Assembly (NCBI GenBank): GCA_948466335.1
Contig: CAOKAE010000010.1
Location: 1 to 57,187 of the forward strand
Length of the DNA stretch: 57,187 bases
Origin: an uncultured Coriobacteriia bacterium
GTDB taxonomy: Bacteria > Actinomycetota > Coriobacteriia > Coriobacteriales > QAMH01
Reading direction: 5' to 3'
A program made the position numbers and the translations under genes. The notes below the pieces were generated by a model. That model saw only the letters and a program-made list of their open reading frames with translations. It had not been told where the DNA came from and made no database searches. Positions 1 to 57,187 of the stretch are shown piece after piece; the first letter of the stretch is position 1, and each line of letters opens with the position of its first letter.

Positions 1-398
1 TCATGGCGGCCCATGACACGAGCGGCGTGCCCGTCGTAGACGATGGCGGAAAGCTCGTCGGCTTCATCTCCGATGGCGACGTGGCATCCTATCTCGGCAG
101 CAACGACATCTCGCTCCTCGATTCGACGCTCAACATCTACCGTTACGAGGACGATTCCGCGCTCCGATCGCGTCTCGCCGACCTGCTCGACCTCGACGTC
201 ATGAGCATCGCCACCAAACGCGTGATTTCCATACACGCAGATACGCCGATTGACAAGGCGGTGCATACGCTGTCCGAGAAGCGCATCAAGAAGGTGCCGG
301 TCGTGGACGACGAGGGCAGACTCGTGGGCACCTTGAGTCGCCGCAACGTCATGCACGCCATCGCCGATGCCATCGGGGAAATCAGGACGCAAGGGTAG
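1..398 (+). CDS. CBS-domain pair protein, 5' end outside the window
   Basis: This is the C-terminal part of a protein that begins before the window. Two CBS modules can be read. The first is around residues 5-45 (SGVPVVDDGGKLVGFISDGD) and the second around 68-125 (KKVPVVDDEGRLVGTLSR). CBS pairs bind adenine nucleotides and regulate an attached enzyme, channel or transporter, or act alone. The first visible ATG (position 3) lies inside the first CBS module, so it is not a convincing start. The missing N-terminus could carry a membrane or catalytic domain (HPP-type fusions are one possibility). It converges with the copper ATPase gene, with about 30 nt between the stops. Confidence 0.8.
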   Translation, partial: MAAHDTSGVPVVDDGGKLVGFISDGDVASYLGSNDISLLDSTLNIYRYEDDSALRSRLADLLDLDVMSIATKRVISIHADTPIDKAVHTLSEKRIKKVPVVDDEGRLVGTLSRRNVMHAIADAIGEIRTQG

Positions 399-430
399 GC
401 GTGCCAGCGGGGTCTGGCCTCCTGGGACAT

Positions 431-2695
431 CTACCGAAAGCGCTTGAGCAGCAGCGAGTTGCATACCACCGTCACGCTCGACAACGCCATCGCGGCGCCC
501 GCGAGCGCCGGGGCCAGGATACCCACAGCGGCAAGCGGAATCATGATGCAGTTGTAGATGAGCGCCCAGAAGAGGTTCTGGCGAATCTTGCGCATGGTGG
601 CCTTGGACAAGCGCAGGGCCACCACCAGGTCGCTCAGGCGGTTGCGCATGAGCACGACGCTGCCGGCATCCAGGGCCACATCCGTGCCCGAGGCCATGGC
701 CACGCCCACGTCAGCGGCGGCCAGCGCCGGGGCATCGTTGATGCCATCGCCCACGAACGCCGTGACGCCACCCTCGGTCGTATGGGCCTTCACCTCGGCC
801 ACGCGCTCGGCCTTCTCGAGGGGCAGCACGCCGGAGAACACGTGCGCGGCGGGAATGCCGACTTCCTCGGCCACCGCGAGCGCGGATGCCTGCGCGTCAC
901 CCGTCACCATGTAAGACGTGACGCCATACTCGTCTTTCAGGACGCGAATCGTCTCGCGGGCATCGGGCTTGGGCTCGTCGGCAAAGGTGAAGCTACCAGC
1001 GTCTACGCCATCGACGCGCACATGCGAGCCGACGAAGACCTCATGGCCCTCGACGACGCCCTCCACACCGGAGCCGACGACGGCCTCGAAGCCCTCGGGC
1101 TCGGGCAGGGCTGACGCAAGGGCCCGCGCGTACTCCTCGCTCCCCTCTTCGGCAGCCTGCACGGCCTCGCCAAGTGCACCGCTGCTCGCCGCATAGGCCA
1201 CGACGGCACGGGCCAGGGGATGCTCGCTTCTCGCCTCGAGCGCGGCGGCCAAACGCAAAGCATTGGGCGGCACGGTGCAGCTCGTCACCACGGGCGTGCC
1301 GCGCGTGATGGTGCCGGTCTTATCCATGACGGCGCTCTTGAGCTTGCAAACGCGCTCGAGCACTTCGCCATCCTTGATGAGGATGCCGAGCTGCGCGCCC
1401 TTGCCCATGCCGACCATGAGCGCCGTGGGCGTGGCAAGCCCGAGTGCGCACGGGCAGGCCACGACGATGACCGCGATGGCGGGCAGCAGCGCCTGTTGCC
1501 AGAGACTCGTGCCGTCACTGGGCACGAAGAAGAACCACACGCAGAAGGTGATTGCCGCGAGGGCGAGGATGACCGGCACGAACACGGCGGCGATCTTGTC
1601 GGCCATGCGCTGCACCGGAGCCTTGGAGCCCTGGGCGTCCTCCACCGCGCGCACGATGCGTGCCAACGTCGAGTCCGCGCCCACGCGCAGCGCCTTGAGC
1701 TGCAGCGAGCCCGTGGTGTTGAGCGTGCCGCCCGTCACCTCGTCGCCCTCGCGCTTCATGACCGGCAGCGCCTCACCGGTGAGCATGGACTCGTCGACCT
1801 CGGAGGCGCCCGAGGTCACGATGCCATCGACGGGCATCTTCTCGCCGGGACGCACGAGCACCACGTCACCGACCACGACGGCCGAAAGCGGAAGCTCCAT
1901 CACCGTGCCGCCGCGATCGACCCGCGCGGTGGGCGGTGCGAGGTTCATGAGCGATTCGATGGCCTGGTTGGTCGCGCCCTTCGCACGCGTCTCGAGGATC
2001 TTGCCGAGCAGCACGAAGGTGATAAGCATGGCGCAAGTCTCGAAGTACGGCATGCCGTTATTGATGGCGATGGACTCGTGGCTCGTCCAATCGCCGCGCA
2101 TGACAGGCAAAAACGTGATCCACAGCGAGAAGAGAAACGCAATGGTGGTACCGAGCGCCACGAGCACGTCCATGTTGGCAGACCCGCTCTTGAGCGATGC
2201 GAAGGCGCCCTTGTAGAAACGCGCGCCGCAGCCGAACTGCACGGGGATGACGAGGGCGAGCATGAGGATGTTGGTGGCGAACATGGCTTGCACGTGCGAA
2301 GGATCGCTCACGAACAGCGACGCGAGCGCTCCCCCGACGCCCATGTGGGCACCGGGTAGCATGCCGACGCAGAAGATGACGGCGGTGAGCACGAGCGAGG
2401 TGATGAAGACGTTGCGATCGTGCCTGGCACGCGCCGCCTCCTTGGCACGGCGCTCCTCGTCCACGAGCGGGGCATCATCGGGAATGACCTCGGCGGTGAA
2501 CGAGAGGTCGTCGAAGACGCGCAGCATGTCGTCCACGGAGGCCTCGTCGGTGTCGAAGGTGACCTGGCCGGTGTTGTTGGCGAGGTTGACCGCGACGTCG
2601 ATGACACCGGGCGTCTTGCGGTAGTGCTTCTCGATGTTGGCCGCGCAGTTGGCGCAGTGCATGCCGTCGATGGCCAGGCGTATCGTGCTTTGCAT
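431..2695 (-). CDS. copA: CopA-type copper-translocating P1B ATPase
   Basis: This predicted inner-membrane pump exports Cu(I) at the cost of ATP. An N-terminal HMA domain carries the metal site GMHCANC (about residues 11-17), followed by transmembrane segments. The actuator-loop motif TGEALP is near 306, the intramembrane metal motif CPC near 414, the phosphorylation motif DKTGT near 458, then the P1B-type SEHPLA and the hinge [10 protein letters not shown]. The length of 754 residues is normal for CopA with one HMA domain. A GTG three codons upstream touches the ribosome binding site. The ATG at 2695 has GAGG at about 8 nt and is preferred. No CsoR or CopZ gene is adjacent. The CPC class fits Cu(I) or Ag(I). 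Confidence 0.93.
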
Positions 2696-2788
2696 AGGAG
2701 TCACCTCTTATCTAAGCGGAGGTGTCCAGTATAAGACGTGAGCTAACCATATACGGCATCCATGCAATCTATTTGTTACTTAACATAA

Positions 2789-2817
2789 TTGCATTACGGT
2801 AATGCAGATGATACGAT
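2789..2817 (+). promoter_or_regulatory. Promoter with overlapping palindromic operator of the DinJ-PIN module
   Basis: TTGCAT (2789-2794) and TACGAT (2812-2817) are separated by 17 nt and make a plausible sigma-70 promoter. A perfect 15-bp palindrome, GCATTAC-G-GTAATGC, occupies 2791-2805 and covers the spacer. This is the layout expected for autorepression by the antitoxin or toxin-antitoxin complex. Confidence 0.6.
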
Positions 2818-2837
2818 GCATGCGGAAGGAGGCTGTC

Positions 2838-3161
2838 ATGGCTACTCAGCAAGCGACAATCAACGTACGCATGGACTCCGCCCTCAAGGAGCGCGCCGGT
2901 GCCGTTCTCGAGTCGTACGGCATCTCGACGACACAGGCCATCACGCGTTTGTGGGAAGAAATGGCGCAATCTCATGCCATACCTGACTTCATCTCCGGTG
3001 CAGACAAGAGCGCACGCGCTGCCGAGGTGCATCGCAAACTCGATGTCCTCAAGAGCATGGCGGGTTGCGTCAAGGCTCATACACCTCCCCCGGCAAGCAG
3101 CAAGGAGCTTCGCAGCACCATGTACGACGACAAATATCGTGACTACCTGGAGTTGCAGTGA
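2838..3161 (+). CDS. RelB/DinJ-family antitoxin
   Basis: This 107-residue protein begins with the ribbon-helix-helix signature of RelB/DinJ antitoxins (INVRMDSALKERAGAVLESY, about residues 7-26, then GISTTQAITRLWEEMAQ). It should dimerise on its own promoter and neutralise the toxin through its C-terminal tail. An earlier in-frame ATG exists at 2802, but AAGGAGG sits just before ATG 2838, which is chosen. Its stop TGA overlaps the GTG start of the downstream PIN gene (GTGA), so the two are translationally coupled. DinJ antitoxins usually pair with YafQ/RelE toxins, so the PIN partner is unusual. Confidence 0.85.
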   Translation: MATQQATINVRMDSALKERAGAVLESYGISTTQAITRLWEEMAQSHAIPDFISGADKSARAAEVHRKLDVLKSMAGCVKAHTPPPASSKELRSTMYDDKYRDYLELQ

Positions 3162-3586
3162 AGATACTCGTTGACACGAACGTCTGGCTCGACATCGCCT
3201 TCGGGCGCGAGGGCTTCTACGAAGACTCCTTCGGGGCCGTCGCAACGTGTATCGAAGACGAGAACGAGCTTCTTACGGTCGCAACGTCTCTCAAAGATGC
3301 CTTCTATATCGTCGAGCGTCACTCAGATGCGCAGCAAGCATACGAATGGGTCGAGAAGATCATGGCAATCTCAAGCATCGTGAGCGTCGACCAACTCACC
3401 TGTCACATGGCACTGGACTTGGAAAAGCCCGACTTCGAAGATGGCATCATCGCCGCATGTGCACGCATCGAAAACGTCGACGTCATCATCTCACGCGACA
3501 AGGGTGCCTACGAGAGCATCGGTATCCCCTGCTGCACCCCATCAGCCTACATCGAGGCATCCCCCTGGACGCGCACGCGCATATAG
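3158..3586 (+). CDS. PIN-domain ribonuclease toxin
   Basis: This 142-residue single PIN domain begins MKILVDTNVWLDIAFG, with the first catalytic Asp at residue 5. Further acidic positions are KPDFEDGIIAAC (about 95-106) and DVIISRDKGAY (about 112-122). These match the conserved Asp/Glu residues that bind Mg2+ in VapC-like RNases. The GTG start at 3158 overlaps the antitoxin stop. As the second gene of a two-gene operon it is the presumed toxin, cutting RNA when the antitoxin decays. The family is clear; the RNA target is unknown. Confidence 0.83.
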   Translation: MKILVDTNVWLDIAFGREGFYEDSFGAVATCIEDENELLTVATSLKDAFYIVERHSDAQQAYEWVEKIMAISSIVSVDQLTCHMALDLEKPDFEDGIIAACARIENVDVIISRDKGAYESIGIPCCTPSAYIEASPWTRTRI

Positions 3587-3592
3587 AGAAAC

Positions 3593-3620
3593 AGGGCGGC
3601 TCCCGCAAGGAAACCGCCCT
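3593..3620. terminator. Hairpin between convergent genes
   Basis: AGGGCGG (3593-3599) pairs with CCGCCCT (3614-3620) around a 14-nt loop, between the ends of the PIN gene and the convergent DUF1269-like gene. No strong T-run follows on either side, so this is a likely but weak bidirectional terminator. Confidence 0.5.
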
Positions 3621-3643
3621 GGAATTGTCACTAGGCACCGTGT

Positions 3644-4258
3644 CTAGAACTTCTTCTTGAAATCCTCGAACTTCTGCTTGATCTCTTCGCGCTTCTTCTC
3701 GATGGCCTCGTGCCGGTCAGCCCTGCGCTGGGCACGCAGCTTGTCATGGGCCTCCTTGGCGAGCTGCGCCTGGACCTCTTCGGCCTGCTCGACCTCGTCG
3801 GCAATCTCGGCGGCATCCCAATGCATGATCGCGCAGTCCATGCCCTCGAACTGGGTATCGAAGTCTGCGGTATCGTCTTCTTGCACGAGGGCGATGACGG
3901 CCGTTTGCCCCGGAAGGAGCGAGCGGCTGCAGTAGGCGATGAGCGAGGTGTCATCCTCGGCGTTGCTGTCATCGACAAGGCTGCCCGCCAGCAGGCCCAC
4001 GCCGCCGCCGAGCAAGATGCCAACCGGCCCACCCAGGATGCCCACGGCCGCACCGAGCAGTCCGCCCATCCAGGTGTCATCCGTCGTGTCCGTACCTGAG
4101 TCGAACCCGTCCTTGGGTACGATGACACCATCCTCGTTCTTGACGATGACCATCTGCAAGATCGTGTAGGACGCATTGACCGGATCGCCCTTGAGATGCG
4201 AGAAGGTCTCGTAGGCCTGGCTCTCAACCGGGAATGTCACCATCGTTACGCTTTCCAT
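3644..4258 (-). CDS. DUF1269-like protein with glycine-rich hydrophobic segment
   Basis: The 204-residue protein starts with a small alpha/beta region (MVTFPVESQAYETF). A strongly hydrophobic Gly/Leu stretch (GGLLGAAVGILGGPVGILL, about residues 64-90) could be one hairpin membrane insertion. An acidic middle region follows, then a charged, probably coiled-coil tail rich in Lys, Glu, Arg and Gln (about 135-204). This architecture matches DUF1269-type proteins of unknown function seen across actinobacteria. GGAG lies about 8 nt before ATG 4258. It is monocistronic between convergent and divergent neighbours. No enzymatic motif is visible. Confidence 0.65.
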   Translation of the reverse strand: MESVTMVTFPVESQAYETFSHLKGDPVNASYTILQMVIVKNEDGVIVPKDGFDSGTDTTDDTWMGGLLGAAVGILGGPVGILLGGGVGLLAGSLVDDSNAEDDTSLIAYCSRSLLPGQTAVIALVQEDDTADFDTQFEGMDCAIMHWDAAEIADEVEQAEEVQAQLAKEAHDKLRAQRRADRHEAIEKKREEIKQKFEDFKKKF

Positions 4259-4400
4259 GACGAGCTCCTGTCCTCAGGCTTTATCTTTATGCGAGAACAG
4301 TATACACCGTTTGTCGTTAAATTGCTGCCGTTCACGGAAAATACTAGATAACAAGCAATGCAAATCGGAAAGGCGCAGATGCTCGCAACAAATCTCAAAC

Positions 4401-4416
4401 TTGAACTTGGCTTTAA
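4401..4416 (+). promoter_or_regulatory. MerR-type operator near the MerR gene promoter
   Basis: The imperfect palindrome TTGAACTTGGCTTTAA lies about 40 nt before the MerR start. It agrees at 12-13 of 16 positions with the palindrome inside the aldo/keto reductase promoter at 56914-56929. TTGAAC (4401) and TATTCT (4424-4429) with 17 nt between them may be the promoter, giving autoregulation by the MerR protein. Confidence 0.45.
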
Positions 4417-4455
4417 GTCAAGATATTCTTTCGTCCAGACTATCGAGGAGGACTC

Positions 4456-4917
4456 ATGGACTATTCCATCGGCGAGGTATCGAAGATGACGGGGCTTTCG
4501 CCCTCGACCCTGCGCTTCTATGACAAGGAAGGTCTACTCCCCGGCCTCGGGCGTCAGGGCGGCAAGCGCGTCTTCGACGATGACCACGTGCGCTCGCTGC
4601 GCGTCATCGAGTGCCTGAAGAGCTCCGGCCTGGAGATACGCGACATCAGGAAGTTCATGGAGCTCACGACCAAAGGTAGCGCGAGCTACGCGCAGCGCAA
4701 GACGCTCATGGAGAAGCAGCGCGCGAAGACCCTCGAGCAAATCGACGAGATGCAGCAGACGCTCGCCGTGCTCGAATACAAGTGCTGGTACTACGACGAG
4801 GCGCTTTCCCGTGGTAACGAGGACTTCGCCACGGATGCCCCCGCAAACCTTCCCGCCAGGGGACGCGAGCTCTACAAGCGGGCATTCCCCCGTGACGGAG
4901 AAGAGGGCGCGCGATGA
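4456..4917 (+). CDS. MerR-family transcriptional regulator
   Basis: This 153-residue regulator has an N-terminal winged HTH typical of MerR (MDYSIGEVSKMTGLSPSTLRFYDKEGLLP split over residues 1-29, then a wing near 37-45). A long dimerisation helix follows (about 75-125, rich in Arg, Glu, Gln and Lys). The C-terminal effector region contains only one Cys (KCWYYDEAL), so a classical metal site is not evident. It is closest in style to the AdhR/YfmP group that controls aldo/keto reductases and aldehyde-responsive genes. GAGGAG precedes ATG 4456. The stop overlaps the next ATG (ATGA), so the DUF554 protein is co-expressed. Confidence 0.88.
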   Translation: MDYSIGEVSKMTGLSPSTLRFYDKEGLLPGLGRQGGKRVFDDDHVRSLRVIECLKSSGLEIRDIRKFMELTTKGSASYAQRKTLMEKQRAKTLEQIDEMQQTLAVLEYKCWYYDEALSRGNEDFATDAPANLPARGRELYKRAFPRDGEEGAR

Positions 4918-5609
4918 TCGGAACCATTGCAAATACGGTAGCTATCGTCTTGGGAAGCTCCGTGGGGGCCATCGCCAAGCGCGGCCTGGGCGAGAAGTAC
5001 CAGGACGTGCTGTTTTTGGCCATGGGCCTTGCAGCCGTGGGGCTTGGCGTCAACTCCATCGTCAAGGGCATGGGCGCAAGCGTCTACCCCGTGCTCTTCA
5101 TCGCGAGCCTGGCCCTGGGCGGCGTCATCGGCACGGCACTCGACCTCAACGGCCGTTTTGACCGATTCGTCTCCAAGCGCTCGAAATCCGGCACCAACCT
5201 CTCGCAGGGGCTCTCCACGGCCATCATGCTCTTCTGCTTCGGCGCCCTCTCCATCATCGGCCCCATCAACAGCGCGCTCTACGGAGACGAGACCTTCCTG
5301 CTCACCAACGCCACCCTCGACCTCGTGACGTCCATGGTGCTGGCCTCGTCCTTCGGCATCGGCATCGCGCTCGCGGCCATCGTGCTGTTCTGCTGGCAGG
5401 GGGCGATATTCCTTTTGGCAGCGCAGCTCCAGCCCTTCCTCACCGCAGACCTCATGGCCGAGATCACCATCGTGGGCGGTTTCCTCATCCTGGCTTCGGG
5501 CCTCGGCATCCTCAAGGTCAAGGAAATTCCGGTGATGAACCTCCTACCCGCCCTGCTGGTTCCCCCGTTGTGGTTTCTCGCCATCCAACTCGTGGGCAGC
5601 TTCGTGTAA
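4914..5609 (+). CDS. DUF554-family membrane protein
   Basis: The 231-residue protein is strongly hydrophobic, with about six or seven predicted membrane segments. It carries the DUF554/YqgA hallmarks: an N-terminal GTIANTVAIVLGSSVGA, a central LFCFGALSIIGPINSALYGD and a C-terminal GGFLILASGLGILKVKEIPV. The family is described as possible membrane transporters without a proven substrate. Its start overlaps the MerR stop by 4 nt, which suggests a two-gene operon. It ends convergently with the EthD-like gene, 22 nt away. Confidence 0.85.
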   Translation: MIGTIANTVAIVLGSSVGAIAKRGLGEKYQDVLFLAMGLAAVGLGVNSIVKGMGASVYPVLFIASLALGGVIGTALDLNGRFDRFVSKRSKSGTNLSQGLSTAIMLFCFGALSIIGPINSALYGDETFLLTNATLDLVTSMVLASSFGIGIALAAIVLFCWQGAIFLLAAQLQPFLTADLMAEITIVGGFLILASGLGILKVKEIPVMNLLPALLVPPLWFLAIQLVGSFV

Positions 5610-5631
5610 GCGAAACAGCACGCACAACCCC

Positions 5632-6321
5632 TTATTTCAACACGGAAAAGTCCACTAGAAACGGATCGACACTGCTCATGAACTCCTTGCGATGAGCTAC
5701 GGTGGCCTGACCTTCGGGAATGGTCTTGAAGGCATTGGAGACCTCGGATGCCTCGCTGAAGAACAGCTCGAGGATGCCGTCAAAGGGAAGGCGGTCGTGG
5801 TTGACGTGCTGGCCGTTGACCATGCGGTCGATGATGAGGTGCTGGTTGTAGCCGAAGAATATGTCGGTGGGCATCTTCGCCATGCACCCGGAATGGACGA
5901 CGAACCACTCGCGCGTGAAGTCCTCGAATGACACGTCCGGTACCGTACGGCCCAGCAACGTCATCTTCTTATGGCACCCATCCTCGACGCGCAGGGGAAT
6001 GGAGACGTTTTCCAGGCATACGTAGGTCTCGTTGTAGACCACCGCATTCACGCGCTCGCGTAGCATGGCCTTGTACGCATCCGATTGCGCGGCCAGCTCG
6101 TAGGCATCCAGATCGACATAGCGTTCAATGGTGAAGGCATCGGCGAGAATGGCCTCGGACGAGGCGTCTCCTTGCTCCTTGAGGGTGACTCGATCGACCT
6201 CGAAGGACTCGAGCCCCGGGATTCGAAGGCAAAGGGGCGCATAATCGTCATGGAGGAAACGCTCGAAGTCGCCGTCTGAAACAGCCGGGTCTTTGCGAAA
6301 GAGATTAATGCAGGAAATCAT
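5632..6321 (-). CDS. EthD-like two-domain protein (paralogue 1 of 3)
   Basis: This 229-residue protein belongs to a set of three paralogues in this island. Each opens with MISxINLxxK and has two repeated alpha/beta halves of about 110 residues. The second half contains the EthD-type pattern FTREWFVVHSGCMAKMPTD and GYNQHLIIDRMVNG, with a closing GILELFFSE. Dimeric alpha+beta barrels of this kind include EthD and small-molecule isomerases, oxygenases or degradation helpers. AAAGGA sits before ATG 6321. It is the last gene of a minus-strand run starting near 10714 and is likely made with the adjacent SnoaL-like protein. Its precise role is unknown; it may bind or process the island's substrate. 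Confidence 0.68.
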   Translation of the reverse strand: MISCINLFRKDPAVSDGDFERFLHDDYAPLCLRIPGLESFEVDRVTLKEQGDASSEAILADAFTIERYVDLDAYELAAQSDAYKAMLRERVNAVVYNETYVCLENVSIPLRVEDGCHKKMTLLGRTVPDVSFEDFTREWFVVHSGCMAKMPTDIFFGYNQHLIIDRMVNGQHVNHDRLPFDGILELFFSEASEVSNAFKTIPEGQATVAHRKEFMSSVDPFLVDFSVLK

Positions 6322-6339
6322 TGCGCCTGTCCTTTCCCC

Positions 6340-6831
6340 CTACATCATGAACACCTTGTAGGCGTTGGCGGTGTCTTCGTAGCGTTTCTTGATCTCCGCC
6401 TCGCCGCGCAGGTAGGTGAGCGACATTTCGGTGAAGTACCAACGCCCGTCGATCTTCACGTACCTGTTGTCATAGTGGGCGCGGCCGAAGAACTCCCCGC
6501 CGTTCTCGGCGTCGTAAAGGTCGTCTTCCAAGGACCAATGCGAAATGGCCGTGCCGTCATCGTTGACCTCGATCCAGTGATGGTGGCCTTGATGACTCGA
6601 GGTGACGTTTTCGGTGAATTTGCCCTGCATCGTGGCGAGCATGCCGTCACGTCCCTCGTAGCGTCCACCGGTCGTGTTGTTGATGAACGCGAAGTCGTCG
6701 ACGAGGATGCCGGCAAGGCCATCCCAGTCCTTGGCGTCGAGGAAATCCCAATACTGCGCTTGCAGGCGCTCGATGGCGCGCATGTCCTCGAGCTTCTCGA
6801 TGCGTCGCTCGAGTTCCTCCATGGTTGTCAT
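6340..6831 (-). CDS. BaiE-like SnoaL/NTF2-fold dehydratase candidate
   Basis: A 163-residue single SnoaL/NTF2-like cone domain. An N-terminal helix (LERRIEKLEDMRAIERLQAQ) is followed by YWDFLDAKDWD, a SHQGHHH turn, HWSLEDDL and a C-terminal DGRWYFTEMSL strand. Compared from memory with bile acid 7-alpha-dehydratase BaiE (about 166 residues), Tyr27, Asp32, His80 and Asp103 fall at a constant offset of three from the reported catalytic Tyr30, Asp35, His83 and Asp106. A lyase removing water next to an enone is therefore plausible. The open frame extends upstream to 7080, but AAGGAG before ATG 6831 and the SDR stop at 6845 fix the start. The substrate is not known. Confidence 0.72.
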   Translation of the reverse strand: MTTMEELERRIEKLEDMRAIERLQAQYWDFLDAKDWDGLAGILVDDFAFINNTTGGRYEGRDGMLATMQGKFTENVTSSHQGHHHWIEVNDDGTAISHWSLEDDLYDAENGGEFFGRAHYDNRYVKIDGRWYFTEMSLTYLRGEAEIKKRYEDTANAYKVFMM

Positions 6832-6844
6832 GGCACGACACTCC

Positions 6845-7594
6845 TTACAGAAGGCTGAAGCCGCCCTCTTCGTAGATGGTCTCTCCGGTGATGAACGAGG
6901 CGTCATCCGAGGCGAGGAACAATGCGACGCTGACCATCTCCTCGATTTCGCCGTAACGACCGAAGGGCATCTTGGCCAGGAAGGCCGCGTTGCGCTCGGG
7001 ATCGAACCTCGTGCCCTCCGTGATGCGGGTCTTGGAGGTGCCCGGCGCCACGGCGTTGACGTGGATATCGTACTTGGCAAGCTCCAGGGCCATGACCTGG
7101 GTGAGCATGCTCACCGCCGCCTTGGAGGGGCCGTAGGGGGTGATGCCGCCGATGGTCTTGCGGGCGCTATTGGAACTCGTGTTGACGATATGCCCTTTCA
7201 CGCCAAGGTCGACCATGGTGCGGGCCACGGCCTGGCCGACGTAGAACACGCCGTTCAGGTTCGTGTCCATGACGTCGAGCCAACCTTCCTGGCTGCAATC
7301 CAGAAACGCCTCGCGATGGGTGATGCCCGCGTTGTTCATGAGGACGTCGATGCGTCCGAACCTATCGATGACCTCCGCGACGCTTTTCTGGACCTGACCG
7401 TAATCGCGCACGTCGCAATGGAGGCAGTACACGCTCTCGTTATCGCCGAACGCCTCCTCCATGGTGTCATCCTCGATGTCGAAAACGGCAACCTGGGCAC
7501 CTTCCTTCACGAGCTGCTCGACCATGCCGCGCCCCAGGCCGTTGGCACCACCGGTCACGAGCGCGATCTTGTCTATGAATCTCTGCTTTTCCAT
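6845..7594 (-). CDS. Short-chain dehydrogenase/reductase (SDR)
   Basis: A 249-residue classical SDR. The NAD(P)-binding glycine motif TGGANGLG is near residues 14-21. NNAG is near 90, and the catalytic Ser and Tyr-x3-Lys occur in NTSSNSARKTIGGITPYGPSK. An Asp (VFDIEDD) at the end of beta-2 favours NAD(H). These enzymes interconvert alcohols and ketones. Here it probably oxidises or reduces a hydroxyl of the island's substrate. AGAAGGG precedes ATG 7594; the longer open frame upstream overlaps the preceding SDR and is not used. It shares the C-terminal FLASDDASFITGE pattern with the other two SDRs. Confidence 0.9.
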   Translation of the reverse strand: MEKQRFIDKIALVTGGANGLGRGMVEQLVKEGAQVAVFDIEDDTMEEAFGDNESVYCLHCDVRDYGQVQKSVAEVIDRFGRIDVLMNNAGITHREAFLDCSQEGWLDVMDTNLNGVFYVGQAVARTMVDLGVKGHIVNTSSNSARKTIGGITPYGPSKAAVSMLTQVMALELAKYDIHVNAVAPGTSKTRITEGTRFDPERNAAFLAKMPFGRYGEIEEMVSVALFLASDDASFITGETIYEEGGFSLL

Positions 7595-7613
7595 GGGTTT
7601 CCCTTCTCGTTCG

Positions 7614-8510
7614 CTATTGCTTGTCGGCCGTGGCCAGATGTAGATACGTCGTGGCTCCTCCATCCACGGCGATGTACTCGCCGTTGATGAAGCTCGCATC
7701 GTCGGAGGCGAGGAAGAGCGCGACGGTCGCGATTTCCTCGGGAAGCGCATAACGCTTCAACGACGATGCCTCGGAAAGCCCCTTCCTGTTCTGCCCGCGC
7801 GCCAGCGTCATGTCCGAAAGCACGAGGCCCGGATTCACGGCATTGACGCGCACGCCCAAGGGCCCCAGGTCGGTGGCGGCGGCGCGAGTCGCGCCCAAGG
7901 CGGCGGCCTTCGCCATGGCATAGCCAATGAGGTTGCCCGGTCCGAAGTGGTTGCCCTGGTACGAGCATATGTTGACGATGGCGCCGCCACCGCTGTCTAT
8001 GATCGCCTGCGCGCAGTAGTGCATGCCGTTATAGACGCCCCAGCAATCGACATCCATCATGCGGTTCAGGTCCTCGCGCGAACACGTCAGGATGGATCCG
8101 TTCACGCAGATTCCGGCGTTGTTGACGAGCACGTCCAGGCGCCCGCATTCGTCGTCAACCTTCTTGACGAGCTTTTGCCATGCGACCTCGTCGACGACGT
8201 CCATGGGAAACGCCACGGCCTCTCCCCCGTCATCCTTGATGGCCGCCTCCACGCGCGCGAGGCCGTCTTCCTTGATGTCGGTCATGTACACCTTGGCGCC
8301 TTGCTGGGCGAACATCTTCGCCTCCATCTCGCCCTGACCACCGGCGGCACCGGTGACGATGACCACCTGGTCCTCGAACTTTCCGGTCCCCTTGGCGACA
8401 CGCGACCAGCGCTTGGCCTTCTGCTCGGCGTATACCTTCTCCTCGAACTCGCGCTGGCCGGGGCCAGTGACGATGGCGTCCTCGAAGAACTCCGCACGCT
8501 TCGATTTCAT
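7614..8510 (-). CDS. SDR family oxidoreductase with N-terminal extension
   Basis: This 298-residue SDR has about 45 extra residues before its Rossmann domain (MKSKRAEFFEDAIVTGPGQR then QKAKRWSRVAKGTGKFEDQ). The cofactor motif TGAAGGQG is near residues 54-61, NNAG near 130, and Ser/Tyr-x3-Lys in NICSYQGNHFGPGNLIGYAMAK. The ending FLASDDASFINGEYIAVDGG is classical SDR. The charged N-terminal extension is unusual and may mediate oligomerisation or partner contact. It lies in the run EthD-SDR-SDR-SnoaL-EthD, 20 nt from the next SDR. Substrate unknown; a hydroxysteroid-dehydrogenase-like role is a guess from context. Confidence 0.87.
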   Translation of the reverse strand: MKSKRAEFFEDAIVTGPGQREFEEKVYAEQKAKRWSRVAKGTGKFEDQVVIVTGAAGGQGEMEAKMFAQQGAKVYMTDIKEDGLARVEAAIKDDGGEAVAFPMDVVDEVAWQKLVKKVDDECGRLDVLVNNAGICVNGSILTCSREDLNRMMDVDCWGVYNGMHYCAQAIIDSGGGAIVNICSYQGNHFGPGNLIGYAMAKAAALGATRAAATDLGPLGVRVNAVNPGLVLSDMTLARGQNRKGLSEASSLKRYALPEEIATVALFLASDDASFINGEYIAVDGGATTYLHLATADKQ

Positions 8511-8574
8511 GATTGCCTCCGTTCGGGAAGCGGCTGCACCGGGCGAATCGCGTGATGCAGCCGACGTAGATCTG

Positions 8575-9276
8575 CTAGTTTTTCAGCTCGACTTCGACGG
8601 GCTCGACGAAATAGGTCGTAACCGTGCCGATGAACTCGGCCGCATGCACGCTCGCGCGCTTCTTGTAGCCCACGCTGGTGTAGCACTCGTCAAAGGCATC
8701 CATGTCCTCGAACCAGAACTCGACCATGCCCTCGACCGGGAGCTTGTCGTAGTGGACCTCCTCGTCGCCAACGCACCTGTCGATGACGAGGTTCTGGTTG
8801 TAACCGCAGCAGCCACCCATGAGCTCGACCAAGATGGAGTGGATGTACCACCACTCGAAATGGAAGGTCATGGCATCGACCCCTTCGGCGCGATCGCAGA
8901 AGGAGACGCGCTTGATGATGTCGCGGTCCTTGAGATACGCGGGAACGAGCTTGTCGAACTTCCTCACCGTGATGAGCGCGGGTATGGGTTCGTCGACGAT
9001 GGGTTCGAGCGCCGCGGTCAGGACATCGCCCGAATGGGCGTAGCCCTCGAGCATGTCGCCATAGCTATCGAAGATCAGTTCGATGAAACCATCGATGTCG
9101 ATGCTACCGCGCGCGGCATGGGAGCGCTGCTGCTTGTCGGTCACGAAGTTGATCTCGCATTTGCGCAGCAGGGGCATGGCGGAAATGACATTGCTGACCT
9201 CCCCCATCATCACCGCACGGAACTGTTCCTCGGTAATTCCCTCCTTGCATTTGAGCAAGTTGATCCTCGAAATCAT
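8575..9276 (-). CDS. EthD-like two-domain protein (paralogue 2 of 3)
   Basis: A 233-residue paralogue of the proteins at 5632 and 17747. The first half starts MISRINLLKCKEGITEEQF. The second half starts near IKRVSFCDRAEGVDAMTF and includes FEWWYIHSILVELM, GYNQNLVIDRCVG and VEFWFEDMDAFDECY. The internal repetition suggests a fused dimeric alpha+beta barrel. No classical catalytic motif can be named. AAAGGA precedes ATG 9276. It is the first gene after a hairpin (9315-9368) that separates it from the MFS transporter gene, so its expression may be partly uncoupled from transport. Confidence 0.7.
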   Translation of the reverse strand: MISRINLLKCKEGITEEQFRAVMMGEVSNVISAMPLLRKCEINFVTDKQQRSHAARGSIDIDGFIELIFDSYGDMLEGYAHSGDVLTAALEPIVDEPIPALITVRKFDKLVPAYLKDRDIIKRVSFCDRAEGVDAMTFHFEWWYIHSILVELMGGCCGYNQNLVIDRCVGDEEVHYDKLPVEGMVEFWFEDMDAFDECYTSVGYKKRASVHAAEFIGTVTTYFVEPVEVELKN

Positions 9277-9314
9277 AGCTGCGTCCTTTCTCTAGGATGT
9301 GTCGTCCTTGCAAC

Positions 9315-9368
9315 AGGGGCGTGACCACGTTCCCTCGCCGAGTAGACGGGAATTCCGGTCACGCCCCT
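9315..9368 (-). terminator. Hairpin between transporter and EthD-SDR genes
   Basis: AGGGGCGTGACC (9315-9326) and GGTCACGCCCCT (9357-9368) form a perfect 12-bp stem with a 30-nt loop, in the 175-nt gap downstream of the MFS gene. Only a weak T tract follows on the minus strand. It may be a leaky terminator or an mRNA-stabilising hairpin that sets the transporter-to-enzyme ratio. Confidence 0.55.
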
Positions 9369-9451
9369 TTCGGGCAAACTTGTGGGCCGCGTACGCTGCG
9401 CACGCCTTGGTCCCACGAGCCATGGAGCGCGATCGCCTTCGATTGGGCGTC

Positions 9452-10714
9452 CTACTCCTCGGCGTTCTTCGCCTCCATCATGACCGCGTCGCGCGCCTTC
9501 ATCTTGTTGTAGATGGGCATGCCGATGGCAAGCAGGATGATGGCGATGATGCAGAGCACACCCAGGATGGGAAATGCCGTGCTGTAACTACCGGTCGTGG
9601 CAAGGGTGTTGGCGGAAAGCATGGGACCGATGACGGCGGCAAGCGCATAGCCCCAGTACATGAAGCCGTAGTTCTGGCCCATGTTGGCCGGACCGAAGGC
9701 GTCGCCGGTGAGCGAGGGCATGATGGCCATGATGCCGCCGAAGCACATGCCCAGGACGATGGACTCGATGATGAAGGGCATCATGGTGTCGGTGTTGCCG
9801 TAGAGGAACAGGTGGATCACGGCGGTGATGCCGATGACGATGAACAGCGTCTGGAAACGGCCGATCTTATCGGATAAGGTGCCGAAGCCAAAACGTCCCG
9901 CCGCATTGGCCACGGCGAAGATGCTGACCATCAAGGCACCCGTCGCGGCGTCCATGCCCGCTTGCGTCTGGCCAACGAGGGATGCGGTGCCCAACATGAA
10001 CACGCCCGTGCACGCGGTAAGCGCGAAGGTGATGACCATGATCCAGAACAGCGGGGTCTTCATCATCTCGGGAGTGGTGTAGCTCCTGCGGTTCTTGGCC
10101 TCCTCGTCCACGGGAGGATTCCACCCTTCGGGCTGATAATCCGCAGGCGGCAGGATGTAGCAGAGCCACGAGAAGATGAGGAACATGACGATGCTGAACG
10201 CGCCCACGACCATGAACGAGGGCATGGGGCCAATGGCCTGCACAATCATGTTGCCGGCCGGAGCCGTCCATAGTGGCCACAGGGCCATCGTGGCAAGGGA
10301 TATGCCGTTGACAAGGCCCTTCTTGTCCGGGAACCAACGAGTCGTCAGGGCAAGCGACGTATTGTAGATGATGCCGTCGGCAAAGCCGACGATGATGCCG
10401 AAGGTGATGAGCAGCATGATCGGGTCCGTGGAAAAGCCCGTGAGAATCCAGCCGATGCCGAAGACGATGCCGCTGACGAGTATGATCTTGTGGGCGGCGA
10501 ACTTACGCTGGAACCAGCCGCCGATGGGACCACCCGCAAAGCCAATGACGACGATGGCGAGCGTGTAGGCGAACGCCACAATCTGCGGCGACCAGCCGAA
10601 CTCCGCCATCATGGGCTTCTGAAAAATGCTGTAGCAATTCAATGATGCGGTAATCGCGCCGCACATTGCCGCGCCGACGAGAACGACCCAGCGCGATTTG
10701 GGTTTCATTGCCAT
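9452..10714 (-). CDS. MFS transporter, OFA (oxalate/formate antiporter-like) type
   Basis: A 420-residue major facilitator with about 12 transmembrane helices. It begins MAMKPKSRWVVLVGAAMCG and has the OFA-like features SIFQKPMMAEFGW, GGPIGGWFQRKFAAHKI and ALTTRWFPDKKGLVNGISL. The second half has GRFGFGTLSDKIGRF, the equivalent of the MFS loop motif. OFA-type carriers exchange small carboxylates, but many gut actinobacterial members are of unknown specificity. GGAGG lies 7 nt before ATG 10714; a longer open frame upstream lacks a binding site. It is the first gene of the 10.7-5.6 kb run, so uptake or efflux of the island's substrate is the likely job. Confidence 0.85.
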   Translation of the reverse strand: MAMKPKSRWVVLVGAAMCGAITASLNCYSIFQKPMMAEFGWSPQIVAFAYTLAIVVIGFAGGPIGGWFQRKFAAHKIILVSGIVFGIGWILTGFSTDPIMLLITFGIIVGFADGIIYNTSLALTTRWFPDKKGLVNGISLATMALWPLWTAPAGNMIVQAIGPMPSFMVVGAFSIVMFLIFSWLCYILPPADYQPEGWNPPVDEEAKNRRSYTTPEMMKTPLFWIMVITFALTACTGVFMLGTASLVGQTQAGMDAATGALMVSIFAVANAAGRFGFGTLSDKIGRFQTLFIVIGITAVIHLFLYGNTDTMMPFIIESIVLGMCFGGIMAIMPSLTGDAFGPANMGQNYGFMYWGYALAAVIGPMLSANTLATTGSYSTAFPILGVLCIIAIILLAIGMPIYNKMKARDAVMMEAKNAEE

Positions 10715-11075
10715 GTTCTTCCTCCAAAACTGTGCCTGAACACAATGTACATGCGAAAGGCTCCTCACCTTTCCCCAAGCGAAAACCCTCCTCCTTTCGA
10801 CCCGACGTGCGAACCGTTCCGTGCATGCAAGACTCCGACGTTGTAGCGAGCGTTGATGTGCCGGAACCTGCTGATGCCAAAAACCGGATGAAACCTTCAC
10901 CGCCATGTTGCGGTTTTGCCAAGGAACTGAATGAAACCGGCGGAAGCGATGATTCCTTCCGCCCTGGGGACATTTCCTCCCACGAGTTGCATGCTATGTG
11001 GGTTTGAAGATGACCTCAATAACGCACTTACAAGTAAGAAGCCGCCGCGTGGACGGGTACGGCGATGGAATGCGG
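10715..11075. other. 361-nt non-coding leader region before the MFS gene
   Basis: No credible gene is seen here. It contains a shared operator-like motif (11019-11038) and a perfect 8-bp stem GGCGGAAG/CTTCCGCC (10939-10963). A long leader then runs to a strong GGAGG site at the MFS start. If transcription starts near the motif, the mRNA has a leader of about 250-300 nt, which leaves room for post-transcriptional control. Confidence 0.5.
11019..11038 (+). promoter_or_regulatory. Shared operator-like motif, site A
   Basis: CAATAACGCACTTACAAGTAAG ends in the perfect inverted repeat CTTAC-AA-GTAAG. Closely similar sequences occur before the MHS transporter (14090-14130) and between the EthD and OYE genes (18521-18540), all within this island. 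It is a candidate binding site for the HxlR regulator encoded at 16372-16860. Confidence 0.55.
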
Positions 11076-12473
11076 TCATAGGAACCCAAGCCCCCTCATG
11101 GTCATGACGAAGGCGATGAGGGCGACGGAGGCGACAATCGCATAAAGCCCATTCCACCGGAGGCTCGCCTCCACGAAGGACACCTCCACCATGTCCGCGA
11201 CGGCAATGACGTTTGCCGAAGCCGGGCATATCGTGTTGCCCAACGCCCAGCTCATCGACAAGACGAGCGCAAGGTACGCGACCGAAATCCCGCAGAGCGC
11301 CGGATCGACGGCACCCCCTATGACGGCCGTGGCCACGATGGGATGGATTCCCGCCGCGCAGGTGAGCAAGACGATGGCGACGATGGCGACGGTCAACAGC
11401 AACGTGCTTTGCCCGGTGGTGAGCATGAGGGTTTGCGCGATGACGTTACCGATGCCCGAATAGCCGATGCTCTGGGCGAGCATGCCCGCCCCCACGAAGA
11501 GGACGACCTGGTTCTTGGCGCCGGGAAGCTTCTTCTCGAAATACGTTGCCTTGAGTTCCCTGCGGTATTGGGGCAATCGCCCTATGACGAACATCCAAAT
11601 GAGGGGCCACACCACGGAGGCCATGGCGACGACGATGATGGCGGAGAGGGCGAACATCTGGGAGACCACGGCGATGGATGCTATGAGGAGCACGGAGAAG
11701 ATGGCCAGTTCCGCCATCTTGGCCTTGTCGATGCTCCCCGGCATCTCCTCGGCCGCGTCCGCGTCATCGCGTGCCACGGGAGCACCCTTGCCTTGCCTGC
11801 CCGCAAGAACCGTCATCAGGATGCCGACGCCTTCCGCGATGATGGCGCAGGCAATCGCGCAGGGGGCAAAGCTCGTCCAATCCGCACCCGTCACGGAAAC
11901 GACCAAGGCGATGGTCGCCGACGTGGGCGCCCATATCATGCACGTGACGAACCCACGCGCAAGCGCCGTCCCCAGAAGCCTCTTGTCACCGGCCAGTCGA
12001 CTCTCTCGCGATATCTCGAACGTGAGCGGCACCGCCGCGATGCTTATGAGCGCACCGACCACGGCCGCCATCGCGCTTACGAGCGAGTAGTACCCTCCCC
12101 TGGAGTTGGCACGTCGGGCGAACAACCCCCTCAGCGATTCCCTGTAACCCCCGTGCTGGACGGGTATGCCGATGAGCGGAATCAGAATGAACATGACGAT
12201 GAGGTCGGCGTTCTTGCGCAGCGCACGCACCCATTCCTCCACCGGCGCCTGGGTATAGAGCAGCAGGGCGACGCTTACGGCGATGAGGATGACGCCGATG
12301 AGCCGCGAGGAACCCGTCGAGACAAAGACGCTCATCGCGAGCACCACGACCATGAGAACGATGCACACGTCGTCGAGGAGCGCGGAGCGCAGAAAGACGT
12401 TGACGACATAGCACACGGCGAAGCACAGGGTAACGGCGCTACGCACGGTACGCATGGCGGTGGACTCCCTCAT
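11076..12473 (-). CDS. IT-superfamily (citrate/dicarboxylate-type) membrane transporter
   Basis: A 465-residue polytopic protein with roughly 11-12 membrane helices in two halves joined by a hydrophilic loop (VARDDADAAEEMPGSIDKAK, about residues 230-250). The second half contains a GAGMLAQSIGYSGIGNVIAQ stretch and a CPASANVIAVADM motif, which recall the re-entrant loops of ion-transporter-superfamily carriers. A strong GGAGGGGAGG site lies 8 nt before ATG 12473 and decides the start; a longer frame reaches 12545. It follows the MHS transporter in the same direction with a hairpin between them. The substrate is likely an organic anion. Confidence 0.7.
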   Translation of the reverse strand: MRESTAMRTVRSAVTLCFAVCYVVNVFLRSALLDDVCIVLMVVVLAMSVFVSTGSSRLIGVILIAVSVALLLYTQAPVEEWVRALRKNADLIVMFILIPLIGIPVQHGGYRESLRGLFARRANSRGGYYSLVSAMAAVVGALISIAAVPLTFEISRESRLAGDKRLLGTALARGFVTCMIWAPTSATIALVVSVTGADWTSFAPCAIACAIIAEGVGILMTVLAGRQGKGAPVARDDADAAEEMPGSIDKAKMAELAIFSVLLIASIAVVSQMFALSAIIVVAMASVVWPLIWMFVIGRLPQYRRELKATYFEKKLPGAKNQVVLFVGAGMLAQSIGYSGIGNVIAQTLMLTTGQSTLLLTVAIVAIVLLTCAAGIHPIVATAVIGGAVDPALCGISVAYLALVLSMSWALGNTICPASANVIAVADMVEVSFVEASLRWNGLYAIVASVALIAFVMTMRGLGFL

Positions 12474-12514
12474 CGAACGTACCTCCCCTCCGAAAAGCCA
12501 ATCGAGAAACATGC

Positions 12515-12543
12515 GGGCGCAGGAGGAAACACCCCCTGCGCCC
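12515..12543 (-). terminator. Intercistronic hairpin
   Basis: GGGCGCAG (12515-12522) and CTGCGCCC (12536-12543) form a perfect 8-bp GC stem between the MHS transporter stop and the ribosome binding site of the IT-type transporter. Followed on the minus strand by a short T-containing tract, it could be a partial terminator or attenuator between the two transporter genes. Confidence 0.5.
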
Positions 12544-12577
12544 ATGACGATGCGAAACGAAACGACGCGTCGCGAAG

Positions 12578-13897
12578 CTAGCTGTTAACCGGCGTGCCAT
12601 CCTTGCGATAGAAGCGCTTCATGAGGAAGATCGCGACCACGATCGAGACGACGTCGGCGGCGATGATGAAGAACGCCAGCGAGATCGCGCTTCCCGTCCC
12701 GGCGATGATCGCCGTGGCGATGGCCGGGGCCATGCCACCGAAGACCGCGGCGGCGAGGTTGTAGGCAAGGCCGACGCCGCTGTTGCGCGTCTCGGTGGGA
12801 TACACCTCGGATGCCGCCGTCGCCACGGCCACCGCGTTGAGCGACTGGAAGGGCAGCAGACATGCCAGGGCGCAGATCATGATCATCACGGCATGGCCGT
12901 TGATGACGGCCCAGAAAACCGGATAGGCGAGCACGATGAATCCCAAACATGCGATGATGACGGACTTCCTGCGCCCGAACTTGTCCGCGAACATGCCCGC
13001 AAACGGACACAGGACCAAGTACACGGCGACCACGGCCGTGTTGACGATGAAGCCCTCGAGCATGGTTCCACCGACGAACTCCTTGATGTAGGTGGGCAGG
13101 TAGGTCACCAGCAGGTAGTAGGAGACACTGGTACCGGCGAGAAGGCCTATGTTGGTGATCATCGCGACCCAATGCTTCTTGAAGAGGACCCTCACGGGAG
13201 TGTGCTCCTCCTCGGCAGCCGTCTTCTGCTGCTTCATCTTCTCGAACTCGGGAGGCTCGGGCACGCTCTTGCGCAGGTAGACGCCATAGATGGCGACGAG
13301 GATGCCGATGAGGAACGGAATGCGCCAACCCCAGGCGTAGAGATCGGGCTGGGACAGGGTCGAGGTGCAGATCAGACCGGTGATGGAACCGATGAGCATG
13401 CCGACGCCGACGCTGAACGGCTGCCAGCTCACGAGGAACGAGGTGTTCTTTCCGTTATTGAACTCGGAGATGAACGTGAGGGCGGAGCCGAACTCACCGC
13501 CGGTTGCCAGACCCTGCAGCAAGCGCAGGATCGTGAGCAGGATGGGCGCCAGGATTCCTATCTGCTCGTATGTTGGCAGGCAGCCCATGAGCATGGTGCA
13601 TATGCCTATGGCCATGATGGTGAGCGTGAGCGACTTCACGCGTCCGTGCTTGTCCGCGTAGGCTCCCATGATGAGACCGCCGATGGGACGCACCACGAAG
13701 CCGACGCCAAACACCATGAAGCTCATCAGGATGCCGACGATGGGATCTTCGGACGTGAAGAATTCCGCGGAGATGACGACCGCGAAATAGCCGTACAGGC
13801 CATAGTCATACCATTCCAGGACGTTGCCCAGGCATCCGGAAAGTATCGATTTGAAAAGCGATGCGTTCTTCTGGGCGGGTTGTACCTCACGTGCCAT
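12578..13897 (-). CDS. MFS transporter, metabolite:H+ symporter (MHS) family
   Basis: A 439-residue 12-helix MFS protein. MHS signatures are LGNVLEWYDYGLYGYFAVVI (about residues 23-42), FVVRPIGGLIMGAYADKHGR (loop 2-3) and LRLLQGLATGGEFGSALTFI. The second half carries MFADKFGRRKSV. The family includes ProP, KgtP and shikimate carriers that import carboxylates and compatible solutes with protons. AGGGGAG stands before ATG 13897, shorter than the maximal frame. A long leader carries two copies of the island's operator-like motif. Substrate unassigned. Confidence 0.88.
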   Translation of the reverse strand: MAREVQPAQKNASLFKSILSGCLGNVLEWYDYGLYGYFAVVISAEFFTSEDPIVGILMSFMVFGVGFVVRPIGGLIMGAYADKHGRVKSLTLTIMAIGICTMLMGCLPTYEQIGILAPILLTILRLLQGLATGGEFGSALTFISEFNNGKNTSFLVSWQPFSVGVGMLIGSITGLICTSTLSQPDLYAWGWRIPFLIGILVAIYGVYLRKSVPEPPEFEKMKQQKTAAEEEHTPVRVLFKKHWVAMITNIGLLAGTSVSYYLLVTYLPTYIKEFVGGTMLEGFIVNTAVVAVYLVLCPFAGMFADKFGRRKSVIIACLGFIVLAYPVFWAVINGHAVMIMICALACLLPFQSLNAVAVATAASEVYPTETRNSGVGLAYNLAAAVFGGMAPAIATAIIAGTGSAISLAFFIIAADVVSIVVAIFLMKRFYRKDGTPVNS

Positions 13898-14193
13898 ACC
13901 GCTCCCCTTTCGCGAAGATCTCCATGCGCCCCGGAAACCGTCCGTCCCCCATGGGAGAACCGAATATCGCGAAGCGCCTTCCACCTGCACCTATGCCTGC
14001 ACGGAATATCGCGGCAAATATGACCAAGCTGCAGGAATAACCCATGTATCTCCTCTATGGAAAATGGTATGACCGGCGGGAATAACGCTCAATAACGCAC
14101 AAATAAGTTAGCGCTCACCAAAAAGTAAGGTGTCGGAGGAAAAGGCGTCCCGATTCGTCCGGGCGAGACGCCTTTCCAGCGCGCGTCGGACAA
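13898..14193. other. 296-nt regulatory gap before the MHS transporter
   Basis: There is no gene here. The gap holds two operator-like copies (14090-14130). It also holds a 10-bp direct repeat GAATATCGCG, at about 13962 and 14003, between those copies and the MHS start. Upstream it touches the end of the OYE gene, so this is where the transporter pair gains its own promoter. Confidence 0.5.
14090..14130 (+). promoter_or_regulatory. Shared operator-like motif, sites C1 and C2
   Basis: CAATAACGCACAAATAAG begins at 14090 and matches site A over its first 11 bases. A second copy, GCTCACCAAAAAGTAAGG (14113-14130), follows about 23 nt later. The tandem arrangement suggests cooperative binding upstream of the MHS transporter gene. 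Confidence 0.5.
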
Positions 14194-16254
14194 TCAGACT
14201 TCACAGGCCGCCTTTCTGCCATCGGCAATGGCATGTTTGACGAAGGAGTTGTCACCTCCCAACGTGGAGCCTATCTCCACGACCTCGATACCCGTGCCCT
14301 TGAGCTCGTCGAAGAACGCGCCATCGCGCCTTTCGGGGAGCATGACGAGCATGCTATCGCAGGCAAAGGCGCGCTCCTTGCCGTCCACCTCCGCGATGAC
14401 GAGGCCCTTGCGAATCTCCTTGCACGTGGCATTGCGCACGACCTCGACGCCGTGGTCCTCGAACCAGGGCTCCAGACGCACCTTGTAGGGAACGGGAACC
14501 AATCCGCCGATGTCATCGTCTTCCGCAAGCAGAGTGACCTCCTTGCCGCAATGGGCCATGAACGTCGCGCACTGGGCTCCCTCGGCACCGGCGCCCAAGA
14601 CGACTATGCGCTTGCCCACGGGCATGAAATGCCTGCTCGCCTTGTGGATGAACTCGGGGCTGAAGAACCTGAGGGGAAGTTTCGCGAGCTTCGAGAGGCC
14701 CGGAATGGTGTACACCTTGCCGCCATCGATGCCGGGAATGTCGGGGACCAGGTACGGCGAGCTGTTGGCGAGCATGACCACGTCGGGCATCTCGCGCCTG
14801 ACGAGCTCGGCCGTGACCTCCTCGTTGAGATGCACCCGCACGTCGGACTTGCTCACCATGGTCGTAAGGTAGTCGTAGATGGGCATGATGTCCTCGACCT
14901 TGCTGCCCTTGATCATCGAGGCCAGCTTGAGCCTGCCGCCCAGCTCGCCGGATTTCTCGTACAGGTCGACCTCGTGGCCACGGGCGGCCGCGTCAATGGC
15001 CGCCTGCATGCCGGCAGGGCCTCCGCCGACGACCATGACCTTTCTCTTCCTTTCGGCAGGCGTGAGCGCGAGCTCCCCTTCGCGCCCGAGCGCCGGGTTC
15101 ACGCGACAGATACGCGGGGAGACGAGCGGGTCCTGGCACGACCCGCAACGGTTGCAGCGGCGAATCTCGTCGATGCGCCCTTCCCGCACCTTGTTGGGAA
15201 ACTCGGGGTCCGCCCACAGGTAGCGGCCGAAGCCGATGATGTCGGCATAGCCTTCCTCGAGGGCACGTTCGCCTTTCACCTCGTCCATGCGCCCGACGCA
15301 CACGACGGGCACCTTGACGGCATCCCTGATGTACTTGGCCGCCGGCAGCAAAAGGCCCATGCCCTCGAAGTCCTTCATGTACGGACGCATATGGGGCTCC
15401 GGGTCGGGATAGGGGAAGTAGTCCGGGACGAAGCGGAACGGGAGCTCGCCGTAGCCGTAACCGGTCACGCTTATGTATTGATAGCCAATCATCTCGAGCG
15501 CGATGGCGGTGTCACGTGCCATATCGGGCGTGATGCCGTTATCGCCCGTCAAAGGCGAGAACTCGATGCCGTTGATGCGCGTTCCGATGAGGAAGTCCGG
15601 GCCGCACGCCTCGCGAATCATCTGGTAGAGCTCCGCCATGACACGGGTGCGGTTGGCGACGTTCTCGAAGGCGTACTCGTCATCGCGCTTGTTCCAGATG
15701 GGGCTGAGGAAGCTGTTGAGCAGGTATCCATGGGCCGCATGCACCTCGACGCCATCAAAGCCCGCCTTCTTCATGCGCACGGCACCTTCGACGATGAGCT
15801 TTTCCTTCTCGTGAATCTCCTCGACCGAGAGCCCGCGCGTCGCACGCCCCTCGGGTTCGGGAATGGGAAGGTCCTCGGTTTCGATCGTGGACGAGCTGAA
15901 GGGGCGACCCTCGCCGAGCACGGCCGCCGAAGGGCCGCCGTGATGGAGCTGGCCGATGATGTAGCAATCGTGGCGATGCACCGCCTCCGCAAGTTCGGTC
16001 AGACCCGGGATGAACTTGTCATCCCAGACGTTGCAGTAGCGTCCCGGCATGTCATCCCACATGACGCCGCCGATGACCACGGCTGCCGCACCGCCTGCGG
16101 CAATGCTCTCGTACAGGCCGATTGCCGCACTGCCATCGGCGGTGCCATCGTCGTTCCAGCGAAACGTCGATTGCCCCGTCTTCATGATGCGGTTCTTGAA
16201 GGTGATTTTCGGGGTGACCTCCAAAGGAGACATGAGTTTTTCGAAACTGCCCAT
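14194..16254 (-). CDS. OYE-type NAD(P)H:flavin enoate reductase with Fe-S and FAD domains (reductase 1)
   Basis: A 686-residue enzyme of the 2,4-dienoyl-CoA reductase/BaiCD/BaiH architecture. The N-terminal FMN TIM barrel (about 1-360) has GQLHHGGP and VHAAHGYLLNSFLSPIWN (His172, His175). The Fe-S cysteines are at 367, 370, 373 and 383 (CNRCGSC...C). Spacing after the second Cys is shorter than the usual CxxCxxxC. An FAD/NAD Rossmann pair follows (VVGGGPAGMQAA near 408; VVLGAGAEGAQC). It should transfer hydride electrons to an activated C=C bond. ATG 16254 follows AGAGAGG; the longer frame is rejected. It lies downstream of EthD, SDR and HxlR genes. It is a close paralogue of the enzyme at 18698. 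The substrate is unknown. Confidence 0.9.
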   Translation of the reverse strand: MGSFEKLMSPLEVTPKITFKNRIMKTGQSTFRWNDDGTADGSAAIGLYESIAAGGAAAVVIGGVMWDDMPGRYCNVWDDKFIPGLTELAEAVHRHDCYIIGQLHHGGPSAAVLGEGRPFSSSTIETEDLPIPEPEGRATRGLSVEEIHEKEKLIVEGAVRMKKAGFDGVEVHAAHGYLLNSFLSPIWNKRDDEYAFENVANRTRVMAELYQMIREACGPDFLIGTRINGIEFSPLTGDNGITPDMARDTAIALEMIGYQYISVTGYGYGELPFRFVPDYFPYPDPEPHMRPYMKDFEGMGLLLPAAKYIRDAVKVPVVCVGRMDEVKGERALEEGYADIIGFGRYLWADPEFPNKVREGRIDEIRRCNRCGSCQDPLVSPRICRVNPALGREGELALTPAERKRKVMVVGGGPAGMQAAIDAAARGHEVDLYEKSGELGGRLKLASMIKGSKVEDIMPIYDYLTTMVSKSDVRVHLNEEVTAELVRREMPDVVMLANSSPYLVPDIPGIDGGKVYTIPGLSKLAKLPLRFFSPEFIHKASRHFMPVGKRIVVLGAGAEGAQCATFMAHCGKEVTLLAEDDDIGGLVPVPYKVRLEPWFEDHGVEVVRNATCKEIRKGLVIAEVDGKERAFACDSMLVMLPERRDGAFFDELKGTGIEVVEIGSTLGGDNSFVKHAIADGRKAACEV

Positions 16255-16371
16255 GAATCGGTACCTCTCTCTATCGCGGGTCGGCCCGCATTTGAATCGA
16301 AGGTTGCTTTCATTGCGGCACGCGCAAAACGCGTTGCCTTGTCCATGCATAGATGCGTGATGTATGTCGGG

Positions 16372-16860
16372 CTATTGCGCCGTGTCGTCCTCGTCGTAGG
16401 TGGAATCGAAGTGCCAGATGTACTTCTCGTGGGGAGAGCGCTGATGTTCGTCATCGTTGATGCCGTACTCGAGTTTGCCCTCGTTGATGACGCCCTTCGT
16501 GCGCTTGAGCGCATCGACGGAGAAATCGCAGTGCACGACTCCCCAATCGCGGATGAGGTACAGGAGATTCGCGAGGCTGATGCCCTTGGTCGTGAGGAAG
16601 TAATCGACCCACAGGGGTTTTTCCTCCACGACGAGGCGCTCGACTATCCCCTCCTCCTCAAGCTCGTTGAGATGCTGGCTGAACATCTTGTCCGAAATCT
16701 TGTAGGGAATGATCTTCTTGAGCTCGCCGTAACGGGCGCGCCTGTCAGGTTGCAAGCTCAGATACCAGATGATGAAGGGCTTCCACTTGCCGCCCAGTAT
16801 CTTCGAGAGAACCTGAGTCAACATGCAAGAGGTGAGCCTGTCAATGCTGCTAGCCGTCAT
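16372..16860 (-). CDS. HxlR-family winged-helix regulator
   Basis: A 162-residue HxlR-type regulator. Characteristic elements are LGGKWKPFIIWYL (about residues 22-34), RRARYGELKKIIPYKISDKM, a recognition helix in FSQHLNELEEEGIVERLV, and the wing KPLWVDYFLTTKG. The C-terminal 50 residues are acidic and unusual in length. HxlR proteins act as dimers and often sense electrophiles, aldehydes or pathway intermediates. Set between an SDR and an OYE gene, it is the only DNA-binding regulator in the island. It is therefore the natural candidate to bind the CGCACTTA..AAGTAAG motifs. Cys12 and Cys111 are candidate redox residues, but this is speculative. Confidence 0.87.
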   Translation of the reverse strand: MTASSIDRLTSCMLTQVLSKILGGKWKPFIIWYLSLQPDRRARYGELKKIIPYKISDKMFSQHLNELEEEGIVERLVVEEKPLWVDYFLTTKGISLANLLYLIRDWGVVHCDFSVDALKRTKGVINEGKLEYGINDDEHQRSPHEKYIWHFDSTYDEDDTAQ

Positions 16861-16886
16861 GATCGCCTCCTAGATGCGCCGCGGCG

Positions 16887-17642
16887 TCACAGGTGCTGTC
16901 CCCCGTCAATCCCGAACACCTCGCCGACGATGAACGACGCGTCGTCAGATGCGAGAAAGCACGCGATGGCGGCCATGTCCTCGGGCTCTCCCAGCCTCTT
17001 GGCGGGAATGCTCTCGACATAGCTCGCGTGAGCCTCCTCGTCACTCCATATCATCTCGGTGAACCGCGTCTTGGTAGTGCCCGGCGCGTACCCGTTCACC
17101 CGCACGCCAAAGGGTGCCAGCTCCTTCGCCCAGATCATCGTCATCTTCGTCAACGCGGCCTTGGAAGGTCCGTAGCCACCACCGTTGGGGAAGGTCTTGA
17201 TGGCGGCGTTCGAGCAAGTGTTGACGATGACGCCCGCGCCCTGCTCGACCATCTGACGGGCCACCGCCTGACCGACGTAGAAGGCGCCGAAGGTGTTAAC
17301 CTCGAACACCCTTCGAAACGCCTCGGGCGTGCACTTGAGCATGGAGTATTCGTCGGTGATGCTCTTCGTGTTGATGCCAGCGTTGTTCATGAGCACGTCG
17401 ATGCGGCCGAAGTGCCCGACGATGTCGAGAATTGCATCGGTGACCTGGTCACATGACGAGACGTCGCACGTCACGGCATACGTATCCGGATCGTCGCCGT
17501 AGATTGCGCGCAGGGCATCCCCGTCGATATCGACGACGGCGATCTTCGCGCCCTCGTCGAGCAGGCGTCTCGCTATGCCGGCCCCGATGCCAGACGCGGC
17601 CCCGGTGACGACGGCGACCTTGCCGGCAAATCGTTGTTCCAC
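16887..17642 (-). CDS. Short-chain dehydrogenase/reductase (SDR)
   Basis: A 251-residue classical SDR: TGAASGIG near residues 14-21, Asp at the end of beta-2 (VVDIDGD, favouring NAD), NNAG near 90, and a catalytic set in NTCSNAAIKTFPNGGGYGPSK. The C-terminal CFLASDDASFIVGEVFGIDGG is shared with the two SDRs at 6845 and 7614, and it is especially similar to the one at 6845. It is in one run with EthD paralogue 3 upstream and HxlR downstream. The likely role is oxidation or reduction of a hydroxyl/keto group on the substrate of the adjacent OYE reductase. Confidence 0.9.
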   Translation of the reverse strand: MEQRFAGKVAVVTGAASGIGAGIARRLLDEGAKIAVVDIDGDALRAIYGDDPDTYAVTCDVSSCDQVTDAILDIVGHFGRIDVLMNNAGINTKSITDEYSMLKCTPEAFRRVFEVNTFGAFYVGQAVARQMVEQGAGVIVNTCSNAAIKTFPNGGGYGPSKAALTKMTMIWAKELAPFGVRVNGYAPGTTKTRFTEMIWSDEEAHASYVESIPAKRLGEPEDMAAIACFLASDDASFIVGEVFGIDGGQHL

Positions 17643-17746
17643 TTGTGACTCCCCTCTTCGAACGGAATAGCAGCGGACCGGACTCCGCGAGTCCGGCCCA
17701 GAAGCCGTTACTTCAAACTGGATTGGTTGCCAAAGCGCGTGCCGTC

Positions 17747-18442
17747 TTACAGAATGTCGTGAACTTCCGTGAGGTACGTGTTGATTTCGCCAATGAATTC
17801 GCCGCCGTGTTGCGACGTCCTCTTAAACTCGCGCGAATCATAGCATTCGTTGAAGGCATCCATGTTCTCAAACCAAAACTCCACGATTCCCTCAACGGGA
17901 ATCTCGTCATAGTGCACGGAGACGCCATTCACGATGCGGTCGATGACGAGGTTCTGGGCATAACCGGCATAACCGGGCATGGTGTGCACCATCTCGGTGT
18001 GCACCTCCCACCACTGGCGCTGCCACTCCTCGGCACTGACCCCCTCGGCGCGACCCATGAACGAAACGCGCTTGATGAGCTTCTTGTCGCCATTCAGGAG
18101 GTAGTCCGGCGTGCGCTTCACGAACTTCTTGACGCAAACGAGAATCGGATTGTGCGGGTCGGCAAACTTCGGCACGTCGTCGGCACCCTTGCCATCGAGC
18201 GACGCGACGCCCTCGAGCATGTCCCCGTAGCTGTCGAATTGCAGCTCGGAATAGCCATCGATGATGATGGGACCTTGCCCCAGAGGATGCCGATGCTCGT
18301 TATCGCAGATGACGTGCTGTGAATAGTGGCGGAGGTTCTTCATTTCCGCCGCGATGGGACCGTGGACGTTCAGCCAGTAATCCTGGAACTCGTCTTGGGT
18401 GGTCCCCTCCTTGCGCTTCAGGAGTCCAATCCTACTGATCAT
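17747..18442 (-). CDS. EthD-like two-domain protein (paralogue 3 of 3)
   Basis: A 231-residue paralogue of the proteins at 5632 and 8575. The first half has MISRIGLLKRKEGTTQDEF then YWLNVHGPIAAEMKNLRHY, the clearest EthD motif of the three. The second half has RQWWEVHTEMVHTMPGY, AQNLVIDRIVNG and VEFWFENMDAFNECY. The conserved VHGP/VHxxM histidines in both halves suggest two similar binding sites. It is the first gene of the 18.4-14.2 kb run, divergent from the second OYE gene. Every enzyme unit of the island on the minus strand has such a protein, so it is likely integral to the pathway. Its function is unassigned. Confidence 0.72.
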   Translation of the reverse strand: MISRIGLLKRKEGTTQDEFQDYWLNVHGPIAAEMKNLRHYSQHVICDNEHRHPLGQGPIIIDGYSELQFDSYGDMLEGVASLDGKGADDVPKFADPHNPILVCVKKFVKRTPDYLLNGDKKLIKRVSFMGRAEGVSAEEWQRQWWEVHTEMVHTMPGYAGYAQNLVIDRIVNGVSVHYDEIPVEGIVEFWFENMDAFNECYDSREFKRTSQHGGEFIGEINTYLTEVHDIL

Positions 18443-18697
18443 GCCGCATCACTCTCCTTAGGTGTCCTTGTGTGCTCCGACCTTCCTCATTGAGTCTATG
18501 GACATGGGTTCGACGGAGCAATTACGCACTTAAAAGTAAGGGTGGGCATCTAAATGGGAGGCATGGAGTGCGCCTGTCGAAAGCCGGCCTTGCAGACAGA
18601 CTAACCAGAAAGTGCGTACTGGTCGGAACCATTTTCGCACCTTACGATTGCAGCCGCATTACGGAAATGCCCCAGGATGACGTCGAAAGAGGACACG
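18443..18697. promoter_or_regulatory. Divergent regulatory region with operator-like motif, site B
   Basis: This 255-nt gap separates the EthD-SDR-HxlR-OYE run from the divergent OYE gene. ATTACGCACTTAAAAGTAAG (18521-18540) matches site A. A reverse-oriented relative, TACGCACTTTCTGGTTAG, reads on the minus strand over about 18601-18618. TCGCACCTTACG (18635-18646) is a third, weaker copy. Several sites in one divergent region fit coordinated control of both directions by one regulator. Confidence 0.55.
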
Positions 18698-20761
18698 ATG
18701 CAACGATTCGAACATCTCATCTCGCCCATCGAAATCGCGCCAGGCTTCACCATGAAGAACAGGATCATGAAGGCCCCGCAATCGACGTGGAGGTGGAATC
18801 TCGACGGAACGGCGGATGGCAGTGCCGGCATCGACCTGTACGAGAGCATGGCCAAGGGCGGCGTGGGCGCAATCGACATCGCCGGCATCAACTGGGAGCC
18901 TCCCGTCGGAGGAGGCATATACCTCTGCGCCTATGACGACAGGTTCATTCCCGGACTCACCGAGCTCGCGAAGCGACTGCACAAATACGATTGCCGCGTC
19001 ATCGGCCAGCTTCATCACGGCGGCCCCCTGGCGCCCGCGCAAGGCGATGGCAGGCCCATCTGCGCGTCCACGCTCGAGATCGAGGACCTACCCACCCCTC
19101 CCCCCGAGGGCAAGGCGACTCACGGGCTCACCCACGACGAGCTCCTGGAGAAGCGCCAGCTCATCGTCGATGCCGCCATACGCCTGTGGAAAGCCGGGTT
19201 CGACGCCGTGGAGATTCACGCGGCCCATGGGTACTTCCTCAACAGCTTCCTCAGCCCCATCTGGAACCATCGCGACGACGAGTACGGCCCCCAGAGCGCC
19301 GAGAGCCGCACGCGCCTCATGCGGGAGATCTTCGACATGGTGCGCGAGGCCTGCGGTCCCGATTTCGTCATCGGCACGCGCATCAACGGGCAGGAATGGT
19401 CGCCCCTTGCCGCGGGAGCCATCACGCCGCAGCTTGCCGCGGAAAACGCCAAGGCGCTCGAGGCCTGCGGCTACCAGTACATCAGCGTATCAGGATACGG
19501 GTACGGGCCGTTGCCCTTCCGCTACTGCCCCGATTACTTCCCCTATCCCGACCCCGAGCCCTTCATGGAACCCTACATGGACGACTTCAGGGGGCTTGGT
19601 ATCCTGATGCCCGGCATCAAGGCCGTCAAGGAGGCCGTGAGCGTACCGGTCATCGGCGCCGGGCGCATGGACGAGGACAAGGGCGAACGCGTCTTGCGCG
19701 AGGGTCACGCCGACATCATCGCCTACGGCCGCTATCTATGGGCCGATCCCGAGTTCGCCAACAAGGTGCGCGACGGCCGAACTGACGAGATACGCCGCTG
19801 CAACCGGTGCGCGAGCTGCGAGGACCCAGTGACCTCACCGCGCATATGCCGTGTGAACCCGGCGCTCGGTCGCGAAAGGGAACTCGAGCTCAAGCCCGTC
19901 GAGACGAAGAAGAGGGTCATGGTCATCGGCGGTGGTCCCGCCGGCATGCAATGCGCGCTCGATGCCGCAGAACGCGGCCATGACGTGACGATTTACGACA
20001 GCAAGTCGGAGCTGGGCGGCAGGATCAAGCTCGCCGCCATGATCAAGGGTGACAAGGACGAGGAGGTCATGCCCCTCTACGACTACCTCACCACCATGGT
20101 GGAGAAGTCGAACGTCAAGGTGAAACTTAAGACCGAGGTCACGCTCGACCTCGTGAAGCGCGAAAATCCCGACATCGTCGCATTGGCCAACAGCTCCCCC
20201 TACTTCATCCCCGCCATCGAGGGCATCGACCGCAAGAACGTCTTCACGGTACCCGGCATGACCAAGCTCGCCACCGTGCCCATGAAGATGTTCGGCCCGG
20301 CCAAGCTCGCGTCCATGAGCGAGAAGTTCTTCCCCGTGGGAAAGAAGGTCGTCATCCTCGGCGCCGGTGCCGAAGGCGCGCAATGCGCGACGTTTTTGGC
20401 TCACCGCGGCAAGGAGGTCGTGCTGCTCGCCGAGGGGGAGGACATCGGCGGCCTCGTACCGCAGAAGTACAAGGTGCGCTTGGTTCCCTGGTTCGAGGAA
20501 CACGGCGTGCAGATTCTCCGCAACGCACGACTACTCGAAATCGGCAGGAAATCCGTCACCGTGCAGGTGAACGAGGAGTCCCGCGAGATTTCCTGCGACA
20601 GCGTGATGATCATGCTTCCCGAGGAACATGACCCCACGTTCTACGAGCAGCTGAGGAAAATCGTGCCCGAGGTCTACGAGATTGGCTCGACCCTGGGCGG
20701 GGAAAACGCCTTCCTGAAGCACGCGATGCTCGACGGACGACTCGCGGCCGTGAAAATGTAG
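18698..20761 (+). CDS. OYE-type NAD(P)H:flavin enoate reductase with Fe-S and FAD domains (reductase 2)
   Basis: A 687-residue paralogue of the enzyme at 14194, similar along its whole length. FMN barrel motifs are GQLHHGGP (103-110) and IHAAHGYFLNSFLSPIWN. Fe-S cysteines are at 368, 371, 374 and 384 (CNRCASC...C). FAD/NAD motifs are VIGGGPAGMQCA and VILGAGAEGAQC. ATG 18698 has GAGG close upstream; the frame's first ATG at 18677 is less well placed. It is divergent from the enzyme operon and followed by an AEC transporter. Two such reductases echo BaiCD plus BaiH, which act on opposite sides of the A-ring double bonds, but that analogy is only structural. Confidence 0.9.
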   Translation: MQRFEHLISPIEIAPGFTMKNRIMKAPQSTWRWNLDGTADGSAGIDLYESMAKGGVGAIDIAGINWEPPVGGGIYLCAYDDRFIPGLTELAKRLHKYDCRVIGQLHHGGPLAPAQGDGRPICASTLEIEDLPTPPPEGKATHGLTHDELLEKRQLIVDAAIRLWKAGFDAVEIHAAHGYFLNSFLSPIWNHRDDEYGPQSAESRTRLMREIFDMVREACGPDFVIGTRINGQEWSPLAAGAITPQLAAENAKALEACGYQYISVSGYGYGPLPFRYCPDYFPYPDPEPFMEPYMDDFRGLGILMPGIKAVKEAVSVPVIGAGRMDEDKGERVLREGHADIIAYGRYLWADPEFANKVRDGRTDEIRRCNRCASCEDPVTSPRICRVNPALGRERELELKPVETKKRVMVIGGGPAGMQCALDAAERGHDVTIYDSKSELGGRIKLAAMIKGDKDEEVMPLYDYLTTMVEKSNVKVKLKTEVTLDLVKRENPDIVALANSSPYFIPAIEGIDRKNVFTVPGMTKLATVPMKMFGPAKLASMSEKFFPVGKKVVILGAGAEGAQCATFLAHRGKEVVLLAEGEDIGGLVPQKYKVRLVPWFEEHGVQILRNARLLEIGRKSVTVQVNEESREISCDSVMIMLPEEHDPTFYEQLRKIVPEVYEIGSTLGGENAFLKHAMLDGRLAAVKM

Positions 20762-20821
20762 CCCCTCTTGCCTTCTGACGACGCAACCCAGAGCGAAGTT
20801 CCAGACGGCATGTCACTCCTA

Positions 20822-20863
20822 GGCACGTGAGGACCCCTCCTCCTCACGTGCCACCTCCTTTTT
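20822..20863 (+). terminator. Rho-independent terminator
   Basis: A perfect 11-bp stem (GGCACGTGAGG at 20822-20832 with CCTCACGTGCC at 20842-20852) and a 9-nt loop are followed by ACCTCCTTTTT. It lies between the OYE gene and the AEC transporter, so most transcription probably ends here. The AEC gene may need read-through or its own promoter. Confidence 0.8.
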
Positions 20864-20899
20864 CCGCAACCGCACGCGTCTTGACGAGAGGAGCGTCCC

Positions 20900-21865
20900 A
20901 TGGGCGAGTTGGCAATGGCCCTGCAGCAGATGCTCGTCATGATGGTCATCATCGCCATGGGCTTTGCGGCGACGAAATTCGGGTTGCTCGACGACAGCTT
21001 GCTCGCGAGGCTCACGCGCCTGCTCGTCTCCATGACACTACCGTGCATGATCCTTGGTTCCGCAAACACGCTGACCGGCGCATCGGGCGAAATCCAACTT
21101 GCATGGACATGCGGCCTGGCGGTCCTCCTCATGGCCCTGTCCATACTCGGGACCTTCGTCTTCAACATCCTCTTTCGCGTGCCAAAGGGTGAGCGGTTCC
21201 TCTACCTGTTCATGTCGGTCTGCACGAACATGGGGTTCATAGGCATCTCCGTCGCATCCGCCATCTACGGCGAGGCGGCCGTCTTCTCGGCGAGCATCTT
21301 CGTGCTCGTCAGCAACGTCTCCATCTTCAGCGTCGGGTTCATGTTCCTGGACATCGGCAGGGCCGATGGCACGTCCCTGCGCCCCAAATCCCTCGCCGAC
21401 GTGCTCAAGGTGCTCAGGTCGCTCCTCAACCCGGCAACCGTCTCGTGCATGCTGACCGTGCTCGTCTTTGCCTGTGGGCTGGGCTTTCCGCCCTTCGTCC
21501 AGAGCGTCCTGACCACCGTGGGCGGGATAACGGCACCTTTGGCGATGATGCTCGTGGGCGTAATCATAGCGGGCATTCGCCCCGCCGAGGCGGTCAGGGA
21601 CTGGCGCGTCTACGCGTTCATCGCGTTTCGCCAGATCGTCGTCCCCGTCATCGCGATTCTCGTCCTGCGCCCGCTTGGCCCCGATCCGACCGCCCTACGC
21701 GTGTTCGTCATCATGGCGGCGATGCCCGTCGGCTCCATGGCCCCCATGCTCACGGCGCAATTTAGCCATGATGCGACACTCGTCGCAAAGGCGACGGTGC
21801 TCAGCACGGTTTTCTCCCTCGCCATCGTCCCGGCATTGCTCGCCATCATCACGATGGGAACGTGA
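20900..21865 (+). CDS. AEC-family (auxin efflux carrier-like) transporter
   Basis: A 321-residue integral membrane protein with about 10 helices in two inverted halves. AEC features include MGFAATKFGLLDDSLLARLT, a TLPCMILGSAN-like first helix pair, NMGFIGISVASAIYG and the C-terminal FRQIVVPVIAILVLRP followed by PVGSMAPMLTAQF. The family exports or imports organic anions such as malate and malonate. GAGAGG precedes ATG 20900. It is separated from the OYE gene by a strong terminator but is in the same direction, and it converges with the flavodoxin-like gene only 11 nt away. Confidence 0.88.
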   Translation: MGELAMALQQMLVMMVIIAMGFAATKFGLLDDSLLARLTRLLVSMTLPCMILGSANTLTGASGEIQLAWTCGLAVLLMALSILGTFVFNILFRVPKGERFLYLFMSVCTNMGFIGISVASAIYGEAAVFSASIFVLVSNVSIFSVGFMFLDIGRADGTSLRPKSLADVLKVLRSLLNPATVSCMLTVLVFACGLGFPPFVQSVLTTVGGITAPLAMMLVGVIIAGIRPAEAVRDWRVYAFIAFRQIVVPVIAILVLRPLGPDPTALRVFVIMAAMPVGSMAPMLTAQFSHDATLVAKATVLSTVFSLAIVPALLAIITMGT

Positions 21866-21876
21866 CGCCTTTACCG

Positions 21877-22512
21877 CTACGCGGAAAGCTCGGCGCCCAT
21901 GAGGCGAGCGGCCTCGAGCTCCTGCGGGAAGCGGACCTTTCGCCCCTCGTGCTTCCTCGTCCCGTCAAACCCGTTCATGGCATACTTCGAGTAATCATCC
22001 ACCTGCAGCGTGTCGCACACGGGGAGCACGCGCACGTCGCCGTTGAGAAAGCGGGCGATGCCGTCGAACTGCCCGGCGAGCTTGTCTTCGTATTCGCCTT
22101 CGTACCTCTCCGACGCAACGTTCATGGTGAGTATGACGCCAAGGTTCACCGTGCCCTCGAAGTAGCTCCCGAAATCATCATAGGAAAGCGCGACGAAGCG
22201 CAGCCGCTCCGAAAGCGCGTGAAACTGGCTCGTGACGTCGCCAAAGTAAATGGGCGTTCCGATAATGAGCGCATCTGCCGCAAACGCCTTGTCGATGAGG
22301 AGCGACAGGTCGTCCTTCCAGAAGCAATGGCAGCGCCGTGCGTCCTTGAGCTTGCAGAGAAGGCAGCTATGGCAGCCGGTGAAGCTCAGGTCGTACAGGT
22401 CGACGTACTCGACGTCCGCCCCGGCCTCGCGCGCACCTTGCTCGGCTTGCCTCAGGAGCCGGGCCGTGTTCCAGTCCTTACGCGGGCTGGCATTCAGAAT
22501 CAACGTCTTCAA
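21877..22512 (-). CDS. Flavodoxin-like NAD(P)H-dependent FMN reductase
   Basis: A 211-residue flavodoxin-fold protein. It begins (TTG)KTLILNASPRKDWNTARLL, the phosphate-binding loop for FMN, and has a Cys-rich segment FTGCHSCLLCKLKDARRCHC (about residues 44-63). PIYFGDVTSQF follows near 90. This CxxCxxC motif is typical of the iron-sulfur flavoprotein family that passes electrons from ferredoxin. No ATG is available at the start. TTG 22512 has GGAGGG about 5 nt upstream, and the longer frame to 22686 has no site. It lies next to the catabolic island but converges with it. A role in supplying reduced flavin to the OYE enzymes is possible but unproven. Confidence 0.78.
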   Translation of the reverse strand: MKTLILNASPRKDWNTARLLRQAEQGAREAGADVEYVDLYDLSFTGCHSCLLCKLKDARRCHCFWKDDLSLLIDKAFAADALIIGTPIYFGDVTSQFHALSERLRFVALSYDDFGSYFEGTVNLGVILTMNVASERYEGEYEDKLAGQFDGIARFLNGDVRVLPVCDTLQVDDYSKYAMNGFDGTRKHEGRKVRFPQELEAARLMGAELSA

Positions 22513-22636
22513 GGCATCCCTCCATCCGCAGCGAAACGGGCTGCTCGTCGCCCATGATAGGTGGCATAAGCGCCGCAAGCCACCACTAACGCGAAGGAAA
22601 GTGACCCATGACGGGGGCCCTGGCGCGAGGAGGCGT

Positions 22637-24022
22637 CTAGACGCCATTGGCGGCGGGAAGCCTGACGGTGAACCGCGCACCGCCAAGCGCGGACTGCCCC
22701 ACGGTCACGCTCCCGCCCATGGACTCCACGCCGTGCTTTACGATGGCAAGGCCCAGGCCGGTGCCGCCCGTCTCGCGCGAGCGCGAGGGGTCGACACGAT
22801 AGAAGCGCTCGAAGACGCGTTGCTGGGCCTCGGGCGAGATGCCATCGCCATCGTCGCAGATATCGAGGACCACGTCTTGCGCCGAACACCGGATGTCCAG
22901 CTCGACGCGACCGGCCGCACGCCCGTGGCGAATGGCGTTGTCGACGAGGTTGTAGACGACCTGTTCGGCTAGGGTCTCGATTCCGAGCACCCAGGCGACA
23001 TCGGGGCCGGCGAGGAACAGCCGCACGTCTCGCTCGGCGGCCATCGGGGCCAGGCGGACGAGGACGACCTTCGCCGTCGCCACGAGGTCGAACAGGGACG
23101 TTCGCCCCGAGGCGCTCTCGTCAAGACGCGAGAGCGTGAGCACGTCATCGATGAGGCGACGCATCGCCTGGGATTCCGCGCAGATGAGCCCGGCGAACTT
23201 GCGCGCGTCCTCCCCGTCGGCGATGCCGCTTTCGATGAGTTCGGCATAGCCCCCGATGACCTGGAGCGGCGACTTCATCTCATGGCTCACGTTGCCGGTG
23301 AATTCCCGGCGCAAGGTGACGGCCCGTTCCAACTGCCGGTTCTGCTCGACGAGCTTGAGCTTCTGCTCCTCGATGCGTGCCAGAAGCGGCTCGACCTCCA
23401 CGTACGTCTCGCTTTCCAGGGGCTGCTCCGGGTCGATGGAGACGATGGGCGTGGTGATCTTTCCCGTGATGACGCGCGCCACCACAAGCGACGCGATCAC
23501 GGCAAGCGCCATGATGGCGAAAAGCGCGGGAAGCAGGTTTCCCAGGTAGTAGGCGAACGATGACCGGGTCGTGGACAGGCGCAGGATGTCATCGCTTCCG
23601 TCCACGAGCGTGGCGGCGTAGAGGGTGTCGCTGCCCGCGGTCTCGGAGGCGCGCAGCATGACGGCGGTGCCCTCGGAGCGCGCGGCGGCGATCTCCGCGC
23701 GCGCGGCATGGCTCGGCATCGTCGACGCCTCGTAGTCCGAATCGAAGATGACCCTCCCGTCGGCGGCGACGAGCGTGATGCGCGTGTTGGCGAGAGCCGT
23801 CGAGGACAGGTGTGCCACCATTTGCCCCTCGTCAAGCCCCGCGAGGTCCGCGGCACTGGCCCGCGTCTGGTCAACGAGCGTCTCCTCGGCGCCATGCTCG
23901 TAGATGGTCCAGCTCACGGCGACGACGGCCCCCGTGACGGCGAGCAACACGAGGATGGCCGTGAGGAAGAGGGCGACGAAGAGCCGGGTCGAGAGCTTCT
24001 TTCCGGGCAGGGGTTTCGTCAT
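22637..24022 (-). CDS. PhoR-like sensor histidine kinase
   Basis: A 461-residue membrane kinase: TM helix about 12-36, an extracytoplasmic region of about 120 residues (ITLVAADGRVIFDSDYEAST), TM helix about 165-185 and a short linker. The H-box FTGNVSHEMKSPLQVIGGYA follows, then an N-box NLVDNAIRHGR, G1 DDGDGIS, F FERFYRVD and G2 GGTGLGLAIVKH. The H-box style matches PhoR. It begins 7 nt after the response regulator stop, so the two are co-translated. Lying beside pit and pstSCAB, it most likely senses phosphate status. No phoU gene, the usual PhoR partner, is seen. Confidence 0.85.
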   Translation of the reverse strand: MTKPLPGKKLSTRLFVALFLTAILVLLAVTGAVVAVSWTIYEHGAEETLVDQTRASAADLAGLDEGQMVAHLSSTALANTRITLVAADGRVIFDSDYEASTMPSHAARAEIAAARSEGTAVMLRASETAGSDTLYAATLVDGSDDILRLSTTRSSFAYYLGNLLPALFAIMALAVIASLVVARVITGKITTPIVSIDPEQPLESETYVEVEPLLARIEEQKLKLVEQNRQLERAVTLRREFTGNVSHEMKSPLQVIGGYAELIESGIADGEDARKFAGLICAESQAMRRLIDDVLTLSRLDESASGRTSLFDLVATAKVVLVRLAPMAAERDVRLFLAGPDVAWVLGIETLAEQVVYNLVDNAIRHGRAAGRVELDIRCSAQDVVLDICDDGDGISPEAQQRVFERFYRVDPSRSRETGGTGLGLAIVKHGVESMGGSVTVGQSALGGARFTVRLPAANGV

Positions 24023-24029
24023 GGCGGCC

Positions 24030-24725
24030 CTAACCGGCAAGCCGGTACCCAAAGCCGCGCACGGTCTCGATGACGCTGCCCGAACCCGCGCAGGCATCGT
24101 TGATCTTGCGACGCAGGGTCTGCACGTGCGTGTCGACGGTGCGCGTTTCCCCGGCAAACGCGATGTCCCACACGTCCTCGAGGAGCTGGGAGCGGCTGAA
24201 CGCACGACCGGGATCCTCCATGAGCTTTCTGAGCAGGTCGAATTCCTTGCGCGTCAACGCAAGCTCGACGCCTCCCGCAAAGGCGCGATGGTCCTTGGCC
24301 GAAATCCTCAAGGGACCGACGACGATGGCCTCGTCGTGCTCGTCAACGGAACCGGGGGCAATGGATGCCCGCCTGAGCAACGCCCTGCAGCGGCTCACGA
24401 GCTCCATGATGCCGAAGGGCTTGGCGAGGTAATCGTCTGCACCCAGGTCGAGGCCGGTCACCTTGTCATGCTCGGTCCCCTTGGCGGTGAGCATCATGAC
24501 GGGGACGTTGCGCATGGGAGAGGACCCCCGGATCCACGAGAGTATGGAAATCCCATCCTCACCGGGAAGCATGATGTCGAGGAGAACGAGGTCGGGGACC
24601 TCCTCGAGGCAGGCCCTGCGAAACGAGGTGCCGTCGATGAACCCGCGGGCTTCGAAGCCCTGGGACGACAGCGCGTAGATTGCCATATCGCGAATGTTGG
24701 TGTCATCTTCCACGTAGTAAATCAT
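24030..24725 (-). CDS. PhoP/OmpR-family response regulator
   Basis: A 231-residue response regulator. The receiver domain (1-120) has the acidic pair in YVEDD, the phosphoacceptor Asp in LVLLDIMLPGEDG (about residue 52), Thr in MLTAKG and Lys in AKPFG. The C-terminal winged helix (about 135-230) ends VDTHVQTLRRKIN...VRGFGYRL. It pairs with the downstream kinase. TATAAT sits 7 nt before the ATG with no Shine-Dalgarno sequence, which suggests leaderless translation. Genes for phosphate uptake surround it, so it is the probable Pho regulator that would bind the 11-bp-period repeats before pit and pstS. Confidence 0.87.
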   Translation of the reverse strand: MIYYVEDDTNIRDMAIYALSSQGFEARGFIDGTSFRRACLEEVPDLVLLDIMLPGEDGISILSWIRGSSPMRNVPVMMLTAKGTEHDKVTGLDLGADDYLAKPFGIMELVSRCRALLRRASIAPGSVDEHDEAIVVGPLRISAKDHRAFAGGVELALTRKEFDLLRKLMEDPGRAFSRSQLLEDVWDIAFAGETRTVDTHVQTLRRKINDACAGSGSVIETVRGFGYRLAG

Positions 24726-24731
24726 GGGAGC

Positions 24732-24737
24732 ATTATA
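24732..24737 (-). promoter_or_regulatory. -10 element of a probable leaderless promoter
   Basis: TATAAT on the minus strand ends 6-7 nt before the ATG (24725) of the response regulator. Transcription would then begin at or next to the start codon. The intervening GCTCCC is not a ribosome binding site. No good -35 is visible. Confidence 0.5.
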
Positions 24738-24794
24738 GAGGGCATGGACATCGGGTTTCGCCCGTCCCTGTAAAGTTCTCGCAAAATCCGGTCA

Positions 24795-25844
24795 TCACAA
24801 GATGAGCAGGAAGACGTGAGTGAAGCCGAAGGCGAGTATGCCGCAACCCGGAAAGGTGAGCAGCCAGGTGAGAACCATGGTGCCGGCCAGGTTCCACTTC
24901 ACGCAGCGCAGGCTCTTCTCGGCCCCCACGCCCATGATGGCCGTCGTCTTGGTATGCGTCGTCGATATGGGGATGCCCGTGAACGTCGCGAGGCCAATGC
25001 AAAAGCAAGCGGAAAGGCATGCGGCAAACCCCTGGTATTGCTCCATCTTCACCATGCTCATGCCGACGGACTTGATGATCTTGCGTCCGCCCACGGCCGT
25101 CCCGAGTCCCATGGCGAGACTCACGATCACGATCATCCACAACGGAAAGCCCGTAAGATCGGACGAACCGTAGACGCCGAGCATCACCGCGAGCATCGTG
25201 AGCGACAGGAACTTCTGGCCATCCTGGGCGCCGTGGAGCACGGCGACTCCGGCCCCGGCCACGATCTGGGCCCACTTGAAGACCGGCATCAGCCGTGGCC
25301 GACTCATGCGCGCGCAGACGATCTTGATGATCCTCGTGAACAGCCAGCCGGTACCGAAGCCCAGGACGGAACTGATGACGAGACCGTAGATGACCTTCAT
25401 CCACTCGGCGCCGTTGATGCCGCCAAAGCCGCCTTGTAGCGCGATGGCCGCTCCGGTTATGCCGGCGATGAGCGAATGGCTCTGGCTCGTGGGAATGCCG
25501 AAGGCCCAGGCGGCGACTCCCCATACGATGATGGCGACCATGGCGGCTGAGAGAGCGACAAGGGCCGCATGGTTATCACCACCGAAGTCCACCATCTTGA
25601 AGATCGTGCTCGCAACGGCCGTGCTCACCGCCGTGATGGCGACGAGGCCGACGAAATTGCATATCGCCGCCATGATGATGGCCGACGTTGGCCGCATGGC
25701 ACGCGTGCCCACCACCGTCGCAATGGCATTGGGAGCATCGGTAGCGCCGTTCACCATGGTCGCACCCAGGCAGAGCACGATGATGAGCAGCAAGATAGGG
25801 TTATCGGCGACGGCCCCGGCAACGGTAGCCAGCGTTATGTCCAT
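24795..25844 (-). CDS. pit: PiT-family inorganic phosphate permease
   Basis: A 349-residue, roughly 10-helix protein with two copies of the PiT signature: GATDAPNAIATVVGTRAM (about residues 33-50) and GAQDGQKFLSL (about 207-217). ISTTHTKTTAIMGVG near 300 and the AFGIPTSQSHSLIAGITG element near 115 are also typical. PiT carriers import phosphate, often as a metal complex, with protons or Na+. Usually a high-Pi-active carrier, here it lies between the two-component system and pstSCAB. A direct-repeat Pho-box candidate and promoter stand 75-110 nt upstream. It runs with the Pho genes on the minus strand. Confidence 0.92.
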   Translation of the reverse strand: MDITLATVAGAVADNPILLLIIVLCLGATMVNGATDAPNAIATVVGTRAMRPTSAIIMAAICNFVGLVAITAVSTAVASTIFKMVDFGGDNHAALVALSAAMVAIIVWGVAAWAFGIPTSQSHSLIAGITGAAIALQGGFGGINGAEWMKVIYGLVISSVLGFGTGWLFTRIIKIVCARMSRPRLMPVFKWAQIVAGAGVAVLHGAQDGQKFLSLTMLAVMLGVYGSSDLTGFPLWMIVIVSLAMGLGTAVGGRKIIKSVGMSMVKMEQYQGFAACLSACFCIGLATFTGIPISTTHTKTTAIMGVGAEKSLRCVKWNLAGTMVLTWLLTFPGCGILAFGFTHVFLLIL

Positions 25845-25888
25845 GCTTCGATCCCCTCGACGGGTTCGCCTGTCCTAGCCGATACTAT

Positions 25889-25936
25889 GACTCCAACGTT
25901 GTGCATTCGTCAAATGTTTGCAAAGTTATTGCAAAG
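25889..25936 (-). promoter_or_regulatory. Pho-box candidate and promoter of pit
   Basis: On the plus strand TTGCAAAG occurs at 25918-25925 and 25929-25936, an exact repeat with 11-bp period, the spacing used by OmpR/PhoB-type dimers. Reading the minus strand, TTGACG follows 4 nt after the repeat and, 18 nt later, CATAGT. This gives an activator-type promoter for pit. Confidence 0.6.
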
Positions 25937-25954
25937 TGCCGCGTCAAGCGCCCG

Positions 25955-26806
25955 TCAGCCAAAGCGTCCTTCCACGTAGTCGGCGGTTCGCTGGTCCTTG
26001 GGCGTGGTGAACAACTCCTCGGTGGGGCCAGCCTCCACCATGTCGCCGAGCAGGAAGAACGCCGTCTTGTCCGAGACGCGCAGCGCCTGGAGCATGTTGT
26101 GCGTGACCATGATGACCGTGTAATCACGCTTGATTTCGCCCACGAGCTCCTCGATCTTGGCCGTCGAGATGGGGTCGAGGGCGCTCGTCGCCTCGTCCAT
26201 GAGGAGCACCTCGGGATTCACGGCCAAGGCGCGGGCAATGCACAGACGCTGCTGCTGGCCACCCGATAAACCGAGGGCGCTCTTCTTCAGGCGGTCCTTG
26301 AGCTCGTCCCAGATGGCCGCGCGACGTAGGCTTTCCTCGACGATCTCGTCGAGCTCGGCGCGACGCTTCACGCCATGGGTGCGCGGGCCATAGGCCACAT
26401 TGTCATAGACGCTCATCGGGAAGGGATTGGGCTGCTGGAACACCATGCCCACACGCCGGCGCAGCACGCACGGGTCCAGCGTGCGGTAGGCGTCGGCCCC
26501 GTCGAGCAGGACGTCACCTTCTACGCGGCACCCCTCCACGAGATCGTTCATGCGATTGAGGGTCTTCAGGAGCGTGGACTTGCCGCAACCAGATGGCCCG
26601 ATGAGGGCGGTCACCTGTTTCTCGGGAAACTCGAGGGTCACATCGTGCAGAGCATGGAAGTCCTTGTAGTAAAGGTCGAGGGACCTCACGGCCATCTTGG
26701 CGGCAGCAAGGGAATCGTTCGCCTCGAAGACGGCATCGCGATCAAGCTGTGGATCCCGCTCCTCGACGCACGCGAAAGAGACGGGGCGGGTTTTCTCGAC
26801 GGGCAT
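25955..26806 (-). CDS. pstB: Phosphate ABC transporter ATP-binding protein
   Basis: A 283-residue ABC ATPase. Walker A is GPSGCGKST, followed by [19 protein letters not shown], the PstB-specific stretch. The Q-loop is [21 protein letters not shown], the signature LSGGQQQRL, Walker [13 protein letters not shown] and the switch His MVTHNM. It energises phosphate import with PstA and PstC. The N-terminal 40 residues ([19 protein letters not shown]) are longer than usual and have no recognised function. The start at 26806 lies 4 nt after the pstA stop; a longer open frame overlapping pstA is not used. No phoU follows; the next gene downstream is pit. Confidence 0.94.
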
Positions 26807-26810
26807 AGTT

Positions 26811-27740
26811 CTAGTTGTCCTTTCGTAGACGTTTGGTAAGGGCACTTGCACCGGCATTGAGCAGGGCGACGAGCACAAGCAGCACGAGGGCCGTGGCATA
26901 GGCCTCCTGGATGTGGAAACCCTCGCTTGCCAGCACGTACATGTGCACGGCCAAGGTGCGCGCCGAATCGAAGAGCGCGAAGATGCCCTGGCCGGCGAAG
27001 TCAGGGATTGCGGCAATGGAACCGGCCGTGAAGATGAGGGCGGCCACCTCGCCCACGCAGCGGCCGAGGCTCAGGATGACGCCACCGGTGATGCCGGGAA
27101 GCGCCGAGGGCAGCACGCAACGCAATACGGTGCGCAGGCGACCCGCGCCGAGGCCGAAGCTTCCCTGCCGGTAGGAATCGGGCACCGCCAGCAGCGCCTC
27201 CTCGGAGGTGCGCATGACGATGGGGAGCACCATGATTGCCAGGGTGCAGGCACCAGAGAGCAGCGAGAGACCCCAGTGCAGCATGCTCACGAAGAAGAGC
27301 AGGCCGAACAGACCGTAGATGATGGACGGGATTCCCTGCAGGGTCTCGGCGGTCATGCGCACGAGGGCCACGAAGCGGCTACCACGTTTGGCATACTCCA
27401 CGAGGTAGATTGCCGCACCCACACCGATGGGAACAGCGAGCAGCAGGGAGAGAAACGCCATGAGGAGCGTGTTGACGAGCGCCGGCATGAGCGAGACGTT
27501 GGCCGATGTGTACTCCCAGGCGAAGAGATCCGGCGTGAGGGCCGGCAGTCCGTTTGCCAGGACGTAACCCATGATCAGCAGAAACGCCATCATGACGACG
27601 AAGGCGGCGACATAGACGAGTCCGCGCAAGGCAAGGGCGCTTGTCGTGTGCGCGGGCGCTTCGAAGCGTCCGCTATCATCGGATGCAGGGCCGAGGGTGA
27701 CCTTGCGCAGCGTCGCAGGATTGCTGACATACCACGTCAT
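26811..27740 (-). CDS. pstA: Phosphate ABC transporter permease PstA
   Basis: A 309-residue permease with six predicted helices and a hydrophilic N-terminus of about 35 residues. The family pattern is visible: [35 protein letters not shown], and the cytoplasmic coupling loop [20 protein letters not shown] then [20 protein letters not shown]. It forms the transmembrane channel with PstC. Its ATG overlaps the pstC stop by 4 nt (ATGA), which shows tight coupling. Order pstS-C-A-B is the standard layout. Confidence 0.94.
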
Positions 27741-28600
27741 CGTGCCTCACCCCGCTTCTTGATGGTATTGACGACCAAGGTGAGCACCAGGACGAACACG
27801 AAGAGGACGACACCGGTGGCGATGAGCGCCTCGCGATGCAGTCCGGCGGCATAGCCCATCTCGAGCACGATATTGGCTGTCATCGTGCGCACGCCGTCGA
27901 AGATGCTGCTCGGAATGAGCACCTGATTGCCGGCGACCATGACGACGGCCATGGTCTCGCCGATGGCTCGGCAGACGCCGAGCACGATGCCGGCGATGAT
28001 GCCCGATGCCGCCGCGGGGACGAGCACCCGAAACACGCTGCGCTCGTGGGTGGCCCCGAGCGCCAGCGACCCCTCGTAGTAGGAGGCCGGCACCGCATCG
28101 AGCGAGTTTCGCGCCACGGTGATAATCGTCGGCAGGATCATGAACCCGAGGATGAGCGCCGCCGCCAAAAGCGAAAGGCCGCTTCCCGGATGCATGGCGC
28201 GAATGAGGGGTACGATCACGACGAGCCCGAAGAAGCCGAACACGACCGAAGATATGCCCGCAAGCAGCTCGATGCACGGCGTCATGAGCGACGCGATGCG
28301 TCCGCTGGCGAAACGCGACAGAAAGATGGCGCACAGGATGCCTGCAGGGACGCCTACGACGATCGCTCCGGCAGTCACGTAGACGCTTCCCACGATCATG
28401 GGAAAGATGCCGTAGATGTCGTTGCCGGGACGCCAGGTCATGCCGAAGAGAAAATCGGGAAGGCCGATCTGGGCAATGCCCGGAATGCCGTTCGCGAAGA
28501 GGAACACGCAGATGAGGGCAACGGCGGCGATAGAAACCGCTGCCGTTGCCGCCAGTACGACGTGGGCAACCCCTTCGCGCAGGGTGCCACCAAAGCTCAT
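27737..28600 (-). CDS. pstC: Phosphate ABC transporter permease PstC
   Basis: A 287-residue permease with six predicted helices. Typical segments are GMTWRPGNDIYGIFPMIVGS (about 49-68), GVPAGILCAIFLSRFASGRI, IELLAGISSVVFGFFGL, the coupling loop LDAVPASYYEGSLALGATHE and GVCRAIGETMAVVMVAGN. It pairs with PstA. The gap to the pstS stop is 5 nt. Its end overlaps pstA by 4 nt. Confidence 0.94.
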   Translation of the reverse strand: MSFGGTLREGVAHVVLAATAAVSIAAVALICVFLFANGIPGIAQIGLPDFLFGMTWRPGNDIYGIFPMIVGSVYVTAGAIVVGVPAGILCAIFLSRFASGRIASLMTPCIELLAGISSVVFGFFGLVVIVPLIRAMHPGSGLSLLAAALILGFMILPTIITVARNSLDAVPASYYEGSLALGATHERSVFRVLVPAAASGIIAGIVLGVCRAIGETMAVVMVAGNQVLIPSSIFDGVRTMTANIVLEMGYAAGLHREALIATGVVLFVFVLVLTLVVNTIKKRGEAR

Positions 28601-28605
28601 CGGCC

Positions 28606-29538
28606 CTACACCTCGCCCCAGTTCGTCACATCACCGACGTATATGGCCTTGACCTGGTCGCTCGTCAGCGCATCGATGGCGCTCGTCGGGCTCACGATGA
28701 CCGCGATGCCGTCCTGGGCTATGGTCTGCGAGCTCACGGAGCCCATCTCCGAATCCTTGAGCTCCCGCGAGGCCATGCCGATGTCGCAGGTACCGTCTGC
28801 CGCCATGGTGATGCCCGTCGACGAATCGGACTGCTGCACCTCGATGGTCACGTTCGGGTTGAGGGCCTCGTAGGCCTCGGCGAGCTTCTCCATCACCGGG
28901 GTGACCGACGATGAGCCCGCGACGACGACCTTGCCGCTTGCGCCGCTCGGAGCATAGGATGGGGCGCTTGCTGGGTCGGCAATCGAGACGTAGCCGTTGT
29001 CTTCCACGATCTCCTGCCCCTGGGCGGACATGATGAAATCGATGAAGTCCTGGGCCTGAGCCGACAGCCCGTCTTTCACCACGATGTTGAAGGGACGCGC
29101 AATCTTGTAAGTGCCATCCTTCACCGCCGCCACGCTCGGCGCCGTTCCATCAATCTCGAGAGCCTTCACCGTGTCATTGAGCGAGCCAAGCGAGATATAG
29201 CCGATGGCGTTGGGGTCGTCGGCCACCGTCGTCATCATGACGGAGGTCGAGTTGGTGACGCCGGCCGAAGGCGTGGTCTTGTCCACCTTCTTGCCGCTCG
29301 AATCCTTCTCCTCGACTCCGAACAGCTCGACGAAGGCGCCGCGGGTACCCGACCCGTCCTCGCGGGAGTACACGGATATAGTCTCTCCCGTGCCTCCTGA
29401 TCCGCCCTGCGTCGTCCCGTTGCCCGATGAACACGCCGCGATACCCGCCAAGGTCCCGAGGCAGAGGGCGGCGACGAGCACGGCCCGTGCAAGGCGACCG
29501 AGAACGCTTCCCTCTCGTGACATCTTACGCATTTCCAT
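28606..29538 (-). CDS. pstS: Phosphate-binding lipoprotein PstS, apparently circularly permuted
   Basis: A 310-residue lipoprotein: signal peptide with lipobox IAAC (Cys about 35), then a Gly/Ser/Thr linker. Its motif order is unusual. The segment normally in the middle, ISVYSREDGSGTRGAF, comes first, followed by PNAIGYISLG and FIDFIMSAQGQ. The normally N-terminal VVVAGSSSVTPVMEKLAEAY, CDIGMASRELKDSEMG and AIYVGDVTNWGEV come last, and the protein ends there. Ends and beginnings match the usual NWxxV-to-REDGSGTR loop exactly. Phosphate-contacting Ser/Thr motifs of both halves are kept, so it should still bind phosphate. Two ATG codons (29538, 29532) share the AAAGGAGA site. Confidence 0.9.
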   Translation of the reverse strand: MEMRKMSREGSVLGRLARAVLVAALCLGTLAGIAACSSGNGTTQGGSGGTGETISVYSREDGSGTRGAFVELFGVEEKDSSGKKVDKTTPSAGVTNSTSVMMTTVADDPNAIGYISLGSLNDTVKALEIDGTAPSVAAVKDGTYKIARPFNIVVKDGLSAQAQDFIDFIMSAQGQEIVEDNGYVSIADPASAPSYAPSGASGKVVVAGSSSVTPVMEKLAEAYEALNPNVTIEVQQSDSSTGITMAADGTCDIGMASRELKDSEMGSVSSQTIAQDGIAVIVSPTSAIDALTSDQVKAIYVGDVTNWGEV

Positions 29539-29649
29539 TTTCTCCTTTCATCTGCTATCAAAGATGCCTCCATGATGGAGATGAAAGGTCAAATCGAGGT
29601 ATTGCCTTTGCAAAGAAACGGCAAGAAACGAGCGTCCCATGAAAATGAA
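29539..29649 (-). promoter_or_regulatory. pstS: pst promoter region with Pho-box candidate
   Basis: On the plus strand GCAAAG (29610) and GCAAGA (29621) repeat with an 11-bp period inside TTGCAAAGAAACGGCAAG (29608-29625). This resembles the repeat before pit. TTGACC on the minus strand (about 29588-29593) could be the -35. No convincing -10 was fixed. The arrangement suggests activation by the adjacent response regulator. Confidence 0.5.
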
Positions 29650-29672
29650 GAGCCCGCCAAGAAGGCGGGCTC
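29650..29672 (-). terminator. Terminator hairpin of the PNPOx-like gene
   Basis: GAGCCCGCC and GGCGGGCTC form a 9-bp perfect stem around AAGAA. On the minus strand it is followed by TTCATTTTCAT. It lies downstream of the PNPOx-like gene and upstream of the pst promoter. Confidence 0.75.
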
Positions 29673-29724
29673 GAATGCATGCATGCGATGGCTCGTCCTC
29701 CCCTGAGGGGGGGGGTAGCGACAC

Positions 29725-30126
29725 CTACCAGCCGACGGTGCGCTTGGAGCCCCCTGCCGCCAGCGATTCGAAGGTCGCCGTCGCGCTTTTGAAGTACAAG
29801 ACGATGGTGTTGTCGTCGTTCTCGTCGTACATGCCGCGCAGCGCGGGATAGTTGTCGAGCATGGACTTCTTCGCCTCGACGCGGTCATCGGGCACGAGCT
29901 CGCCGCGCAGGCGCAGCCACTCGGGGCCGGCGCAGGCGCAGATCTCGACCTGGGGGTTGGCCATGATCTGCTGGTAGACCTTCTTGTTCTTTCCCGTCTG
30001 GATGTAGAGCCTGCCCTCGTACAGGTCGACCGTGCCAAAGGGCCGCACACGCGGTTCGCCGCCCTCGACGGTCGCCAGGAAGTACGTCGGCGCCTTCTCC
30101 TTCAGAAACTCGTAGACCTCGTCCAT
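29725..30126 (-). CDS. Pyridoxamine 5'-phosphate oxidase-family flavoprotein
   Basis: A 133-residue split-barrel protein. Typical features are MDEVYEFLKEKAPTYFLATV, EGGEPRVRPFGTVDLYEGRLYI and TGKNKKVYQQIMANPQVEIC. These form the FMN-binding edge of the general-stress/PNPOx-like family. Such small proteins bind FMN or F420 as dimers and reduce unknown substrates. The C-terminal NTIVLYFKSATATFESLAAG is common in anaerobe members. It stands alone with its own terminator. The true reaction is not known. Confidence 0.82.
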   Translation of the reverse strand: MDEVYEFLKEKAPTYFLATVEGGEPRVRPFGTVDLYEGRLYIQTGKNKKVYQQIMANPQVEICACAGPEWLRLRGELVPDDRVEAKKSMLDNYPALRGMYDENDDNTIVLYFKSATATFESLAAGGSKRTVGW

Positions 30127-30166
30127 GAATGCTCCTTCGTCGGATATTCGCTGATACGGACAGTAT

Positions 30167-30200
30167 AGACGTGTCAGGGGTCAGGTCGCCTGACACGTCT
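30167..30200. repeat. 34-bp palindromic element
   Basis: AGACGTGTCAGG (30167-30178) and CCTGACACGTCT (30189-30200) form a perfect 12-bp inverted repeat around a 10-nt centre (GGTCAGGTCG). It lies between divergent genes. Its TGACAC/GTGTCA core resembles the centre of the ATGAGACAAA repeat family, so it may be a relative. Confidence 0.55.
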
Positions 30201-30333
30201 TGACCGCAAAACGCGTGTCCCTGTGTGGAGTATGTGACGTTGCGCCCATAATCCCCATACGCGTATTGTCAATGCGATGGCCGTCCCGTAGACTCTTGGT
30301 CCAACATCGAAAACTCCCGCGAAAGGCGAATCC

Positions 30334-31146
30334 ATGGCCGAAGACGACCAGATGCCCGAATCCATCACACCGCGCGTCATGCACACGCCCGAGCTCACGG
30401 GCAACCTGAGGGCCCATAGCGTGCGCCTTCCCAAGGCGGCCCAGGAAGCCAGCGGCATACGCGTGCTGGGCAGGACCATCCGCTCCATCGTCTACACCAC
30501 CGACCTCGCGATCATACGCAACTGCGATGCCGATGCCGTCTTCGCCGTCTATCCCTTCACGCCGCAGCAGATCATATCGAAGGCCATCATGGAGGCCTCC
30601 TCCATTCCCGTGTTCGTCGGCGTGGGCGGCGGCACGACGGCAGGACCACGCTCCGCCATGCTCGCGCAGGACGCCGAGGGAGACGGCGCCTACGGCGTCG
30701 TACTCAACGCACCCGCGAGCTACATCACGCTCGAGATGGTGAGCCGCGTCATAGACATCCCGACCATCGTGACCGTCGTCGATGGCGACGAGGACGTGAT
30801 TGCCGACCGCATCGCCGCCGGCGCGTCCATCATCAACGTTGCCGCCGGGGCAGACACGGCCCAGGCGGTCGCGCGCATCAGGGCGTCGTTTCCCGACGTG
30901 CCCCTCATCGCCACGGGCGGCGCGAGCGAGGAGAGCATTCGCGCGACGGTCGAGGCAGGTGCGAATGCGGTCATCTGCACGCCCCCGTCAAGCAAGGAGC
31001 TGTTCTCGGAGATGATGAGCCGCTACCGGGAATCTGCGGAAATCCACCCCGACGCATCGAGTGCCCGCGGCCTCTCGGCGGCGAGCCTGCGGGAAATCGA
31101 GGCGCGCCTCGAGGAGATTCGAGACGCCGGCTTCCTCGATCGGTAG
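30334..31146 (+). CDS. TIM-barrel protein of unknown specificity
   Basis: A 270-residue protein with a parallel barrel pattern: DADAVFAVYPFTPQQIISKA, IPVFVGVGGGTTAGPRSAM, AYGVVLNAPASYITLEMV, IPTIVTVVDGDEDVIADRI, ASIINVAAGADTAQAVARI, VPLIATGGASEESIRATV and AGANAVICTPPS. The closing GG and AGANAV loop resemble the phosphate-binding end of KDPG-aldolase, IMPDH or thiazole-synthase-type barrels. No catalytic Lys in the aldolase position can be assigned with confidence. AAAGG lies about 8 nt upstream. It is monocistronic and converges with the TauE/SafE gene 6 nt away. Function not assigned. Confidence 0.7.
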   Translation: MAEDDQMPESITPRVMHTPELTGNLRAHSVRLPKAAQEASGIRVLGRTIRSIVYTTDLAIIRNCDADAVFAVYPFTPQQIISKAIMEASSIPVFVGVGGGTTAGPRSAMLAQDAEGDGAYGVVLNAPASYITLEMVSRVIDIPTIVTVVDGDEDVIADRIAAGASIINVAAGADTAQAVARIRASFPDVPLIATGGASEESIRATVEAGANAVICTPPSSKELFSEMMSRYRESAEIHPDASSARGLSAASLREIEARLEEIRDAGFLDR

Positions 31147-31152
31147 CGCATC

Positions 31153-31911
31153 TCACGCGAGGGCGCTGGCGAGGTCGATCGCGAGCCTGATGGCGAAAAG
31201 CACGATGACAACGAGCATGATGGGACGCACGATCGTCGAGCCCTTCTTGTGAAAGAGGCTCGCGCCAATCCAGTTGCCCGCGATGTTGAAGAGTCCCGCC
31301 GCAATGCCGAGCACGACGAGCACGTTTCCGCTCGCCAAGAAGACCGCGAGCGCCGCGACGTTGGTGGACAGGTTGATTGCCTTCGTGGTGCCCTGCGCCT
31401 CGCGCAGCGGCAGATGCGCCACGGTCGTGAGCAGCAAGATGAGGAAGGTGCCCGTACCTGGCCCGTAGAAGCCATCGTAGGCGCCGATGACGAGCGCGAT
31501 GAGCCCCGTGAAGGCAAAGGTCTTGCCCTTCGGGAGCTGCTTGTCGGCGAACTTGTCGAGGTCCCGCGCGCGAAACACAATATAGGCGACGAGGGGAAGC
31601 GAGACGAGCATGAAGGCCATCAGGGCGACGCCATCGACGACGAGCGCAAGATTCGAGCCCAGAAACGATCCGGTCAGGCCGCACAGCACGCCCACGACGA
31701 CCAGCCATTTCACCATGTAGCCGAACATCACGTAGCGGATGGTGGCGACGGTCGTGCCCATCGTCGACGAGAGCTTGTTGGTCGCGATGGCGCTGTGCAC
31801 GGGCAGACCCGCGAAGAAGTAGGCCGGCAGCGAGATCAATCCCCCGCCACCGGCGATGGCGTCGACCAGACCCGCCAGAAAGGCGAGCGGACAGACGATG
31901 AGAAACTCCAC
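31153..31911 (-). CDS. TauE/SafE-family anion exporter
   Basis: A 252-residue membrane protein with about eight helices. Family motifs are FLAGLVDAIAGGGGLISLPA (about residues 9-28), AIATNKLSSTMGTTVATIRY, and the repeat half IGAYDGFYGPGTGTFLIL then AQGTTKAINLSTNVAAL. The family exports sulfite, sulfoacetate or related organosulfonates, and some members import anions. AAGGGGAG with good spacing points to GTG 31911. An ATG at 31935 is possible but has no site. No sulfur-metabolism gene is adjacent, so the ligand is open. Confidence 0.87.
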   Translation of the reverse strand: MEFLIVCPLAFLAGLVDAIAGGGGLISLPAYFFAGLPVHSAIATNKLSSTMGTTVATIRYVMFGYMVKWLVVVGVLCGLTGSFLGSNLALVVDGVALMAFMLVSLPLVAYIVFRARDLDKFADKQLPKGKTFAFTGLIALVIGAYDGFYGPGTGTFLILLLTTVAHLPLREAQGTTKAINLSTNVAALAVFLASGNVLVVLGIAAGLFNIAGNWIGASLFHKKGSTIVRPIMLVVIVLFAIRLAIDLASALA

Positions 31912-31985
31912 GGACGCCGACTCCCCTTCCCTCATGTCACGATGCGCGGTGAAGCTGACATGATACCGGGAGGCGCCCGGAAGGT

Positions 31986-32996
31986 CTAATCGCGGCCAAG
32001 CCCCCTGAAGAGGATGGACACGATGCCACAGAGCATGCCGCCCACGGGCCAGGCAATCCAGAAGGTCATGTACTGCTGGTAGACGAAGAGCATGACGAGG
32101 CCGATGATGGTCGCGGTGATCATGATGACACCGCACAGCGCGTTGCTGCGCTCGGCCCTCCGGCGTTGCCTCCTGAGCTCTTCCTTGCGGTCTTCGGGCA
32201 GGTCCGCATCGCGAATCTCGCTTTCGCTCAATTCCTCGTAGGAGTCCTCGTTGTAATCGTCGATGTCAACACGTGCGACCGTCATGGCCCCATGCACGAT
32301 GAAGCGCACGCCGATGGCGATGAGCGCCAGTAGCGCGGGCACGCCGGCGACGACCTCGTAAGCGGTACCACCGAGGACGATGAGAACGAAGATGCCGATG
32401 AAGATGGAGAATATGCCGCCGATGAGCTCGTAGGTGAACTGCTTGCGCGCCCGGGCCTTCTCGTCTTCCGTGTAGAAGTCCTCGAGGAAGGGATGGCTCT
32501 TCACGAAGTTCGAATGGTCCATGCCCGCGGGAATGATGCAGGCAAGGCACACGGCAACGCCGACGAAGATGCTGAGCAGCCCGAAAGCCGCGCTGATGTT
32601 ATCCGGCAGCAAGCCGAGGCCCTCGCCATCCGAATAGCCCAGCGAGAAGAAGACGCCGAGGGCGACGCTGGCGATGGGCGCCGCAATGCCGAAGGATATC
32701 TTGTTGGCGAACTTGCGCATGTGCTCGTCGTAACCGAAAAGGTCCTTGGGGACGCCCGTCGGCCTAAACTGCGCTGACACCGCGCCTTCATGGCCCGTCA
32801 GGTCGCCCTGCACGAGCTCGTCGAGCGTGCAGTCGAAGACCTGACACATCTTGAGGAGCTTGTCCATTTCCGGATACGACTTCTCGGCCTCCCATTTGGT
32901 CACCGATTGCCGGCTCACGCCGAGCAGCATTGCAAGCTGCTCCTGGGTCATGTTGTTGGCTGCACGCAGATGCAGGAGATTGTCTCTGAAACTCAT
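31986..32996 (-). CDS. Membrane-anchored XRE-family regulator
   Basis: A 336-residue protein. An N-terminal HTH (LLHLRAANNMTQEQLAMLLG then VSRQSVTKWEAEKSYPEMDK, residues about 6-45) is followed by a linker. Four or five membrane helices follow (about 102-155, 205-245, 300-336) with an acidic, coiled cytoplasmic stretch (ELSESEIRDADLPEDRKEEL). DNA-binding domains tied to membrane helices suggest direct sensing of an envelope signal. AAAGGACC precedes ATG 32996. A smaller protein of the same design is encoded at 52786. Targets are unknown. Confidence 0.82.
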   Translation of the reverse strand: MSFRDNLLHLRAANNMTQEQLAMLLGVSRQSVTKWEAEKSYPEMDKLLKMCQVFDCTLDELVQGDLTGHEGAVSAQFRPTGVPKDLFGYDEHMRKFANKISFGIAAPIASVALGVFFSLGYSDGEGLGLLPDNISAAFGLLSIFVGVAVCLACIIPAGMDHSNFVKSHPFLEDFYTEDEKARARKQFTYELIGGIFSIFIGIFVLIVLGGTAYEVVAGVPALLALIAIGVRFIVHGAMTVARVDIDDYNEDSYEELSESEIRDADLPEDRKEELRRQRRRAERSNALCGVIMITATIIGLVMLFVYQQYMTFWIAWPVGGMLCGIVSILFRGLGRD

Positions 32997-33150
32997 CGTA
33001 GGTCCTTTCGCCTTGCGTTCATTATCCATCAGCTGATAGGAAAAGCCTACGGGCCAAACTAGTGTCATGCCATCAACCAGATGATGCAAAAAGCTCGGAT
33101 TCGAGGCGCCCACTGGTTGCGAAGCGCCGGTCAACGCCATGCGACTAATA

Positions 33151-33190
33151 AAACCAAACAAATGGTGCCTGGCACCTTTTTGTCTGGTTT
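33151..33190. repeat. 40-bp near-perfect palindrome (GGTGCC-T-GGCACC core)
   Basis: GGTGCC (33164-33169) and GGCACC (33171-33176) are flanked by AAACCAAACAAAT and TTTTGTCTGGTTT, which pair with few mismatches. A T run follows on the plus strand. It stands next to an ATGAGACAAA element and may act as a bidirectional terminator or be a remnant mobile palindrome. Confidence 0.6.
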
Positions 33191-33210
33191 ACTACCGGAA
33201 CCCGTCGATA

Positions 33211-33243
33211 ATGAGACAAATGTGTCTGACCAAATTGTCTCAT
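33211..33243. repeat. Palindromic repeat, ATGAGACAAA family
   Basis: ATGAGACAAAT and ATTGTCTCAT are arms of a 33-bp element with centre GTGTCTGACCAA. It is the reverse complement of the copy at 36332-36364 apart from one or two bases, including the asymmetric CTGACCAA centre. Confidence 0.7.
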
Positions 33244-34031
33244 TCGGCCGCGTCGGCAAGGGCTGCCTCGGGTTGGGGGCTTGCGTCGGAGTCAGGACAC
33301 AGCGGCGCGACGAGGTTCCTCGATGCCGCGGGAACAAGCCAGGACACGTGGGCGAAGGCGCGGTCGACGAGACGCACCATGGGGCCGACGAGCAATGCGG
33401 AGAGAATCGTTCCCTCGCGTACCTGGAACAGGCCGCCCAGCACCAGAAGCGAGATGAGCGCGGCGATGCTCATGAGCGAGACATCCCAGATGACCTTGCA
33501 GCGACTGAAGCGCAGCTTCGATACATAGGCGATGACTTGCACGGCCGCATCGCCGGGAGTCATGAGCAGGTCCGCAGCCAACTGCACGCGAATGCCGAAG
33601 CCCAGCACGGCGATGGAGGCGAGCAGCCAGACAAGTTGCCAGCCGTATCCTTGCGGAGCCAGTGGGCCGAAGACGGCAAGCCACAGGTCCACGAAGACGG
33701 AAAGCACGAAAAAGAGCGGTATCTGGAGGAACTGCACGGGCCTGAACGCGCGGCGCAGCAAGGCGAGCTCAAGCAGGAAGTAGCTCAAATTGAAGACGAA
33801 GGTCCACATGCCCATGGTCAGGGGAATGCCGTGGACCTCGCTCACCTCCGTCATGACCGCCGGCACGCTGGATATGGGCGAGGTGCCCATGCAGGCGAGC
33901 TTGGCAAGCGATATGCCGAGGGCGATACCCATGAGTCCGGCGAACATGAGGACGACGCGCAACGCGAGATTGGCCGTGGGCCGTGAGAAGAAGCGCTGCC
34001 AGACGACAGCACATGTGGTGTTGCGATTCAT
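33240..34031 (-). CDS. YczE/YitT-like integral membrane protein
   Basis: A 263-residue protein with about five membrane helices. It shows the YczE-type pattern: LRVVLMFAGLMGIALGISLA, KLACMGTSPISSVPAVMTE, and later AADLLMTPGDAAVQVIAYV. Members are small membrane proteins of unknown function, linked to peptide synthesis or envelope processes. The stop lies inside the ATGAGACAAA repeat, so the last residues (ALADAAE then stop) come from its edge. ATG 34031 has no strong binding site. An earlier start in the frame would lie in a repeat-derived region and is less likely. Confidence 0.7.
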   Translation of the reverse strand: MNRNTTCAVVWQRFFSRPTANLALRVVLMFAGLMGIALGISLAKLACMGTSPISSVPAVMTEVSEVHGIPLTMGMWTFVFNLSYFLLELALLRRAFRPVQFLQIPLFFVLSVFVDLWLAVFGPLAPQGYGWQLVWLLASIAVLGFGIRVQLAADLLMTPGDAAVQVIAYVSKLRFSRCKVIWDVSLMSIAALISLLVLGGLFQVREGTILSALLVGPMVRLVDRAFAHVSWLVPAASRNLVAPLCPDSDASPQPEAALADAAE

Positions 34032-34073
34032 GGCCGTTATTCTAGTACGATTTTCGAGACTGTAACCGGGCAA

Positions 34074-34104
34074 ATGAGACAAATGCCCTGTGTATTTATC
34101 TCAT
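34074..34104. repeat. Degenerate ATGAGACAAA palindromic repeat
   Basis: ATGAGACAAAT (34074-34084) and ATTTATCTCAT (34094-34104) are arms of a decayed copy between the YczE-like and VanS-like genes. It reaches the stop codon of the kinase gene. Confidence 0.5.
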
Positions 34105-35486
34105 CGCGGCAGGCGCATCGTGAAGGTCGTGAGGCCGCCCTTGCTCGTGACCGCAATGGTGCCGCCGTGGGCCTCGATGATCTCCTTGGCGATGGCAAGT
34201 CCGAGACCCGCCCCGCCCGTTGCCTGGCCGCGAGCCGCGTCCCCGCGATAGAAGCGGTCGAAGACGTGCTCGAGGTGCTCGGACGAGATCTCCTTGCCGA
34301 CGTTGCCCACCGAGAGCACGACCTCGTCGGCCTCGTCATCACCTATGGCGCGCATGACAATCGACGTGCCGGCGCTCGCATGGGCGATGGCGTTCTTCAC
34401 GATGTTCTCGAGCACGCGCCCCATGCGCGACGAATCGAGGAAGGCATCAAGCCCTGCCTGCACGTCGGCCTCGATGGCAAGGTCGTGGGCCTGGGCTTGC
34501 GGGTAGAACTCCTCGGCGACCTGCTCGCACAGCAGGCTCACGTCGAGGCGCTCGCGTTCGATGGGGATGTTCTGCATGTTGTAGCGCGTGATCTCGAACA
34601 GCTCCTCGACAAGCGACTCGAGGCGGTCGGCCTTGACGAGGGCGCGACCCGCGAAATCGCGTTGGCGCTCGGCAGTCATGCCCTCGCCCTCGCTGATCAG
34701 CCCGAGGTAGCCGCGCACCGAGGTGAGCGGCGTGCGGATGTCGTGGGCCAGGTAGGTGACGAGCTCGTTCTTGCGCTCCTCGGCCGCCTTGGCCTCCATC
34801 TCGTTGCGCAGGATGCGCGATTGGAGCAGCTCGAGCTCGGATTGCGTGGTCTTGAGGCCGCGCGGCAGAGTGATGGCCTCTCCTTTCACGAGCCCCGGCG
34901 AGGCAATCGCATCGGAGATGGCATCGACGGCACGCATGGGCCGGCGCATGAACCAGATGGTGATGACGAGCAGGCCGATGAGGTAGAGCACGATGGCCAC
35001 GATAGGCTTGAAGGGCTTGAAGCCCTTGTAGACGCTGAGGTCACGGTAGGCAATCATGGTGTCACCCCAGAAGCCTTTCTCGAGAATCTTCGTCTGCTCT
35101 TCTTCGGAAAGCGTCTCCCACCTGTCCCAATCCATGCTCTGGCCTTCCGATGGCGTCCCGTTTGCCGCGGCCTCGGCATCGATTCCCTCGGGGAGGTTCG
35201 CGCCAAGCCCCGCATAGTACGCCTCGACTGGCCCGAGGTCGATGACCTGCAAGTTCGAAGCGTCGAGAGCATCGCTCACGACCAGGTCGTTGAACTCGGT
35301 GGCCGTGACGTAGTGCCATGTGGAGGTGGAATCGGCCACGTAATTGCCGATAGAGCGCGCAAGCGCGTTGCCAAAGGTGACGAGCATGACGGCGTAGACG
35401 AGCGTGAAGATGACGAGGGCGAGCACGTAGCGGATGACGAGACGCGTCCACATCGACTTTGCCTGTTCGGTCTTGAGCCTAGCCAA
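34101..35486 (-). CDS. VanS-like sensor histidine kinase
   Basis: A 461-residue kinase: a short N-terminus, TM about 17-37, an extracytoplasmic domain of about 120 residues (SIGNYVADSTSTWHYVTATE), TM about 165-185 and a HAMP-like linker. The H-box is VTYLAHDIRTPLTSVRGYLG, which matches VanS rather than PhoR. N-box NIVKNAIAHA, F-box HVFDRFYRGD and G2 GGAGLGLAIAKEI follow. The open frame starts at 35510, but AAGGAGG stands 6 nt before TTG 35486. That TTG overlaps the regulator gene stop and is chosen. It works with the response regulator at 35479. Confidence 0.86.
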   Translation of the reverse strand: MARLKTEQAKSMWTRLVIRYVLALVIFTLVYAVMLVTFGNALARSIGNYVADSTSTWHYVTATEFNDLVVSDALDASNLQVIDLGPVEAYYAGLGANLPEGIDAEAAANGTPSEGQSMDWDRWETLSEEEQTKILEKGFWGDTMIAYRDLSVYKGFKPFKPIVAIVLYLIGLLVITIWFMRRPMRAVDAISDAIASPGLVKGEAITLPRGLKTTQSELELLQSRILRNEMEAKAAEERKNELVTYLAHDIRTPLTSVRGYLGLISEGEGMTAERQRDFAGRALVKADRLESLVEELFEITRYNMQNIPIERERLDVSLLCEQVAEEFYPQAQAHDLAIEADVQAGLDAFLDSSRMGRVLENIVKNAIAHASAGTSIVMRAIGDDEADEVVLSVGNVGKEISSEHLEHVFDRFYRGDAARGQATGGAGLGLAIAKEIIEAHGGTIAVTSKGGLTTFTMRLPR

Positions 35487-36225
35487 GGAGTTCCTCCTTC
35501 TCGCCGTCACCGCCCTCGGGCCCGTCGTTCAGCTCGAGCTTGTAGCCCACGCCGAAGATGGTCTTGATGAACTCGCGTGACGAATCGACCTCGACCATCT
35601 TCTTGCGCAGGCGCCGGATGTGCACCATGACGGTGTTGCTGTCGAAGGAATTGTACGGCTCATCCCAAATGCGCTCGAATATCTCCTTTATGGCGACGGG
35701 TTTGCCCGCCTGCTGCGCCAGGAAGGAGAGCACGTCGAACTCCTTGGGCGTGAGCTTGAGCTCCACGTCATGCAAGCTGACGACATGCCGCGTCGCATCG
35801 ATGAGCAGGCCGCCGCGATCGAAGACGTCCGATGCGACGGACGCGCCCTTGCCCGCCTGGCCGCGCCGTATGCGGGCGCGCACGCGAGCGACGAGCTCGC
35901 GGGGCTTGAAGGGCTTGACGATGTAGTCGTCGGCGCCGAGCGAGAAACCGAGCACCGTGTCGGATTCCTCGTTGCGCGCCGTGAGGAAGACGATGGGGAC
36001 GTCCGAGAACTCGCGCATGCGCTGGCAGGTCTCGAAGCCGCTCATGCCCGGCATCATGATGTCGAGGAGCACGAGTTGGTAGCTGTCGCAGGCAAGCTCG
36101 ACGATGGCGTCTTGTCCCGAGAGGCATTCGTGCGTGGCGAAGCCCTCCCCTTGCAGGACCTCGCGCAGGAGGCCGGCAATGGCCTCGTCGTCATCCACGA
36201 TCAGTATCTTGGCGTTTGCATTCAT
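35479..36225 (-). CDS. OmpR/VanR-like response regulator
   Basis: A 248-residue response regulator. The receiver has IVDDDEA, phosphoacceptor Asp in VLLDIMMPGMSG (about 53), LTAR and KPFKPREL. A winged helix follows (KLTPKEFDVLSFLAQQAGKP, then VMVHIRRLRKKM and IFGVGYKLE). The tail GPEGGDGEKEELLG is acidic and not part of the fold. It overlaps the kinase gene by 8 nt. Two TAAGG-N6-TAAGG sites in the divergent gap upstream (36289, 36367) have the 11-bp period expected for this family, which suggests it controls itself and the C39 peptidase. Confidence 0.88.
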   Translation of the reverse strand: MNANAKILIVDDDEAIAGLLREVLQGEGFATHECLSGQDAIVELACDSYQLVLLDIMMPGMSGFETCQRMREFSDVPIVFLTARNEESDTVLGFSLGADDYIVKPFKPRELVARVRARIRRGQAGKGASVASDVFDRGGLLIDATRHVVSLHDVELKLTPKEFDVLSFLAQQAGKPVAIKEIFERIWDEPYNSFDSNTVMVHIRRLRKKMVEVDSSREFIKTIFGVGYKLELNDGPEGGDGEKEELLG

Positions 36226-36460
36226 GGCGACAATTCTACTTGCAATCGCGATGTCCGGACACGAACAATCCCCAACCTTGCAGCATCGTAAGGAATTGTT
36301 AAGGAGCCGAACCAACTGGTGCCGTCAGGTAATGAGACAGTTTGGTCAGACACATTTGTCTCATCGTAAGGAATTGTTAAGCCTTTGCTATGGGCATCGA
36401 CATGGGGGCTTTCCGCATCATGGCAGCATCGAAACGCAGGTCCGGTGCGAGGAGATGGCC
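36226..36460. promoter_or_regulatory. Divergent regulatory gap with duplicated TAAGG-N6-TAAGG sites
   Basis: TAAGG-AATTGT-TAAGG (36289-36304) and TAAGG-AATTGT-TAAGC (36367-36382) each have an 11-bp period. They lie in an exact 20-bp direct repeat CATCGTAAGGAATTGTTAAG at 36284 and 36362. Between them sits an ATGAGACAAA palindrome (36332-36364). The sites are probable response-regulator boxes serving the VanR-like gene and the C39 gene. Confidence 0.55.
36332..36364. repeat. Palindromic repeat, ATGAGACAAA family
   Basis: ATGAGACAG at the left and ACAAATGTGTC-type sequence at the right (TGTCTCAT at 36357-36364) form the element, with an asymmetric TTTGGTCAGACACA centre. It is the opposite orientation of the copy at 33211. 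It is bracketed by a 20-bp direct repeat. Confidence 0.65.
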
Positions 36461-37291
36461 ATGAACGAAGACGCGATGCGATACAGCCGCTATTCCAGCT
36501 CGTATTCCAGCCGCAGCAAAAACCCCGTCATGAGCTCGGTGCGCGTGGGACGCACGAGCCGTCGCAGGAGCCGCTCGGGCATCCAGGTACGCCGCACGCC
36601 CGCCCGCCGCCCCAGGCGCCGCGGCATGAGCGCGGCCAAGGGAAAGTTCATCGTCGTCGGCATGCTCGTGGCGGGCTTCCTACTCGCCTCGTATTTCGCC
36701 AGCGGGTCGCTCGAATCGATGACCCCGACACTTGGTGCCAGAGGAAATGCGGGCACATCGACATCTGCAGCGCCCGTGAGCGCCCCGAAGGACGAATGGA
36801 AGCGTGGCAAGACGCCCGCCCTCTACCAGACCGACGCCCAGTGGGCCGACACCCGCTACGCCAACGACACGCTGCGCGAAAGCGGATGCGGCCCCACCTG
36901 CATGGCCATGGTCTACGTGAACCTCACCGGCCGCAAGGAGATGGATCCTGCCAAGATGTGCGCCTACAGCGAGAACGGCGGCTACGTGGACGCCGGGGCG
37001 ACGAGCTGGAGGTTCATGGACGACGGCGCGAAGGGGCTGGGGCTGCGCTCGAAGGAGCTTTCCGCGGACAAGGGCATCATCAAGAACGAGGTCGCGGCCG
37101 GCCATCCCGTCATAGCCATCATGGGACCGGGCGATTTCACGACCACGGGACATTTCATCGTGATCTGCGGCATCGACGAGCAGGGCAAGGCCATCATCCG
37201 CGACCCCAACAGCGAGGCCAACACGAACAAGGCGTGGAGCCTCGACACGATCATCTCCCAGGCCCGCAACTTCTGGGCCTACTCGATATAG
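36461..37291 (+). CDS. Membrane-anchored C39-family cysteine peptidase
   Basis: A 276-residue protein. A Ser/Tyr/Arg-rich cytoplasmic N-terminus (about 1-58) is very basic, followed by one TM segment (GKFIVVGMLVAGFLLASYFA, about 61-80) and a Ser/Ala linker. A C39_2-type domain runs from about 118: YQTDAQWAD, the Cys in ESGCGPTCMAMVYVNLTG (about 144), the His in GHFIVICGID (about 230) and Asp in IRDPNSEANT. It is oriented so the enzyme is outside the cell. ATG 36461 has GAGGAG at 6 nt; ATG 36455 abuts it. It is divergent from the VanRS-like pair and probably its target. Confidence 0.83.
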   Translation: MNEDAMRYSRYSSSYSSRSKNPVMSSVRVGRTSRRRSRSGIQVRRTPARRPRRRGMSAAKGKFIVVGMLVAGFLLASYFASGSLESMTPTLGARGNAGTSTSAAPVSAPKDEWKRGKTPALYQTDAQWADTRYANDTLRESGCGPTCMAMVYVNLTGRKEMDPAKMCAYSENGGYVDAGATSWRFMDDGAKGLGLRSKELSADKGIIKNEVAAGHPVIAIMGPGDFTTTGHFIVICGIDEQGKAIIRDPNSEANTNKAWSLDTIISQARNFWAYSI

Positions 37292-37366
37292 GGCAGGAGG
37301 GGCAGCGACTCCCCCTCCTCCCCTACAACCAACCAAGCACCGCCGCATCCACCAAATCGGATACTA

Positions 37367-37433
37367 GGCATGGGGGTGGTACATGACCGAGGCGAATGAG
37401 TTTCTGAGCCTCGGCATGCACCACCCCCATGCC
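37367..37433. terminator. Long hairpin between convergent genes
   Basis: GGCATGGGGGTGGT (37367-37380) pairs with ACCACCCCCATGCC (37420-37433). Inside it CCGAGGC (37387) pairs with GCCTCGG (37407). The whole 67 nt folds as a near-continuous 26-bp stem with one wobble and one bulge. It lies between the C39 gene and the YhgE/Pip gene. It is a bidirectional terminator, unusually long. Confidence 0.65.
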
Positions 37434-37438
37434 AAACC

Positions 37439-39388
37439 CTAGCCTATGATCTTGGTGGATTCGACGGTGCGCACGTACCACTTCATGAACCGTTCGAAGG
37501 GCTTGCGCAGGGCAAAGCCGATGAGCGCCGCCGGGATGAGGAAGAGGGCAAGCTCGCCCAGCTGTATCCAGAAGTCGCCGTTGTAGATGCCGAACATCGC
37601 CGCGCGCATGGCGTCGACCGTATGCGTCGCCGGCAGAAACGGGCTCACGTTCTGCACGAAGTCGGGCAGTATCTGCAGCGGATACGAACCGCCGCAGCCG
37701 GTTATCTGCATGATGAGCAGGCATATCGTGAGCGCCTTGCCCAGGTTGGCAAATGCGAGCACGAGCGCGTAGATGATGAACGTGAACACGAGCCCCGAGA
37801 ACCACAGGTCGAGCATCAGCAGCCAGGGATGCACGACCTGCACGTGCAGGAAGAAGATGTTCCCGATTCCGATGAGCGTCGTCTGCGCAAGCGATATGCA
37901 CGCAAGGGAGCCGAAGCGCCCGATCAGCATCTCGCGCGGCTTGGGGTTGCGCAGCTTGGCCTGGGCGCGGTTCGAGACGCTGGGCTTGACCACCACCAGG
38001 ATGAGCAGCGAGCCGATGAAGACCGCGAGCGTCGTGTAGAACGGGGCCATGGCGGAACCGAAGTTCTCCGAGGGGAACACGGCGATGCGCTCGATGCCCA
38101 CCGGAGCGGAAAGCGCCTGGGCCATGCTCTGCGCGTTTGCGCCGAGTATGGCCTGCAGTGCTGCGGAATCACCCATCACGAGGGCCTCGGAGATGCTCGT
38201 GGCGAGCTCGTGCAGCGAAGCCGCGGACGAGCGCAGGTCATCTTGCACCGATCCGATCTGCGAGACGGCGTCGCCCAGGATGCCGCGGGCCGAATCGGCG
38301 GCTGCCGAGATGCCGCTTTGGGCGTTTCTCATGCCGTCGAGCGCGCTGGAGGCATCGGCGCCCAGGCCCTGGCCATCGGAGACGAGGCGGTCGAGGTCGG
38401 GCTTGAGGTTCGCGTCGTAGTCATCGCGCACGGCCTGTATCTTGGCCTGCGCATCGGCGACCATCTGGTCAATGCGCTGCTGGGCATCGGGCCCGATGAG
38501 CTGGCCGAGTTCGGAGCTCGCGACCTGCCCGCGCAGCTCGTCGAAGCTCGCCTGGGCATCGTTCAAGGCGCTTTCCAGCTTGCCTTTGGCTTCCTCGACC
38601 TTGTCGGCGACCGACGCGAGCTCGGCGACGTTGGCGCTCGCCGTGTCCATCATGGAGCCCACCTCATCGCTTGCCTGGCGCATAAGCTCGGTTCCCGAGT
38701 CGAGCAGGCCCTGCGCGGATTGCAGCGTGCCCGCGTACATGCCCACCACGTCGGCCACGCGGTCGATGTCCTCCGACATCGCGTCCACGTGCTCTGCCAG
38801 GGCGGCGACCTGCCCGTGCAGGTCCATGTCGTCGGCATAGCGCGAGACGGACTCGGCCACCGAGAGCATGACCTCGGAAATCGACTGGGCAAACACCGTG
38901 TTCACCTTCTCCGATACCGTGTCCGCACCGGTCATCGTTATCTTGGGCGAGATGGCGTTCTTCTTCTCGTTGGAGTAGTAGGTGATCTGGGCACGCTGGG
39001 AATCGTCCATGTAAAAGCGCAGCATGTCGCGGCTGAACTCCTCGGGGATGACGACGGCGGCGTAGTACTTGCCGCTCTTCGCACCGTCGATCGCCTCGTC
39101 CTCGCTCACGATGCGCCAGCCGATCTGGTCGTTGCCGCGCAGCGCCGAGACGAGCATATCGCCCACGTTCACGCGTATGGGCATGAGGTCGCTTTCGTAG
39201 CCCTCGTCCTCGTTGGCCACCGCCACGGTGAGGTGCCCCGTGTTCTCGAACACGTCCCAGCACGCGATGAGGTTGTACCAGGCGAAAATGGACGGCATCA
39301 CGACGAGTCCTATGGTGATGATGCAGCTCACCACGTTGGCGAAGAGGTGTCGCAAGTCGCTCTTGAACAGCGTCCAGACGTTATGCAT
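37439..39388 (-). CDS. YhgE/Pip-family membrane protein (second of a pair)
   Basis: A 649-residue protein. One N-terminal membrane helix (about 12-40, CIITIGLVVMPSIFAWYNLI) is followed by a long extracytoplasmic domain with a YhgE-type start (NTGHLTVAVANEDEGYESD). A coiled-coil/helical stretch runs over about 190-420, and five C-terminal helices (about 455-630) resemble ABC-2 permeases. The family includes phage-infection protein and ESX-like secretion accessories. The start ATG overlaps the upstream gene's stop by 8 nt. The two are partners and probably heteromeric. The substrate is unknown. Confidence 0.87.
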   Translation of the reverse strand: MHNVWTLFKSDLRHLFANVVSCIITIGLVVMPSIFAWYNLIACWDVFENTGHLTVAVANEDEGYESDLMPIRVNVGDMLVSALRGNDQIGWRIVSEDEAIDGAKSGKYYAAVVIPEEFSRDMLRFYMDDSQRAQITYYSNEKKNAISPKITMTGADTVSEKVNTVFAQSISEVMLSVAESVSRYADDMDLHGQVAALAEHVDAMSEDIDRVADVVGMYAGTLQSAQGLLDSGTELMRQASDEVGSMMDTASANVAELASVADKVEEAKGKLESALNDAQASFDELRGQVASSELGQLIGPDAQQRIDQMVADAQAKIQAVRDDYDANLKPDLDRLVSDGQGLGADASSALDGMRNAQSGISAAADSARGILGDAVSQIGSVQDDLRSSAASLHELATSISEALVMGDSAALQAILGANAQSMAQALSAPVGIERIAVFPSENFGSAMAPFYTTLAVFIGSLLILVVVKPSVSNRAQAKLRNPKPREMLIGRFGSLACISLAQTTLIGIGNIFFLHVQVVHPWLLMLDLWFSGLVFTFIIYALVLAFANLGKALTICLLIMQITGCGGSYPLQILPDFVQNVSPFLPATHTVDAMRAAMFGIYNGDFWIQLGELALFLIPAALIGFALRKPFERFMKWYVRTVESTKIIG

Positions 39389-41843
39389 CGCGATCACCAC
39401 CTTTTGCCGAGTACCTGCCGCCCTGCGCAGGCGGGGTGGCCGCGTCATCGTCTGCACCCTCGTCTTCGCCTTCTTCCCCGTCGCCATCGTCGTCATCCGG
39501 TAATGTCGTCAGGCCATGCACGTTGTCGGCCTGCTCGGTGCCGTTTCGCGACAGGTAGAGGTCGCGCAGCTGTTCGTCGCTCATCTTGTCGAGACGCAGC
39601 TGGCGCGTGAAGCTCGAACGCAGGCTCTCGACCACGATGAGGAAGCAGAAGACGAGCGCGATCCACCCCAAAAACAGCGTGAGCAGCACGACCTTGCCCG
39701 TCATGCCAAGGGAGAACACGACGAGCACGATGACGGGGACGGCGATGCCGGCGATGATGGCACCGCGTATGAGCCGCGGATACACCTGCTGGAAGCGCGC
39801 GTAGCGACGCATGAGGGCCTTGCGGTACTCGTCACGGTCGGCGAGCGCGCGCAGCACCTGCGAGAAGCGGAAGCGTCGTACGGGGACCTCGACGCTCTCG
39901 CCGTTGAAGATGCCGCTTTGCTTGATCTCGCGCGCGACCATGCGGTTGACGTTGGAGAGCCACGGGCGCGCAAGTATGCCGATGGCCATGAAGACGACGA
40001 GGAAGGCGAGCAGGATGCAGATGTCGCGAAGGTAGTGCAGTCCGTAGAAGCCGCAGATGGCCTCGCGCATCGCGCTGATGCCATAGGTGAACGGGAACAG
40101 CGGATAGATGGCCTGGAAGAACGGCGAGGTCATCTCGATGGGATACAGGCCCGTCGCCGCCGGGATCTGCATGAAGACGAGGATGATGCAGATGCCCTTG
40201 CCCAGATGCTGCAGGGTCACCGAAAGCGCGTAGATGATGCTGAGATAGGACAGCGACGCGACGATGGACGCAAAGAAGAGCGCCGGCAAGTTGACGACGT
40301 GCATGCCGATGAAGGGCAGACCCGCGCAGCAGATGACCGCCTGCAGGACCACCAGGATGGCGTAGAGCAGAAAGCGCCCCAGGTAGCGCTGCGTGAGCGT
40401 GAGCTTGCGTATGCCGCTCGCGTCGACCTCCTGGCGCAGGACCACCATGAGCATGAAGGCGCCGATCCAGAAGGTGAGGTTCATGAACAACGGCGCCATG
40501 GCCGTGCCGTAGGTGTCGACCGGGTAGAGCTGCACGGTCTCCAGGCGCGTCGGCGCGCTGATGAACTCCGAGACCTTCTGCGCGTCCAGGCCATCCTCGC
40601 CGATGAAGTTCGAGAGCGCCTCGGATCCCGCCAGCATCATGGCGTCGGTATGCACGCGGTCGATCTCGCCGACGAGCCCCTCGAGCAGGGCGCGCGTCTG
40701 GTCGAGCGAAGCGGCCACCGAATCGAGCGTGGCGACCATCTCGTCGATGACCGTCTGCGCCTGGGCGATGATGAGCTTCTGACCCGCGATCGAACCCGCG
40801 GCCTTCGAGGTCGCGCCTGCAAGCGCCCCCAGCCGCTCGCCGAGCACCGGGGCGATGTCATCGGCCAGTATGCGGGCGTAGAGGTCGGCCTGGGCGTTCG
40901 CATCGTCGGCAGACGCGCGCAGGCGGTCGAGCAGTTCCCTTGCCTCGTCGCTTTGGACCGGCAGATCGCCGATGACGCGTGCCGCCTCGGCATAGGCGTC
41001 CGCGGCGTCCTTCATCGCGTCGGTCACGAGCGGGACGGTATTGGCCACGAAGCCCATGTAATCGCCTTGCAGCGTGGAGGCGACGTCGGACAGGGAGTCC
41101 ATTGCGCCCGACGCGTTGTCTATGGCATCCCGTGCGGTGGCAAGCGAGGACTTGGCGGCCTCGGCACGGTCCTTGGCCTGGCGCGCCTGGTCCGCAAGGG
41201 CCGCGATGGAGGATGCGGCGCCCTCGAGCCGGTCCTTGGCCCCCTCGACCTTCGCGGAGGCGAGCGACTTGGCGTTGTCCATGCGTTCGTCGGATTGGGC
41301 CAGCGCCGCGTTGAGGGCCTCGGTGGCCTTGAGGCTCACCGTCTCGACGAAGGTCGCGTTCACCGTGGCGTCAAGGGTGTTTGCCCCGGTATCGGTGATT
41401 TTCGGGGCGATGGGGCCTATCTTCTCGTTCACGTAGTAATCGATATCGGGCTTCTCGAAGTGCCCCGTCGTGAGCGTGAGCAGCTTTGCCGAGAAATCCT
41501 TCGGAATGACGAAGGCGGCGTAGCTCTGGCCCGACTTGACCTGGTCCATGGCCTCGTCATAGCTGACGAACTGCCAATCGAGCTGGTCGTTGCCATGGAG
41601 CTCGTCGACGATCATGGCACCCACGTCGATGTGTCCCGTGAGCTCGTTATCGGCCCCCTCGTCCTCGTTCACGACGCAGACATGCAGATGGCCCGTACTC
41701 TCGTAGGGATCCCAGAAGCCGAGGACGTTGTACCAGGTGTAGAGCGAGGGCAGCACGAGCAGGGCGATGATGACCACCATCGCGGGAGGCACCTTCAAGA
41801 GACGCAGGATATCGCGCTTGAGTACACGGAAGACGTTCTTCAT
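39381..41843 (-). CDS. YhgE/Pip-family membrane protein (first of a pair)
   Basis: An 820-residue paralogue of the downstream protein: TM about 18-40 (VIIALLVLPSLYTWYNVLGF), extracytoplasmic domain with STGHLHVCVVNEDEGAD, Ala/Asp-rich helices (about 190-400), five C-terminal helices (about 455-640), then extra membrane segments and an acidic cytoplasmic tail (DDDDGDGEEGEDEGADDDAA, about 785-805). The extra C-terminal region of about 170 residues, with two more helices (IAGIAVPVIVLVVFSLGM and VVLLTLFLGWIALVFCFLIV), is not in the smaller partner. No strong ribosome binding site is seen. The pair resembles a two-component export complex at the cell envelope. Confidence 0.87.
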   Translation of the reverse strand: MKNVFRVLKRDILRLLKVPPAMVVIIALLVLPSLYTWYNVLGFWDPYESTGHLHVCVVNEDEGADNELTGHIDVGAMIVDELHGNDQLDWQFVSYDEAMDQVKSGQSYAAFVIPKDFSAKLLTLTTGHFEKPDIDYYVNEKIGPIAPKITDTGANTLDATVNATFVETVSLKATEALNAALAQSDERMDNAKSLASAKVEGAKDRLEGAASSIAALADQARQAKDRAEAAKSSLATARDAIDNASGAMDSLSDVASTLQGDYMGFVANTVPLVTDAMKDAADAYAEAARVIGDLPVQSDEARELLDRLRASADDANAQADLYARILADDIAPVLGERLGALAGATSKAAGSIAGQKLIIAQAQTVIDEMVATLDSVAASLDQTRALLEGLVGEIDRVHTDAMMLAGSEALSNFIGEDGLDAQKVSEFISAPTRLETVQLYPVDTYGTAMAPLFMNLTFWIGAFMLMVVLRQEVDASGIRKLTLTQRYLGRFLLYAILVVLQAVICCAGLPFIGMHVVNLPALFFASIVASLSYLSIIYALSVTLQHLGKGICIILVFMQIPAATGLYPIEMTSPFFQAIYPLFPFTYGISAMREAICGFYGLHYLRDICILLAFLVVFMAIGILARPWLSNVNRMVAREIKQSGIFNGESVEVPVRRFRFSQVLRALADRDEYRKALMRRYARFQQVYPRLIRGAIIAGIAVPVIVLVVFSLGMTGKVVLLTLFLGWIALVFCFLIVVESLRSSFTRQLRLDKMSDEQLRDLYLSRNGTEQADNVHGLTTLPDDDDGDGEEGEDEGADDDAATPPAQGGRYSAKGGDRDA

Positions 41844-42106
41844 GGCCTACGCGCTCAGCACTCACCTCGTTTCGTCTGCATTTGTGCCGATAGCGTATGG
41901 AAATGATACTACAAAACGAGAATGCCGTGACCGGCACAATGAGGCAGACGCATCCAGTGCAGGATGCGTCGTTATGCGCGCAAAGACTACCTCACCTCGA
42001 CGGTCGCTTCCCGACAGCCCGCTTCGCGGTCTTTTCGGCGCGCTCCCTTAACCTCGGCTCGTCGGTCTTTGCGCGCCTCCTCGACAGCTTCGTGCCTGGG
42101 CTCCCG
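41844..42106. other. 263-nt repeat-rich gap
   Basis: No gene is visible. A 9-bp hairpin GACGCATCC/GGATGCGTC (41947-41970) may terminate the large surface-protein gene. ATGCCGTGACCGGCACAATGAG (41921-41942) is a decayed relative of the TGACCTGC-AATGAGAC repeat. CGTCATTTCGAGCG (42104-42117) belongs to the second repeat family and overlaps the end of the surface-protein gene. Confidence 0.5.
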
Positions 42107-45100
42107 TCATTTCGAGCGGAATGAACGAGACGAGCGGCGACGCAGGATGTCGAGAGCAGCAGCTGCGGCGCAAGCGGCGACGAAGGACGCGAACAGCATG
42201 AGAGCCATGCCGCCGTCGGCAGTGCGGGGCACGTAGGAAACCGGCACGAGCTCACCGGGTACGACGGGCTCCTCGGGAACACCGGGACCTTCGGGGTTGC
42301 CGGGATCGCCCGGCGTGCCCGGGTTGTCCGGGTCATCGGGCTCGTCCGGATTGCCCGGCTCGTCGGGTTTGCCGGGTTCGTCGGGGTTATCGGGGTTGTC
42401 CGGCTCGTCGGGCCCGACCATCGTGTTGACGAAGGAGACCTCGGCGGTCCGGCCATCCACGATGACGCTCGTGGGACCTCCCTGCACGGCGCTCGGGCCG
42501 ACCCTGAAGCCGTCCTGGTTGGCATCGAGCTCGGTGACGAGGTAGAAGCTGCCGGCGGGCAGGTACCAGATGGTGACGGCCTGACCATGGCGCAGGGGCA
42601 GCGTATCGCCACTCGTCACGTACGCGATGCCCTCGATGCCGCTCACCGCGTAGCGACCGGAGAGCACGTTGCCCGCTCCGTCGAAGAACTCGACCTTGAA
42701 GCGGAAGCTGCGCTGCAGCGCCTCCTCGGTGAGCGTGTCGCCCACGACCGTCTTGCGGATGAGGAGGTTGCCGAGCTCGGGGGCGGTGCGCGAGTTCACG
42801 AACGAGGCGAGGAGCTGCTGCCGCGCGTCCCTGATCACGCCCTGGGCCGTCGCCGATTCCAGCACCACGCCGTTCTCGTCGACGATCGTGCAGAAGAAGC
42901 CGTCCTGGTTCGCGTCGACCTCGGTCACCACGTAGCGGCTGCCGATGGGCAGCCCCTGGATGACCACGGCCTCGTCATGGTGGAGCAGAAGCTCCTCGCC
43001 ATGGGCGATCGCACCGCTGCGATCGGTGCCGTAAAACGGGAAGGAGCCGGCGAGCGGGTTGCCCGACGCGTCGTAGAGCTCGACCTTGAAGTGATAGGGC
43101 TTCAGATAGTCCGTGGAGAGCAGGTCCTCGCCCTCGATGGTCTTGCGCACCACGAGCTCGCCGTCATCGGCGACGCGACTGTTGCGATCGGTCACGACGA
43201 CGGTGTTGATGAGACTGAACAGGCCCGTGATGTCCGTGTCGAGCAGGTCGTCGGCATTGGCATCGGAATGGTCGGGGTCATCCGGGTCGTCGTGCGCGTG
43301 GAGGTTCTGCTGCACGCGCGTGCGCAGGAAGCCCGTGTCGGTGACGAAGAAGGGCTCGTAGATCTGGCCGCCATCGGCATCGGAAAGACCGTAGTCGATG
43401 ATCGCGTTCACGCCGTAGTGCAGGTTCATCTGACGCACCACATGCTCGCCGCCCGTGTTCGCGAGCAGGTCATCGGTCCATCCGTTCATCGTGAAGCTTC
43501 CCGAGGCCTGCTTTTGCGCGAAAGCCGTGATGTCACGCAACGTGACGTTCACCTCGCCGTCCGAGGCGTATTGGACCATGGTCTGGGTCAGCTTGCCGAC
43601 GCCGGCCATGACGCTGATGCCGTCATCGGCACTACCCGCATCGGCGTAGATGGAGTAGATGCCGACCTTGACGGGGACGACCGTAGCGTTGAGCTCGTAG
43701 CCGGCGGGTGCTGCGATCTCGCGCAGGAAGTACGTCCCACCGGAATGCTGCGAGGTGGCGCCGAAGGGCCAGGCCATGTCCGCGTAACCGGGAACGGACC
43801 CACCCGAGCCGCCGTCATGGCTCTGACGCGGTTCGAAGATGAGCGTGCCGGCACGGCCGTCAACCGTGGCGGTGTATCCGCTGGAAACGTAATCGTCGCC
43901 ACCGGCAGCGGCCCTGACCTCGTTATCGTACAGGGCGAACTGGACGCCGTTGATCGGCGCACCGTTCTGGTCGATCTTGAGAACGCGCAGCTGTCGTTGC
44001 TCGTTGGGGATGTAGAGCACGGAGCGGAAGTTGCGCACGAACTCGCGGGAGTCAAGCGGCGTGTAGCCACGCTCGTCATAGGTGGACGCGGACGACCCTA
44101 TGCCGATGAGGTTGTTGACTATGTTCTTGAATTCGGCGCCGTTGAAACCACCGTTGTTCATGGCCGCCAAGGCCACGTCGGCGAGCCTGGCGTATTTCTG
44201 ATCGCCGGTCATGGCACTGACCTCAGCAAGCGAGACGCCGAACGTGCGGGCCAGGGCCTCCGGCGTGATGATGCCGTAGAACATGCGCATGTCGCCATTG
44301 GGATTGACGTTGAGGTAGCGGTCGGCACGGCCCGGCAGGGCGCGGAGGACGCCCTCCAGGCGCTGGTACTCGTCATCCCAGCCCAGATACCAGCCCTCTC
44401 CCTTTCCATCCGCGAAAATCGACGCCTGCTGCAGGGCCGCGCCCAGGGTGAGGCCGCGCATGAGCTGGCGGAACAGCGCAGGATTGGAGAGGTCCAGGTT
44501 GTGGATGTTCTCCAGGGTGGTGAAGCCCGTCAGGTTGTCGCCGATGAGGGGCATCCAGGTGAGGCCCGAGCTATCCCCCGTCTTCTTCAACATGGGAACG
44601 GCGACGACCAGGCCGTTCTTCTGCACGTCGGCGGGCACCGCATCCGTACCGGGTATGCGGGTCACCACGCCTCCGTCGTCACCGATCTGGCCGTAGTAGA
44701 CGGAGCCCGTGATGCCGTTGACGTAGCTGTTGAAGCTCGCATAGGCGCCGGTCTCGTAGCGGTTGTTCACCGCAAGCATGGTGGTGGCGGGGTTGAAGCG
44801 CAAAAGCAGGTCGTTCGGCAGGGGCTTGTAGCCGTTGGGGGCCTTGGTCTCGCGCAGGATGTAGAGCAGGCCCGCGTTGGTGGTCGCGTCGCAGCGGTCG
44901 GCGAAGTTGAAGGCCTGGTCCTGGCCGTCACGCGAGGCGGTGTCGCTCAGGAAGCGCGCCTCGCCGTTGGCGTCGGTCACGAGCTTGGCAAGGGGTGCGC
45001 CCACCATGTGGACTTCGGAAAGCTTCACGTCGGCGACGTTGGTCGTGTCGACGCCTGCGGGGGTCTCGACCTCGTAGAGCTCGAACTCGGCGTTGGCCAG

Positions 45101-47155
45101 CGGCTTGCCGTTCTGGTCGACCTTCTTGATCTGCTGGTACAGGGCGGGCTGGAGGTTGAAGCGCAGCGAGATCGAGGAGTCGTAGTTGCCGCGCTCCAGG
45201 TAGAACATCTTCATGCTGTGCGAGGTGCTCGAGGCGAAGGTGTCGCCGTTCCACTGCACGCTGTCGGCGCGGCCCGCGCGCTCGAAGAGCTTCTTGATGG
45301 TCGTCTTGATGACCGGCTGGGTGATGTAGTTGCCGTCCGCGTCGAAGATCTCGCCGTTGCTGTTGAAGGCGGTGCCGAGGTTCACCTCGCCCGTGGCGAA
45401 GTTGATGGTGCCGTAGATCTCGGAATGGATGCCGCCCAGGTCGAGCACGAGCACGTCGTCGATGAAGACCCACACGTCATCGTCACCGGCGAACTCGAAG
45501 GTCATGTCCTTGCCGGCGACCTTGCCGTCGATGGGCTGGCGGAAGTCCGTCTCGATGGTCATGCCCAGGTGATGGTTCACGAGCGGACCGGCGCCGGGCG
45601 CACCGTAGTTGTTGTCGGCACGCAGCTGGTTGACGAGCTTGCCGTCGACGATCTTGAAGGCCTGATCGGCGGTGTTGAAGGGGAAGAAGCCGCCGATGCT
45701 GTTCGCGTTGTCGGTGCGCACGCCCGCCGGGGCGTCGTAGAGCACGAAATGACCATCGCTCTCGCCCTGCTTGTCGGCCACGAACTGGGCGAAGTTCTGG
45801 CGCATGTTGTAGTAGAAATAGCCGTCGGCATCAATCTGGAACAGGCCGGTCACGTCCTTGTACGACTCCTTGCCGGCATTCGAGACGTTGGGATCGAAGA
45901 GATAGCGCAGGGAAAGCTGCTCGGGGGTGAGCTTGTAGGTGCCGCCCTCGCCGTTGTCCGTGCCGGGTAGACCGGGGTTCTGCACGCGGGCAAGGACCGC
46001 CTTGGTGATGTTCTCGGCCTGGACGGGATCGAACTCGAGGCTACCCACCGTGTCACGACCATTTGCCTTATAGCGCCATCCTGCGTTGAAATAGATCATC
46101 TCCCAGTAATCGCCCCAGTCGCTCTTGACGAGGCGCTCGGCCTCGCTGTACAGGTCGGGGTTGGAGTCGTAGCCGCCAACTACGGTCGGATTCTCGGCAT
46201 TCGGCCCCAGCGTGGTGTCGATGTGCGTGGCGCCCTCCGAGGGATTGAGCGAGATGTTGCCATCCGCGTCCATGTAGTAATCACCGGCGTTGATGGACGG
46301 ATAGGCATCATCGAGCCAGGGGGACACGATGCCCTGCATGCCGGGACGCTCCAAGGCGATGTCGCCATAGCCCGAGACGATGCCCTGGTTCCAGTAGCCC
46401 AGATGGCGCATGCCGTCACCGAAGGTGAGCAGGTGTCCGTAGTTGATGCTGTCCGGATTATTGAGCCAGGTATCGTAGTTCGTCGCGGCATCGGCACCGC
46501 CAGTGCTGCCATAGGTATCGGAACCATACGTACCGAGGGAGGAATTGGTGACGCGCACGTCCGTGTCGTAATCGAAGAGGTTGACGGTCGTGTTCTCGGG
46601 ATTGAGACCCGGCACCACGTGGCCCGCAAGCTCGTCGGGGCTTGCCTTCGGCTCGCCATCGGCAGCCTCGTCGGAACCGGCAGGCGAGGTCTGCGCGCCG
46701 TCGGCGGGCTGTGTCGGGGCAGAAGCCTGCTGCTCGGCGGTAGCTAGCTGGGCAGCCTGCTCGGCCGCGGCCTGCTCTGCGGCGGCTTGCGCGGCAGCTG
46801 CCTGACGTGCGGCCTCGGCACGGGCGGCACGCTCGCGGGCGGCCTGCTGCTCGGCGGCGCGGGCGGCGGCCTCCTGGCGTGCGCGCTCCTCGGCGGCGGC
46901 CTTCTCGGCTTCCATCTGCTGGTACATCTGCGCGCCGACCGCAGCGGCGGCGAAGACGTGACCGGGAATGGGATTCTCGATGGGCTGCGTGGCGTTATCG
47001 TTGATGGTCGTCGCGAAGGCCGTCAGTGTTCCTCCGCCAACGGTTGACATTGCCAGGACGAATGACATCGTCGCGGCTATGATGCGTGTGCCAAGCGAGT
47101 GCGCGACACCTCCCCTACGTTTCCGGTTTTCGTTTCGAGGTATCGTCGTCTTCAT
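42107..47155 (-). CDS. Large fibro-slime/Cna-type cell-wall surface protein
   Basis: A 1682-residue secreted protein: signal peptide (about 20-45) and an Ala/Glu/Arg-rich coiled coil (about 75-145). A fibro-slime-type domain (about 470-640) has AGDDDVWVFIDDVLVLDLGG. SpaA/Cna-B-like modules follow near 673 (KKVDQNGKPLANAEFELYE) and 1055 (LKIDQNGAPINGVQFALYD). Two related repeats sit near 1330 (GELVVRKTIEGED) and 1462 (GNLLIRKTVVGDT). A Pro/Asp/Glu/Gly-rich wall spacer (about 1580-1635) precedes the sorting region VPRTADG, a hydrophobic helix and RRRSSRSFRSK. VPRTAD is an atypical LPXTG. Start: GAGAGGGG before ATG 47155. No sortase is nearby. Probably an adhesin or pilin-like protein. Confidence 0.86.
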   Translation of the reverse strand: MKTTIPRNENRKRRGGVAHSLGTRIIAATMSFVLAMSTVGGGTLTAFATTINDNATQPIENPIPGHVFAAAAVGAQMYQQMEAEKAAAEERARQEAAARAAEQQAARERAARAEAARQAAAAQAAAEQAAAEQAAQLATAEQQASAPTQPADGAQTSPAGSDEAADGEPKASPDELAGHVVPGLNPENTTVNLFDYDTDVRVTNSSLGTYGSDTYGSTGGADAATNYDTWLNNPDSINYGHLLTFGDGMRHLGYWNQGIVSGYGDIALERPGMQGIVSPWLDDAYPSINAGDYYMDADGNISLNPSEGATHIDTTLGPNAENPTVVGGYDSNPDLYSEAERLVKSDWGDYWEMIYFNAGWRYKANGRDTVGSLEFDPVQAENITKAVLARVQNPGLPGTDNGEGGTYKLTPEQLSLRYLFDPNVSNAGKESYKDVTGLFQIDADGYFYYNMRQNFAQFVADKQGESDGHFVLYDAPAGVRTDNANSIGGFFPFNTADQAFKIVDGKLVNQLRADNNYGAPGAGPLVNHHLGMTIETDFRQPIDGKVAGKDMTFEFAGDDDVWVFIDDVLVLDLGGIHSEIYGTINFATGEVNLGTAFNSNGEIFDADGNYITQPVIKTTIKKLFERAGRADSVQWNGDTFASSTSHSMKMFYLERGNYDSSISLRFNLQPALYQQIKKVDQNGKPLANAEFELYEVETPAGVDTTNVADVKLSEVHMVGAPLAKLVTDANGEARFLSDTASRDGQDQAFNFADRCDATTNAGLLYILRETKAPNGYKPLPNDLLLRFNPATTMLAVNNRYETGAYASFNSYVNGITGSVYYGQIGDDGGVVTRIPGTDAVPADVQKNGLVVAVPMLKKTGDSSGLTWMPLIGDNLTGFTTLENIHNLDLSNPALFRQLMRGLTLGAALQQASIFADGKGEGWYLGWDDEYQRLEGVLRALPGRADRYLNVNPNGDMRMFYGIITPEALARTFGVSLAEVSAMTGDQKYARLADVALAAMNNGGFNGAEFKNIVNNLIGIGSSASTYDERGYTPLDSREFVRNFRSVLYIPNEQRQLRVLKIDQNGAPINGVQFALYDNEVRAAAGGDDYVSSGYTATVDGRAGTLIFEPRQSHDGGSGGSVPGYADMAWPFGATSQHSGGTYFLREIAAPAGYELNATVVPVKVGIYSIYADAGSADDGISVMAGVGKLTQTMVQYASDGEVNVTLRDITAFAQKQASGSFTMNGWTDDLLANTGGEHVVRQMNLHYGVNAIIDYGLSDADGGQIYEPFFVTDTGFLRTRVQQNLHAHDDPDDPDHSDANADDLLDTDITGLFSLINTVVVTDRNSRVADDGELVVRKTIEGEDLLSTDYLKPYHFKVELYDASGNPLAGSFPFYGTDRSGAIAHGEELLLHHDEAVVIQGLPIGSRYVVTEVDANQDGFFCTIVDENGVVLESATAQGVIRDARQQLLASFVNSRTAPELGNLLIRKTVVGDTLTEEALQRSFRFKVEFFDGAGNVLSGRYAVSGIEGIAYVTSGDTLPLRHGQAVTIWYLPAGSFYLVTELDANQDGFRVGPSAVQGGPTSVIVDGRTAEVSFVNTMVGPDEPDNPDNPDEPGKPDEPGNPDEPDDPDNPGTPGDPGNPEGPGVPEEPVVPGELVPVSYVPRTADGGMALMLFASFVAACAAAAALDILRRRSSRSFRSK

Positions 47156-47537
47156 TTGAAAGCCCCTCTCCCCGCACCGCTCAAGCGGGTTGAACTGCTT
47201 TAAAGCATGTGGTTCAGCTGCGTAACGCACCGATTTTATCACCGCCGCCTACGCATGTGCGAACTATATATGCCCATGTAACAAATGAACGCCGACGTCA
47301 CCTTGACCGCATGCTCTACTCCCCGTCATTTCGAGCGAAGCGGCCGTAAGGCCGCGGAGTCGAGAAATCTCGGTCTTGCAATGCCGTGACCTGCGAAATG
47401 AGACAAATGTGTCAGACACATTTGTCTCACTCGCCTGCGCTCGCTTCGGTCGAAATGACAGGAGGGGAAACGCTACGCGCCTTTCGGTCGAAATGACGGC
47501 GACGCATACGTTTTAGCGGACGTACTAGACATAATGT
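47156..47537. other. 382-nt non-coding gap with nested repeats
   Basis: No gene is seen. The part next to 47155 holds the promoter and leader of the surface-protein gene. GATAAA (about 47232-47237 on the minus strand) is a possible -10, and a CCGCT-TG-AGCGG hairpin sits near the ribosome binding site. The remainder (47325-47498) is a composite of dispersed repeats. Confidence 0.5.
47325..47498. repeat. Composite GTCATTTCGA repeat with nested ATGAGACAAA palindrome
   Basis: GTCATTTCGAGCGAAG (47325-47340) faces TTCGGTCGAAATGAC (about 47445-47459) and a further copy ending at 47496. Inside lies TCGAGAAATCTCG (47360-47372) and, at 47399-47429, a perfect 31-bp palindrome with arms TGAGACAAATGTGTC and centre A. 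It looks like one repeat inserted into another. Confidence 0.7.
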
Positions 47538-48914
47538 CTAATCATTACCACCGTTCAGAGCGTCGGCAATGACAGCTTTCTTCGTATAACCGTATTTATT
47601 GCGCAGAGCGACCAAAAACACGATGGAGAGGACGGCAGCGGCAAACTCGCCCACCGACACCGAAACCCAGATGCCGTCGATGCCCCAGATGAGCGGCAGG
47701 ATGATGACCGCACCGCACTCGAAGACGATCGTGCGCAGAAACGCGATGATCGCCGAGACGACGCCGTTGTTGAGCGAGGTGAACAGCGCCGAGGCGTAGA
47801 TGGGCACGCCCATGATGAGGAAGGCCACAGCGTAGATGCGGTAGGCGCCCGCGGTGAACTCGAGCAGCGCCGGGTCGTAGCCCACGAAGATGGCGGAGAG
47901 CGGCTCGGCGAGCCATTCGGCGGCCAGGAACATGAAGACGCTGCCGATGGCGATGAAACCAAGGCTCTTGAGCAATATGCTGCGCATCTCGCGATGGTTC
48001 TGCGCACCGTACTGATAGCTCATGAGCGGCGAGCTGCCGAGCGCGTAGCCCATGAAGATGGCGGCGAAGATCATCGCCGTGTACCCGATGACGCTGAAGG
48101 CTGCCACGCCGTCCTCGCCGATGTAGCGCATGAGCTGGAAGTTGTAGAGCATGGTCGTGAGGCTCATGGCGATGTTCGAGACGAGCTCGGAGCATCCGTT
48201 GAGACACGACTTGCCGATGGGCCTCCATTCCAGACGCGCCCAGCTCAGACGCAGGAAGCTCGAGTTGTGCGCGCGTATAAAGTAGACGAGCGGCACGAGG
48301 CCGCCCACCACCTGGCCGAGCGCCGTGGCGATGGCAGCACCGGCAATGCCCCAGCCGAAGACGCAGATGAAGAGCCAGTCGAGCACCACGTTGGTGACGC
48401 CGGCGGCCACGATGACGTAGAAGCCGTAGTTGGGCTTGCCCGCCGTGGAGTAGAAGATCTGGAAGGCGAACTGCAGCGCGTAGAAGGGCAACGCGAGGAG
48501 CAGCACGCGGCCGTAGACGATGCTCTCGTCGAGCAGGGCCCCTTCGGCTCCAAAGGCCCCGATGAGGGGCACGAGTGCCAACTGTCCCACGACGGCGAGG
48601 ATGACCGCGAGGATGACCGTGAAGATGACGAGCATGGAGAAGTAGCGGTTGGCGCGCGCGTCATCGCCCTCGCCACGCGTCTTGGCAACCAACGCGCTGC
48701 CACCCGTACCCGTCATGAGACCGATGGTCGCGAGAATCATGACGACGGGCCAGGCGAGGTTGACGGCGGCCAACGCCGTCTTGCCCACGAAGTTCGACAC
48801 GAAGAAGCCGTCGACCACCTCGTAGAGCGAGGTGAAGATCATCATGCATATGACGGGAAAGGTGTACTTCAAAAGGGCACTCATGGAGAAGTGCCGGTTC
48901 ATGTCCTGCGTCAT
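47538..48914 (-). CDS. MATE-family efflux transporter
   Basis: A 458-residue protein with 12 predicted helices in two homologous halves. MATE-type landmarks are MFTSLYEVVDGFFVSNFVGK (about residues 20-39), LAAVNLAWPVVMILATIGLM, GTGGSALVAKTRGEGDDARA and, in the second half, LNGCSELVSNIAMSLTTMLY and GYALGSSPLMSYQYGAQNHR. It exports drugs or metabolites using Na+ or H+. It is 14 nt downstream of a MarR regulator in one operon, the classic efflux-with-repressor arrangement. Confidence 0.9.
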   Translation of the reverse strand: MTQDMNRHFSMSALLKYTFPVICMMIFTSLYEVVDGFFVSNFVGKTALAAVNLAWPVVMILATIGLMTGTGGSALVAKTRGEGDDARANRYFSMLVIFTVILAVILAVVGQLALVPLIGAFGAEGALLDESIVYGRVLLLALPFYALQFAFQIFYSTAGKPNYGFYVIVAAGVTNVVLDWLFICVFGWGIAGAAIATALGQVVGGLVPLVYFIRAHNSSFLRLSWARLEWRPIGKSCLNGCSELVSNIAMSLTTMLYNFQLMRYIGEDGVAAFSVIGYTAMIFAAIFMGYALGSSPLMSYQYGAQNHREMRSILLKSLGFIAIGSVFMFLAAEWLAEPLSAIFVGYDPALLEFTAGAYRIYAVAFLIMGVPIYASALFTSLNNGVVSAIIAFLRTIVFECGAVIILPLIWGIDGIWVSVSVGEFAAAVLSIVFLVALRNKYGYTKKAVIADALNGGND

Positions 48915-48928
48915 GTTCGCGTTCCGTT

Positions 48929-49426
48929 CTATTCGATAGCCTGAGAAGGAGCATCCTGCCGCCCCTGATGTGTCTGTATTTCGAGAAAGCCCTCGGAAAG
49001 CGCGTCGAGGTAGCGCTCAAGGGTCTCGGGCAGCAGTGCGAGCACTTCCGAGGGAAGCGCATCGACGGCATCGACTTCTGCCTGGATGACGAGCCCGATT
49101 GTCGCTTCGGCGCGTGCCCTTCCCGCAGGCGTCAGAAAGGCCCGCGACATCTTGCGGCTCTCGCTCTCGATGCGCACGAGTCCTTGCTCCTGGAGTCTGC
49201 GCAGAGACGAGGCGAGCGTCTGCTTGGGCATCATGCTCGCCTTGCACAGCTCGGCCTGGCGCTGGCCATCTTCGGCATGCAGCGCGTAGAGAATGTCGAA
49301 GGCACTGTCGGAAAGGCCGAGGGAGCGTGCGGTGTCGTGATAGAGCTCGCTCGTGCGCTCGTAGAACGCGTTGAAGGCAGCGGCTGCCTTGCTCACAAGC
49401 TCCTCATGCGAAGGTGATGTGCCCAT
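48929..49426 (-). CDS. MarR-family repressor
   Basis: A 165-residue MarR protein. A first helix (AAAAFNAFYERTSELYHDTA) is followed by the winged HTH with LSDSAFDILYALHAEDGQRQ, recognition helix MPKQTLASSLRRLQEQGLV and wing RIESESRKMSRAFLTPAGR. C-terminal dimer helices follow. It should repress the operon with the MATE gene and release on binding a toxic ligand. The frame continues to 49552, but the region there is the operator. ATG 49426 is preferred. The tandem TACGATTTCGGACTA sites directly upstream fit autoregulation. Confidence 0.87.
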   Translation of the reverse strand: MGTSPSHEELVSKAAAAFNAFYERTSELYHDTARSLGLSDSAFDILYALHAEDGQRQAELCKASMMPKQTLASSLRRLQEQGLVRIESESRKMSRAFLTPAGRARAEATIGLVIQAEVDAVDALPSEVLALLPETLERYLDALSEGFLEIQTHQGRQDAPSQAIE

Positions 49427-49452
49427 CAGATGCCCCGTCTCATAATAGATGG

Positions 49453-49490
49453 TACGATTTCGGACTATAATATAGTACGATTTCGGACTA
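49453..49490 (-). promoter_or_regulatory. Tandem operator of the MarR-MATE operon
   Basis: TACGATTTCGGACTA repeats exactly at 49453-49467 and 49476-49490, with a 23-bp period. Between them ACTATAATATAGT (about 49465-49477) is a palindrome with a single central base. The AT-rich centre could contain the -10 element, so MarR bound here would block RNA polymerase. Confidence 0.6.
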
Positions 49491-49584
49491 ACTGCAAATG
49501 CGACAAGAGCATCGCTCATCCAGCTGGTATGAGATAGCACTGTGACCTGCATTTATGCTAGAACCATATGGAGAAGGGAGGCCC

Positions 49585-49797
49585 ATGGATATCGAGGAGG
49601 CACTCGAAGCCGAACATTGCGGCGCCTGCGCCAGAAACTGCCCGCTCTCAAGCCCTCTCTGCGGTGCGGGAAGGGCAATGGCGGATGACCTCGTCTTCGC
49701 GCTGACGGGCGAAAGGCCGAACGAAGACACGGGCGAAATTCATTTCGACCATTCGGGCCGGTTTGAGGATATAGACGAATGGCATCCTCATGCATGA
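49585..49797 (+). CDS. Small cysteine-rich protein
   Basis: A 70-residue protein with four closely spaced cysteines (EAEHCGACARNCPLSSPLCG, pattern CxxCx3Cx6C near residues 12-26). The pattern suggests a metal centre, Zn or Fe-S, rather than a known ferredoxin. The remainder is acidic (ERPNEDTGEIHFDHSGRF). ATG 49585 has AAGGGAGG close by, better than the in-frame ATG at 49555. The end overlaps the first possible start of the ApbE gene, so the two form an operon. No family was recognised. Confidence 0.62.
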   Translation: MDIEEALEAEHCGACARNCPLSSPLCGAGRAMADDLVFALTGERPNEDTGEIHFDHSGRFEDIDEWHPHA

Positions 49798-49843
49798 GGT
49801 AACGTCCCGGGGATGCTTGCCCCATTCGGATATCATCACAATC

Positions 49844-50803
49844 ATGGACACGACGCAATCATACGAACTGGCACGAGAGGACGGCCGTACGCAGATTCGC
49901 TTCGCCGCCTTCGATACGGGTGTGCGCATCTGCGCCTACGGCGATGAGGATGCATGTTCGCGCGCCCTCGCACAGGCACATGCGAACTGCATGACCTACG
50001 AACGACTCTTCTCGCGCACCATCGCAAGCTCCGATGTCTCGCGCATCAACGATGCGCACGGTGCATGGGTCGAGGTCGATGAGCGCACGGCCGAGCTCGT
50101 CGAGGCGGCGCTCGCCTACTGCGCGGCAAGCTACGGCGTCTTCGACATCACGGTCGGCTCGCTGAGCAGGCTCTGGAACCTCAAGCGCGGCATCATTCCC
50201 GATGCGGACACGCTTGCCGAGGCGGCACGGCACGTCGATTGCCATGGCGTGCAGGTGGACCGTGAAGGCGAACGTGTCCGCGTACGCCTCGATGATCCGC
50301 TGGCCATGATCGACCTCGGTGGCATCGCGAAGGGCTGGATTGCCGATGCGCTCGATAGCGAGCTCGCGCAAGCTGGCATCGGCGCCTACGTCATCGACCT
50401 GGGCGGCAACATCCTCGTACGCGGCAGCAAGCCCGATGGCAGCTTGTGGACGGTGGGCCTTCCAGACCCCTCGTGCGGCGCGGGGGCGCGCGAGGCGGCA
50501 CGGCCCGTGGGCACCGTCAAGCTCGCAAGCGGAAGCGTCGTTACGAGCGGCATCTATGAGCGCTCGTGCATACGTGACGGCGTGCGCTACCATCACGTCC
50601 TCGACCCGAAGACAGGCATGCCCATCGAGGTCGAGTACCCGGCGGTGTCGGTTGTCTGCGAAAAGTCGATTGACGCGGAGGGATACTCCACGACGCTGCT
50701 CGCACTTGGGCTCGAAGAGGGTCGCAAGCTAGCAGCCGAGCACCCGGAGATTCTCCAGGCCTTCTTCATCACCTGGAACGGGGAGATACATCCGCTACGC
50801 TAG
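49844..50803 (+). CDS. apbE: FAD:protein FMN transferase (ApbE)
   Basis: A 319-residue ApbE-family enzyme that attaches FMN covalently to a Thr of target flavoproteins using FAD and Mg2+. Motifs: TYERLFSRTIASSDVSRIN (about 45-63), GVFDITVGSLSRLW, IDLGGIAKGWIADAL, YVIDLGGNI, SGSVVTSGIYERS, YHHVLDPKTGMPI and DAEGYSTTLLALG. No signal peptide or lipobox is visible, so it may act in the cytoplasm. An upstream in-frame ATG at 49790 overlaps the Cys-rich gene. ATG 49844 gives the family's usual start but has only a weak binding site. The flavinylated target is not in this window. Confidence 0.88.
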   Translation: MDTTQSYELAREDGRTQIRFAAFDTGVRICAYGDEDACSRALAQAHANCMTYERLFSRTIASSDVSRINDAHGAWVEVDERTAELVEAALAYCAASYGVFDITVGSLSRLWNLKRGIIPDADTLAEAARHVDCHGVQVDREGERVRVRLDDPLAMIDLGGIAKGWIADALDSELAQAGIGAYVIDLGGNILVRGSKPDGSLWTVGLPDPSCGAGAREAARPVGTVKLASGSVVTSGIYERSCIRDGVRYHHVLDPKTGMPIEVEYPAVSVVCEKSIDAEGYSTTLLALGLEEGRKLAAEHPEILQAFFITWNGEIHPLR

Positions 50804-50808
50804 ATGGA

Positions 50809-50890
50809 GAGATTTCTCCACTGCGGCGCTGCGCGCCTTCGGTCGAAATGACATTGGGGGACGCTGCAGCTGCTCCGGTCGAAATGACAG
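50809..50890. repeat. GTCATTTCGA-family repeat
   Basis: GAGATTTCTCCACTGCGGCG and GCGCGCCTTCGGTCGAAATGAC (50809-50852) correspond to one end of the 57015 element. A further GGTCGAAATGACAG lies at 50877-50890. The copy fills the gap between the convergent apbE and zeta-toxin genes. Confidence 0.65.
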
Positions 50891-50917
50891 GATGAGGGCC
50901 ATAGCACAGGACGCGCC

Positions 50918-51679
50918 CTATCTTGCGTCCTGGAGCCGTGCGAGCTCTGCCTTGAGCTTGCCGTAATGCCTGAGCTCTTCTTGGGACCAGTCTCCGAAGA
51001 GCACGTCTTGAAGTACCTGGCTCGCCCTTGCATCGACGCCCTCTTGCGGGTAGAGGCATGCGCGACTGCGGTTGTAGAGGTAGATTTCGTCGAACATGCC
51101 GGAGTCCTCGAGCACGCCAAGGTTGCTGACGATCTTGCGATGATGGGCGGGATCTGTTGCCCGGGGCGTGGTGCCGGCAAGGCGCATCTGCTCGTAGCGC
51201 AGTTGGCAGGAGACGAGCGAAATCTCCGGTTTGACCGCCATGAGGGCAAGCGAGACGCCGTAGCCGCGCTCGCGCAAGAGTGCGGCGCTGGCAAGCGGCA
51301 CCTCGGCGGTGCGCAACGTGCCCTCGATGACGAGATTGTAGCCAGCGGAGGAAAGCGACTCGATAAGGGCTTCGGTCATGGCACCGGCCCAAGCCGCCGT
51401 GTGATCGACGGCTTTATCGCCATAGGCGCTCTGCAGGGCAGCGAAACGGGGATGGAGCTTTCGGTACTCGTCGCCGTTGATGACGATGACGTCATCCGCA
51501 AAGACTTCATTAAACACGTCGTGCAAGGCGGTTTTTCCGGCCCCGCTTTGGCCACCCAGCAGCACCGCCTGCGGAGTATCGTGAGGCGCGAGATAAGGAG
51601 AGAGCAGCATGGCTTTCAGTTGAGCGACAAACTTTGCGGAAAACTCTTCGTCCGAAAACTCTGCGAGATAGTTTCCCAT
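50918..51679 (-). CDS. Zeta-toxin-family kinase
   Basis: A 253-residue zeta-type toxin. Walker A is GGQSGAGKT (about residues 42-50), followed by VIVINGDEYRKLHPRF (the acidic and Arg/Lys positions that bind UDP-GlcNAc or nucleotides), an NLVIEGTLRTAEV strand and RYEQMRLAGTTPR. Zeta/PezT toxins phosphorylate peptidoglycan precursors and block wall synthesis. The start at 51679 follows the antitoxin stop by one base. The partner is an HTH protein, not a short epsilon peptide, which is PezAT-like. Confidence 0.84.
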   Translation of the reverse strand: MGNYLAEFSDEEFSAKFVAQLKAMLLSPYLAPHDTPQAVLLGGQSGAGKTALHDVFNEVFADDVIVINGDEYRKLHPRFAALQSAYGDKAVDHTAAWAGAMTEALIESLSSAGYNLVIEGTLRTAEVPLASAALLRERGYGVSLALMAVKPEISLVSCQLRYEQMRLAGTTPRATDPAHHRKIVSNLGVLEDSGMFDEIYLYNRSRACLYPQEGVDARASQVLQDVLFGDWSQEELRHYGKLKAELARLQDAR

Positions 51680-51680
51680 G

Positions 51681-52250
51681 TCAAGCCGCCTGCGGGATGC
51701 ATCGGTCGGCAAGTTTGTCGAATGCGTCGAGCTGTCCCTTTATCTCTGCCAGCTTGTTTAAATTGGAGTTCCTGGAAGTAGCAATGGAGGGCTTGAGGAT
51801 GGCAATCTGATTGATGATGTCATTGAAGACCATCTCGCGCACAGCATCTCCTTGTTTTTGCGCCGTGGACTTCAGAGTGAACAGCTTTGCCAGTATCTCA
51901 GCCGCTTTCTCAATAAGCACCTCTTGCGTAAGCGTGATCTGATAGATTTCCGACATGTCCATATCTGGCTCCCCTTCGCCGAAGTAAACCTCTGCATAGA
52001 CGATTTCCTGGACCTTACCGCGCTCCTTCTCGGAAAGCTCCTCGCCATCGCGATCGAGGCAATCCATGACAAAGCGCGGTAGCCGTGCGGCACGAATGAG
52101 ATTGGCATTTGCCCGTGATGGCTTCTGGCCCTTCTCGTAGCGTGCGAGGCTTGCCTCGCCCAAGCCAAGCAGACGTGCGAACGACTTTTGCGAGAGCCCG
52201 TACTTGGCGCGGATGTCCTTGATGTCCTGTGGCGTGAGCTCGTCACTCAT
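51681..52250 (-). CDS. HTH antitoxin of a zeta toxin module
   Basis: A 189-residue protein. An N-terminal HTH resembles the MqsA/PezA type (KDIRAKYGLSQKSFARLLGL, GEASLARYEKGQKPSRANAN). A helical, acidic middle (ELSEKERGKVQEIVYAEVYF) and a C-terminal helical region (DIINQIAILKPSIATSRN) are probably toxin-binding. AAGGAG stands 8 nt before ATG 52250. It precedes the toxin gene and should repress the shared promoter in the AT-rich region upstream. It lacks the Zn-binding Cys of MqsA. Confidence 0.8.
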   Translation of the reverse strand: MSDELTPQDIKDIRAKYGLSQKSFARLLGLGEASLARYEKGQKPSRANANLIRAARLPRFVMDCLDRDGEELSEKERGKVQEIVYAEVYFGEGEPDMDMSEIYQITLTQEVLIEKAAEILAKLFTLKSTAQKQGDAVREMVFNDIINQIAILKPSIATSRNSNLNKLAEIKGQLDAFDKLADRCIPQAA

Positions 52251-52259
52251 AATCCAACT

Positions 52260-52390
52260 CCTTATCTCGAATCACTCACGTGATATCTCTTTTGTTCATA
52301 CTACCATAATTTGATGGGTATTTAACAAATATATAATCATACTAAAGTAAATTATGCGAATAAGTATCAAATGATTGCAAAAGAAAAGAG
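52260..52390 (-). promoter_or_regulatory. AT-rich promoter-operator region of the XRE-zeta module
   Basis: This stretch is far richer in A and T than its surroundings. TCATACTA occurs exactly at 52296-52303 and 52337-52344, as TAGTATGA on the coding strand. The sites probably bind the HTH antitoxin. The composition change supports horizontal acquisition of the toxin-antitoxin pair. Confidence 0.55.
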
Positions 52391-52405
52391 TGGCTAATTG
52401 CCACC
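52379..52405 (-). terminator. Rho-independent terminator
   Basis: GTGGC and GCCAC (52391-52405) form a short stem around TAATT. On the minus strand TCTTTTCTTTT follows (52379-52390). It ends the thioredoxin-fold gene at 52448. Confidence 0.7.
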
Positions 52406-52447
52406 CCTCAATCATGACGCCATGGGAAACGCCGTAGCGCCTCGCCC

Positions 52448-52690
52448 CTACTTCGCCGCGTACTTCTCGCCAAGATAGGCATTGATCTCCTCGACACCGT
52501 TAAGAATCTTCTCGTCATCGTAGAGATACGGGATGAGATCCGCGTTACCGCCAAGTGCGAGCAGCTCGGTATACGGACCTTCCTGCTCGACGTCGCGCTT
52601 GTCGAGCTCGATGCCGTGCTCGTCGGCGAAGTCGGTGACGAGCGCGCAGGTCGCGCACGGACCCCAATAGTACAGAATGGGCGTGGCCAT
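52448..52690 (-). CDS. Small glutaredoxin/thioredoxin-fold protein
   Basis: An 80-residue single domain. The N-terminal strand PILYYWGPCATCALVTDFAD contains a CxxC (Cys11-Cys14) of the glutaredoxin type, then DKRDVEQEGPYTELLALGG and a cis-Pro site in ADLIPYLYDDEK. It resembles arsenate-reductase-like or NrdH-like small thiol oxidoreductases. AGGAGG lies close before the ATG. It is monocistronic. The redox partner is unknown. Confidence 0.8.
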   Translation of the reverse strand: MATPILYYWGPCATCALVTDFADEHGIELDKRDVEQEGPYTELLALGGNADLIPYLYDDEKILNGVEEINAYLGEKYAAK

Positions 52691-52752
52691 GGTTCCTCCT
52701 CGATCGCAATATCAGTTGGGAACATTATACGCGTATCGCGTCTGACCTGCGT

Positions 52753-52787
52753 AATGAGACAAATTCGTCAGACACGTTTGTCTCATT
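52753..52787. repeat. Palindromic repeat, ATGAGACAAA family
   Basis: AATGAGACAAA (52753-52763) and TTTGTCTCATT (52777-52787) flank TTCGTCAGACACG. TGACCTGCGT stands directly upstream, as in the copies at 47386 and 53519. It covers the stop of the XRE-membrane gene, whose last codon is at 52786. Confidence 0.7.
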
Positions 52788-53400
52788 AGCCGATCAGCTT
52801 GTAGACGACGATGCCGATGAAGGCGCCTGCGGCAGCCCCCGCAAGAAACTTCAGCAAAAGCGACAGGGCGGGATGCTGTCGCGAGAAGTCACCACCACGA
52901 CGCACCTCCTCGACCGGATCGCCCTTGAGAAAGGCATCGATCTCGCGATAGGTCACGAGGTTGTGGCGCTTCTTCAAACGCTCGATGGCTATGGCACAGC
53001 CCATGACGATGACGTAGAGGGGCACGAAAACGGCAGCACCGGCGATATTGCCGCAGCTCATTCTCCCGATGCCCGACGGTTCGAGCCAGGCAGCCGATAG
53101 CCCGACGAAGAATGCGACGGCGAGCACGATCGAGGCAATCATGGCCCAGGTAAGCCAATGCATCTTGCGGGAGTCCAGGGCGACCGTGCGCTCGAGCGTC
53201 GCCGCGTCTCCCTTGATGAGCTCGTCGACCGACGTATCGAACAGGACGCTGAGCCTGAGAAGGCTCTCGACATCCGGATAGGTCTTGTCGGTCTCCCAGT
53301 TCGAAATGGTCTGCCGGGAGACGTATATGGCCTCGGCCACCTCGTCCTGAGAAAGCCCCAACTCCGTGCGGCGGTTGCGAATCTGTCCTGCAAGCTCCAT
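52786..53400 (-). CDS. Membrane-anchored XRE-family regulator (small form)
   Basis: A 204-residue protein. An N-terminal HTH (IRNRRTELGLSQDEVAEAIY, VSRQTISNWETDKTYPDVES) is followed by helices at about 83-103 (WLTWAMIASIVLAVAFFVGL), 115-135 (GNIAGAAVFVPLYVIVMGCA) and 180-200 (LLLKFLAGAAAGAFIGIVVY). It has the same design as the protein at 31986 but is shorter. GAGG lies about 11 nt before ATG 53400. Its stop lies at the edge of a palindromic repeat. The sensed signal and targets are unknown. Confidence 0.8.
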   Translation of the reverse strand: MELAGQIRNRRTELGLSQDEVAEAIYVSRQTISNWETDKTYPDVESLLRLSVLFDTSVDELIKGDAATLERTVALDSRKMHWLTWAMIASIVLAVAFFVGLSAAWLEPSGIGRMSCGNIAGAAVFVPLYVIVMGCAIAIERLKKRHNLVTYREIDAFLKGDPVEEVRRGGDFSRQHPALSLLLKFLAGAAAGAFIGIVVYKLIG

Positions 53401-53511
53401 ACGCGTGTCGTCCTCTCGAATGCGTTGCTCCTGCCGAATGGCTGGCAATCCTAGCACGTGCGTCCGGCGATGGGCCCTGAACCGCCCGTAATTCACCTGC
53501 CAAATGTCTTT

Positions 53512-53537
53512 GACAGGCGCCTGACCTGCAAGATGAG
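53512..53537. repeat. Half copy of the TGACCTGC-ATGAGACAA repeat
   Basis: TGACAGGCGCCTGACCTGCAAG is followed by ATGAGACAAG, matching the left half of the copies at 47386 and 52741. The right arm is absent. Upstream, GGCGCC makes a small palindrome. Confidence 0.45.
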
Positions 53538-53669
53538 ACAAGTTGATCCGGGCAATTTACCACACTGCTTCTCTCCCTTTCAATCTTGTAAGGAGCGCGC
53601 AACGCTGGGGTAAGCGGGGCCCGTCATCATGAATGCAGAAGATCAAAGCCACCTGAAAGGGGTTTCGCC

Positions 53670-53753
53670 ATGATAGCTCTCATCTCCAGCGTGACCGGCC
53701 TGTGCCTCTTTAGCATGGCCATGGCCGGTTGCCTCATCGCATCGTTCATGTAG
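53670..53753 (+). CDS. Putative 27-residue hydrophobic membrane peptide
   Basis: ATG 53670 opens a short frame encoding MIALISSVTGLCLFSMAMAG and seven further residues (CLIASFM), a single hydrophobic helix with two Cys. GAAAGGGG stands about 7 nt upstream. A 14-codon frame (MNAEDQSHLKGVSP, from 53629) ends with TGA overlapping this ATG, so a leader peptide coupled to a membrane peptide is possible. It lies convergent with the anti-sigma gene. No homologue was recognised, and chance cannot be excluded. Confidence 0.35.
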   Translation: MIALISSVTGLCLFSMAMAGCLIASFM

Positions 53754-53760
53754 GGACGTG

Positions 53761-54657
53761 CTACGCGTGATGGCGGCCACGTGATTCGCCATGGTGCCCG
53801 CCGTAGCCACCACCCTGCATGGCACCGGCACCGTAGGCACCCGACGATGCTCCACCGTGACATGCATCGATGCGATCGCGTATCTCGCGCATGGACATGT
53901 CGTGGCAATCCTCGACCGTGATGTCGGGGTCGAGCGTCGAGAGTTCGACCGCCGCGATGTAGCGACCGCAGCCCATCCCGTGGGCATGGGCCTCCTCGTG
54001 CAACTCGAGGCTCACCGCATCGCATGACCCGCGGCATGGCAGCGTGGCCAGCTGCCGTTCGCTCATGCTCATGAGCGTCTGCTCCTGTTGCCGGTTGTCA
54101 GAGGCGACGCTCACCTGCACGTACGCGTCCCTGTCCAGATAGGGCGCAAGGGCCTCGCTTTGGGTGAGCTTCGCAAGCGCCTCGTCATAGGGTAGTCCCT
54201 CGAGCTCGAGGCTCGTGATGACCGAGTGTCCGTCATCGTTCATCGCATCGACGGCCACGACCTGGTCGGAAGCGTTGAGCTGCAGCTCGATGGAGGGGTT
54301 GATGTCGATATCGACGAAGGCGGTCGCCACCATGTCCATGGGCGCGACGACGCCCTGTTCACCCGGCGCTGTCTCTACCGGGGCATTCGTTGTGCCGCCC
54401 ACGCGAAATATGCCGAACACCGCCACGCCGACCACGAGGCAGGCGGCCAGCGCGGTGATGAGGCGCGAGCGTCGCGCCTTGCGCGCTGCACGACCGCGTC
54501 CGGTATCGGAGGTGACGACCGAGAGCTCCGGCTTGCCCGCGGACTGACCGGCGGCAAGATCGTCGAGGGTCTCGAAGGTGCGTTGCCTCACGGTATCGGG
54601 CAGCTCGACGGCATCGAAGGCGTCGCGCATCCGCGCTTCCAGTTCGCGATCGTTCAC
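53761..54657 (-). CDS. RsgI-like anti-sigma factor with Cys/His-rich C-terminus
   Basis: A 298-residue single-pass protein. A cytoplasmic N-terminus (about 1-62) is followed by a TM helix about 66-85 (LITALAACLVVGVAVFGIFR). The RsgI-type domain has FVDIDINPSIELQLNASDQV (about 113-132), a pattern typical of RsgI-like anti-sigma factors. The outside part is rich in Cys and His (LPCRGSC, HEEAHAHGMGCG, VEDCHD, DACHGG), ending HHGESRGRHHA. It overlaps the upstream sigma gene by 4 nt. A metal- or redox-sensing anti-sigma factor is likely. Confidence 0.78.
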   Translation of the reverse strand: MNDRELEARMRDAFDAVELPDTVRQRTFETLDDLAAGQSAGKPELSVVTSDTGRGRAARKARRSRLITALAACLVVGVAVFGIFRVGGTTNAPVETAPGEQGVVAPMDMVATAFVDIDINPSIELQLNASDQVVAVDAMNDDGHSVITSLELEGLPYDEALAKLTQSEALAPYLDRDAYVQVSVASDNRQQEQTLMSMSERQLATLPCRGSCDAVSLELHEEAHAHGMGCGRYIAAVELSTLDPDITVEDCHDMSMREIRDRIDACHGGASSGAYGAGAMQGGGYGGHHGESRGRHHA

Positions 54658-55145
54658 GATAATGCCTCCTTCAGCAGCTTCTTGCCCCGGGAAATCCAGG
54701 AGTAGACGGTGTTCACGGGTGCGTCGAGCATGTCGGCGATTTCGGGGGCGGTGTACCCCTCGTACAGGGCCAGGTAAAGCGGGAGCCGCGGCGGGTCATC
54801 GAGGCTGCGAAAGGCCTCCACGAACTCCATGCGCCCCGAGTCAGGCTGCGTCGAGCTATCGTGGGAGACGAGTGCCTCCGACGAAAGCGCCTCGTCGAGG
54901 GGCTGTTCGCTGCGGCGTCGCGCCTTGAGCATGTCCTTGCAGACGTTGGATGCGACCTTGATGAGCCAGGCCTTGCGGTGGGAATCGTCGTTGAAGGCCG
55001 TCGCGTCGGCAAGCGCGTACTTGACGAACGTGTCCTGAAACGCGTCCTGCGCATCGTGCTCCGTGCGAAAGTACCCCATGCACACGCGCCATACGGTCGC
55101 CCCATGGGCGTTCATGGTCCGTTCGATATCGTCACGCGGCAGCAA
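54654..55145 (-). CDS. ECF-type RNA polymerase sigma factor
   Basis: A 163-residue sigma-70-family protein. Region 2 includes VCMGYFRTEHDAQDAFQDTF (about 22-41) and KAWLIKVASNVCKDMLKARR. Region 4 includes PLYLALYEGYTAPEIADMLD and APVNTVYSWISRGKKLLKEA. The length fits ECF sigma. TTG 55145 has AAGGGG about 8 nt upstream; no ATG is better placed. It is co-translated with the RsgI-like anti-sigma factor (ATGA overlap), the standard sigma/anti-sigma pair. The adjacent gene for a secreted Ca-loop protein is a probable regulon member. Confidence 0.87.
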   Translation of the reverse strand: MLPRDDIERTMNAHGATVWRVCMGYFRTEHDAQDAFQDTFVKYALADATAFNDDSHRKAWLIKVASNVCKDMLKARRRSEQPLDEALSSEALVSHDSSTQPDSGRMEFVEAFRSLDDPPRLPLYLALYEGYTAPEIADMLDAPVNTVYSWISRGKKLLKEALS

Positions 55146-55168
55146 GATGACGCCCCTTGGCCAAATGC

Positions 55169-55657
55169 CTAGAAGCAGCGAGCCCCGTGATGGCCACCGC
55201 CATGATGGCCACGGGCGCCATTGCCAGCACCGCTGCCGTTACCGGCGCCATTGCCATTGCCGTAGCCGTTACCCGTACCGTAGTTGTCGCAGACGCCGTC
55301 GCCATCGGCATCAACATAGCCGCCACCGTTGCCGGCGCCGTTGCCGTTACCAACGCCATTGCCAACGCCCGTGCCGTAGTTGTCACAGACGCCATCACCA
55401 TCGGCATCCACGTAGCCGGCGCCGTTACCGCCGCGTCCGGCGTAGTTGTCGCAGACGCCATCGCCATCGGCATCGACGTAGCACGCGCCGGTTCCGACGC
55501 AGGCACCCTGCGCGTTTGCGCACTCAATCGCGGCACAGACCCTGCCCGGAAGCGGATTGGCCTGCGCCTGGACTCCCCCCATCCCAAATGCGACGGCGGG
55601 AATCGCAACGGCCGCGGCAAGGGCGGTGCCAAGAATGGCAATCGAGATCTTCTTCAT
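55169..55657 (-). CDS. Secreted Asn/Gly-rich protein with three Ca2+-binding-type loops
   Basis: A 162-residue exported protein with a signal peptide (MKKISIAILGTALAAAVAIP, about 1-33). It contains three near-identical repeats of YVDADGDGVCDNY, each with DxDxDGxxD as in EF-hand or dockerin loops. They are spaced by Gly/Asn-rich linkers. The C-terminus ends GHHGGGHHGARCF, a His/Gly metal-binding tail. GGAG precedes ATG 55657. The longer frame to 55726 is not used. It is upstream of the sigma gene in the same direction and shares the His-rich tail style with the anti-sigma factor. Possible metal scavenging or extracellular scaffold; not proven. Confidence 0.8.
   Translation of the reverse strand: MKKISIAILGTALAAAVAIPAVAFGMGGVQAQANPLPGRVCAAIECANAQGACVGTGACYVDADGDGVCDNYAGRGGNGAGYVDADGDGVCDNYGTGVGNGVGNGNGAGNGGGYVDADGDGVCDNYGTGNGYGNGNGAGNGSGAGNGARGHHGGGHHGARCF
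55280..55480. repeat. Three in-frame 39-bp coding repeats
   Basis: Copies at about 55280-55318, 55376-55414 and 55442-55480 encode the three YVDADGDGVCDNY loops. Starts are 96 and 66 nt apart. Near-identity at DNA level indicates recent tandem expansion or gene conversion inside the secreted-protein gene. Confidence 0.7.
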
Positions 55658-55741
55658 GATGGACACTCCGTTCGTTCGTGCTTTGACTTCACTTATAACA
55701 CGAACGGGAACGCCAAATCCTTGCAAGAAAGTTTTGCCCGT

Positions 55742-56866
55742 TTACTCGTATTTCTCGACGGCCACCTCGAGCTGGTGGATGATGTCGATCTGCTGGGGGC
55801 ACATGGACTCGCACAGACCGCACTGGATGCATTCGCTCGCCCGACCTTCCGCGGCCTGCCAGCTATAGAGCTCCTTCACGAACTCATGGTCGTGAGTCAT
55901 GGACTCGAGGTTCAGAAGCTCCATGACCGTGGGAATCTTCACGCCGGAGGGACAGCCCTTGACGCAGTAGTTGCATGCCGTGCAGGGAATCTCCGCAAGG
56001 GAGCGTAGCTTTGCCACCGCGCGGTCCAGGGCATCTTGCTCCGCAGGCGTGAAGGGCGCGTTCGCCGCATAGGACGCAACGTTCTCGCGGGCCTGGTCGA
56101 TCGTGGACATGCCCGAGAGCACGGCGACGACATTGGGAAGGTTCCAGCAGAAGCGATAGGCCCACTCGGCCTGCGTGGAGCCGGGCTTGGCCTGTTCCAG
56201 GATGGCGGCCACGTCCTCGGGAAGCTTGCACAGACGTCCGCCACGAGCCGGCTCCATGATGATGACCGGCTTGCCATGGCGCTCGGCGACCTCCATCATG
56301 CGTCGCGCGTCGTTATGGGGATCATCCCAGTCAAGGTAGTTCACCTGAACCTGCACGAAGTCCATCTCGGGGTGCTCCGTGAGAATCGCGTCCAGGCAAT
56401 CGGCGTCATCGTGGATGGAAAGGCCCACGTAGCGAATCTTTCCCGCGGCCTTCTGCTCCTGGGCGTAGTCCCACATGCCGTACTCGTCGAATTTGGCCGT
56501 GCGCTGTCCGCCCACATTGTGATGGAGGAAGTAGTCCACGTAATCGGTGCCGAGGCGCTTGAGCGAGACGTCCAGGCACTCCTTGGCGGCCTTCTCGTCG
56601 GGCATGGCCCAGGCCAGGCACTTCGTGGCGATGGTGAACGAATCGCGTGGATAGCGGGAGACGAGCGCCTTGCCGAGCGCCACCTCGGATTCGCCCTCGT
56701 GGTAGACGAACGCGGTGTCGAAGTAGGTGTTGCCGGCCTCCATGAAGGTGTCGACCATCTGCTCGAACTGGGGGATGTCGATGCTCTTGGGGTCGTTCTC
56801 GTCCAGAAGCGGCAGCCTCATGCAGCCAAAGCCCATCTTGGAGGCGGGGAAGATCGCGTCGTTCAC
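55742..56866 (-). CDS. Aldo/keto reductase with C-terminal ferredoxin-type domain
   Basis: A 374-residue protein. The aldo/keto reductase barrel (about 1-280) has GNTYFDTAFVYHEGESE (Asp/Tyr pair), a Lys in IATKCLAW, and DYVDYFLHHNVGG (His). The C-terminus has two Cys motifs: CTACNYCVKGCP (about 294-305) and CIQCGLCESMCP (about 341-352), like two 4Fe-4S clusters. This fusion is common in anaerobes and couples carbonyl reduction to ferredoxin. GTG 56866 has AAAGGAC upstream. It is monocistronic with a MerR-type promoter at 56904. The likely regulator is at 4456. The substrate is unknown. Confidence 0.88.
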   Translation of the reverse strand: MNDAIFPASKMGFGCMRLPLLDENDPKSIDIPQFEQMVDTFMEAGNTYFDTAFVYHEGESEVALGKALVSRYPRDSFTIATKCLAWAMPDEKAAKECLDVSLKRLGTDYVDYFLHHNVGGQRTAKFDEYGMWDYAQEQKAAGKIRYVGLSIHDDADCLDAILTEHPEMDFVQVQVNYLDWDDPHNDARRMMEVAERHGKPVIIMEPARGGRLCKLPEDVAAILEQAKPGSTQAEWAYRFCWNLPNVVAVLSGMSTIDQARENVASYAANAPFTPAEQDALDRAVAKLRSLAEIPCTACNYCVKGCPSGVKIPTVMELLNLESMTHDHEFVKELYSWQAAEGRASECIQCGLCESMCPQQIDIIHQLEVAVEKYE

Positions 56867-56903
56867 GGCGGAGTCCTTTCGTCAGATGACTGATGTGCCC
56901 TGC

Positions 56904-56934
56904 ATCATAGATATTAAAGCTAGCTTCAAGTCAA
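56904..56934 (-). promoter_or_regulatory. MerR-type promoter with 19-bp spacer
   Basis: On the minus strand TTGACT (56929-56934) and TATGAT (56904-56909) are separated by exactly 19 nt, the overlong spacer of MerR-activated promoters. The spacer contains the near-palindrome TTGAAGCTAGCTTTAA (56914-56929), similar to the site before the MerR gene at 4401. Confidence 0.75.
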
Positions 56935-57014
56935 TCATATCGTGGCGAATGGCACATCAGCAAACGCTACCGCCCTGCTGCCATTTCGAACGAAGCGAAC
57001 GAGGCGACACCCCG

Positions 57015-57124
57015 CTGTCATTTCGAGCGAAGCGAACGAAGTCGAGAAATCTCGGTCTTGACCCGCAACGAAAGGACGAGATTTCTCCACTCCGGCGCTG
57101 CGCGCCTTTCGGTCGAAATGACAG
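57015..57124. repeat. 110-bp MITE-like inverted repeat (GTCATTTCGA family)
   Basis: The ends CTGTCATTTCGAGCGAAG and TTTCGGTCGAAATGACAG are inverted. GTCGAGAAATCTCG and CGAGATTTCTCCAC lie inside. A partial copy (CCATTTCGAACGAAGCGAAC at 56981-57000) precedes it. There is no coding capacity. The rest of 56867-57187 holds the promoter described separately. Confidence 0.75.
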
Positions 57125-57187
57125 AGTGAGGCAAAAACTCATCGAACGAGAAATTACCTCATTGTGACAGTATTGAAATGTCGGGTG

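Follow-up and report, generated by a model that had tools for sequence, protein, structure and literature searches.

The gene island at nt 5632–21865 of the window (the whole stretch of DNA analysed, 57,187 nt) carries a set of enzymes reminiscent of bile-acid 7-dehydroxylation, and this raises the question of whether it specifies a variant of that (bai) pathway or a different reductive system acting on some other cyclic compound. The 14-gene parts list of the first-pass annotation was confirmed by Pfam and NCBIfam searches with matching coordinates, and third-position GC is coding-like in all of the genes (Table 1). The island encodes two OYE/Fe-S/FAD reductases (OYE/FMN plus Pyr_redox domains), three NAD-type short-chain dehydrogenases (SDRs), one BaiE-like dehydratase (SnoaL_4), three tandem-EthD proteins, one HxlR regulator and four transporters. 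Cis-elements and strand breaks divide it into four transcription units and not three, as first thought. Nor do the transporters represent four families, as the OFA- and MHS-type carriers both belong to the MFS superfamily and the polytopic membrane protein lacks any family match.

Table 1. Genes, transcription units and promoter elements of the island (window coordinates; bits are profile scores).
Feature	Coordinates	Strand	Remarks
EthD_C, divergent tandem-EthD (dimeric alpha/beta barrel)	5632..6321	-	PF07110 31 bits
BaiE-like NTF2-fold (SnoaL_4) dehydratase, 163 aa	6340..6831	-	PF13577 77 bits
SDR249, short-chain dehydrogenase	6845..7594	-	PF13561 211 bits; orthologs up to 86%
SDR298, short-chain dehydrogenase, ~40-residue N-terminal extension	7614..8510	-	PF13561 198 bits; orthologs 77–81%
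EthD_B, tandem-EthD	8575..9276	-	PF07110 31 bits; orthologs about 60–73%
OFA-type MFS carboxylate transporter	9452..10714	-	NF049980 (L-lactate MFS transporter) 348 bits, above cut-off 320; start codon picked by RBS
Operator-promoter element, exact match	11017..11035	-	Upstream of OFA-EthD_B-SDR298-SDR249-BaiE-EthD_C unit
Polytopic membrane protein, probable transporter	11076..12473	-	Orthologs about 48–58% in operon
MHS-type MFS (metabolite:H+ symporter family)	12578..13897	-	TIGR00883 366 bits, cut-off 443
Operator-promoter element, 2 mismatches	14090..14108	-	Upstream of MHS-transporter unit
OYE2, OYE/Fe-S/FAD reductase	14194..16254	-	PF00724 152 bits + PF07992
HxlR/DUF24 regulator	16372..16860	-	PF01638 68 bits
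SDR251, short-chain dehydrogenase	16887..17642	-	PF13561 205 bits
EthD_A, tandem-EthD	17747..18442	-	PF07110 86 bits + MmlI-like second domain
Operator-promoter element, 1 mismatch	18519..18537	-	Upstream of EthD_A-SDR251-HxlR-OYE2 unit
Degenerate half-operator, tentative	18606..18620 (approximate)	+	Before OYE1; about 4 mismatches to full pattern
OYE1, OYE/Fe-S/FAD reductase	18677..20761	+	PF00724 162 bits + PF07992; orthologs 62–65%
AEC-type (auxin efflux carrier family) transporter	20900..21865	+	PF03547 84.6 bits
Unit OFA-EthD_B-SDR298-SDR249-BaiE-EthD_C		-	
Unit MHS-transporter		-	
Unit EthD_A-SDR251-HxlR-OYE2		-	
Unit OYE1-AEC		+	

The search for conserved synteny in Eggerthellaceae genomes that had been suggested earlier recovered a collinear operon of 12–14 genes in seven other genomes, the carriers including E. 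sinensis, Gordonibacter sp. An230, Rubneribacter badeniensis and a presumed Eggerthella lenta DSM 2243. The window cluster shares its orthologous gene set and is a rearranged form of it, in which OYE_x is missing, OYE2 is a paralog of OYE1 (63% identical) and the AEC-type gene, absent from the collinear operons, is extra. A contig of the sister species (G001) matches the cluster from the OFA-type gene to EthD_C, its left part, at ~98–99% identity. The genes for the BaiE-like dehydratase and the tandem-EthD proteins occur in an identical set of 8 of 398 Coriobacteriia genomes (raw genome counts, shared ancestry included). Chance grouping or an artefact can be ruled out, given the near-identical sister contig, the same genes standing collinear in seven other genomes and this perfect co-occurrence. 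The cluster is not unique to the source bacterium. Its distribution is patchy (7/119 Eggerthellaceae genomes). SDR249 is 84–86% identical to most Eggerthellaceae copies and 75% to that of JAUNWQ, the value for RpoB being 81%. Lateral gain may account for the core in its window form, but the trees give mixed signals, in that SDR249 nests inside the Eggerthellaceae copies while OYE1 and EthD_A do not.

Three of the four units in the window are preceded by the element ACTTNNAAGTGCGTTNTTG, with a -10-like box about 20 bases further downstream at a spacing that is fixed across the aligned sites. Shuffled sequences would be expected to give 0.10 such sites in the window. Matches within one mismatch are present in all seven cluster-bearing Eggerthellaceae genomes, and every exact one falls within the cluster. 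The other 112 of the 119 Eggerthellaceae genomes searched have no exact match. A palindrome, ACTTNNAAGT, lies at the promoters of the cluster and is restricted to it, and a tentative half-operator, AAAGTGCGT, precedes the remaining unit. This dedicated, shared operator-promoter is new in this analysis, and the confinement of its exact matches to the cluster indicates one regulon. The protein acting on the operator is most likely the HxlR-domain protein, judging from its position as the sole regulator within the cluster. Its N-terminal Cys12 is invariant in 8 aligned proteins, and its best NCBIfam matches, far below cut-off, are the RrpB/RrpA models, which are named as redox transcription factors.

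The earlier proposal of a BaiE-like dehydratase is well borne out, as the closest solved relatives of this protein are the BaiE structures 4l8o, 4l8p and 4leh (E 5e-16) and the catalytic Tyr/Asp/His triad of BaiE (which we take to be Tyr30/Asp35/His83) is aligned. The position of BaiE Tyr54, presumably a substrate contact, is not Tyr in the aligned window protein. Orthologs in the seven other genomes are 73–83% identical, and the dehydratase is about as conserved as RpoB. A scytalone dehydratase-like protein (3ef8) is also among its solved relatives. In alignment with FadH (1ps9), the E. lenta ortholog of OYE1 has all four Fe-S cysteines and the catalytic Tyr at matching positions. The parallel once drawn between the OYEs and BaiCD/BaiH did not hold, as the BaiCD model (NF041087, cut-off 825) gave scores of 292 (OYE2) and 284 bits. 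Mycofactocin-system OYE 2 (TIGR03997, 315–324 versus 793) and the long form of bilirubin reductase (NF045599, 293–307 versus 750) were rejected in the same way. Among the dehydrogenases, SDR249 has the YxxxK motif and an Asp closing beta2 (NAD type), while SDR251 sits on a long branch and reaches ~48% identity at best with other SDRs of the set. Among solved proteins, SDR298 is closest to butanediol dehydrogenases; hydroxysteroid and cyclohexanol dehydrogenases follow at lower rank, and hydroxycyclohexanecarboxylate dehydrogenase models are among its better scores, below cut-off.

The tandem-EthD proteins were correctly noted at the outset as exceeding the bai parts list; three or four of them distinguish the system from the bai operon. 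The predicted structure of EthD_A (pLDDT 93.6) gave Foldseek matches that include two isomerases, a bacterial chalcone isomerase and MmlI, as well as an anthrone-oxidase-like protein. The chalcone isomerase of Eubacterium ramulus and MmlI have the dimeric alpha/beta-barrel fold common to EthD, duplicated in the former, but identity to the EthD proteins is only ~12–26%. All 20 EthD proteins compared have His148, which corresponds in the alignment to a His of MmlI. EthD_A is likely to be a cofactor-free isomerase or tautomerase. Although the fold is related, identity as the 4-methylmuconolactone isomerase MmlI was rejected (NF053569, 38.9 bits versus 180). EthD_C is 98% identical in the sister species, forms an isolated branch in the EthD tree and has no clear ortholog in Eggerthellaceae. 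Distant tandem-EthD relatives have as neighbours, in Roseomonas, an SDR together with an OYE-type fragment and, in Rhizobium, an OYE.

For the MHS-type carrier, the TcuC, ProP and ShiA models also stay below cut-off. The polytopic membrane protein had no match in Pfam, NCBIfam or PDB sequences, and its predicted structure has a pLDDT of 46. A transporter of the BaiG type, as had been envisaged, was not recovered, the score to the bile-salt MFS model being 50 against a cut-off of 400. Nothing points specifically to the steroid, flavonoid, lignan or terpenoid substrate of the first-pass annotation; the OFA- and MHS-type carriers suggest a carboxylate instead, and would favour a ring carboxylic acid.

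Like the bai operon of Clostridium scindens (BaiB, BaiCD, BaiE, BaiA2, BaiF, BaiG, BaiH), the island clusters SDR, OYE/Fe-S/FAD and MFS genes with an NTF2-fold dehydratase having the same triad. It differs in lacking a CoA ligase and CoA transferase and in possessing the EthD proteins, a dedicated operator and a regulator of the HxlR type, and its carriers, three or four in number, come from other families. Neither a CoA ligase in the cluster nor BaiF or BaiCD was found, the dehydratase with the BaiE-type triad being the one such feature present, and assignment to bai 7-dehydroxylation was rejected. The bai-like parts list survives as an analogy, and the bai label marks likeness and not membership, because the OYEs fall far below the BaiCD model, the genome has no BaiF family and the cluster has no CoA ligase. 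The lack of BaiB and BaiF noted earlier for the cluster was confirmed: its 14 genes encode no AMP-binding protein, and no BaiF-family CoA transferase (PF02515) was matched in the whole 97%-complete genome, while five control genomes gave matches. The CoA-free pathway that had been proposed cannot be taken as established, given eight AMP-binding matches on other contigs of the genome, which make CoA activation possible. Another Coriobacteriia ring-reducing system with an OYE/Fe-S/FAD reductase and an SDR is the daidzein-to-equol cluster (DZNR, DDRC, DHDR, THDR) of Slackia, Adlercreutzia and Eggerthella YY7918. It was rejected, as Pfam found no glyoxalase-type racemase or fumarate-reductase-like THDR domains in the 14 genes, which have a BaiE-like dehydratase and EthD proteins in their place. 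The SDR reductase and scytalone dehydratase of DHN-melanin synthesis also pair an SDR with an NTF2-fold dehydratase that takes off a ring hydroxyl, but this pair is fungal and biosynthetic and has no OYE, EthD or transporters.

The reading we prefer, with a probability of about 0.6, is that the cluster is a substrate-inducible regulon for reductive removal of a ring hydroxyl, following the logic of the bai pathway without being a bai operon. A hydroxylated cyclic compound would be imported by the carboxylate-type transporters, and an NAD-dependent SDR would oxidise a ring alcohol to the ketone or, with a phenolic ring, reduce the keto tautomer instead. One or more tandem-EthD proteins may then shift a double bond or tautomer, after which the BaiE-like dehydratase would eliminate water from a position beta to the ketone or vinylogous to it. 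The resulting enone would be saturated by the OYE/Fe-S/FAD reductases and the ketone reduced by an SDR, with export of the product possibly by the OFA- or AEC-type carrier. HxlR would control the units through the shared operator, possibly in response to an electrophilic ligand (an enone or quinone) acting at Cys12. Against this scheme, three or four EthD paralogs are left unaccounted for, OYE_x of the Eggerthellaceae operon is missing from the window, and BaiE-like NTF2 folds also include non-dehydratases.

The transporters (OFA, and MHS of a shikimate/tricarballylate/ProP-like kind) would also suit quinate- or shikimate-type acids, with polyhydroxycyclohexane carboxylates being stepwise oxidised, dehydrated and ene-reduced to less hydroxylated cyclohexane carboxylates. 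The cyclohexane-type relatives and models of SDR298 are consistent with this, and gut bacteria process quinate (PMC11602726). It is nevertheless doubtful, as no SDR or MHS model reaches its cut-off, SDRs form too broad a family for a substrate to be deduced, and a literature search gave no report of Eggerthella using quinate. The same carboxylate-like carriers speak against dehydroxylation of resorcinol- or phloroglucinol-type rings, in which a meta-polyphenol would be reduced as its keto tautomer by an SDR and then rearomatised, through loss of water, by the BaiE-like (scytalone-dehydratase-like) enzyme, as in DHN-melanin, with EthD as tautomerase and the OYEs reducing side-chain or dearomatised enones. 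There is also no evidence of meta-phenol dehydroxylation by the carrier species, and we judge this reading unlikely, even though 3ef8, the chalcone isomerase and anthrone-oxidase-like folds and the RrpB/RrpA matches are in its favour. The Eggerthella dehydroxylases known so far, which are Mo-enzymes acting on catechols (PMC7028382), also speak against it. In its favour, as of 2022 no organism was known for the 3-/5-dehydroxylation by which dihydroresveratrol becomes lunularin in the gut (PMC9449969). A gut route free of metal (no molybdenum) that dehydroxylates a non-catechol ring, for example at resorcinol- or phloroglucinol-type meta-hydroxyls, through SDR reduction, tautomerisation by EthD and dehydration by the BaiE-like enzyme, in several Eggerthella species with the presumed E. 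lenta DSM 2243 among them, is an improbable prospect.

Sensing of electrophiles is common among HxlR/DUF24 regulators that have an N-terminal Cys. The cluster might therefore be a detoxification regulon, in which electrophilic quinones or enones are sensed by HxlR and neutralised by the OYEs, SDRs and EthD proteins, with the carriers providing efflux. The invariant Cys12 and the redox-factor models fit such a role, but the strong conservation of the dehydratase and the importer-like symporters fit catabolism better, and with the patchy distribution also weighing against it, detoxification seems a rather poor prospect. A CoA-independent bai variant acting on steroids or bile acids is decidedly unlikely: the OYE and transporter scores, the lack of a BaiF family in the genome and the unconserved Tyr54 oppose it, against which stand the closeness to BaiE and the hydroxysteroid dehydrogenases among the SDR298 relatives. 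The bile-acid chemistry known from E. lenta, hydroxysteroid oxidation, also counts against it. BaiE itself reportedly takes free-acid substrates (PMC10382948), which would suit such a variant.

Eggerthella lenta is a much-studied gut bacterium that metabolises drugs and dietary compounds. The cluster is not described in the literature on Eggerthella metabolism that was searched, and no paper in the open literature names the expected locus tags of the E. lenta operon (tags estimated from position). If the presumed genome is that of DSM 2243, this strain has a 14-gene regulon, apparently not described before, that combines a bai-like set of chemistries with an operator of its own. The operator provides a direct handle, as a reporter on one promoter or an RNA-seq readout would reveal the inducer among candidate compounds. 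Should a ring acid from the diet or a meta-phenol prove to be the substrate, this would close a recognised gap in gut metabolism.

All 14 genes of the island called in the first-pass annotation are present at the positions given there, and their domains were independently confirmed (Pfam, NCBIfam). The four transporters had been assigned to four families; three named families stand, but the fourth protein has zero matches in Pfam, NCBIfam or PDB sequences. A search of relatives found tandem-EthD homologs in Eggerthella sinensis and in a single-contig genome of 3,632,260 bases, which we take to be Eggerthella lenta DSM 2243 (the species names of two genomes, G058 and G162, are presumed). Gene-by-gene comparison revealed in both a single collinear operon, in the order HxlR‒EthD‒MHS transporter‒unassigned transporter‒EthD_A‒OYE_x (an additional OYE)‒OYE1‒OFA transporter‒EthD_B‒SDR298‒SDR251'‒SDR249‒BaiE-like, usually with another EthD. 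Gordonibacter sp. An230, Rubneribacter badeniensis, two further genomes and one Coriobacteriia MAG share this gene order; in the MAG, the contig starts within the cluster and the unassigned transporter is missing. Synteny of the cluster is conserved in Eggerthellaceae. Compared with the collinear operon, the window version is split into four units, lacks OYE_x, and has as extra genes an AEC transporter, a paralog of OYE1 (OYE2) and a divergent EthD. In Rubneribacter, as in E. lenta and E. sinensis, the operon has an apparent ribosomal protein S9 gene (identified by eye) as its neighbour; the putative S9 gene of the window genome sits on a different contig from the cluster.

The cluster is discrete in its distribution. 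A BaiE-like profile returned 8 orthologs at 320‒360 bits among 398 Coriobacteriia (next score, 48 bits), and an EthD profile matched exactly those 8 genomes. The dehydratase ortholog is present in 7/119 genomes of the E. lenta family. All these counts are phylogenetically non-independent, which makes the probabilities calculated from them no more than indicative. The window's genus includes a second species with the left part of the cluster (~98‒99% protein identity), on a contig that stops inside the OFA gene; in a third, neither BaiE-like nor EthD genes were found. SDR249 is 84‒86% identical to most Eggerthellaceae copies and 75% to that of the JAUNWQ MAG, and RpoB of the window genome is 81% identical to that of E. 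lenta. In trees, SDR249 nests within Eggerthellaceae, and OYE1 and EthD_A fall outside; part of the cluster was possibly gained laterally.

Coordinates of the island and of other features in the window and related loci
Feature	Location	Strand	Remarks
Island	window 5632‒21865		14 genes
Unassigned transporter	window 11076‒12473		
Heavy-metal P-type ATPase	window 431‒2704	-	left end
PIN-domain gene with small upstream partner	window 2802‒3586	+	PIN gene 3158‒3586
Genes weakly similar to PIN pair	L015:14004‒14715	+	26‒29% identity; directly downstream of E. lenta operon
Phosphate-transport genes and first histidine kinase	window 22637‒29538	-	beside island; PHO4 transporter, ABC ATPase and permease, substrate-binding protein
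Histidine kinases	window 22637‒24205; 34101‒35510	-	
Surface-type protein	window 42107‒47242	-	1711 residues; SpaA prealbumin-like, DUF7601, DUF5979 domains
Zeta-toxin kinase gene adjoining helix-turn-helix protein	window 50918‒52250	-	candidate toxin‒antitoxin pair
HxlR‒EthD pair	L022:948‒2148		Oscillospiraceae MAG contig; 48% and 58% identical to window's; flanking genes unrelated
Third OYE-family protein	L074:8379‒10406		JAUNWQ Coriobacteriia operon, between OFA transporter and EthD_B; very divergent (~30% identity)
SDR, tandem-EthD, OYE-type fragment, FAD_binding_2 protein	L033:11246‒14926		Roseomonas plasmid

A motif, ACTTNNAAGTGCGTTNTTG, is common to intergenic regions from the window and from E. 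lenta; in it, a palindromic ACTT-NN-AAGT core runs into TTG (-35-like), with a -10-like box ~20 bases further. Three copies (≤3 mismatches) occur in the window, all at unit promoters, against 0.10 expected from shuffling, and exact matches in nine genomes searched genome-wide all lie inside the cluster. Matches at ≤1 mismatch were present in all 7 cluster-bearing genomes among 119 of the E. lenta family; the pattern was built from window and E. lenta sites, which match by construction, so that the other genomes are the independent test. The 112 genomes without the cluster gave zero exact matches and a single one-mismatch match in total. The confinement of exact matches to the cluster joins the separate units into one regulon. 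HxlR is the sole regulator encoded in the cluster, and we infer that it binds the motif. Its N-terminal cysteine is invariant; family members that sense electrophiles use this position. The lone Oscillospiraceae HxlR‒EthD pair would be either a minimal form of the regulator‒EthD association or a binning error.

The closest solved relatives of the dehydratase are BaiE; in the alignment it keeps the Tyr, Asp and His of the BaiE triad, and a substrate-contact Tyr of BaiE has no Tyr counterpart. An E. lenta OYE ortholog aligned with FadH keeps the four cysteines and catalytic Tyr. The OYE/Fe-S/FAD proteins scored below the cut-offs for BaiCD, bilirubin reductase and mycofactocin OYE. The SDRs carry YxxxK and share with NAD-dependent members an Asp that follows beta2. 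EthD_A, whose structure was predicted with high confidence, matches among others the folds of bacterial chalcone isomerase and MmlI, and also of monooxygenase-type proteins. Distant tandem-EthD genes have as neighbours in Roseomonas an SDR and a fragment of OYE type and in Rhizobium an OYE, and are flanked by two SDRs in Variovorax; from these neighbourhoods, the EthD‒SDR‒OYE association extends beyond the present operon. The Roseomonas plasmid row is possibly an aerobic counterpart of the cluster.

The pathway had been read as CoA-free. No BaiF-family gene was found in the organism's genome, but AMP-binding enzymes are encoded there, so that CoA chemistry is possible. The OFA-type transporter scores above its model's cut-off and, with the MHS-type transporter, suggests carboxylates. 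In the best-supported reading, a hydroxylated ring compound would be imported, oxidised, isomerised, dehydrated and re-reduced, ring carboxylic acids and meta-phenolic rings being the two highest-ranked candidate substrates.
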